DNA from: a virus
IMG/VR virus record: IMGVR_UViG_3300025815_003005
Coordinates: 1-34,779 of that record
Direction: 5' to 3' (one strand)
DNA length: 34,779 nt
Part shown: one piece after another, positions 1-34,779 of the stretch
Position numbering within the stretch: position 1 is the stretch's first letter
Layout: the number at the start of each line of letters is the position of its first letter
The notes under the pieces: generated by a model
Told to the model about the DNA's origin: nothing
Seen by the model: only the letters and a program-made list of their open reading frames with translations
Database searches by the model: none
Program-made: the position numbers and the translations under genes

Positions 1-1147
1 GGGCAAGCATCGTTTTGCCGACGCCCTCTGCCGCAACCACCATCACTCGTTCTTGTCGCTCAAGCAAGCCGGGCAACAGCCAGTCGTAAGAGTCGTCGAC
101 TTCTTCTTCAATGAAGTCAACCCAGTTGACTAATTTGCCTTCATCTCGTTCGACAACCTGATCATCTCCCGCGAGGGCGATGTCAGCGATTTTGAGTAGG
201 AGTGATTGGGGTTTGCGGTCTGTCTCTAGGAGTTCTGCAATTTTCTGTAAGGCGCGTTCTTGCGGGGTGAGTTCTTCTTCTGCAATTTCTGGTTCTTCAC
301 CGTCTTCGGGCTGTTCCTCAGCGACAACATCTTGCCCTTCAAATTCTGCAGCGAGTTCGGAAACCTCGATTTGGACGACGTCCGTGGTGGGGAGTCCGGC
401 TTGTAGGTGGTCGTAGATGTCTTTATGGTCAGGACACCTCCATACCGCAACATCGCTGCCAGCGTCTGCGAGGAGTCGAGCGACGAGGAGAGCGTGTCGT
501 CGTCCGGGTTCGTCGTTGTCGACGATGATGTCCACGACTGCTCCAGACAGAGCCTCAGTGTGTATGTCGAGCCATTTACCTGCCCCTCCGGGCATAGTCG
601 TGGCACAAGCACCCAGCGCGATGAGGGCGTCAGCATCTTTTTCTCCTTCTACGAGGAAGATGGTGTCTCCCTCTTCTTTGGCTTTTAGTACTGCAGGTAG
701 GTTGTATAGGACTTTCGGTGTATCGCCGAGTTTGTATGTCCACCCGCCTTGTCCGTCGGGTTTACGCTGGCGAAATGTTTTCTTTCCGTCAGGTTCTACG
801 TAGCGGACTTTTTCAAATAGCAGATGTCCGTCGGAATCTTTATATTCGTATTTGGCGACGAATTTGAGTTTGGGGCGGTCTTGTTTCGGGTATGGGTTGT
901 CGTCGATGATTCGGTCTGATTGGGGCCATAGGTCTTTGACGTCTAAGCCTACGGATTTGCAGATTTCTGGCGTGTTGCAACCACCGTTGCGATGACAGAA
1001 AAGAACGATCTTGCCGTCTTCGTTTTCGTGGACGGAAAGCGACGGGTTTCGGTCATCTTGTCGGCATGGGCATCGCGCTTCCCACCCGTTGGCTGACGAT
1101 ACGACTCCGTCTAATCTCGATAGGAACTCACTTGTATGTTGAAACAT
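1..1147 (-). CDS. Bifunctional primase-helicase, 3' end outside window
   Basis: The frame opens at ATG 1145-1147 and stays open to the left edge, so only about 382 residues are present. A CHC2-like zinc site comes first (C26, C28, C51, H52, C57, with the usual DDRNPSLSV between). A TOPRIM core follows: VEGEKDADAL near residues 165-174 and VDNDEPGRRHA near 207-217. A Glu-rich linker leads to a Walker A motif, AEGVGKTML, at about residues 371-379, just before the edge. This order is that of phage and plasmid primase-helicases of the TOPRIM plus RecA/AAA_25 type, which make RNA primers and unwind DNA at the fork. The start overlaps the end of the WhiB gene by 20 bp in another frame, so the two are probably translationally coupled. 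The missing C-terminus should hold Walker B and the rest of the ATPase. Function is confident; the exact subfamily (DnaB-like or RepA-like) is not. Confidence 0.88.
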   Translation of the reverse strand, partial: MFQHTSEFLSRLDGVVSSANGWEARCPCRQDDRNPSLSVHENEDGKIVLFCHRNGGCNTPEICKSVGLDVKDLWPQSDRIIDDNPYPKQDRPKLKFVAKYEYKDSDGHLLFEKVRYVEPDGKKTFRQRKPDGQGGWTYKLGDTPKVLYNLPAVLKAKEEGDTIFLVEGEKDADALIALGACATTMPGGAGKWLDIHTEALSGAVVDIIVDNDEPGRRHALLVARLLADAGSDVAVWRCPDHKDIYDHLQAGLPTTDVVQIEVSELAAEFEGQDVVAEEQPEDGEEPEIAEEELTPQERALQKIAELLETDRKPQSLLLKIADIALAGDDQVVERDEGKLVNWVDFIEEEVDDSYDWLLPGLLERQERVMVVAAEGVGKTMLA

Positions 1148-1469
1148 TTTGCACTCGTTTTGTTCCACGTCCGGGCATGTTGATCATGCCTTGCCGTTGA
1201 GGGAAAATGTTTCTTTTTATACGGACCTCGTGCCGTTGCGACTCGTCAAGCCCACCCCATATTCCATATGGTTCCCAGTGCAGCGAGTATTCGAGGCACT
1301 GGTCTTTTACTGAGCATCCGGAGCAAATTTCTTTTGCTTTGCGGATGTTTTCCTCTATTTTTCGGTGGACGTCGCGTGTCCTCTTCATGTCTCGAAGAGG
1401 AAACCACATTTCGACGTCGTGGCCTTTGCAGGCACCTCCTGTTGGTGGCGCTTCGGGTATTGCTGTCAT
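1128..1469 (-). CDS. WhiB-family iron-sulfur transcription factor
   Basis: This 113-residue protein has the full WhiB signature. Four cysteines, C14, C49, C52 and C58 (C...CX2CX5C), bind a [4Fe-4S] cluster. The sigma-factor-contacting turn EPYGIWGG is at residues 66-73, followed by a basic tail (RIKR, then RGTKR) that could touch DNA. WhiB proteins bind region 4 of the principal sigma factor in Actinobacteria; phage copies are known to interfere with host WhiB regulons. The ATG at 1467-1469 is preceded by TTGGGGGACC, a usable ribosome site, and overlaps the stop of the upstream gene as ATGA. Its own end overlaps the primase start by 20 bp. It is the main sign that the host is an actinobacterium. 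Which promoters it controls cannot be seen. Confidence 0.95.
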   Translation of the reverse strand: MTAIPEAPPTGGACKGHDVEMWFPLRDMKRTRDVHRKIEENIRKAKEICSGCSVKDQCLEYSLHWEPYGIWGGLDESQRHEVRIKRNIFPQRQGMINMPGRGTKRVQNVSTYK

Positions 1470-1879
1470 GGTCCCCCAATGATCCGGTAGATGTCGTCTT
1501 TTGAAAGGTAGACCACCGCGTATTGGACGCTACTCCTACCAGATTCTTGTATTTCTTGATGCAGACCTATCGCTTCCGTTGGGACCCCCAGTGTTTTGGC
1601 CAGTCGGGAAGCGAGTTGGTTGGTGGTGATTTCATCTTGGGCGATCTGAGCGCCAAAGTCAACAACCTCGACGTTTACTTGTTGTAAACCTTCTGGTTCT
1701 TGGCGATTTTTGACACGCAGACATGTGACGCACCCGAGTTTTGGGGCTGTCGAAGCGCGCGGGCGACTCTCGATGTGGCCGCATTCAAGATGATGTAAAT
1801 ATTTTACGTTTCCCCAGCCGCCGACACGGTCGATCGACTCGACGGTCTTGCGTGGGGCCTTACGATGTTCGGTAGTCAC
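1466..1879 (-). CDS. Hypothetical protein with zinc-ribbon-like cysteines
   Basis: This is a 137-residue protein of no recognised family. Its N-terminal third holds LECGH (C33, H35) and GCVTC (C50, C53), a spacing that could bind one zinc ion. The rest is a mixed alpha/beta segment with no clear motif (AKTLGVPTEAIGLHQEI near the middle). The start is GTG at 1877-1879, and this codon lies in the loop of a perfect 8-bp hairpin listed separately. The 3' end shares ATGA with whiB, so the two are probably co-translated. It lies in the replication/regulation operon, and a nucleic-acid-binding role is possible but unproven. Confidence 0.75.
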   Translation of the reverse strand: MTTEHRKAPRKTVESIDRVGGWGNVKYLHHLECGHIESRPRASTAPKLGCVTCLRVKNRQEPEGLQQVNVEVVDFGAQIAQDEITTNQLASRLAKTLGVPTEAIGLHQEIQESGRSSVQYAVVYLSKDDIYRIIGGP

Positions 1880-1887
1880 CTACCGAA
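1868..1887 (-). promoter_or_regulatory. Stem-loop covering the ribosome site and GTG start
   Basis: TTCGGTAG (1868-1875) and CTACCGAA (1880-1887) are perfect inverted repeats with a 4-nt loop. On the transcript the loop holds the GTG start of the 137-residue gene and the stem holds its GGTAG, the only Shine-Dalgarno-like bases there. It begins 2 nt beyond the upstream stop codon. Folding would hide the start, suggesting translational control. No U-tract follows, so a terminator is less likely. Confidence 0.45.
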
Positions 1888-1889
1888 TA

Positions 1890-2237
1890 TTACTCAGATG
1901 CCTCGTCGGCCTCAGTCGCCTCGTCGGGCTTTTCGGTGTTGACGAGCGTGATCAGGATGCGGGCGTAGCGCTCCATCGTGGGAAGGTCAAGCGGGAACGG
2001 CAGGTCCTCTTCGATTGTGTGGTGCCCGATGATCTCGTACATGAAAAGCGCATTGCCGTCATCGTCGAACATCTGTACGGGCTTAAGGACGTGAAGCGTC
2101 TTGTTGTCGTATCGGATGTCGTAGGAGCCCCACTCGTCAGTGTGCAAAATCACACCTTGGTAGTGGCTGCCGAGATCCATGACGGCCTCGACCTGATCTG
2201 ATTCGACTGCTGGGAGATCTTCGACTGATTCGCTCAT
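1890..2237 (-). CDS. Hypothetical acidic protein
   Basis: This 115-residue protein is not recognised. It has a mixed, probably beta-rich middle (YQGVILHTDEWGSYDIRY) and an acidic Glu/Asp/Ala tail. ATG 2235-2237 is preferred because it leaves 19 bp after the stop of the preceding oxygenase gene. A longer frame from 2288 would overlap that gene by 32 bp and add 17 residues without a better ribosome site. The gene sits directly below four oxygenase genes on the same strand and so is probably on their transcript. Confidence 0.7.
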   Translation of the reverse strand: MSESVEDLPAVESDQVEAVMDLGSHYQGVILHTDEWGSYDIRYDNKTLHVLKPVQMFDDDGNALFMYEIIGHHTIEEDLPFPLDLPTMERYARILITLVNTEKPDEATEADEASE

Positions 2238-2256
2238 GACGGCAAATATACCATTT

Positions 2257-3000
2257 TCACTCGTCGTCCGGTAGAGGTTCTGATCCATCCGGAGCCTCGT
2301 TGCCCGGGTTTGTCACCAGCCGGTCTACCTTATGGCAGTCGCGCCATTTCATGCGCCACGTGTCGTCCAGTTCTGCGTGCTGGACCATGGCGACGGTCTT
2401 GGCCCGAGTCCAAAAATGGGCGGAAATGAATCGTTCACCACCGAGGATTTTCCTGACGCCGTGGATATACGGGTCGGTGCATGGCATCATCACGAGCATT
2501 CCGGCGGATGGCTTGATCTGCAGTTCGGGTCGGTAAAAATAAAGTTCTCCGCCATCAAAATCGTCGTTGTAATACAAGATTGTTGCTATGTCGTGAAAGG
2601 CGATCGCCGCTGGCGTCTGTCCGTCTCCGTCTTTTTGGCGGAAGTCCAATGTCCAATCAGCGTGCGCGGAGTCGTGGTGCAACCCCTGCTCCATGCCGGC
2701 AACCCACTTGCGAAAATACCAAGTCGAGTTGGTCAAAAACGTTTCACCGAATTTATGTTCGACGGCAGCGTTGATCTTGCCAACCAGTTCAGACTCTTTA
2801 CGCTCAACGTGAGGCCAGTGCATGGCATCAGGGTTGATGGAGTAATGGTTCGGTTGATCTAACTGTTCGTGGTGATCATTTGGGGGGATCTCATTCCAGA
2901 AGCCCTCATTGCGAACATTTTTTTGCCAGAAGGACAGTTCATCTCCACTGATGAAGTTGGGGAAAATGTAAAGTTGAGGGTAAGCCTCGCGTAGATCCAT
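2257..3000 (-). CDS. 2-oxoglutarate/Fe(II) dioxygenase (oxygenase 4)
   Basis: This 247-residue protein has the double-stranded beta-helix signature of prolyl-4-hydroxylase-like dioxygenases. The HxD iron ligands are H108 and D110 (LHHDSAHAD). ILYYNDDFDGGEL at 141-153 is the typical strand and turn. The distal histidine is H180 (YIHGV), and R190 (GGERF), ten residues later, would bind the 2-oxoglutarate carboxylate. Such enzymes couple oxidative decarboxylation of 2-oxoglutarate to hydroxylation of protein, nucleic acid or small molecules; the substrate cannot be told. It is a clear paralogue of the next gene upstream (shared DELSFW, FRKW, ATILYYNDD, SAHFWTR.KTVAM), which points to tandem duplication. 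It starts 1 bp after that gene's stop. Confidence 0.88.
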   Translation of the reverse strand: MDLREAYPQLYIFPNFISGDELSFWQKNVRNEGFWNEIPPNDHHEQLDQPNHYSINPDAMHWPHVERKESELVGKINAAVEHKFGETFLTNSTWYFRKWVAGMEQGLHHDSAHADWTLDFRQKDGDGQTPAAIAFHDIATILYYNDDFDGGELYFYRPELQIKPSAGMLVMMPCTDPYIHGVRKILGGERFISAHFWTRAKTVAMVQHAELDDTWRMKWRDCHKVDRLVTNPGNEAPDGSEPLPDDE

Positions 3001-3001
3001 G

Positions 3002-3688
3002 TCAGTCCTCTGGCGGTCGGGATTCAGTGTGTTCCAGCATTTTTAAGGCATCTTGTGGGTTTCGGTAAATCCACTCCCAGTTGCTCATGTCGGGTTGGGC
3101 GATTGCCATTGCGACAGTTTTGCATCGTGTCCAAAAGTGGGCGCTCATGAAGCGCTCTCCCGCAGTTACTTCTAGGACTTCATGCACATGTGTGCAGGGG
3201 AACATGATCAGCATCCCGGGTGTCGGTTTGATTTTCAAATCGCAATCCGGGAATCGAATTTCCCCACCTTCATAGTCGTCGTTGTAGTACAAGATGGTCG
3301 CGAAATCGTTGAACGCCATTGGCAGGCGGTTTGGGTACTTGTTTTGTAAGTCGAGTTCGTAACGCTGGTAAAACGCGTCGCTGTGCTCTACAAGGCGGAA
3401 ACCTTTTTCCCATTTGCGGAACGAAATTGAGTGGTCAGATAAAACTTTTTCGCCGAACGTGTTTTCGACTTCCTCGTTAATCCGGTTGACTAATTCCCTT
3501 TCGCCTTTATAAAACGCGTCGTGGTCGTCGACGTCTTGGAAAATCAATGGGAATGCCTGTTGGTCAAAAACTAGGTGTTCGCCAGCCAGTTTGTAAAAAC
3601 CCGGTTTCGTAAAATAACGCATCCAAAAAGAAAGTTCGTCTTTCGACAAAAAATTCTCGTTTACATGGATGGATTTACTGCTTTTCAT
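3002..3688 (-). CDS. 2-oxoglutarate/Fe(II) dioxygenase (oxygenase 3)
   Basis: From ATG 3686-3688 this is 228 residues. An upstream start at 3745 is possible, but it would sit far inside the previous gene, and the paralogue's N-terminus aligns with the shorter form. The iron ligands are H102 and D104 (EHSDAF) with distal H169 (HVHEV); R179 (AGERF) is the likely 2-oxoglutarate anchor. TILYYNDDYEGGEIRF (131-146) marks the conserved beta-hairpin. All catalytic residues are present, so it should be active. The start overlaps the upstream oxygenase by 14 bp. The divergent region between the DELSFW motif and FRKW suggests that the paralogues have different substrates. Confidence 0.88.
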   Translation of the reverse strand: MKSSKSIHVNENFLSKDELSFWMRYFTKPGFYKLAGEHLVFDQQAFPLIFQDVDDHDAFYKGERELVNRINEEVENTFGEKVLSDHSISFRKWEKGFRLVEHSDAFYQRYELDLQNKYPNRLPMAFNDFATILYYNDDYEGGEIRFPDCDLKIKPTPGMLIMFPCTHVHEVLEVTAGERFMSAHFWTRCKTVAMAIAQPDMSNWEWIYRNPQDALKMLEHTESRPPED

Positions 3689-4322
3689 CAGGTTTCTTTG
3701 GCTGATCAACGATTGGTCGTTCCCAGTATACCGACCAGTCGGCATTCGGACTGAGTGTTGGCTCTACCGGACCCCAGTTCATACTGACTACAAGCCGAGA
3801 ATCTTGGCTTTTATGTCGCGATGTCATGTGCTGGATGAACGAGTTGAAAATGACTACGGTGCCAACTTCTGGTTTGACGCTGACAGTGCTACTCATTGTC
3901 GCGCAGTAATCAACATTGAACACCAATTCCGCTGACCCTTCTGGTACTTGCGGGTAGTAAGTAACACTGAAGAATTCGTGTGGGTGAAGGTGAAGATTTG
4001 AGTGGTGGGAGTGGGCGATGACGCTCTGGTTGTATTCGAGGTCAACTGCCCACGTATCGTGAAGCATGTAGTCGCGTCCGGTCAAATGTTTGAGCCGGTC
4101 ATGAACGGCCTCCTGCAGTTTGACCACTTCTGGGGTGATTGGCATGACGAGATCTTCGAACTGAACGAAGCCACGGGAAATAATCCCGTACTCCGGGCAT
4201 GCCTGCTCAATTGTCTGTGCGTAGTTTTTTATATCGGATGCGATCTGGAGCGGGTCAACGTCATCAATTTTCCCAGTCCAGATCCCGAGGTCGATCAGCG
4301 AAACGCGTTCTAGGTCAATCAT
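3675..4322 (-). CDS. 2-oxoglutarate/Fe(II) oxygenase, TIGR02466-like (oxygenase 2)
   Basis: This is 215 residues from ATG 4320-4322, which overlaps the upstream stop as ATGA. A longer frame from 4376 is unlikely. It belongs to a different branch from its neighbours. The motif HLHPHEFFSVTYY (111-123) followed by QVPEGSAELVF, and later PEVGTVVIFNSFIQH (151-165) and R176 in SRLVVSMNW, resemble the 2OG-FeII_Oxy_5/TIGR02466 family known from cyanophages and other environmental phages. H165 is the likely distal ligand. The proximal ligands must come from H111, H113, H115 or E116, since a plain HxD is absent. Substrates in this family are unknown. The context is a four-gene oxygenase array. Confidence 0.8.
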   Translation of the reverse strand: MIDLERVSLIDLGIWTGKIDDVDPLQIASDIKNYAQTIEQACPEYGIISRGFVQFEDLVMPITPEVVKLQEAVHDRLKHLTGRDYMLHDTWAVDLEYNQSVIAHSHHSNLHLHPHEFFSVTYYPQVPEGSAELVFNVDYCATMSSTVSVKPEVGTVVIFNSFIQHMTSRHKSQDSRLVVSMNWGPVEPTLSPNADWSVYWERPIVDQPKKPDEKQ

Positions 4323-4999
4323 TCGGTAAAGAAATCTCCGGTTTGGAGAGCGGAAGGCGGGCAGTCCTTGTGCCACACGTTGATGACCATCACCTGCCTT
4401 TTGCCGCTCAAAGTTCTTGTTGTTTCGTGAAGCCGGTGACCGGCGTCAAAAACGACGAGGCGGTTCGGACGGTACTTGATTCGCTCCCGTTCGTCAATCG
4501 TCGACAGGTGTTGATCGATGACGTCGCGTTCCAACTGCTCTGAGCCTTCGGGGACGACGCTGTTGTGAAGTTCCAAAAAACCGCCGGTCGCTTCGCTTGT
4601 TCCGTACCAGACGCAACCAATTTTTGGTCCATGGAAAATCTTGTCGCTCGCATACAGGAACGTGTCCTCGTCGCAGTGGGGAGCGAGGAACTGGCCGACA
4701 CCGAACGTGCGTGTCCAGTATTCGAAACCGACGATGTCTTCGATCGGATACGGCAGGATGCCGGGGGTAGACCAAATCGCTTCGATAACTTTTTTGCGAT
4801 TCGTGTCTGCGGGCGAGCGCCACCATCCGTCCCAAAACATGTACGGCGCGTAGCAGTCGCATTCCGTATCGTGGAACTCGTTTAGGTATTCGCCGATGTT
4901 GTCGTGCCCGGACATGTCGTCAGGGAAAAACGTGGGGTCAGCGTCTACTGCTGCCAGCAGGTCGCTTGGGATGAAGTCGTCCTGCACCCGCAGAAACAT
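4319..4999 (-). CDS. 2-oxoglutarate/Fe(II) dioxygenase (oxygenase 1)
   Basis: This 226-residue protein is the first and most divergent gene of the oxygenase array. It has a clear facial triad: H108 and D110 (PHCDED), and H191 in RLHETT following NRLVVFDAG. R201 (GKRQVMVINVW) is the 2-oxoglutarate anchor ten residues beyond the histidine. The N-terminal 90 residues are rich in Asp, Tyr and Trp and may shape the substrate pocket. The ATG at 4997-4999 follows AGGTAGG at good spacing, and only 2 bp separate it from the preceding small gene. Together with the three downstream enzymes it suggests a multi-step or multi-target oxidation, but the target is not deducible. Confidence 0.85.
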   Translation of the reverse strand: MFLRVQDDFIPSDLLAAVDADPTFFPDDMSGHDNIGEYLNEFHDTECDCYAPYMFWDGWWRSPADTNRKKVIEAIWSTPGILPYPIEDIVGFEYWTRTFGVGQFLAPHCDEDTFLYASDKIFHGPKIGCVWYGTSEATGGFLELHNSVVPEGSEQLERDVIDQHLSTIDERERIKYRPNRLVVFDAGHRLHETTRTLSGKRQVMVINVWHKDCPPSALQTGDFFTE

Positions 5000-5001
5000 C
5001 G

Positions 5002-5121
5002 CTACCTACCTTTTTGGCGTTTCAGAATTCGTTTCGCCCGTTGAAGGGTCATTTGCCGTTTTGGCACTCCGGAAAATATTGACGCCAGACGGATGATTTC
5101 CTCTGCGTCCTCGTTGTTCAC
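5002..5121 (-). CDS. Small basic protein, 39 residues
   Basis: A GTG at 5119-5121 overlaps the stop of the histone-like gene as GTGA, and the frame ends in TAG at 5002-5004, 2 bp before the first oxygenase. It fills the gap between those genes exactly. The product is helical, with an acidic first half (NNEDAEEIIRLAS) and a Lys/Arg-rich second half (RAKRILKRQKGR). The Shine-Dalgarno sequence is weak, so translation would rely on coupling to the upstream gene. The function is unknown. The fit to both neighbours is the main support. Confidence 0.55.
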   Translation of the reverse strand: MNNEDAEEIIRLASIFSGVPKRQMTLQRAKRILKRQKGR

Positions 5122-5414
5122 TTCTTGAACTTCGTCACGAGGCGAGCGATCCATGACGGCTTCTCCAAGATGATTTCTTCGGTAATTTCGACGGCTGGTG
5201 CTGGTGCTGGTGCTGGTGCTGGCTCTGTGGCGGTCTTGGGCTTGGGTGCCTCGGCGTAAGGCCCGGTTGGCTTTTGCTTTGGCGGGTTCTTTTTGGCGGG
5301 CGCCTTCTTCGCGGGTGACTTCTTAGCAGGCGCCTTTTTCGCGGCTGTGGCCTTTGCCGGGGTCTTCTTGGCTGGCGTCTTCTTGGCCGGCGTCTTTTTC
5401 TTATTGGTGCTCAT
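5118..5414 (-). CDS. Histone H1-like Lys/Ala/Pro-rich DNA-binding protein
   Basis: This is a 98-residue protein in three parts. Residues 6-42 are pentad-like repeats of the form K-x-P-A-K (KTPAK three times, then KAPAK, KSPAK, KAPAK), as in eukaryotic H1 tails and the C-terminal tails of actinobacterial HU and related proteins. Next comes a PAPAPAPA linker (about 67-74). Last is a short amphipathic helix, ending KPSWIARLVTKFKK, that could dock to protein or membrane. The tail alone should bind DNA without sequence preference and compact it, either phage DNA or the host nucleoid. No folded HU domain is present. The start ATG 5412-5414 has AGGAAGA about 12 nt upstream. It opens the leftward operon, back to back with the rightward genes. 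Confidence 0.75.
   Translation of the reverse strand: MSTNKKKTPAKKTPAKKTPAKATAAKKAPAKKSPAKKAPAKKNPPKQKPTGPYAEAPKPKTATEPAPAPAPAPAVEITEEIILEKPSWIARLVTKFKK
5194..5217. repeat. Hexanucleotide tandem repeat GCTGGT, four copies
   Basis: Four exact GCTGGT units lie inside the histone-like gene and encode, on the minus strand, its Pro-Ala linker. Slippage would lengthen or shorten the linker in steps of two residues without breaking the frame. Confidence 0.85.
5289..5399 (-). repeat. Coding repeat for K-x-P-A-K units
   Basis: Degenerate 15-nt units encode the basic tail of the histone-like protein (residues 6-42). The first three units give identical KTPAK pentads; later ones drift to KATAA, KAPAK and KSPAK. 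It is a protein-level repeat, and copy number can be expected to differ between related phages. Confidence 0.7.
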
Positions 5415-5460
5415 TTGAGGTTCATCTTCCTGTTTGATTTTTCGACTATTGTTCCTTTGT

Positions 5461-6090
5461 GTGGATTTCTACCCCGACACATATTCCAAGTTAGCGCTTG
5501 CGCTGTCTAGTGCGCAGGTCGCCAAGGAGTCTTTGGTTGCTGAATTTGGCGTCGGTGAAGACGTTCCTTTTAATTTTATCGGATGGATTGACGATCGTCT
5601 GGCAATGATTGTTCAGATGAAGCGGGATCGAATGAAAAACTCGATTGAGGAGAGGTTTTCTATCTCGTCGGGTGCGCTTCATGTGATGGGTGCTTACTTT
5701 GGTTGCGATGAACTAACGATGGTGGCCGAGGGTTATCATAACAAAACGCCGGAGATCCCAAGGACGAAAACGATGGCCGAGTCGTTTGCTGCCGGTGACC
5801 CGAACATCGCTGAATGCCTCACGGTAACGCACGTGACACTGCCCGATGGTTATGATCCTGAAGCAACATTAATAAGTGCACCTTATCAGTATCTAGCCGA
5901 TAAATTCATTTTGTGGGCAGATAGCCTTGCCTACACACGCGGAGTTGGGAAAATTTTGCGCGACTCGCCGTTCCCCGCTATGATGGCCATGTCGCTGCGT
6001 GCGGATTACGAAGATCCGGACGAAGATGAGCGGTTCAGAATTCTTGAAGCGCTCGGAGAAAACGGCTTCAATACGCAAATTTTCATGTAA
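5461..6090 (+). CDS. Hypothetical protein, rightward operon
   Basis: This protein is about 209 residues from GTG 5461; a TTG at 5434 in the same frame would add nine residues (GAGG lies 13 nt before it). Neither start has a convincing ribosome site, so the start is uncertain. No family is recognised. The sequence looks soluble and alpha/beta, with a helical N-terminal half (KLALALSSAQVAKESL) and an acidic stretch DYEDPDEDERF near the end. It is the first gene on the plus strand, divergent from the histone-like gene with about 46 bp between them, which must hold promoters for both directions. It lies upstream of the ribonucleotide reductase and may share its transcript. Confidence 0.7.
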   Translation: MDFYPDTYSKLALALSSAQVAKESLVAEFGVGEDVPFNFIGWIDDRLAMIVQMKRDRMKNSIEERFSISSGALHVMGAYFGCDELTMVAEGYHNKTPEIPRTKTMAESFAAGDPNIAECLTVTHVTLPDGYDPEATLISAPYQYLADKFILWADSLAYTRGVGKILRDSPFPAMMAMSLRADYEDPDEDERFRILEALGENGFNTQIFM

Positions 6091-6095
6091 CACCG

Positions 6096-6443
6096 ATGGT
6101 GTACGATGGGGGAATGATTGGTTTTGACGGGGGTTTTGGCATCGGGCGTCGCGCTGACACAGTTTGGGTCGGCGGTCGTGAAATCCGTGTGTCACGAGCC
6201 ACCGGCGAACCGTGCCCGGTTTGCGGAGAACCAAACGGCAACTGCGCTGGCGAACTTGGACCGCCAGATCACATTGCCGGATTTAACGAGATCGAGTCAC
6301 TTGTGGGGACTCAAACATTTCTGGTGGAGGAGGACATCTGGGAAGAAAAACAAATAACCCCATTCACAAAAACTAAAGTCCTCAAATATCCTGCCGGAAA
6401 GCACATTCCTCTGGAGGAAGCGCGAAATCTAGGATTGGCTTAA
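6096..6443 (+). CDS. Hypothetical protein with CPVCG zinc knuckle
   Basis: This 115-residue protein starts 5 bp after the previous stop. Three cysteines, C40, C43 and C50 (CPVCG...NGNC), could form a small metal site. The C-terminal part ends KYPAGKHIPLEEARNLGLA. An 'aGd.ipl.EA..LGl' ending of this kind recurs in small actinophage proteins of unknown role (from memory, not searched). An internal ATG at 6114 is a possible alternative start. It stands immediately upstream of the ribonucleotide reductase gene, separated by 88 bp. Confidence 0.7.
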   Translation: MVYDGGMIGFDGGFGIGRRADTVWVGGREIRVSRATGEPCPVCGEPNGNCAGELGPPDHIAGFNEIESLVGTQTFLVEEDIWEEKQITPFTKTKVLKYPAGKHIPLEEARNLGLA

Positions 6444-6531
6444 CGCTTTCAGTATTTTGCGACGCGCTACAATCTTCTAACGGGTGCTGCAAACGGACCC
6501 GGCAAACCAATTTAAACAAACGGAGCACCCA

Positions 6532-8457
6532 ATGACCCTGCTTACTGATGAATTTGTAGCCTCTTACGCCCTAAAGACGCCCCCGTGGGGTTTCAATGGA
6601 ATGGGTGAAATCGTTTACCTGCGTACCTATTCTCGCCCTAAGGAAAACGGCGAGATCGAGACATGGCCCGAGACAGTCCAACGTGTCATCAACGGCGCCA
6701 TCGAAATCGGCGTTCCATACACCCAGAAGGAAGCCGAAACACTTTTCGACCACATGTTCAACCTGCGCTGCTCGTTCTCTGGTCGCGCCCTCTGGCAATT
6801 GGGAACACCTCTGGTTCAGCAGTTCAATGCTGCGTCGCTGAACAACTGCTACTTCATCAACATTGAGACCATCGAAGACTTTGAATTCCTGTTCGACCAT
6901 CTCATGCTCGGTGGGGGCGTCGGGTTCTCTGTGGAGCGATCCAAAATCCACGAACTGCCCAAGGTGAAGTCTGGGGTCAGCATCACTCATGAAAAAACGA
7001 ACGACGCTGACATCATCGTCCCCGACTCTCGTCAGGGCTGGTCACGTCTCGTTCACTCCGTGCTGAAGTCGTACTTCTACACGGGCAAATCGTTCTCTTA
7101 CTCCACTTTGCTCATCCGTGAGTACGGCGCTCCGTTGAAGAAGTTCGGCGGCACAGCGTCAGGTCCGGGCGCCCTCATCGACGGTATCGAAGACATCTGC
7201 AAAGTGCTGGAAAATCGGGCTGGCAAAAAGTTGCGTTCAATCGACGTGCTCGATATTTGCAACATCATCGGTCGTATCGTTGTCTCTGGTTCTTCTCGCC
7301 GTTCAGCGCAGATCGCAATTGGTGACCCTGACGACGTGTTGTTCCTTCGAGCCAAGAACTGGGCGAGCGGTGAGATTCCAGCGTGGCGCGCCAACTCGAA
7401 CAACTCGATTTATGCCGACTCGTGGGACGAGATCATGCCCGAAGTCTGGGGCGGCTACGACGGCTCTGGAGAGCCCTACGGCCTCGTTAACCGCAAGTTG
7501 GCCCGCAGGTACGGGCGTCTCGGAGAGAAGCGCACAGACAACTCCATTGAGGGCTACAACCCTTGTGCGGAGATCGCGCTGGGGGATGGTGAATCTTGCA
7601 ACCTCTCAACGATTTTCTTGCCAAACGTCGAGTCATTGAAGCAGATGAAAGAGATTTCCCGTCTTCTTTACATGTGCCAAAAGCAGATCACCCGTCTCGA
7701 ATACCCTTACGAGAAGACAACGAAAATTGTTCGCAAGAACGCTCGCTTGGGGCAGTCAATCACAGGCGTTCTGCAGGCTTCGACCGAGCAGTTGTCGTGG
7801 ATGGACCCGACGTATGTTGCTCTGCGTGAGTTGGATGAGAAGTATTCGACAGAACACGATTTCCCGGAAAGTGTTCGTTTGACAACCGTTCAGCCTTCAG
7901 GGACGTTGGCTCTTCTTCCGGGTGTTACCCCGGGCGTGCATCCTGCGTTCGCCCGCCACTACATCCGCCGAGTTCGGTTCGGTTCCTCTGATCCGCTTGT
8001 TGATGCATGTCGTCGTCGTGGCTACAACGTCCAGTTCGATGTGGGTATTGATGGTCGTGAAGACCGCACCCGGTATGTTGTCGAATTCCCCTGTGAATCG
8101 CCAGCAGACGCCGTTCTGGCCGCCGATATGACGGCTGTGGACCAGTTGGAGTGGGTCAAGCGTATGCAGACGGAGTGGGCAGATAACGCTGTGTCCGTGA
8201 CTGTCTACTACCGCTTGCACGAACTGGATGAGATCAAAGAGTGGCTGTCCAAGAACTATACGAACGGCTTGAAGTCGGTGTCGTTCTTGCTTCACTCCGA
8301 TCACAACTTCCCGATGCCTCCGTACGAGGAGTGCACTGAGGAGGAGTATCAGAAGATGCTGTCGAAGATCGATTTCACCGTTCCGTTGGTGCAGTCGTCG
8401 TTCACTGATGAGGTGGTTATGGACGATTGTGCGACGGGAGCGTGCCCGATCAAATAG
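6532..8457 (+). CDS. nrdJ: Adenosylcobalamin-dependent (class II) ribonucleotide reductase
   Basis: This 641-residue enzyme reduces ribonucleotides to deoxyribonucleotides, supplying DNA precursors. It resembles the monomeric triphosphate-reductase type: PPWGFNGMGEIVYLRTYSR near residue 17, C106 in LNNCYF and C356 in GESCNLS as the active-site disulfide pair, and NPCAEI (343-348) with thiyl-radical C345 and E347. The phosphate-binding loop QPSGTLALLPG lies further on, and the redox-shuttling C-terminal pair is C633/C638 in CATGACPIK. All key residues are present. The ATG at 6532 follows GGAG (6522-6525) by 6 nt and is preferred to an in-frame GTG at 6484. The enzyme needs cobalamin but no oxygen-dependent radical subunit, so it works with or without air. 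The 88-bp leader is too short for a full cobalamin riboswitch. Its 3' end overlaps the convergent gene by 8 bp. Confidence 0.95.
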   Translation: MTLLTDEFVASYALKTPPWGFNGMGEIVYLRTYSRPKENGEIETWPETVQRVINGAIEIGVPYTQKEAETLFDHMFNLRCSFSGRALWQLGTPLVQQFNAASLNNCYFINIETIEDFEFLFDHLMLGGGVGFSVERSKIHELPKVKSGVSITHEKTNDADIIVPDSRQGWSRLVHSVLKSYFYTGKSFSYSTLLIREYGAPLKKFGGTASGPGALIDGIEDICKVLENRAGKKLRSIDVLDICNIIGRIVVSGSSRRSAQIAIGDPDDVLFLRAKNWASGEIPAWRANSNNSIYADSWDEIMPEVWGGYDGSGEPYGLVNRKLARRYGRLGEKRTDNSIEGYNPCAEIALGDGESCNLSTIFLPNVESLKQMKEISRLLYMCQKQITRLEYPYEKTTKIVRKNARLGQSITGVLQASTEQLSWMDPTYVALRELDEKYSTEHDFPESVRLTTVQPSGTLALLPGVTPGVHPAFARHYIRRVRFGSSDPLVDACRRRGYNVQFDVGIDGREDRTRYVVEFPCESPADAVLAADMTAVDQLEWVKRMQTEWADNAVSVTVYYRLHELDEIKEWLSKNYTNGLKSVSFLLHSDHNFPMPPYEECTEEEYQKMLSKIDFTVPLVQSSFTDEVVMDDCATGACPIK

Positions 8458-8722
8458 TTCGGTGGGCGTCTTTCACCATCTGTGGTTTGGTCTGTGCGGT
8501 GGCAAGAAGAATTCCTTGTTCACCGCAAGACCAGCACTCAGGGCCATCTATCCAGTAGACCTCGCATGGGTAGCACCCGTATACGTCGGAGGTCAACGGC
8601 ATCAGCGAGATAATTTTCACGTTTTCTCGTAGCCGTTTAATCATGATCGCCTTTTTCGGCGTTCCGTCCAACTCCCACTCCATGTCGCTGGGATCAACCC
8701 ACCAGCCGGGAGTGTCGCTCAT
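8450..8722 (-). CDS. Small protein with CX2C...CX2C zinc ribbon
   Basis: This 90-residue protein is convergent with, and 8 bp overlapping, the reductase gene. C50/C53 (GCYPC) and C63/C66 (CWSCG), nine residues apart, have zinc-ribbon geometry. The N-terminus is Trp-rich (GWWVDPSDMEWELDG). The ATG at 8720-8722 shares one base with the stop of the nuclease gene (TAATG), so it is translated with it. No family is recognised. Such small zinc-ribbon proteins near phage replication genes are often regulators, but nothing here shows that. Confidence 0.72.
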   Translation of the reverse strand: MSDTPGWWVDPSDMEWELDGTPKKAIMIKRLRENVKIISLMPLTSDVYGCYPCEVYWIDGPECWSCGEQGILLATAQTKPQMVKDAHRTI

Positions 8723-9078
8723 TATCGCTTGCCGCCAAAGTACTCAACTGCGTGGCCGCTGTCAACGAGTTGTTCGTTGAGGCAGACTTCTAGGCTCATG
8801 TCGGCGAAAATATTTGCGAGGATCCGCCCGTACTTTCCCTTTGCATCTTTGTACGTCTGTACGTAAACCTCTGGGTGGCCATCAAACCAGTCCTGCACGT
8901 ACGCTTTTGCGGCTAAACCTTTTTCTTTTTCTTTAAGGTCTTTGGTGCGGGATTCTGGAGCATTAACTCCGAGGAGACGGACCCGGCAAGAGTAATGAAT
9001 GTCAAAGCCGAGGTCGAGAATCAAATCAACAGTATCTCCGTCTACGACACGCTCAACTTTGGCTCTGTACGTGAACAT
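8722..9078 (-). CDS. Staphylococcal-nuclease-like (thermonuclease) protein
   Basis: This 118-residue protein is a compact OB-fold nuclease of the SNase family. It has VVDGDTVDL at residues 11-19, with D13 and D15 for calcium, RLLGVNAPE at 34-42, with catalytic R34 and E42, and YGRIL at 83-87, with catalytic R85. All positions known to matter in the Staphylococcus enzyme have counterparts. These enzymes cut DNA and RNA with Ca2+. There is no signal peptide, so it should act in the cytoplasm, perhaps on host nucleic acid. It starts at ATG 9076-9078 in a TGATG junction with the preceding small gene. Confidence 0.9.
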   Translation of the reverse strand: MFTYRAKVERVVDGDTVDLILDLGFDIHYSCRVRLLGVNAPESRTKDLKEKEKGLAAKAYVQDWFDGHPEVYVQTYKDAKGKYGRILANIFADMSLEVCLNEQLVDSGHAVEYFGGKR

Positions 9079-9251
9079 CAGTTTCCTGATTCATCTACGT
9101 ATCGAAGCGCTTGCTTTTTTCTTTCAATTCTGACGTGCTTGTCATCCTCGGTTGCAAGATCTTCGAGTTCTTCTGCTGAGCCACGGAAATCTTTGCCGTA
9201 TCGGCGGTACTCTTCCCAGTAATCGTTGTCGGCGTTGCTGTTCTTTGCCAC
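9078..9251 (-). CDS. Small charged protein, 57 residues
   Basis: The frame runs from GTG 9249-9251 to a TGA sharing one base with the nuclease start. The product is highly charged and helical (DYWEEYRRYGKDFRG, then KHVRIERKKQALRYVDE). There is no cysteine, membrane segment or known motif. It begins 24 bp past the capsid-gene terminator and is the first gene of the nuclease cluster. The ribosome site is weak. The overlap with the nuclease gene and the coding-like composition support it. Confidence 0.6.
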   Translation of the reverse strand: MAKNSNADNDYWEEYRRYGKDFRGSAEELEDLATEDDKHVRIERKKQALRYVDESGN

Positions 9252-9274
9252 AACACTATTTTACACAAAGGAAA

Positions 9275-9300
9275 AGCCCCCGGGTTTTACCCCGGGGGCT
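9275..9300 (-). terminator. Rho-independent terminator after the major capsid gene
   Basis: A perfect 10-bp GC-rich stem (AGCCCCCGGG at 9275-9284, CCCGGGGGCT at 9291-9300) with a 6-nt loop is followed, in leftward transcription, by TTTTCCTTT. It lies 40 bp below the capsid stop codon and should end the abundant capsid mRNA. A weaker 5-bp hairpin (9309-9323) precedes it. Confidence 0.9.
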
Positions 9301-9340
9301 GATCCGTAGCGGTTATTCACCGCCAAGTATGTTCCCTAGA

Positions 9341-10675
9341 TCAGGGAGCGACCGGGCCGCCGTTGGTGAAGTCAATCTTCACGAAGGCCTCCGGACGCTT
9401 GACCGCGAGGGCCAGACGCTGCTCAGCGAGCACGACGATCGCGTTGCGAACGAAGAAGTCCGAGTGCTGCTCGGAGATCCGGATGTTCGCCTGCTCACGG
9501 TCGTACAACTGGGCGCCGGTACCGAACGCACCGACGAGAGCGGTGCCCTCGCTGATGGCCGGGGTCTCGACGACCGGCATGCGCCACACGCGAGGCTCGC
9601 CACCAAGGGCGACCGACACGGCGACGAGGTACTGGCCGTTGCTGTCCTTCGTCAACTCGATGTCCTCCCAGTCGTTCGGGTGAAGAACGACACCGGTCGG
9701 CTCGTAGTAGGCGAGGAACGCGAGGGTAGCGGCGCGACGAATCGCGTCAGCCTTGGTGTCCGGAACCGGGGTCAGAGCGCCGTCGCTCCAGTCATAGGTC
9801 TGGATGCCCGTGGTCTGAAGGACGCCGGTCAGGTTCTCACCAGTGCCGTCACCGTCGAGGATCTGAGCGTCCTCCTGAAGACGGAGGCCGTACATCAACT
9901 CGTTGTCGATGATCGAACGCAACTGCGGCTCGTCGGCGAGCACGTTGCGGTGAGCAGCCTCCCAGTGCGCGATGGTCCGAACGGGGGCCTGCACGCCCTC
10001 GAAGGTCATCGTCGACTGCGGCTTGGCGCCGAAGACGGGGTTGCCACCCTCAGTGCCACGCTCCGCGACGGTCGCCGCGTTGTTGGTGAAGCCGGTCATG
10101 CGGAAGTACTCGATGATCGCAGCCGAGGTGGTGCGAACCGGGAACAGGTCACGGACGCGCTTGGTGCGCTGCGGCGGGATCACGATCGGATCGCGCTGGA
10201 TCGAACCAAACTGACCCGGGGTGCCGGAAGGCATGGCCGAGTAGATGTCCTTGACGTTGTAACCGTTAGCGGTGGTGAGAGCACCCTTGTACTGGAACGG
10301 CGAGTGCATGTTCGCACCGTTCTTGCCGCCCTGAAGGCTCTTGAACTCTTCCGACTCAAGGAAGGCCTCGCCCACGGTGCCGAACTTGTGAGCGACCTCT
10401 TCGCGAACCGACTCGAAAGCGGCAGCCTTGGCGGCAACGCTCTCGTCGGCCTGCGAGGAACCCCACTGGTCGACCTCGTTGAGGCTCTCAAGGCCAGCGA
10501 TGAGGCTCTTGATTTCCTTGATGTCCTTCATGTTCTGGTCGAAAGCGGACTTCTGCGCGGCGTCAACGACGACCACGCCTTCCTCGACCTTGAACGAATC
10601 GGCGATCGCCTTGTTTTCGGCGGTCTTCTCTTGGAGCGCGGACTGCAACTCCTTGATGCGGCTGGTATCTGCCAT
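9341..10675 (-). CDS. Major capsid protein, HK97 fold
   Basis: This 444-residue protein forms the head shell. The first 75 or so residues are a charged coiled coil (IKELQSALQEKTAENKAIADS), like the scaffold or delta domain of HK97 gp5-type proteins. The remainder has the expected features: an acidic N-arm, RDLFPVRTTSAAIIEYFRMTG at about 179-199, a beta-rich P-domain, an A-domain with PTGVVLHPNDWEDIEL, and the ending LAEQRLALAVKRPEAFVKI, typical of phage_capsid family proteins. GGGAGAAG lies just before the ATG, a strong ribosome site. Codons end mainly in C or G, more than in neighbouring genes, as expected for the most expressed protein. No classical prohead protease gene lies beside it. A terminator follows it and a 133-bp leader precedes it. 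Confidence 0.93.
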   Translation of the reverse strand: MADTSRIKELQSALQEKTAENKAIADSFKVEEGVVVVDAAQKSAFDQNMKDIKEIKSLIAGLESLNEVDQWGSSQADESVAAKAAAFESVREEVAHKFGTVGEAFLESEEFKSLQGGKNGANMHSPFQYKGALTTANGYNVKDIYSAMPSGTPGQFGSIQRDPIVIPPQRTKRVRDLFPVRTTSAAIIEYFRMTGFTNNAATVAERGTEGGNPVFGAKPQSTMTFEGVQAPVRTIAHWEAAHRNVLADEPQLRSIIDNELMYGLRLQEDAQILDGDGTGENLTGVLQTTGIQTYDWSDGALTPVPDTKADAIRRAATLAFLAYYEPTGVVLHPNDWEDIELTKDSNGQYLVAVSVALGGEPRVWRMPVVETPAISEGTALVGAFGTGAQLYDREQANIRISEQHSDFFVRNAIVVLAEQRLALAVKRPEAFVKIDFTNGGPVAP

Positions 10676-10743
10676 GTTGATCTTCTCCCTGTGATGAAGA
10701 TTTTTAAAGATGGATGGTTTTACAGCGCTAGGTAAGCACCCGC

Positions 10744-10772
10744 CCTATCACATCTAATTTACAACATGTCAG
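10744..10772 (-). promoter_or_regulatory. Possible promoter ahead of the capsid gene
   Basis: In the 133-bp gap upstream of the capsid gene, leftward CTGACA (5 of 6 to the sigma-70/SigA -35 box) is followed after 17 bp by GATAGG (3 of 6 to TATAAT). The gap is the longest intergenic stretch in the late region, and the capsid gene needs high expression, but the -10 match is poor and this is only a candidate. Confidence 0.25.
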
Positions 10773-10808
10773 TGTTATGTATGGGAACAACCGTACTTTT
10801 TTGGGTAT

Positions 10809-12428
10809 TTAATTTTCGGGTGTTCTGGACTGAGATTGCCAATATCCCAGCACTTGTTGGGCCCCACGGGCTCCAAAGAAGGCAGAAAATGCCTCATCGT
10901 CATTGATTTCGAACTCGCCATCAGGGGTGCGTTTTGCAATCAGTGAGGGTGGTTGAACGTTGTTGTTCCACAAGTAAAATTCGTCATATAGCCCGCTGGT
11001 GATCTGGCGCGGAACGATTGCACGCATTTCTCCTGCGATTTGGCTACCGAAATGGCCGGGAAGAACAGGTCCGCCTTGTTCCCTGTTTCTAGCGTTGCGT
11101 TCGGCAAGACGTTTGTCGGCAACGTCATCTGGGATGTACACAAAATGGCCAGCAGTGCTGTATCCGTTATTGCGTGCCCACTGCAAGTGCTCAGTACGCT
11201 TACCGGTGCCAGTCACAACGATGTCAGTGCCTAAATCCCGTGCGGAATCCATGGTTTTGTCAGTTGCTTGACGTGATGCTTCATGCACCAAACTGGCGCC
11301 TCGACCGTTGTCGTAGCCCTCTAGACCTTTCTTGATCTCGTCGGGATCAATAACGGCAGCCGCATTCGAATCGGGAACGTTCAGCGTTCCGTCTTCCATC
11401 AACGTGGTTTTTCCAGCACCTGTTGTTCCGCCGACAAAATGCACTTTTCGTGATCCGGGTGGCTTGTTGCGGTGCTGCGGTTCGACTTTGTCCAAGATTT
11501 TCTTTGCAGCGGTTCGTCCACCAGCACCGATACGCGAGTGCCGCATTCCGTCCTGAATTTCGGCGAAGCGAGCCCGGTTTTCTGGGGTGATCCCTGAAAG
11601 GACAGACGCGGGTGCTTCACGCATGTAACCCGGATCGTCTTGAAGCACCGAGTTCCACAATTTCGTGTGCTTTTTCAGATCGAAAGCACTTGGAGCCTTT
11701 GGGGTCACAGGACGCTGGAAAGCGCTTCCGTCCTGAACCATGCCGTCGTTGTCACCATCAACAGCATTCGGATCGAAGCGTTGAGCCCGCCGACCCAACG
11801 ATTTGCCATTGAGTTCTTCGTGCAGGGAAACCTTGCGTTTGTAACGCTTGCGCGTCCTCAGGAACTCTTCTTCAACGAGACGGCGCGCTTCTTGACGAGC
11901 CAACCTCGCCTGATAACGACGTCCCAGAGCAGTAGTCCCTGTCCGGCGTGCGTAGTCGGTGATGTTGCTGCACGGCGTCCAGACAGTTGTTCCGTTTCGT
12001 GAACGACGCCGAGCGACACCAATGCATCCCAATTGGCGGGCGCGCCTGCGTGCGGATCTGATGTCGGTGAAAACATCTTCGTCGCCTTCGTGTGGGATGG
12101 CTGAAGCCGCTTTGCCTACGGATCCAGAAACAAGGCCTCCGCCGGGGATGGTGTCAATCGACGCAACTCCGCGTTCGCCAAGTTTTTCCCACGTCTTCTT
12201 GTTTTTCTTCTTTTTGCGACGGCCTTTGCGTTCACGGACGCTTTGGAAATCATGCATTCGGGAAAGAACCGATTTTTCTTCCCGTTCTTCCTCAGCCTCA
12301 AGGCGTTCGTATTCTTCGTGGGTTTCGCACGCCATCCAGCCGCCGTCGGGGTGCTTGTGCGCGCCAGAACAGCCAAGTTCTTGTGCTCTCCGCAAAGCGG
12401 AAGCCTTGTCCTTGGCCTCCCCTGACAT
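10809..12428 (-). CDS. Head-region protein with zeta-toxin-type kinase domain
   Basis: This is a 539-residue multidomain protein. A duplicated cysteine module comes first: LGCSGAHKHPDGGWMAC (18-34) and LGCIG...WTPC (133-153), followed each time by a tyrosine-containing helix. Residues 71-78 are very basic (RKKKKNKK). Next is an Asp-rich box with RFDPNAVDGDNDGMVQDG (217-234) followed by a Pro-rich joint. The C-terminus, from about 325, is a P-loop domain: Walker A GGTTGAGKT (333-341), DPDE (361-364) and GHFVYIPDDVADKRLAERN. This matches zeta-toxin/UDP-GlcNAc kinases and their phosphotransferase relatives. An antitoxin gene is not seen. It stands directly upstream of the capsid gene and shares the Asp-rich box with two other giant proteins here, so it may be packaged in the head. 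Kinase fold likely; substrate unknown. Confidence 0.8.
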   Translation of the reverse strand: MSGEAKDKASALRRAQELGCSGAHKHPDGGWMACETHEEYERLEAEEEREEKSVLSRMHDFQSVRERKGRRKKKKNKKTWEKLGERGVASIDTIPGGGLVSGSVGKAASAIPHEGDEDVFTDIRSARRRARQLGCIGVARRRSRNGTTVWTPCSNITDYARRTGTTALGRRYQARLARQEARRLVEEEFLRTRKRYKRKVSLHEELNGKSLGRRAQRFDPNAVDGDNDGMVQDGSAFQRPVTPKAPSAFDLKKHTKLWNSVLQDDPGYMREAPASVLSGITPENRARFAEIQDGMRHSRIGAGGRTAAKKILDKVEPQHRNKPPGSRKVHFVGGTTGAGKTTLMEDGTLNVPDSNAAAVIDPDEIKKGLEGYDNGRGASLVHEASRQATDKTMDSARDLGTDIVVTGTGKRTEHLQWARNNGYSTAGHFVYIPDDVADKRLAERNARNREQGGPVLPGHFGSQIAGEMRAIVPRQITSGLYDEFYLWNNNVQPPSLIAKRTPDGEFEINDDEAFSAFFGARGAQQVLGYWQSQSRTPEN

Positions 12429-12429
12429 G

Positions 12430-12762
12430 TCAGTCCTTGTACTGGCTCAAAAACTGTGGTGCGATAACGACGAGATTGTCGTCTCCCATGGACATGTCGG
12501 CAAGTTCCGCTGCGGCCTGCTGCGCCTCGAAAGCACCTTCAACCGTTGTCCCATAACGCTTCTGGTACATCTCGGCATCTTCGATTTCCTCGGCGAACTC
12601 CTCACCGATTTTCTCGAAGTCTTCGACGCTCTCAGCCTCACGCACCTTCATAAGGAAATCTTTATGAACGTCCTCATCGAGTGAGAACGGAGGGTACGAG
12701 GCGACCAGAGACATCTTGTTGTGCATCTCTGCAAACGCTGTGGGGTCTTTTTCTTCAGCCAT
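12430..12762 (-). CDS. Small acidic hypothetical protein
   Basis: This 110-residue protein is strongly acidic and almost entirely helical (VREAESVEDFEKIGEEFAEE), with no cysteine. The ATG at 12760-12762 follows TTAGGATTTAAGC. It lies 1 bp before the zeta-kinase gene and 14 bp after the 1733-residue gene. The size and charge are compatible with a chaperone, scaffold or inhibitor for the large basic neighbours, but there is no motif to prove it. Confidence 0.72.
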   Translation of the reverse strand: MAEEKDPTAFAEMHNKMSLVASYPPFSLDEDVHKDFLMKVREAESVEDFEKIGEEFAEEIEDAEMYQKRYGTTVEGAFEAQQAAAELADMSMGDDNLVVIAPQFLSQYKD

Positions 12763-12776
12763 GCTTAAATCCTAAC

Positions 12777-15700
12777 TTATGGGAACTTAACCCCATCGCC
12801 CTCTTTGGCCTTGCTCAACATCTGGCTGGCTTCTCCGCCGCTGATTGCGCTAGCGGTATCAGCCACAGCAACCGTTCCACGGTTGTGTACGAGGGTTACG
12901 CCGTTGTGCTCGACATAGTCGTAGCCAAGGAATGCGGCGTAATAGCCAGAGTCGAGACGGGTGAGGTCTTGGAGGTACTCGAACGAATCCCATGCGTCGG
13001 ATCGGCCAGCATCATCCGGCTTCATTCCGGCATACATGTCTAGCCACTGGCTATAAATCTGACCCATTTCGCTTTCCAAAAGACCAGCGACTCCAAGACG
13101 CTCTTCCGCTTCTTTGATGCGGGTACGAATCTGAGTGACGGCGTTTGCGGGATCTTCGCCTTTCAGCGCGCCATCTCCCAATTCGGCCATCAGAGCAGAC
13201 AGTTCCTTGCGGAGAGTGTTGTGCTTGTCTTTGATGCTTTCGATGTCTCGGCCGCTGATCTTTCGTCCGTTGGGGTCGACGAACCCGACCATGCCTTTGC
13301 CGTATCCACCCCAGTGTCCGCTTCCTTCAGGAGCCCAATATTCACCGGTGCCGTAGGCGCGTCGATGCGGGTCTGAAATGAAGCGAGAGTCGCGGTCTTC
13401 ACGGTAAGCATCGGAGTACTGGTTGGCTGTTCCGTCTGGCCCAACACCACGGTGAAGTGGCTTCCAGCCTGCATCGAGGAGTGCTTGCACCTCGTCTTCT
13501 GAAAGGATTTCGGGGAGTGCGTTCATGTTGCCGTTTTCCCACAGGTCACGAAGGAAATCGTCCTTCGTTTCGCTGTTCCGCTCACCACGATCGCGTTCGT
13601 CCTTGAGGCGCTTCAGGCTGGACATGTGCTTGAGGAATTCTGCGTCAACGACTGGACGGCCGAGTTTGTCGCGCTTCAACGGGTGTGCTGAACGCTTCGC
13701 TTCAAGAGCCTCGCGAATCGACTTCTCGTTCCTTTCACCACGCAGACGTCGACGCAAACGACGCATCTGACGGGCAAGCCGGCGACGCAAACGAATTGTT
13801 TCAGCGAGGTCCACATCGGTGGCTCGACGTCCACCACGTCCCTGACGGCGGGCACGACGGTTTGCTCTACGCTGCGCCCTGCTGGGGTCTGGGTCAAGGA
13901 GACGGTCGAAAAGAGGACGGCGACGCTTGCCACGGCGACGGGCTGCTCGCTCAGACACGGTCTCGGCCGCACCCTGAGCAGAACCAAACGCCTCTTCGTT
14001 GAAGAACGTTGACTCGCCGGCACCGTCCAAAGCGGCAAGAGTTGGGATGCTCTTATCTTTGGATCGTGCCCGCTTCACGATTTCCTTGCGAGAAGGTTCG
14101 TGGAGGTGCTCGATGAAATCAAACTTGTTCGATTCACGCATGTTGTTGAGCGTCTTGATGTCGTTCAACTGTTTCTGGAAAGCCGCATGGGCCTCCTCGG
14201 TGATGTCGCCATCACGAAGCGCGTCGTCAAGCCGCTGCTGCATGCGAGGAATCAAGTCTGTGTCGATAGGGACACGCTTTCTTTCATCGAGAGACATGCC
14301 TTCGTAGCGCCCATCGTCTTCCATCGTGTTGCGGATGGGGCGGAACAGGCCGTTTTGTGTCATCGCCCAAGCCAACTGGCCTTCGCGCTCCTTGATCGCT
14401 TCGATCATTTTTTCGCGTTGTTCCGGCGTCAACTGCTCCATGATCTTGCCGTCACGGTCATCAACTTTCTTGATGCCGTTACGACCGGAGCCGAAGCGGC
14501 GACGGCCAGCACGCATGCCGCCTCCAAGTCCGGATGCGCCGGTGATTTCGTCCTGTGCGCCACGAATTCGTGAACGGCCACCGCGTGCACTTTGCATGCC
14601 GCCACCAGATGACACAACTGATGGCACGTTGCCAACCTTGCCGATGCCATCATTCTTGGCGTTCTTCTGCATGTCAGCCCAAGCGCCTTCGCCATAAACC
14701 TTTTCGACGCGCTTCTTGAGTTCACGAATGACTGACTGGTTGTTGCCCTGCTTCGGATGAAGCCCGAATTCGCGCGGAACAATCCCGCCACGCATAAGGC
14801 GCTCACCGAATTGCTGCTTCCATGAGTCAGGTTGGCGTTTCGCCCATTCATAGAAACGGTCAGGCGGAGCAAACCTGATGTTGCCATTTACCGGACCTTG
14901 CCAAACCCAGCCGTTCGCGGCCAGCATCTGCAAATCCTTACGGACATCCTTCATCGATTTCGGGATGTATGTTCCATAAGTTTTCGGGTTGCTTGAAGGC
15001 TGGCTAGGGGCGAGCGAGTTCGCAGTATCTCCGCCTCCACGGCTGGCCCGAAGACCGCCATTTCCGCTGATTTTCTGCACTCGTTCAATTGACGGTGCGT
15101 CTTCAAGGCCGCTGCTGTAAGTAATGCGGGTGCCGTTAGGCGTGTCCACGGTCAGCGTCTGAGTTCCTTCAAGAGACTCGCCCGGATCGTCGAAAGTATC
15201 TTCCGAATAAAACTCGTTGCGGTTGAATGTCCAGCGCGATCCCTCCATTGGCCCGTCAGGGAAAATGCCTTCTCTGACTTCGTCGCTTTCGCTGACGCGG
15301 GCGCCCCATGACGTGCGCTGTCCGGTTGGCCCTCCACGCGATTCGCCGGCGTCTTCGATCTCGCCCGGCCATTCAGCGGAGTCGTCATCGAACGGGAGAT
15401 CGTCGATGTATTTCTCCATCTCGGCGTACTCTTCATCGCTGACGCCCAGTTCGCGTGCTGCACGGGAGCGCAGGTCACGCTCCATCTCGTTCCGTTTTTC
15501 CGCCATCTGTTCTGGGGTCATTCGGCGTGAAGCCAAACCACCGCCACCTTCGAATCGGGATGGTGTGTCATCGGGGGAAATTGTGTCAAGGTCGCGCCAC
15601 TCCGACGTGCGGTTCATGTTGTCGTAGACGAGCGCGCGGTCTCCGTCGATTTCCTCAACGTTGTAGCGGGCTTCTGGTCCGAAGGATTCACCTGCCCGGA

Positions 15701-17978
15701 CACGCCTTCTACTACCCATGCCTCCGGTCGAGAGGCGGGTGCCACCATTGTCTTCGATTGAAGGGGAAACCCACACGCCATCGGGTGAGTCGATTGCGCG
15801 TCCTAGAAGGTCTAGAACGTCGCCCTCTTCTGGGGATGGGTTGCCTTGTTCGACTTCTGCGGTGTAAAGATCTTCGAGCATTTCGCGAAGTCGTTCCGCG
15901 TCAGCGCGGTCGAGACGAACAACGTCAACTCCGGCAGCAGCATCTTCGATTGCGTCGGAAAACTCTTGCCACAGTTCGTCGGCTTCAGAGTCGTTAGCCG
16001 CTGCGATGTCGTCACGGATGCTGTCGACAATGTCGGACAAGTAGCCGACTTCTTCCATCGTCAAGTCGATATCTACGAAATCGCCTTCGGGAACCGATCC
16101 ATCTTCGTTTTCTGATCGGCGTGAACGCATTCCACCCATCTTTGGCTGCAGCATAGAGTGCCGTCTAAGAGCGTCGTTGATCTGCTTTTCTAACTCTCTA
16201 CGATCCTTTGGCTTGATGTCTTTGTTGTCTCTGACACCGGTAAGGGCAGCCAAAAGGAAATCAAAAGCGTCGTCTGAGTTTGCGTCCGTGTTGCCGTCGA
16301 GGTAGTCGGCAGCAAACCTGATGTTGTCAAACAAGTCATCGCCAAGAGAGGCATAGCCGCCTTCGGCTTTATCAATACGAGAGAGCGTTGCCCGAATGTC
16401 GTCTCCAGTGGCACGCTGTGAACGCAGTCCATTACTCCCATTGAACTGCGAAAGACTGTCGGCTTCTGCGACTCGTTGAACTTCTTCCGCTGTGTCAAAC
16501 TGCCGTTTGTCGCCATCACGGATGGAAATCCCTTCAGTGTCGTAATCAGAAAATCCCGTTTGCCGTCCAAAGAATTTTCCAGTCTCGGTGTTCCTGTAGA
16601 TTTCTTCGAGGCGCCCAAACTCATCGCGACGCTTTGCGACCAACTCGCTCTGCGGATCATTTCGCAAATAGAAAGGCTTTCCATCGCCCGTCCAGTCAGT
16701 CCTTTGAGATTGACGCTGTGAACGCATTCCGCCTCTATCGCGTGCCGGTGGTTCTGGGATAACTCGGCCAGAACGTTCGCGAACAGCGCGACGTGATGGG
16801 CCACCATCAGCACCCGGAGTGTTGATGATGCGGTTTTGGCGTGCGCGGCCAGACGGGCTGGTTTCTTGAACGAAACGCTCAAGGCGCAGACGAGCCACTC
16901 TCTCTGGATCCATGCGCGGATAATCTTCGTTTCCGGGTCGATTCCTTTTCGGTCCCAGTAACTCAGCGCCTCCGCCAATCCGTCCGGTTCGGCGGGTAGC
17001 GCGACGAGACTGCTGCCCCTGCGTCCCCGGAGCCGCTTGCAAGAATCGGGCGTCATTGCCCAGACGATCGTTGAGAGTCGCCTGATCAATACCGAGGTCT
17101 CGCTCGCCGGCACGGCGACGCTTCTCAATCTCCATCGAGTCACCTTCAAGGGCCCGCGACACGCGGCGCGCCATGCCCTGAGGGACGATGAACCGAGGGA
17201 TGATTGGGCGCTCCATGCCAGTGACACCCTCGAAAACGATTCCGTCTCGGTCGCCGTCAACACGACCAGTGATGTCGACAAATGCCATTCCTCGTGGGGC
17301 TGCACGCAGGCCACCGCCAAGTTTGGGCCCAAGTGCTTTCACGTGAAGATCAAATTGGTCGTCTAGTCGGTATCCGTCGTGATCGTCAAGGATGTCCTGC
17401 TTGGCGTGGAAAACATCTTTGGCTGCTCGACGCAGCGGACCATATCCCATGGCCATGTTGGCGAGGTCTTCACGGAGATACTGGTCGTTGTTGCGTGACT
17501 TGAAAACCAGTCCCTTGCGCTCGATACCCAATTTTGAGTTGCGGGCTTTTGCGAGCACGGAACCGCGAGCCATGTCTGAAATGAAAGCGCGCACCTTGTA
17601 GTCGACGGCTTTTTCCGCCGACTCGCCAAAGAACGCAATCGGCGCGTCCTTTACCGAAATCGGGTCGGTAGCAATGTCTGTGCGTTGAGAGTCGATCAAA
17701 GTGAGGACGTCACGGTTGGGGAGGCGGAGGTCCTGCTTGGTTAAAGCCATTTCATTAACGATGACTTCTTCCGCTTCTGTCATGCCACGGAAATCTCCGA
17801 TGCGGACACCGTATGGCAGGTCGTCATCGAGCGACTTGGTGTGCATGTCGTTGAAGCCGTCTGCCCATGCTTCAGCGTCGGTTTTTACAGCGAGGCAGGT
17901 TTCTGAACCGTTTTCGCGGATTACGACACCGTATGTATCTCCGGTGATCGTGTCTTTTACCAGTGCGTACTGCTTCAC
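12777..17978 (-). CDS. Giant repeat-linker protein with C-terminal ADP-ribosyltransferase-like domain
   Basis: This is a 1733-residue protein. The N-terminal 215 residues are a folded-looking domain of unknown type, followed by KALGP and an Asp-rich box (DGDRDGIVFEG, 241-251). Residues 400-1160 are segments separated by the motif G-G-[M/L]-x-[S/A]-x-R (416, 516, 615, 752, 813, 974, 1126, 1153). Residues 1344-1414 are extremely Arg-rich and should bind DNA or RNA. From about 1500 comes an ADP-ribosyltransferase-like domain: PLHRG (R1510), YGTGEYWA (1542-1549), then GYDYVEHNGVTLVHNRG (1686-1702). The GTG start overlaps the upstream stop as GTGA and has a perfect GGAGGT 5 nt ahead. It is probably a head-associated protein. 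Whether the transferase is active is uncertain. Confidence 0.82.
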   Translation of the reverse strand: MKQYALVKDTITGDTYGVVIRENGSETCLAVKTDAEAWADGFNDMHTKSLDDDLPYGVRIGDFRGMTEAEEVIVNEMALTKQDLRLPNRDVLTLIDSQRTDIATDPISVKDAPIAFFGESAEKAVDYKVRAFISDMARGSVLAKARNSKLGIERKGLVFKSRNNDQYLREDLANMAMGYGPLRRAAKDVFHAKQDILDDHDGYRLDDQFDLHVKALGPKLGGGLRAAPRGMAFVDITGRVDGDRDGIVFEGVTGMERPIIPRFIVPQGMARRVSRALEGDSMEIEKRRRAGERDLGIDQATLNDRLGNDARFLQAAPGTQGQQSRRATRRTGRIGGGAELLGPKRNRPGNEDYPRMDPERVARLRLERFVQETSPSGRARQNRIINTPGADGGPSRRAVRERSGRVIPEPPARDRGGMRSQRQSQRTDWTGDGKPFYLRNDPQSELVAKRRDEFGRLEEIYRNTETGKFFGRQTGFSDYDTEGISIRDGDKRQFDTAEEVQRVAEADSLSQFNGSNGLRSQRATGDDIRATLSRIDKAEGGYASLGDDLFDNIRFAADYLDGNTDANSDDAFDFLLAALTGVRDNKDIKPKDRRELEKQINDALRRHSMLQPKMGGMRSRRSENEDGSVPEGDFVDIDLTMEEVGYLSDIVDSIRDDIAAANDSEADELWQEFSDAIEDAAAGVDVVRLDRADAERLREMLEDLYTAEVEQGNPSPEEGDVLDLLGRAIDSPDGVWVSPSIEDNGGTRLSTGGMGSRRRVRAGESFGPEARYNVEEIDGDRALVYDNMNRTSEWRDLDTISPDDTPSRFEGGGGLASRRMTPEQMAEKRNEMERDLRSRAARELGVSDEEYAEMEKYIDDLPFDDDSAEWPGEIEDAGESRGGPTGQRTSWGARVSESDEVREGIFPDGPMEGSRWTFNRNEFYSEDTFDDPGESLEGTQTLTVDTPNGTRITYSSGLEDAPSIERVQKISGNGGLRASRGGGDTANSLAPSQPSSNPKTYGTYIPKSMKDVRKDLQMLAANGWVWQGPVNGNIRFAPPDRFYEWAKRQPDSWKQQFGERLMRGGIVPREFGLHPKQGNNQSVIRELKKRVEKVYGEGAWADMQKNAKNDGIGKVGNVPSVVSSGGGMQSARGGRSRIRGAQDEITGASGLGGGMRAGRRRFGSGRNGIKKVDDRDGKIMEQLTPEQREKMIEAIKEREGQLAWAMTQNGLFRPIRNTMEDDGRYEGMSLDERKRVPIDTDLIPRMQQRLDDALRDGDITEEAHAAFQKQLNDIKTLNNMRESNKFDFIEHLHEPSRKEIVKRARSKDKSIPTLAALDGAGESTFFNEEAFGSAQGAAETVSERAARRRGKRRRPLFDRLLDPDPSRAQRRANRRARRQGRGGRRATDVDLAETIRLRRRLARQMRRLRRRLRGERNEKSIREALEAKRSAHPLKRDKLGRPVVDAEFLKHMSSLKRLKDERDRGERNSETKDDFLRDLWENGNMNALPEILSEDEVQALLDAGWKPLHRGVGPDGTANQYSDAYREDRDSRFISDPHRRAYGTGEYWAPEGSGHWGGYGKGMVGFVDPNGRKISGRDIESIKDKHNTLRKELSALMAELGDGALKGEDPANAVTQIRTRIKEAEERLGVAGLLESEMGQIYSQWLDMYAGMKPDDAGRSDAWDSFEYLQDLTRLDSGYYAAFLGYDYVEHNGVTLVHNRGTVAVADTASAISGGEASQMLSKAKEGDGVKFP

Positions 17979-19936
17979 TTTTTACCTCCGAGGACTTCCA
18001 TGAGTTGCTCTCGGCTCTGTCGAAGCACGTCAACGCGATTTTCGACGATCTTTTGGATGATGTTCAGATGGACTTTTTCGGCGCCGCTCAGTTCTCCGTC
18101 CCTGTAAAGACGATCTCTGAATTTTGTGAAGTTAAATTCGCGGGCTCGCTCAATCAGTTCAGCGATCTGTTGCTGCATGAGCCTTTGTTGATCTTCCTTC
18201 AACTCTCTATAATACTTGCTGTAAAGGCCGTTCCCAGAGACCGAACGGAAGTCACGGATCCGTGCTTTTGTACGTTCCGTAACGCTTACTTCCGACAAAT
18301 TAATCAGTTCGCTCTTTGATATATCAGGAAATGCGAGCATTTCGTCGTCTTTCTTGAGCACCGCAATACTGTTGCTCTTGCGGTCGGTGATATCCGAAAT
18401 GATGTCAGAAACAAGCATCGACGCCATTTCGGTTGTCGGAATGTCGCTCAGTTTGACGTCTTTTTGCAGGGTTGCGCCCTCAATTACGCTATCAGCAACC
18501 TCGACCAAGTAATTCTTCTTGTCGCCCTTGCCGACTGGCGCGATGTCGGGGGAGTTAAGCCCAAGGTAGGACTGCATTTCCGCAGCAAAACTGGCTGAAA
18601 TGTGGTCACCTTTGCCGTTTGACTTCTGCATGCGGTATGTGCCAGCACGATTTGTTTCGTACAAACCATTGTCACGCTTGAACATATTCGCCTTCGTCAA
18701 TGCTTCCTGCAAAATTGACGGAGCGATCGCGGAAAGAGGCCCGCCGTCACGGATGATGCGCGCCGCCTGAGCGATATCAGTAACTTCCTCAGTTTCTTCC
18801 TTCGGCGCAGGCGCTTTCTTGGGGGCCTTACCGCCACTCGAAAGGATCTGATCAATAGTTTTGCCACCAGACAGGTTCTCTCGGTACTGAATCCCATCAC
18901 CCGTCTCGTCGGACACGAACTTGAGACGCGCAGCCGAATCAGAGTCGTTAGACGTTTTGATGCCCTTGTTGACGGTTCGACCGAGTTTGCGGCGCTCACC
19001 AGTCGTCAAATTTCTAACTTTTTCGAGTTCCAGCGTCGAGCCGCCCGGCAGCACATAGGTGAGTTTGGTGATGCCGGTGTTTGACAAAAGCCCAAGTTCT
19101 TGGCCGCCAATGTCGTTCTTGCTACGCGCAGTCAAGAGATATGTTGCTTCGACCATGTCGCGGTTATCAGGAATAGTGCGCAACACCTGCGCTGAAACCA
19201 CCGGCTCAAGAATAAATCCATCACGTCGAACAAGACGGGCAGCCTCCACACCCTTGGGGCTCATGCCCTTTACGATTTGCTCTTCACTCTTCGAGCGGGC
19301 CTGCTTATTGGTTTTCTGAGCAACGCGCGGAATCTGCGGAGCACGAGGGTTCACCACGCTTCGACCACTCGAACCACTACTGATAGCCCTAGGTTCAGTT
19401 GTTGAACCTTCTGGCGCGGGTGTCCTTGCTGCGGCACGACGGCGAATCTGTGAAATGGTTTCACCCAAATCGCTCGGCATGTCAAACAATTGCTGGCCGC
19501 AAGTGGTGAACTCGTTGTCAGTAAACCGACCACCGTACTGATATCCCTCTGGGCAACGTGCAGTTCGTCCACGACCGGGGATCCCACGGCCTCGACGTCC
19601 TCCCGGCGTCAACGCGCGGGCAATACCGGAACGGATTGGGCTTCGGGCTGGGGAAATATTTCCGGGGGCCGCGTAAGTGCCGATTGACTGAGCGACCTGC
19701 CCAAGTCGGCTTCTTGAACCAAAAAGACCGACACGCTTCTCTTCGAATTGGCGCAGACTACCAAGACGCCGCGCAAGCGCTTTGAACTCAACGACTTCTT
19801 CGGATTTTGCGCCCATGCCACGGATGTGGTCATGGTTTACCTTCGTTGACAGATCAGCGAGGATTGTCCTCTTGATCAGGATTGGCGGACAGGCTTCGCA
19901 ACCAAAATCGCGTTCGTAGACATATGACTCAACCAT
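17975..19936 (-). CDS. Head-region protein with possible HipA/PI4K-like kinase domain
   Basis: This is a 653-residue protein. Two cysteines (FGCEAC, C13 and C16) lie near the start. Residues 110-127 are Gly/Arg-rich, followed by the box RCPEG...GGRFTD...TTC (127-146), also found in the 2421-residue protein. Ser/Pro linkers follow. Residues 424-545 recall HipA/phosphatidylinositol-4-kinase-type kinases: YRMQKS (K438 as ATP lysine), an AAEMQSYLGL helix, DITDRKSNSIAVL (D518, N522 as catalytic loop) and LAFPDIS (D538 as metal ligand). The C-terminal 90 residues form a long charged coiled coil. The ATG shares one base with the upstream TGA. The kinase call is pattern recognition only; the rest has no known fold. 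Confidence 0.78.
   Translation of the reverse strand: MVESYVYERDFGCEACPPILIKRTILADLSTKVNHDHIRGMGAKSEEVVEFKALARRLGSLRQFEEKRVGLFGSRSRLGQVAQSIGTYAAPGNISPARSPIRSGIARALTPGGRRGRGIPGRGRTARCPEGYQYGGRFTDNEFTTCGQQLFDMPSDLGETISQIRRRAAARTPAPEGSTTEPRAISSGSSGRSVVNPRAPQIPRVAQKTNKQARSKSEEQIVKGMSPKGVEAARLVRRDGFILEPVVSAQVLRTIPDNRDMVEATYLLTARSKNDIGGQELGLLSNTGITKLTYVLPGGSTLELEKVRNLTTGERRKLGRTVNKGIKTSNDSDSAARLKFVSDETGDGIQYRENLSGGKTIDQILSSGGKAPKKAPAPKEETEEVTDIAQAARIIRDGGPLSAIAPSILQEALTKANMFKRDNGLYETNRAGTYRMQKSNGKGDHISASFAAEMQSYLGLNSPDIAPVGKGDKKNYLVEVADSVIEGATLQKDVKLSDIPTTEMASMLVSDIISDITDRKSNSIAVLKKDDEMLAFPDISKSELINLSEVSVTERTKARIRDFRSVSGNGLYSKYYRELKEDQQRLMQQQIAELIERAREFNFTKFRDRLYRDGELSGAEKVHLNIIQKIVENRVDVLRQSREQLMEVLGGKK
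17984..17989 (-). promoter_or_regulatory. Shine-Dalgarno GGAGGT fixing a GTG start
   Basis: A perfect GGAGGT on the minus strand lies 5 nt before GTG 17976-17978. It sits inside the last codons of the upstream gene and supports this start for the 1733-residue protein, which shows no nearby ATG. Confidence 0.85.
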
Positions 19937-20583
19937 CAGTCACACCCGCAATCTTCCTCGGATTTCACAAACGCTTCAGTGCGTAGCGAACCGTTATCGT
20001 CTTCGCCTTCAAGTTCCCAGTTGTCGTAATCACGCAGATAGGCAACAAAATCAGATTCCATTTCCATGAAATCGGAAAGCACGTCCATTGCGTGTTTGTA
20101 ATCCATTTCAGTGACTACGGGATTCTGTTCGTCATCAAACCCAAGTTCTTTGCGTTCTTGGAAGTCGCCGAAAAACATGTCGTCGACATCTTCCCAGTAC
20201 GCTCCGTCAAGGGACTTCTTTCCTTTTTTGAAACGCTTTTTCATGCGTCGCGCAAAGTTCTTGTCGGTCCAAATCTTTTTCTTGAGTTTGCCTTTACAGT
20301 TCTTCATGCCGGGGTGATGGCACCCCTCGTTGGGCCACAAGCCGGTGGTTTCATGGTGCAGCCACGCACAGATCCGCTCCAAGGGGTACAACTCGGGGTG
20401 GTCGGCAAGGATGATCCGACAGCGACGAAAGCCGCCCGGCTTTTTCATAATCGGGCGCCAGTAGCGCAAAAGACGTTCCAAATTGCCGCGACGGGGTCCA
20501 CGACCACGAGTGATCGCGGTAATGCGCTCCTGCGGCAGGTCTAGAATTACATCCTGCGGTCCCTTGACTTCGATTTCATCCAT
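19936..20583 (-). CDS. Conserved-looking basic/acidic hypothetical head-region protein
   Basis: This is a 215-residue protein with two halves. The first is basic and aromatic: RGRGPRRGNL, LLRYWRPIMKKPGGFRRC, then RICAWLHHETTGLWPNEGC. This block recurs in structural-region proteins of many actinophages, as far as memory allows, without an assigned role. A Lys-rich stretch (KKRFKKGKKS) follows. The second half is acidic and helical and ends in CGCD. The charge split suggests binding to DNA or to a basic neighbour on one side and a different partner on the other. The ATG at 20581-20583 follows AGGTACACC. Confidence 0.75.
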   Translation of the reverse strand: MDEIEVKGPQDVILDLPQERITAITRGRGPRRGNLERLLRYWRPIMKKPGGFRRCRIILADHPELYPLERICAWLHHETTGLWPNEGCHHPGMKNCKGKLKKKIWTDKNFARRMKKRFKKGKKSLDGAYWEDVDDMFFGDFQERKELGFDDEQNPVVTEMDYKHAMDVLSDFMEMESDFVAYLRDYDNWELEGEDDNGSLRTEAFVKSEEDCGCD

Positions 20584-20600
20584 GGTGTACCTATTTTAGT

Positions 20601-20948
20601 CTATTTGTTACCGATGATACGGTTGCGCTTGGCTGCCAATTCGAAAATGTCAAAATTTTTCGCCATTCTTTCAGACGGCGGGATCATTACTTCGCCGGTG
20701 ATGAACATCATCCAAATTTGAGTGTCCCTCTCGTCTCGGTACATCTCTTTCGGGGATGACATCAATATTCCAGCGCGTTCCAATTCTTCGCCGATGTTCC
20801 GACGTTCTTTTTTGTATGGGTCTTTACCATCTTCGAGTTCGCGGAAGATGCCAATCAACTGATCACGACTGTGACTCTTCTGTGCATCGCGGAAAGGAAC
20901 TCCAAGGATGTCTTCAATAAATTTGACATGTTTCTCTCGCGCGGTCAC
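20601..20948 (-). CDS. Hypothetical helical protein
   Basis: This 115-residue protein starts at GTG 20946-20948, in a GTGA overlap with the preceding gene, with AGAAGGTGAG upstream. It is charged and mainly helical (RNIGEELERAGILMSS, RMAKNFDIFELAAKR). There is no cysteine or known motif. It sits in the chain of small genes between the 757-residue metallopeptidase-like protein and the 215-residue protein. Confidence 0.72.
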   Translation of the reverse strand: MTAREKHVKFIEDILGVPFRDAQKSHSRDQLIGIFRELEDGKDPYKKERRNIGEELERAGILMSSPKEMYRDERDTQIWMMFITGEVMIPPSERMAKNFDIFELAAKRNRIIGNK

Positions 20949-21238
20949 AGCGTTAACTCACCTTCTGGCCATAGCCACTTCAACAACTTGCTCATCACTT
21001 TTTTCTCAACGTCGTTCAGAGTGCGCATTCCGGAACCGTCTGGAACTTTGATTTCTGAGCCAAATAGTGCTGCGGCGCCGAGTTCAGCCAGCAATTCCAT
21101 GTAGCGCTGATTGAAAAATAATCCTTGGAAGGAATCTATATGAGTAAACGTCCCCATGTAAGAGGCGTACTCTCCACCACCTGTAAGTTTAGCAATACGC
21201 ACAGCGATGGCCTTCTCCCGAGGGGAAAGATCGTCCAT
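20945..21238 (-). CDS. Hypothetical small protein
   Basis: This 97-residue protein starts at ATG 21236-21238; an in-frame TTG lies one codon earlier. It begins 50 bp inside the end of the 757-residue gene, an unusually long overlap in this window, and ends overlapping the next gene by 4 bp. The sequence is helical and amphipathic (YMELLAELGAAALFGSEI, VEKKVMSKLLKWLWPEG). No family is recognised. Confidence 0.68.
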   Translation of the reverse strand: MDDLSPREKAIAVRIAKLTGGGEYASYMGTFTHIDSFQGLFFNQRYMELLAELGAAALFGSEIKVPDGSGMRTLNDVEKKVMSKLLKWLWPEGELTL

Positions 21239-23462
21239 CAATTTTGGCGCAATGATTGCTTGTTACTATGTATGCTCTCAGGCGTTCTTTTTGCGCGTCG
21301 CTCATCGAAGTGTCCATAGAAATTTGGGTAAGAGCGTTAGCCAGCCATTCCTGCGCGTTGCTACTCATGATTGCCCGCATAATGCCCGGGCTATCCTCCC
21401 AAATTGCGCCACCGACCACTGGGATCGAGTCATCAAAGTCCCATTGACTAATATCGGGATCTAGACGAAACATCGTAGCAACCTGCGCCACTGCTTTTGT
21501 GAGGGTGTGAGTATCTTCAACGCTAATTGCCGGTAGTCCTCGTGTTTCCGGCAACCCGAGGTCCCACACCTCTTGAAACTTGATCATGCCCATGCTTCCG
21601 CCGTTAGCCAAGTCAAGTTTGCTGGCAGCAGTGTTTCGGCCCCATGCGGACCGCTTATAGTAGGGATCATCCTTGTCGGACCAGACTGGTCGTCCTCCTG
21701 CGCCGGGAGTGAAGAAGAAGGGCAGGAGATCGTCTACATGCAGAGGGTCATCCGCGTCATGTTGGGTGCCGTTTGGCTTGGGCCAGCCGACAGCCTGTAG
21801 CCATCTAGCAATAGATTCACCCTTTTTAAGATCGTTACCATCGGGATCTTTGAGAGTTTCAGTTACCAGCCGCTGAAGAAGTATCTTGTCGCGTGGATTG
21901 GTGCTTTGGATAAGCCTTTGATATTCAGCAGCGAAGCGGAACATCGCTTCTGGCGCGGTTACGGACAACTCCCTGAGGTCGCTTCTAATTGCCGCTTGGC
22001 GAATTGCATCATCTCCCATGTCGGCAATCGGTTCGAGAACCCCCTGCTGAATTGCTTCATCTACGCTAAGTGATTCAATTCCTCGGTCCTTAATTGCTTC
22101 TTTGTATGCTTGCGCATAGTTGGAAAGGTGCGTCATTTCGTGCAGGTTGACACTGCGCGCTGCCATTGCCCGTGCTTCTTCCCATGCTTTTCTGATCGCG
22201 TCGGTATCTTCCGGACTGAGATTTTCTTGCGTGCCTGTCCCTTCAAGGATTTGTTGCAATGCCTGCAAAAGGGCGCTTGTGTCAGAAAATGCTGTGGGGG
22301 TGTCTTCGAGCATCGTGATGAACATTTTGTGTGTTTCCAACTGAAAGTTGCCTAAAACACGAACATCTTCTATCTGGTCGTACGACGTCTGGTCGGCATA
22401 CATCATTTCAAGACGCGGCTTTCGGTCCTTGGCAACGGTTCGCCATCTGTACCCGTTGACTTTGTTTCGGTCGCGACCAATTTTTCCGCGTGCACCGTAC
22501 GCCACTGCGCCATCGGCGCCTTCGATGGGGTCCTTGCCTAAACGTCGACGTGATTCACGGCTAAGGATTTCCACATCGATGTCTTTGATACTTGGATTCA
22601 TCAAGACGCCAAGCAGAAACGCGTATGCGTGCTCTTTGTGCGCCATCGAGATTGGTTCGTCCTCTTTGAGTAAACCAATTTCGACGTAGTCGGCCATGGA
22701 CGTTCCTGCGGCGAAACCCGGATGCGCCCGCGTAAATGCAGAAGCGATGTCGCCGTACGTCTTTAGCGGCTTTCCACCGTTGAAGGCATCGTCAACTCGT
22801 TTGGACTGCTTTGCGTAACGGTCACGGTAAAACTTTTTGTCACGCGACTTGAATCTCTCAATTACACCAACCCTCGGGAGATAACTGCGGCGTGCCGCCA
22901 TGCCGCTGTCCCTAGACATCGCATTGGCTGCTCGTTGCACTCGTCGGGCGCGACGTGCCGGTTTAGTGCCGGGAGTCGCTGGTCTCGCAAATGTAGTTCC
23001 GTCCTGAACAATGCCGTCACCATCGCCATCTTCGGCGTTGGGATCGAACCGTGCTGGGCGAATGCGGGGTCCAAGTGCTTTTTCGTGGAAACCTGTTTCA
23101 ATCGCAACTTTAAATGTGTCGATGATTTCGATTTTTTCGTTTATCGCGTCGTAGCGGGCATCTTTTTTCTTGGCTTCAAGGTTGGAGAGCACGTCGACGC
23201 CAGCGAGCATGTGCTCCGGCACCTGTTGCACCTTGTACACGACAATGTTTTCCCACCGGTCGTTGGGTTTGTCAACTCCATCCCATAAAAATTTATGGAA
23301 CTTACTATTCGTAATCCGGCTCACTTTCTTGCGGGTTACGAAAGACAAAAAACTGACAGGCTTGACATCACGAGAAGGAGTGACGATTGCGCCATCGGTG
23401 TCCCCGTCAATGACATAGAACAAGTTGCCACCAGACACACGACCGACCATCACCGCCTTCAT
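21189..23462 (-). CDS. Head-region protein with HExxH metallopeptidase-like site
   Basis: This is a 757-residue protein. An N-terminal beta-rich domain (YVIDGDTDGAIVTP) is followed by KALGP and the Asp-rich box RFDPNAEDGDGDGIVQDG (138-155), nearly identical to that of the zeta-kinase protein. A basic linker with GMAARRS (187-193) leads to a large helical region. HEMTH at 441-445 is a zinc metallopeptidase signature, with LRELSVTAPEAMF downstream offering a possible third Glu ligand. The last residues are Cys-rich (NHCAKIDGRSF...RCAYC). The start at 23460-23462 overlaps the upstream stop as ATGA. It could process head proteins or cut a host protein after injection. The activity is inferred from the motif alone. 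Confidence 0.8.
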   Translation of the reverse strand: MKAVMVGRVSGGNLFYVIDGDTDGAIVTPSRDVKPVSFLSFVTRKKVSRITNSKFHKFLWDGVDKPNDRWENIVVYKVQQVPEHMLAGVDVLSNLEAKKKDARYDAINEKIEIIDTFKVAIETGFHEKALGPRIRPARFDPNAEDGDGDGIVQDGTTFARPATPGTKPARRARRVQRAANAMSRDSGMAARRSYLPRVGVIERFKSRDKKFYRDRYAKQSKRVDDAFNGGKPLKTYGDIASAFTRAHPGFAAGTSMADYVEIGLLKEDEPISMAHKEHAYAFLLGVLMNPSIKDIDVEILSRESRRRLGKDPIEGADGAVAYGARGKIGRDRNKVNGYRWRTVAKDRKPRLEMMYADQTSYDQIEDVRVLGNFQLETHKMFITMLEDTPTAFSDTSALLQALQQILEGTGTQENLSPEDTDAIRKAWEEARAMAARSVNLHEMTHLSNYAQAYKEAIKDRGIESLSVDEAIQQGVLEPIADMGDDAIRQAAIRSDLRELSVTAPEAMFRFAAEYQRLIQSTNPRDKILLQRLVTETLKDPDGNDLKKGESIARWLQAVGWPKPNGTQHDADDPLHVDDLLPFFFTPGAGGRPVWSDKDDPYYKRSAWGRNTAASKLDLANGGSMGMIKFQEVWDLGLPETRGLPAISVEDTHTLTKAVAQVATMFRLDPDISQWDFDDSIPVVGGAIWEDSPGIMRAIMSSNAQEWLANALTQISMDTSMSDAQKERLRAYIVTSNHCAKIDGRSFPSGEGHRCAYC

Positions 23463-23662
23463 GATTCATATTCCTTCATGGCAGCCTCATACCAGTCACG
23501 GTGCTGTTCGAGAACGTCTTCTGGTTTTGCGCGTTCTTGGAAGGCCGTAACGAAATACGCAATCGATTCAGGGTCCTTACGCTTTACAACCTGCATACTT
23601 TCGGTCGCAAGAAATTTTTTGACGTCGTCGTCACGTCCCCATTTGGTGCTGTCGTCAATCAT
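23459..23662 (-). CDS. Small hypothetical protein
   Basis: This is a 67-residue protein from ATG 23660-23662, which overlaps the stop of the 2421-residue gene as ATGA; its end overlaps the next start in the same way. An earlier start at 23704 is unlikely. The product is charged and helical (DDDVKKFLATESMQVVKRK, VLEQHRDWYEAAMKEYES). Its position, locked between two giant genes, suggests a partner or chaperone for one of them, but there is no motif. Confidence 0.7.
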   Translation of the reverse strand: MIDDSTKWGRDDDVKKFLATESMQVVKRKDPESIAYFVTAFQERAKPEDVLEQHRDWYEAAMKEYES

Positions 23663-26600
23663 CCGAGTTCTCCCAGCCTGCGTTCTGTTTCTTGCAGAAT
23701 CCACTCTGTTCGTTCCGCTCCCTCAAGACCGACAGGCAGATTGTGTGCTTCGGCGAGCGCTTTGGCTCGCACCTCCAGTTTTTCCCACGGCTTCAATTCA
23801 TTATATTGATCGGCACTTAACAAGTTGCTAGACAGCAAAACCGCTGAACGGTTGTACAAAATGACGCGGTTGTCTGCGGAGTTGGAGCCATAACTGGCGA
23901 GCCCATCGTAACCTTGAAGAAGCGCAATTACCGCAGAGCCGTTCGGGAACTCCCCATTGTTGTCTGATGACGCTGTGCCGACCATCAAGTCCAATGCTTC
24001 GACCATTTCGGTATCGCCAGAGGCGACCAGTTCGCGACGCAAGTCAAGTAAAGGGTTAGCGCCTTCACTGTAGTTCTGGGGTATGCCCGCTTGCACCTCT
24101 AGGCGATATGCCTCGCGCTGAGTCGCTATGGCATTCGGACCGGCAAAACGTGCAGAGGGCGAAACGACGCCTTGCATCACAGCACCATTTTCTCCAGCGT
24201 ATACGGCAGCATCAAAGTGTTCATTGATGCCCATTCGTTCGGTTCCTCCCTGTACAGCGAAGTAAACACCGGCGCCATCAACGCCTTCGCCAATCGGGTA
24301 ACCATCTCCCTCAATATGACGACGCGCCATTTCCGGGTTGCCGCCACGCGAGACAGGGGTCCACCCATCGACGTATCTCAAGACGTCAATTTCGTCGTCT
24401 GTCAGAAGAGTTGCTGCTGCATCCATGCCTCGCGCATGTACCAAGGCATCTACCAGTTCTCGTCCTGCGTAGTATGCCCCCGACCGAGTTTCTACTTCTA
24501 TGTCGTCGTCGTCTAGGTACCCACCGGAAGCGACGCGTTCACGGATTAAGTCCAATGCTGCTTTAACTCGCGGGTTCTCAAGTAGCAGTTTGCGGAGTTC
24601 TTCACGATGTTCTGGCTTGAGCAGGCTGTCAGCGACAACCATGCCATCCTTGCTGAGTTGTACAAGATCGTCGATAGATCGCAACGTGTCTGGGTCAGGC
24701 ACACTTGGTTCGTGGTCTGGATTGTGTGGTCGCGCAACTGTTGCTTCACCGACTGGTGCTGTGCGGTCAAGGACATCGTTTTCGTCAAGGAGCCGGAAGT
24801 ATCCAATACGGGCTTCTGACCGCGTCAACTCAGACTCAACCTCACGTTGAGTTTTTTCTCTGCGCTCACGTGTTTCTTTTCGCTTCTGGAAATCAGCGAG
24901 TACCGAGCCAAAATTTTCGAAGAAAGATTCTGGCATCGAATCGAAAATTTCGTCGATCTGCTGGTCGAGTTGTTCAGCGGTCGGCGGCACAAATTCTGCT
25001 TCTGGCCCATCGTCACCAAAAGGATCTCGGCTACGACCCGGCGGCTTTGATGTTGACATTCCAACGCCTGCCAACTGAGACAGCCCTTTAACGGTTTGCA
25101 GGTCTTCGACAACTCGGGCTTTATCTTCATCGCTCAAATCGGAGGCTTGCACCGCTTCGATCGCGTAATCGAGGTCGCCCGAGTAGGAAGAAAAATACGT
25201 TTCATCCTTATAGTTTGTTTGAGTGAAGGATTCGCGAATTGTTTTGCCTTGTCCCTCACCCCACGGGTCAGGAAGGCGAATGTCGCCAGCAATATCAACG
25301 ATGTTTTGATAATAAGTCTGGTCAATCGAATCCGGGTTATGCGACATGTCAAGACCAAGTCGCCTCAACTGTTCTGGGTTCTCACCTCGAAGAGCAGGAA
25401 CCTCGCTGCGGATGCTTCCCCGTCGTGACGCCATGCCGCCGAATGGATCCCATGTCCCTGAAGACGCAGGAAGAGCGGGGGTGTCTGGTTCGGATCCGCG
25501 ACCGAGAATCCTGTCTCTTGCGCTGTCGAAGACGTCCATTCCTCGGTCAACGATGTCTAGTTCACGAACGCGTTGAGCAGCGGCTTCGCCAAGCGCACGC
25601 GCTTTGTCGGCGGCGGCAGAGTCCCAAACGTCTCTGGCTGTATCGCCAATGGCTGCTGTAATTTCATCCGGCAAACCTTCGGGGGCAACAGTGTCTGCGG
25701 CTCGCATAATGCGACGCGCTTGAGTATCTGTAAGCCACCCCTGCTCGACGGCTTTTTGCACGCCAAGTTCGATCGCTTCACGACTGCCACGGCGAGCAAG
25801 AACAAGGCCAACACCGGCTGGGCCAGAGGTTCCGAACGCAGCCGCCATTTCGCCAACGAAACGAATGTTGTCGATGTCGTTTGAGTCGAGGCCAGCCCTA
25901 CGGAAAAGCCTTTCTGCTTGGTCAGAGTTCAACAGTCGAGAACCAACCGCCTGAACTCCACTATGCGGAACTTCACGTTGTCGGATTCGTCGACCAAGAC
26001 CGCCGATGCGGCTCGTTGCTTCAGATGTGACTCTCTCACCGAGCATCTCTTGGGCGCGGCGGCGAATGCTCTTCATTCCTTGCTGAACGGCAGGGCGCAA
26101 TTCCTGCTGGCGACTCATGATTTCGTCACCGACACGGATGCGAAGCGCTTCCTCCGGTGAACGCACACGGCCGATACGCGCCCCAGAGTCGGAGAACGCT
26201 GTTAGGTCACCCTTGTTGAACAGGTCGATGCCATTTTTGTTCGTGTAGCGGACGTTCATCCCCATCCGGTCCCACATCGCTTTATTGTCTGCGGCTGTGA
26301 TGTGCTGGCGGAGAAGGTTCGCTGCTTCAACCTTGTCGAATGTGCCATCGAGGAGAGCGGTTTTAAGGAACTCGATTTCCTCAGGCGCCCAACCCGAAGA
26401 TTTGCTTAGGGTTGTTTCCCAATCTTGTGAACTGTCGAACATGCGCGATGAGCGCAGACCGCCGATGGAGCCAAGGCTTTCCACAGGGATGATGATCCCC
26501 TCAACCTCTTCAAAGTCAAAACCGCCAGCAATCGCCGACTCGATTGCGTAATCCGGCGCATCCAGCGGTCCGTCCTTCATTGACCTGTGCTGCATGCCGT

Positions 26601-29600
26601 CGTAGTTCCCGGACACGCCAGCGTTCAGAAGGTTTGCGAAGTTCTTGCCGCTTTCGAACGAGTTCGCTCTGCCGTTGCGCTTCGCGCTAACAAGGCCACG
26701 CATGATGTCGTCGCCATTTTTTTCGTTGACCAACACTGGCATCCCAACACGGTGGGTGATGTCGCCAAGACCGTATCCCGTGCGGTGTGAAACCTCTGGC
26801 CGCAGGACCATCTCGATGTTGCCGAACAGGGAACGGTCACCGGCAGGGTTGCGGTCTCCGGCGTTCAAAAACTCGCGTCGACGACGAGCAGGGAAACCCT
26901 TGCCGGGTACGTCCAATTCGGCGAGCAGCATGTCAAGTTTGTCATCGTGGTTGGCATGAGCCATCGTGCCGAAAACCGGAAGGCTTTCGTTCGGGGAAAT
27001 GTCAGACCACCCGAAGTTCTGTGCTACTTCAGCGGTTTGCCCATTCGACGGGTGAGGGAACAGGCCCGTGTACGCCATCTCATCGAATTCGTCAGCCGCC
27101 ATGTGGACTCTCGGACGCTTATCAATGGCATCGTGCCATGTTTGAGCAGCCTCGCCAACGACATTTGATGCGGCATCAGGCCCGTAACGATCGATGTAAT
27201 CGCGCGCTTCGGGGGTGAAGTCGATTGTCTCACCGTTACTGGAGAGACCTCGGCGGGCAGCAGCAACACCGTTGTCAAACGTTTTGTCAACGTCGAGTTC
27301 GTCAGGACGCTTACTTGGCGACCGGTTGATGTTGAATGGTTCAATCTTCGAATCACGGAAACGCTTTGACAACGCATTCCGTTTGCTTTCCATGCGGTGA
27401 CGGACAGCAGGGTCGTCGCTGTGAGGGGAAAGGCGTGCTTGGCCTGACGGTTTGCGGCGTGGCTCAAGAACTGCCTTGAGACGGTCGCGTTCACGACGTT
27501 CGCTTAGGCTGGTTGCTGGCCCCATTGCGTCGAGGTCACGCAGGATACGGTCGGCGTAGTCGGCAGCCGATTCCTGACGTGCAGGCGTGAAAATCGGGAT
27601 GTCGCCGTTGTCGCCGTCGATCAATTTCAAATCGCCGGGTGGGAGAATGATTGATGTCATCTCCCCGCTGTCTTCATTTTCGCGGAACAGGCCTTTAGAT
27701 CCTGCCGGGAGGTAAACGCGAGCAGACTTCAATCCGCCAGCGCTTGACCCGCCATCGAAGTCAAGATCGGACTTGGATTCGGGTGTTGACAGAACGCCTT
27801 CGAACACCCCAGTTTTTTTGTAGAGGTCTGCGGATTTCGGGTCGTAGTTCTGGCCATAAGGGCGAACCAATGGCCTTCGGTCAAACGATGGGTCAAGCAA
27901 TGGGTGAAGCATTGTGTCTGGGTCATCAAGAAGAATCGTCGCTTCGACTGCTTCTTCCAGAACGTTCGAATCCATAGCGTCAAGTAGAGGAAGCACGTCC
28001 TCAGTTACGGTTTCACTCGGGGAACGAGAAGGCTTACCTGCAGCAGTGCGATTTGCATGAGTTTTCAGAAGTTCTTCCAGCGACGCTCCTCCGAACACTG
28101 CTCCAGTGTTCAGGTCTTCCAAAGACTTGCTCATCGCATCACGTTCGCGGCGCGTCATCTTCCGGCGAGCCTTTTGGGATTGTTCGGCCCCATAGCCATC
28201 CGGGTCCGTCGTCCAACGTGGAACATCTGGATACAACTGCGGGATGGCATTTTCCAGTTTGCGCATTTCTTCACGCAATTCTGTTTCATCCCAGATTTCG
28301 TCGACACCTTCGCGCTGATTTCGCTTGTACGGCTTTTTGCCACCCGAACGGAAGTACTTGCCGGGTTCGTTGCGCTGGAATCGACTATCACGGTCGGCAC
28401 GCTGCGCGTCGCTGGCGTTGATTCGTCGAGCGTTCTCGTCGGAGATCTGAGCCATGCCCTTGGTGGCAAGCCACAGTCTGGTCCGATCGTCGAGTGAAAC
28501 TTCTTCGCCACCTCTGATCCGCGACATAATCGCCTCGGCATCATCTCTTAATTTCTCGAAACGCTTGTCCAAAGTTTCGGGTGACATCTGGGCATACGAG
28601 GTGTCCGGCCAACCCCATTGACGGGCAATGGCCTGACGTGGGATTTCTTGCGATCCGCCACGCTTATCGTCAGGACGGCCACCGAAACGTGAAATGAAAT
28701 ACCGTTCCATCATCGCGAACGGTTCCTGCGACGGGAAAACTTCTCCGGTCTCTGCGTCGATACCCCAAGCGATACCGTGCGGGATCACCCCAACATTTTT
28801 TTCAGAATCTGGTGTTGGAGGGCTGTTGGGAGGGTTGACGTCAGGAGCGCCCGGCGGATCGACTCGTGGCGGGGTGGGAGGACGCGTGATAACTCCGGGC
28901 TTGTCCGGTCCGTCCATCCAGCCTGTGAATTCGTCAACGAGATCGCTGTCGATGACACCCATTTTTTTGAGTGCGCGAAGTTCGGTCAGTCCTTCCATGA
29001 GGGCAACCGCCGCTATCGAACGATCTTGCGGCCCTCGTCCATCAGGACCCCAGTATGTTTGCACCAACTCTTGGTAGTACCTGCCTGACAGAATGTGCAG
29101 CATTGAGCCCTCGAAGGCGTGGATGCCGACAGGCGGGAACCCTTGCGGTACGTGACCGTCAGGAAGTTCGCCCTTCATCATCTGGTTCAACGCTCCGTGC
29201 CACATCTCGTTGGTCCACTGGTCGGGCGGATCCGTGACCCTGACAGCGTTGCCGTCACGATCAATGAGCACCATGTGCCCGACTGATTTGTGATGATCGA
29301 GGATTGCTTTCCGCGCAGCCAAATACTGGTGTGCGTGGCCGGTTTCGTGGAATGCAAGGTGACGTCCTGCCGCACGGATCGACTCGTGACGTGCAGTGGA
29401 TAGATCTGTAGCGAAAACGTCTCGCCAGCGTTCCAAATCGATTTGCCCGCGCATCATTGACGCGATCTCAGCCCATTGTTCTGGCTCGCTGCCGATTGCA
29501 TCTGTGTCGACGACAACGTACTTCCCGTCGGTCATCTCTCGGAACGAGCCGTTCTCGATGATTGGGCGTAGCGTCATCGCGGTTGGGTTGAACTGCATCG

Positions 29601-30924
29601 TCAAACCGAATCCGGTGTTCGGATCGAAGGCGTTCGGCACCATCTCGCCATCTGTGCTCCAGAAATCGTCGATGGTTTCTTCTGGCCCACGTGGACGGAA
29701 CTGGAGTCTCCGGATTTGCCCGACGGATTCTGAACCTTCGTAAAACTCTTGTAGAACGCCTTCGAGGAATCCGCCCATCACTTCTTCGTGACGCTTGGCG
29801 AGTTCTAGCGCAGCGTCATCGTCGCCACCAGTCCACTCGCGGTACTGCGATTGAATGACCTGACGCATGTTGTCAAGATTTTCTTGCAGCGACTTGCTGT
29901 CATCCCACAGGGATTCACCACCGGTGATGCCGGTAAACAACTCCGAGAAATCGACATCCCAGCGGTCGGTTTCTTTAAGTTTTGACAGCGTGTCCCAAAG
30001 GTGCGCGTTGTTGTCCGTGTCAGTCGTTGCACCGACCATCGCCTGCAACGACTTGATTGCATCTTCGGTGTCTTTTTTGCGTTGATCGAAAACGTGACGT
30101 GGTGCGAGCATTTCGCTAGCCGCAGCCATCGCTCGCCTGTTCGCTTGGAACTCTGGATCATCTTCAGGGTCACGATCCATTTGCTGAGCAAGACGCCCGG
30201 CAGCGGCATAGTTGTTAAACCATCCCCTCATCCGGCCGAGTGCACGCAAAGAACTAACTGGAGGAACGAAACAGTTTGTGCCGAACTCGTCGGTGAACTG
30301 GTTGGCTGCTGGCGTGCCGGGAGGGCACCTGAATTTACCGTTTTCGTCGGTGATGACCCCGATGGCGCTAGCGGCACGTGACGCCAAGTTGCCTCCGGGC
30401 ACCATTCTGCCCAGCGAGCGCCCCAAACCTTTGACCGAGACTTCCTGCTCAGAACCTTCGAGACGTCCACCTGTACGGGGGTCAATGTCGTAGGTCCGGA
30501 TACGGACTTTTGGTCGACGCTTTTTCCAAGCCATCGCTTCATCCATCAAGCGTTTTTGTTGGCTTGGTGTAGTTGGCGTTGGCGGGTCGACCCAACCGAA
30601 GTTTGGCTTGTCCGACGACTTTAAGGTGTCTTTGGCGCTGACATGGAGTTTGAGAACCTGACCCGGCTTCTTCTTAGCATTGGGCGCATATCGAAGTTCG
30701 GGGATGCGTTCAGCAACGCCTCCACTGGTCCGTTTTTCGGACTCTTTTCCGCCACCCGTTTGAGCCTCGTTGAGGGCCTTGGCCGAAAAGTTGGCGTCGA
30801 GTTCAGTTTTGCTGGAGATTAGAGCCGTGTTAAGACGAAAGATCGAGCCGATCTCTTCGTAGTTACGGCGAGGCTGAAGAACTCGATCTGAGAGTATGTG
30901 TCTTGTGGCTCGGGTGTGGGCCAT
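23659..30924 (-). CDS. Giant multidomain protein: metallopeptidase-like, DUF3626-like and ADP-ribosyltransferase-like regions
   Basis: At 2421 residues this is the largest gene of the window. From the N-terminus: the box RCPPG...FTDEFGTNC (199-218); a metallopeptidase-like domain with HETGH (526-530) and MEGLTEL (643-649) as possible third ligand; a Pro-rich linker (681-706); a degenerate ADP-ribosyltransferase-like segment (about 1035-1105: GVLSTP, ARVYLPAGSKGLF, SIILPPG) in which the usual E-x-E appears lost; and a region resembling DUF3626 (about 1305-1480: SLPVFG, SLFGNIEMVLRPEV, GYGLGD). A Gly/Ala-rich segment follows (about 1691-1710). Last comes a C-terminal ADP-ribosyltransferase-like domain (SRGG with R2193, GAGVYFA, GYDGLASYG, VILYNRSAV). 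Linker motifs GGLKSAR (1063), GGLRSSR (1488) and GGMASRR (1829) separate regions. It is probably a head-packaged effector; this is inferred. Confidence 0.82.
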   Translation of the reverse strand: MAHTRATRHILSDRVLQPRRNYEEIGSIFRLNTALISSKTELDANFSAKALNEAQTGGGKESEKRTSGGVAERIPELRYAPNAKKKPGQVLKLHVSAKDTLKSSDKPNFGWVDPPTPTTPSQQKRLMDEAMAWKKRRPKVRIRTYDIDPRTGGRLEGSEQEVSVKGLGRSLGRMVPGGNLASRAASAIGVITDENGKFRCPPGTPAANQFTDEFGTNCFVPPVSSLRALGRMRGWFNNYAAAGRLAQQMDRDPEDDPEFQANRRAMAAASEMLAPRHVFDQRKKDTEDAIKSLQAMVGATTDTDNNAHLWDTLSKLKETDRWDVDFSELFTGITGGESLWDDSKSLQENLDNMRQVIQSQYREWTGGDDDAALELAKRHEEVMGGFLEGVLQEFYEGSESVGQIRRLQFRPRGPEETIDDFWSTDGEMVPNAFDPNTGFGLTMQFNPTAMTLRPIIENGSFREMTDGKYVVVDTDAIGSEPEQWAEIASMMRGQIDLERWRDVFATDLSTARHESIRAAGRHLAFHETGHAHQYLAARKAILDHHKSVGHMVLIDRDGNAVRVTDPPDQWTNEMWHGALNQMMKGELPDGHVPQGFPPVGIHAFEGSMLHILSGRYYQELVQTYWGPDGRGPQDRSIAAVALMEGLTELRALKKMGVIDSDLVDEFTGWMDGPDKPGVITRPPTPPRVDPPGAPDVNPPNSPPTPDSEKNVGVIPHGIAWGIDAETGEVFPSQEPFAMMERYFISRFGGRPDDKRGGSQEIPRQAIARQWGWPDTSYAQMSPETLDKRFEKLRDDAEAIMSRIRGGEEVSLDDRTRLWLATKGMAQISDENARRINASDAQRADRDSRFQRNEPGKYFRSGGKKPYKRNQREGVDEIWDETELREEMRKLENAIPQLYPDVPRWTTDPDGYGAEQSQKARRKMTRRERDAMSKSLEDLNTGAVFGGASLEELLKTHANRTAAGKPSRSPSETVTEDVLPLLDAMDSNVLEEAVEATILLDDPDTMLHPLLDPSFDRRPLVRPYGQNYDPKSADLYKKTGVFEGVLSTPESKSDLDFDGGSSAGGLKSARVYLPAGSKGLFRENEDSGEMTSIILPPGDLKLIDGDNGDIPIFTPARQESAADYADRILRDLDAMGPATSLSERRERDRLKAVLEPRRKPSGQARLSPHSDDPAVRHRMESKRNALSKRFRDSKIEPFNINRSPSKRPDELDVDKTFDNGVAAARRGLSSNGETIDFTPEARDYIDRYGPDAASNVVGEAAQTWHDAIDKRPRVHMAADEFDEMAYTGLFPHPSNGQTAEVAQNFGWSDISPNESLPVFGTMAHANHDDKLDMLLAELDVPGKGFPARRRREFLNAGDRNPAGDRSLFGNIEMVLRPEVSHRTGYGLGDITHRVGMPVLVNEKNGDDIMRGLVSAKRNGRANSFESGKNFANLLNAGVSGNYDGMQHRSMKDGPLDAPDYAIESAIAGGFDFEEVEGIIIPVESLGSIGGLRSSRMFDSSQDWETTLSKSSGWAPEEIEFLKTALLDGTFDKVEAANLLRQHITAADNKAMWDRMGMNVRYTNKNGIDLFNKGDLTAFSDSGARIGRVRSPEEALRIRVGDEIMSRQQELRPAVQQGMKSIRRRAQEMLGERVTSEATSRIGGLGRRIRQREVPHSGVQAVGSRLLNSDQAERLFRRAGLDSNDIDNIRFVGEMAAAFGTSGPAGVGLVLARRGSREAIELGVQKAVEQGWLTDTQARRIMRAADTVAPEGLPDEITAAIGDTARDVWDSAAADKARALGEAAAQRVRELDIVDRGMDVFDSARDRILGRGSEPDTPALPASSGTWDPFGGMASRRGSIRSEVPALRGENPEQLRRLGLDMSHNPDSIDQTYYQNIVDIAGDIRLPDPWGEGQGKTIRESFTQTNYKDETYFSSYSGDLDYAIEAVQASDLSDEDKARVVEDLQTVKGLSQLAGVGMSTSKPPGRSRDPFGDDGPEAEFVPPTAEQLDQQIDEIFDSMPESFFENFGSVLADFQKRKETRERREKTQREVESELTRSEARIGYFRLLDENDVLDRTAPVGEATVARPHNPDHEPSVPDPDTLRSIDDLVQLSKDGMVVADSLLKPEHREELRKLLLENPRVKAALDLIRERVASGGYLDDDDIEVETRSGAYYAGRELVDALVHARGMDAAATLLTDDEIDVLRYVDGWTPVSRGGNPEMARRHIEGDGYPIGEGVDGAGVYFAVQGGTERMGINEHFDAAVYAGENGAVMQGVVSPSARFAGPNAIATQREAYRLEVQAGIPQNYSEGANPLLDLRRELVASGDTEMVEALDLMVGTASSDNNGEFPNGSAVIALLQGYDGLASYGSNSADNRVILYNRSAVLLSSNLLSADQYNELKPWEKLEVRAKALAEAHNLPVGLEGAERTEWILQETERRLGELG

Positions 30925-30946
30925 AGGGGGCCACTCTTTCCCGGCC

Positions 30947-32572
<1,626 letters not shown>

Positions 32573-32576
32573 AAAT

Positions 32577-34779
32577 TCAGGAGTTTGGAATCTGAACTTG
32601 ACGTCCTTGTGAGTTCGTCCGGCTCTGGGTACGACTCGTAATTTCTTCTGTTTCTTTTGAAATAAATGTCGAATAAGCCGCTTCTGATAGGCGTTCGATC
32701 ATTTCGGAGAACAAGTCGACACGTGAACCGCCAGTAGCCATTTGGCGATCAAGGGAGAACATCAAAGCGTCAAGAATTTGATCGGCTTCGTCGGCTGTGA
32801 CAGTCAATGTGCCAACATTCGTGCGCCGGTCTCCAAGTTTTCCGGATTCTTGACGTCTCAAGATTTTTTCCAGAAGTTCAAGCCCTCTCACGGTTTTGTC
32901 GTCACCGGCTGAACGTGCTTCACGAATCTCCCGAGACAGTGAGTCCTGCACCCGCTTAAAGAAGGTCGCTTCGTCGGTCATCTGTGTGCGGCCAGCCCTC
33001 TCCGATCGCATTCCTCGCGACGCATCGGCGTATTGGACCACTGATGGGGACGGGTTGTAATTACGGAATTGCTGCATGCCTCCGTCAGCAAGGAAGCGGG
33101 CTGCGTTTACGCCTGCGGTCGCAACATCATCTTCGCCAGCCCCACCAGCACGCACTGCCGCCGTGGTATCACCCTGCTCGATGAACGGGTCGTTTCTGTA
33201 GGAACCAGCGATATCTTCGAGCGTTGACAGCAACGCTTTTGCGGTTCTGACACTGGCGGACTCTTCGGCAGTGAGTTCTTCGCCACTCATATCGTCAATG
33301 AATCCTTCGAGCATCTCAGACATTGACTCGATCTGAGACATGGTCAAATTGTCAGAATCCTGCGCAACGTCTGCCATCTGACCCCAGAAATCGCGGTGGT
33401 CGTCAGATGCGTCGCCGATGTCTGCCGCATCGTTCGCATTGTTGAGTGCACGACCAATGCGGCGATCAATTTTGTCGAGGTCCTTCTTTCGCGCTGCCTC
33501 GGACTGCTCGCGAGTCCACGATTTTGCTGGCTCGTCCGGAGATTCAGTCTCTCCGGCGTCACGACTCCGGGAAGTTTGCGGAGCCGGTGACGGAGCGGCT
33601 GCAGTCTCGTTGCGAAGACGTTCCCGCCTTTCGCGACGAGAACGGTCACGTTCCGCTCTTTCCTCCGCCTTTAGAACTTCGTTCACAAGACGACGATGGT
33701 CAACTTCACGCAAACCACTCTTTGATGGGTGGAGGTTCGTGTACAACTCGTCGAACTTCTCATCTAGCGACATCATTTCCCAGTTCTCAGGCTTGACTTC
33801 AGACCATTTCTTGCCCTTGAAGCGGGTTTCTTCCTGCACAGTGCCCATCGGTCGACCGCGCTGCTTCTCTTTCCCGGTGTCAACGCCAATTGGCTGAGGT
33901 GCCCCACCAGACTCGTCACCTCGTTCAGAGCGCATGCCCCCACGGGCGTTCTCCAACATCGACCAGCCCTTGGGCGAAACTTGCTCGGGTTTCAAGCCAA
34001 CAAATCGTTCACGAACTTCAGGGCTCGCATCCGTCTGGCCCCAACCAAGCAGATCATTGAGATTACGCTTCGTTTTCCCAGAAGGCATAGCAACAGAGTT
34101 GGCGAAACCGCCACCCTTCTTCAGGCGGGGTGATTCGTAAGTTCCTTTTGGATCAAGTGCAGCGAAGTCCATTACCCGCTTGGCGTTCGCGAGCATTCCG
34201 ATCGGCCCAGAATCATCAGCGTTCTTCGCGAGTTCTCCGAACGCATCCATAATGCGATCCGCCTGATCTTTGGAAAGTTTGTCCGAAGAGCCGGCCAGCC
34301 AAGAGTCAAGTTCGGCAAATGGCTGGATGTCAGTGACAGCGTCGCCTGCCTTTTCCAAGGCGCGGCGCAAATCTCCACGCTCATCGTCGTTCAGACGGAT
34401 GGTGAGGCCGCCGTCTGGCACAGAGACACGAGAACGCATCCCGCCAACGTCGTTGATTTGCTGCGCGTTAGGCCGGAAACGAGTCGGGTTGTATTTGCCG
34501 TTCTTTGCCTTCTGCTTGATGTCACGCAGGATTTCGAGAGCATTCGTAACGGGGTCATCTTCTCGAAGTTGAGATGCAACTGCCCCTATGACTCGATCAA
34601 GATTTCCGAGACTGATACGTGGGCCTTTGGGGTCCATGAGGCTCTCGACAACAGCGTCCAAAACTTCGCGTGCCCCATCGGACATACCTGTTTGCTCTTC
34701 GGCGAAGTCGAGTAGGTCTTCTGCCAATTTGCGCACACTTCGGAACCCCATGCCAACACTGATGTCTTGGCCAGAAGCC
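32577..34779 (-). CDS. Large helical linker-motif protein, 5' end outside window
   Basis: The frame is open from the right edge to a TGA at 32577. The first internal ATG is at 34751, giving 724 residues, but it has no ribosome site and nine further in-frame codons (ASGQDISVG) precede it, so the gene probably begins outside. The visible part is helical and charged, with the linker motif at GGMRSR (103-108), GGMRSER (271-277) and RGMRSER (579-585), numbering from that ATG. A basic stretch (about 363-380) and a Ser/Pro linker divide it. RFRPNA at 91-96 echoes the RFDPNA start of the Asp-rich box but lacks the aspartates. No enzyme domain is visible; one may lie in the missing N-terminus. It is the first of the giant proteins seen in this late operon. 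Confidence 0.75.
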   Translation of the reverse strand, partial: ASGQDISVGMGFRSVRKLAEDLLDFAEEQTGMSDGAREVLDAVVESLMDPKGPRISLGNLDRVIGAVASQLREDDPVTNALEILRDIKQKAKNGKYNPTRFRPNAQQINDVGGMRSRVSVPDGGLTIRLNDDERGDLRRALEKAGDAVTDIQPFAELDSWLAGSSDKLSKDQADRIMDAFGELAKNADDSGPIGMLANAKRVMDFAALDPKGTYESPRLKKGGGFANSVAMPSGKTKRNLNDLLGWGQTDASPEVRERFVGLKPEQVSPKGWSMLENARGGMRSERGDESGGAPQPIGVDTGKEKQRGRPMGTVQEETRFKGKKWSEVKPENWEMMSLDEKFDELYTNLHPSKSGLREVDHRRLVNEVLKAEERAERDRSRRERRERLRNETAAAPSPAPQTSRSRDAGETESPDEPAKSWTREQSEAARKKDLDKIDRRIGRALNNANDAADIGDASDDHRDFWGQMADVAQDSDNLTMSQIESMSEMLEGFIDDMSGEELTAEESASVRTAKALLSTLEDIAGSYRNDPFIEQGDTTAAVRAGGAGEDDVATAGVNAARFLADGGMQQFRNYNPSPSVVQYADASRGMRSERAGRTQMTDEATFFKRVQDSLSREIREARSAGDDKTVRGLELLEKILRRQESGKLGDRRTNVGTLTVTADEADQILDALMFSLDRQMATGGSRVDLFSEMIERLSEAAYSTFISKETEEITSRTQSRTNSQGRQVQIPNS

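What the first reader, a model, noticed from the sequence alone, without database searches (positions are those of the whole stretch)
10809..34779. A mosaic set of head-region giant proteins carrying effector-type enzyme domains on shared modules
Between the capsid gene and the right edge lie at least five large proteins (539, 1733, 653, 757 and 2421 residues) that pair common N-terminal or linker boxes with different catalytic-looking domains: zeta-type kinase, ADP-ribosyltransferases, HExxH metallopeptidases and a possible HipA/PI4K-like kinase. Phages such as T4 are known to package an ADP-ribosyltransferase (Alt) and inject it. Here a whole battery with shared boxes suggests a modular delivery system in which the common boxes target cargo to the head and the variable domain acts in the host. 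The role is inference; domain and box recurrence is seen.
Basis: partly seen in the sequence, partly recalled or inferred. Interest (0 to 1): 0.92.

Follow-up and report, generated by a model that had tools for sequence, protein, structure and literature searches.

The report
Phage head proteins carrying punctuated enzyme cargo
A phage of Actinobacteria and its relatives fuse long chains of enzyme-like domains onto ordinary head-building proteins, apparently to ship them into the bacterium, and each phage separates these domains with its own short repeated peptide that looks like a private set of cut or docking sites.

Summary
The giant proteins are real and lie in the head-gene cluster of an uncultivated actinobacterial phage. 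Relatives explain them: conserved N-terminal carriers (S78 prohead protease, N1, P2N, P4N) are followed by a DxDxDG junction box and variable cargo. N1, P2N and P4N also occur as small cargo-free proteins. Cargo is a zeta-type kinase, zincin-like and ART-like domains here; in relatives also ArdC-N/MPTase-PolyVal, KTSC, pentapeptide repeats, sigma-70 region 4, NUDIX and DnaJ. These are phage polyvalent proteins (Iyer 2017) in a new arrangement. A distant cultured counterpart, P-SS2 ORF030 (zeta plus ART-like), is in virions by published mass spectrometry.

Unexpected: in 8 of 8 record sets examined at length, one short peptide, often different between phages (GGMRSxR here; GFASRG, R[FL]SSG, ISGRM elsewhere), recurs 8-20 times in these giants. 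It lies outside recognised domains (66 of 67 copies in ten chosen giants) and after the junction box (64 of 64). Codons of the copies vary freely in 4 of 6 phages. In four whole records, 65 of 76 copies are in the head cluster.

I read it as a phage-specific processing or docking site. Packaging, delivery and cleavage are inferred. The ART call is weak; P0003 has a kinase fold but looks like a constant head-region protein.

The parts
32577..34778 (-). P0007, 733 aa, 5' end beyond the contig: C-terminal part of a giant that in relative G001 starts with an S78 prohead protease; carries copies of the repeated motif
   Evidence: 38.6% identity over 655 columns (E 6e-110) and 62% over 149 residues up to the last residue of the 1751-aa G001 protein; S78 in that protein E 4.5e-10
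30947..32572 (-). P0006, 541 aa, acidic, scaffold-like; about 70 C-terminal residues resemble the C-termini of cultured phages' capsid maturation proteases
   Evidence: 56% over 73 aa to GMA6 ORF19, 50% over 74 aa to DalanDe protease; match in 10 of 11 records searched; scaffold role is inference
23659..30924 (-). P0005, 2421 aa giant with zincin-like part and ART-like C-terminus
28825..29667 (-). P0005 residues 420-700, zincin-like region with HETGH
   Evidence: HExxH kept in G001 (HEIAH) and G004 (HEMTH); no Pfam hit
23662..24435 (-). P0005 residues 2164-2421, ART-like C-terminus
   Evidence: profile of the P0002 C-terminus matches 2164-2273; aligned in A1
21189..23462 (-). P0004, 757 aa (839 aa in near-identical contigs): carrier P4N, box B, zincin-like part with HEMTH
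23127..23462 (-). Carrier P4N, P0004 residues 1-112; stands alone in relatives
   Evidence: 22 of 23 non-redundant complete P4N ORFs are under 200 aa
22968..23054 (-). Box B in P0004 (residues 137-165)
19936..20583 (-). 215-aa conserved neighbour in the same gene order
   Evidence: matches in 36 of 87 loci searched, many of them cut short
17975..19936 (-). P0003, 653 aa, C-terminal part with HipA/CtkA/CotH/PI4K kinase fold
   Evidence: VIA Z 13.8 to CtkA 3akj (217 aligned, rmsd 4.0), 13.5 to CotH, 13.0 to HipA; Foldseek E 1.4e-4
12777..17978 (-). P0002, 1733 aa giant: carrier P2N, box B, eight motif copies, ART-like C-terminus
17637..17978 (-). Carrier P2N, P0002 residues 1-114; stands alone in relatives (166-282 aa)
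   Evidence: 14 of 51 non-redundant complete P2N ORFs are under 300 aa
17193..17261 (-). Box B in P0002 (residues 240-262)
14502..16730 (-). Stretch of P0002 with eight copies of the repeated motif G[ML]x[SA]xR (residues 417-1159)
   Evidence: shuffle test
12858..13541 (-). ART-like domain, P0002 residues 1480-1707
   Evidence: weak
10809..12428 (-). P0001, 539 aa: carrier N1, box B, zeta-type kinase
11862..12407 (-). Carrier N1, P0001 residues 8-189 (starts with DUF3721)
   Evidence: DUF3721 E 1.9e-11; 13 of 63 non-redundant complete N1 ORFs are under 260 aa
11697..11783 (-). Box B in P0001 (residues 216-244)
10875..11522 (-). Zeta-type kinase domain, P0001 residues 303-518, with a GxxGxGKT P-loop visible in the sequence
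   Evidence: Pfam Zeta_toxin E 9.5e-13; profile span
9341..10675 (-). Major capsid protein, next gene after P0001
   Evidence: Phage_capsid E 2.4e-45

Best explanation
The cluster is the head-morphogenesis region of an actinobacterial phage in which several head-region proteins double as carriers for polyvalent cargo. Shown by sequence: conserved N-terminal modules (S78 prohead protease, N1, P2N, P4N) are followed by a junction box and then by enzyme-like domains, and the long stretches between domains carry a short peptide that is repeated within a phage and often differs between phages; N1, P2N and P4N also exist without cargo. Inferred: the carrier brings the chain into the procapsid, the cargo is packaged with the DNA and ejected into the host, and the repeated peptide is where a co-evolving phage protease (S78 or an embedded zincin) cuts the giant into domain-sized pieces, or else where a phage-specific partner binds. 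The cargo would act early in infection on host defence, cell wall or transcription. The confidence below is for carrier-borne delivered cargo as a whole; for cutting at the motif alone I give about 0.4.
For: Carriers bare or loaded: N1 63 non-redundant complete ORFs, 13 short with box B 0 and zeta 0, 50 long with B 31 and zeta 38; P2N 51, 14 short (0, 0), 37 long (B 26, ART-like 31); P4N 23, 22 short (B 0), 1 long (B 1). S78 protease fused to cargo. Polyvalent signature domains on relatives' chains. Head-gene context between portal and capsid. P-SS2 ORF030, with zeta (115 bits) and ART-like (17.4 bits) matches, is in virions with 96.5 average peptides (Table 2 passage of PMC2784084). Precedent: 30 N-terminal residues of P1 DarB send a reporter to the capsid (abstract passage of PMC9024508). 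Motif: 8 of 8 long sets above shuffles, 66 of 67 copies in ten chosen giants outside domain footprints, 12.1 inside expected, 64 of 64 after box B, codon-free in 4 of 6 phages, 65 of 76 copies in four whole records within the head cluster.
Against: No protein of this clade has been seen in a virion here. Two phages show excess codon sharing among copies (G006 308 against 224.3, G008 129 against 98.7). The window's own P0002, P0005, P0006 have no Pfam family up to E 0.1 and P0003, P0004, P0007 only weak sub-cut-off ones. 19 of 50 long N1 and 11 of 37 long P2N ORFs lack a box B hit. Only 16 of 45 shorter or partial sets passed the motif threshold, a few of them with low-complexity patterns.
Confidence: 0.72

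Rival explanations
1. The giants are packaged polyvalent proteins, but the repeated peptide is not cut: it is a docking motif by which each linker binds a phage-specific partner (scaffold, portal, DNA, chaperone) while the chain is packed or threaded out.
For: The capsid junction does not vary with the motif; copies also occur in tape-measure-like proteins; spacing is irregular, so some pieces would be very short (positions).
Confidence: 0.3
2. The giants are large structural or decoration proteins of the head, and the enzyme-like domains are inactive remnants used as building blocks.
For: P0003 has a kinase fold with incomplete catalytic residues; the ART-like domain lacks an obvious third catalytic residue in the alignment; P-SS2 ORF030 was labelled a capsid protein by its authors.
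Against: Zeta keeps its P-loop and scores well above cut-off; HExxH is kept in the relatives aligned; domains vary freely between close relatives while bare carriers suffice in others.
Confidence: 0.15
3. The cargo acts not on the bacterial host but on grazers that eat infected cells (the 'Trojan horse' idea proposed for VIP2-type ARTs of freshwater phages).
For: That idea is in print for freshwater phages, some of them predicted to infect Actinobacteria (passages of PMC6802176); Gordonia phage Gray has an ART annotated VIP2-like in the same gene interval.
Against: Zeta kinase, ArdC-N, sigma-70 region 4 and pentapeptide repeats belong, by what is known of these families, to bacterial targets.
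Confidence: 0.05
4. The repeated peptide is a by-product of DNA-level recombination or duplication that shuffles domains.
For: Domains are shuffled; codon sharing is above expectation in G006 and G008.
Against: In G001, G004, G005 and G009 copies share codons no more than expected (49/51.3, 105/110.6, 46/41.8, 160/151.6).
Confidence: 0.05

Closest known systems
Phage polyvalent proteins (Iyer et al. 2017, PMC5512222)
   Same: Giant chains of unrelated enzyme domains encoded among virion genes of portal-terminase phages; MPTase-PolyVal, ArdC-N, ART, zeta, NUDIX among the domains.
   Different: Carriers that also occur bare, a junction box, S78 protease at the N-terminus (the paper says assemblin-like peptidases are always C-terminal), and a repeated peptide private to the phage; none of these was seen in the passages read.
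MuF polymorphic toxins (Jamet et al. 2017, PMC5576092; abstract and outline seen)
   Same: Conserved head-related N-terminus with exchangeable toxin C-terminus.
   Different: No MuF domain in the seven large window proteins (Pfam up to E 0.1); several different carriers and several cargo domains per chain.
P-SS2 ORF030 minor head protein
   Same: Zeta of the same family and an ART-like match of the same kind on one chain, in virions.
   Different: N-terminal part looks like MuF by eye; no N1, B, P2N carrier found; siphovirus of Prochlorococcus.
P1 DarB/DarA and SPN3US/T4 head ejection proteins
   Same: Head-packaged, N-terminal targeting, processing by a phage protease (passages of PMC9024508 and PMC10052503).
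   Different: SPN3US processing removes propeptides at one shared motif type; here many motif copies lie along one chain and the motif differs between phages.
Head-region genes of Gordonia phages Gray and DalanDe and Brevibacterium phage Cantare
   Same: Similar capsid, same interval between portal and capsid holding large proteins, RNA ligase, ART and protease.
   Different: No box B, N1, P2N or P4N profile hit in the loci scanned; protease lies next to the capsid gene.

Membership tests
Phage polyvalent proteins | Several domains of disparate activity in one polypeptide | tested here: met
   Relatives: L036 (zeta, pentapeptide, ArdC-N, MPTase), L051 and L065 (NUDIX, DnaJ, zeta), L098 4109 aa (S78, KTSC, ArdC-N, MPTase)
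Phage polyvalent proteins | The same, in the window's own proteins | tested here: inconclusive
   P0005 has HETGH and an ART-like end, both without a Pfam hit
Phage polyvalent proteins | Encoded among virion genes of a portal-terminase phage | tested here: met
   for seven long relatives; the window itself holds capsid but not portal or terminase
Phage polyvalent proteins | Packaged and injected | not testable with these tools
   Only the P-SS2 counterpart is known from virions
MuF polymorphic toxins | N-terminal MuF domain | tested here: not met
   No MuF family among Pfam matches up to E 0.1 for the seven large proteins
Zeta-type kinases | Zeta_toxin profile above curated cut-off with P-loop | tested here: met
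   48.5 bits against 22.3; P-loop in P0001
Zeta-type kinases | Phosphorylates UDP-GlcNAc | not testable with these tools
   no assay
HipA/CtkA/PI4K-type kinases | Fold | tested here: met
   Z 13.8 CtkA, 13.5 CotH, 13.0 HipA, 11.7 PI4K II beta
HipA/CtkA/PI4K-type kinases | Catalytic Asp, Mg-binding Asn/Asp | tested here: inconclusive
   Asp at fragment position 283 and Arg 287 invariant in 26 sequences; the Asn and the second Asp are not; assignment of roles by eye
ADP-ribosyltransferases | ART fold | tested here: inconclusive
   VIA Z 5.0 to a PARP domain and 4.6 to PARP1, 100-119 aligned; other middling rows too; no Foldseek PDB match under E 1
ADP-ribosyltransferases | Catalytic triad | tested here: inconclusive
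   RG and GxGxY kept; the third residue was not identified
Zincin metallopeptidases | HExxH in a conserved context | tested here: inconclusive
   Kept in the one (P0004) and two (P0005) relatives aligned; third ligand and fold not tested
Prohead protease S78 (carrier of P0007) | S78 domain at the N-terminus | tested here: met
   In relatives G001 (E 4.5e-10) and G006 (E 2.9e-10); the window lacks that end of the gene

The most novel reading that the evidence does not exclude
Phages of this clade write private punctuation codes into their virion polyproteins: one short peptide, repeated 8 to 20 times between cargo domains of several unrelated genes, read by a co-evolving phage factor (most likely a protease) that frees the effectors as separate enzymes. 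The code differs between related phages and could keep one phage's cargo from being processed by another.
Probability: 0.4. Interest if true: 0.85.

Novelty: new variant of a known kind. Interest (0 to 1): 0.72.

Why it matters
If right, phages of Actinobacteria carry several thousand residues of ready-made effectors into the host, attached to head proteins that act as interchangeable sockets. Bare and loaded versions of the same carriers make the head-targeting signal directly testable. The repeated peptide would be a new kind of polyprotein site in phages, with a specificity that changes between relatives and can be compared over many natural variants.

Tried and rejected
Prohead-protease site shared with the capsid protein: the capsid's presumed delta-domain junction was aligned in the window, 61 other environmental loci and 2 isolates and does not vary with the motif. 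A looser form, hydrophobic-x-small, would fit both but is too common to count.

DNA-level repeat: codon test speaks for peptide-level conservation in four of six phages tested; the window and G007 were not tested.

Box B as targeting signal: missing from all 49 short N1, P2N and P4N ORFs; partly a consequence of length, since they end about where the box would begin.

Sequence searches that led little further: P0005 against isolate phages, no match at E 1e-3; P0001 only P-SS2 records, 25.6% identity; PDB sequence profiles for the ART-like and kinase-fold parts, best E 0.42 and 0.19; phmmer of P0001, two TraT matches, best E 0.021, outside the zeta part; Foldseek of the ART-like model against PDB, best E 1.0; Pfam for five P2N-position giants of relatives, no family up to E 0.01; genome-contig scan with P0003, 114 pattern matches of which 1 confirmed, in a 12-kb MAG contig, so no clear prophage in that scan. 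In the VIA list for the ART-like model most rows cover only the inserted helices, and no known family is excluded by that list.

Literature: zeta + phage + capsid + MuF, no paper. Searches that could have shown the repeated motif listed nothing on it by title or abstract start; only passages of some of these papers were read, so absence from print is not established.

The 1352-1715 aa ORFs of the tail region are called tape-measure-like: three of the seven tested match isolate tape measure proteins, weakly (E 1e-4 to 8e-4); the others, among them those of G006 and G008 that hold motif copies, rest on size and strand. BFVD entry C7F476 has the length of P-SS2 ORF030, but its identity was not confirmed.

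Rows dropped: 50 used ORFs of at least 150 aa for loci and sets of at least 1500 aa and merged near-identical loci by a crude key; one search counted only ORFs complete in their locus and merged near-identical ones; one search used ten giants that I chose because they had recognised domains. The motif patterns were written after seeing the enriched patterns.


Full report
What the window is. A 34,779-base virus record, no tRNA found, 54% G+C, with a WhiB gene (Pfam E 7.3e-16); WhiB is used as a marker of actinophages (passages of PMC6802176). The capsid protein is HK97-type. The 15 best isolate matches of 979 are Brevibacterium phage Cantare and Gordonia phages at 47-51% identity; Cantare, Gray and DalanDe are annotated with tail sheath genes. 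A scan of IMG/VR with the capsid confirmed 425 relatives, of which 80 were kept.

The proteins. P0006 (541 aa) and P0007 (733 aa, open at the edge) belong with them. P0007 matches the C-terminal half of a 1751-aa protein of relative G001 up to its last residue, and that protein begins with an S78 prohead protease. So the window starts inside a protease-fused giant.

Gene order. In long relatives (G001, G004-G009) the order is terminase on the other strand, portal, S78 protein, P0006-like, P0005-like, P4N, g19936, P0003, P2N, N1, capsid (with the capsid-side parts of G004 and G006). Exceptions in my gene picking: no P2N hit in G008; no P0006 ORF picked in G005 although one search finds the match there. 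The S78 proteins are 785, 881, 1751, 2089, 2290, 4109 and 4736 aa. S78 was confirmed by Pfam in two of them and by similarity to isolates' proteases in all seven.

Carriers and cargo. Profiles from window segments show one layout: N1, box B, zeta; P2N, box B, ART-like; P4N, box B, zincin-like. In other relatives N1, P2N and P4N are small complete proteins. Over L006-L085 and L126-L198 (153 loci, some of them the same contig fetched twice), after merging near-identical ORFs: N1 63 complete ORFs, 13 short (0 with B, 0 with zeta), 50 long (31 B, 38 zeta); P2N 51, 14 short (0, 0), 37 long (26 B, 31 ART-like); P4N 23, 22 short (0 B), 1 long (1 B). Short forms end about where B would start, so its absence there is partly forced. 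Without merging, 122 of the 126 N1 ORFs with a capsid gene downstream lie within 400 bp of it (137 N1 ORFs in all). Where cargo sits differs: G006 and G008 have bare N1 and P4N but S78 proteins of 4109 and 4736 aa; G007 and G009 have S78 proteins of 881 and 785 aa but N1-position giants of 3915 and 3927 aa.

Cargo domains. In the window: zeta-type kinase, HExxH in P0004 and P0005, ART-like ends of P0002 and P0005. In relatives, on the same chains: ArdC-N and MPTase-PolyVal (best E 2.9e-43), pentapeptide repeats, KTSC, sigma-70 region 4, NUDIX, DnaJ. Scans of five P2N-position giants found no family. MPTase-PolyVal and ArdC-N tie the clade to polyvalent proteins; the window's own proteins gave no such hit.

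P0003. The model of residues 233-653 (pLDDT 82.6, pTM 0.60) has in its C-terminal part the fold of CtkA, CotH, HipA and PI4K kinases. The family has nearly constant length and I saw no swapped part, so I take it as a core head-region protein with a kinase-like fold of uncertain activity.

ART-like domain. Model pLDDT 89, pTM 0.83. Foldseek against PDB is empty under E 1. In the second look, apart from rows that cover the inserted helices, wheat SRO1 PARP (Z 5.0, 114 aligned) and PARP1 ART (Z 4.6, 100 and 119 aligned) span the beta core; a CRISPR subunit (6nbu, Z 4.5) also spans a wide range, so this is weak. Of viral predicted structures nine match under E 0.001, all unnamed or uncharacterised; one named PolyVal ADP-ribosyltransferase matches at E 0.045.

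The repeated motif. In eight sets (window plus seven records; G004 and G006 in part) the commonest gapped four-residue pattern scores LLR 21-75 against at most 13.5 in five local-composition shuffles each. Patterns: GMxSxR (window, G001), GLAS (G004), GFSSxT (G005), GFASR (G006), R[FL]SSG (G008), ITGxM (G007), ISGRM (G009). With the relaxed patterns the head clusters hold 8 (G005) to 20 (G008) copies, 15 in the window. Four more sets gave one clear hit (L009, same motif as the window) and three near their shuffles; of 45 shorter or partial sets, 16 passed 1.5 times the shuffle maximum, a few with low-complexity patterns. Motifs are shared by near relatives (window, G001, L009; G009 and L065), so the change is between lineages rather than strictly one per phage. 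In four whole records (124,435 aa of picked ORFs) I count 76 copies: 65 in the head cluster (one inside a P0003 homologue, perhaps chance), 6 in tape-measure-like proteins, 5 in one 3208-aa giant elsewhere in G005 that has a box B match. In ten giants with recognised domains, 66 of 67 copies lie outside the domain footprints (12.1 inside expected). In 11 proteins with both box B and motif, 64 of 64 copies follow the box (about 2e-6 under random placement). In six phages tested, codon agreement between copies is at expectation in four and above it in two. So the peptide is what is kept.

A cultured counterpart. P-SS2 ORF030 (1499 aa) has a zeta match of 115 bits at 418-629 and an ART-like match in two colinear pieces (17.4 bits in all); the N-terminal part looks like MuF by eye. 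Table 2 of the P-SS2 paper lists ORF 030 at the same coordinates with 96.5 average peptides in virions, labelled major capsid protein. A protein with such cargo can thus be a prominent virion constituent, on another carrier. P-SS2 is a distant phage, so this is precedent, not proof for the window.

Mechanism. I commit to carrier-targeted, motif-punctuated polyvalent cargo. The cutting role of the motif I put at about 0.4, docking at about 0.3. Zincins are the alternative: Iyer and colleagues proposed self-processing of polyvalent proteins by zincins (section read), and each of the seven records and the window has at least one HExxH in a giant.

Papers and how far I read them. PMC5512222: abstract, outline, passages, two sections. 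PMC9503650, PMC10052503, PMC6802176, PMC9024508: passages. PMC2784084: passages and one section. PMC5576092, PMC12810830: abstract and outline. Other papers: listings only.

Noticed in passing
window 2257-4999, minus strand: Four overlapping or adjacent 2OG-Fe(II) oxygenase-like genes in a row (one below the Pfam cut-off).
   Followed up: no
window 6484-8457, plus strand: Ribonucleotide reductase with a B12-dependent class II insertion domain, on the strand opposite to the head genes.
   Followed up: no
window about 21190-21241: P0004 and the next small ORF are one 839-aa reading frame in three near-identical contigs, so the window copy carries a frameshift or an assembly error.
   Followed up: partly
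L116:2-9628 (record G005): A 3208-aa giant (cut at the start of the fetched piece) outside the head cluster with five copies of that phage's motif and a box B match, no Pfam family.
   Followed up: partly
P0003 residues 76-155 and P0005 residues 199-218: A second shared box with two cysteines, of the form CPxGxxxxxxFTDxxxxxC, joins these two and some relatives' proteins.
   Followed up: partly
L125 (JASLZV010000019.1): The only confirmed P0003 relative in the genome-contig scan lies in a 12-kb contig of a Phycisphaerae MAG, probably a misbinned phage piece.
   Followed up: no
window 5118-5414, minus strand: Small Lys/Ala/Pro-rich protein with a sub-threshold match to histone H1-like HC2.
   Followed up: no
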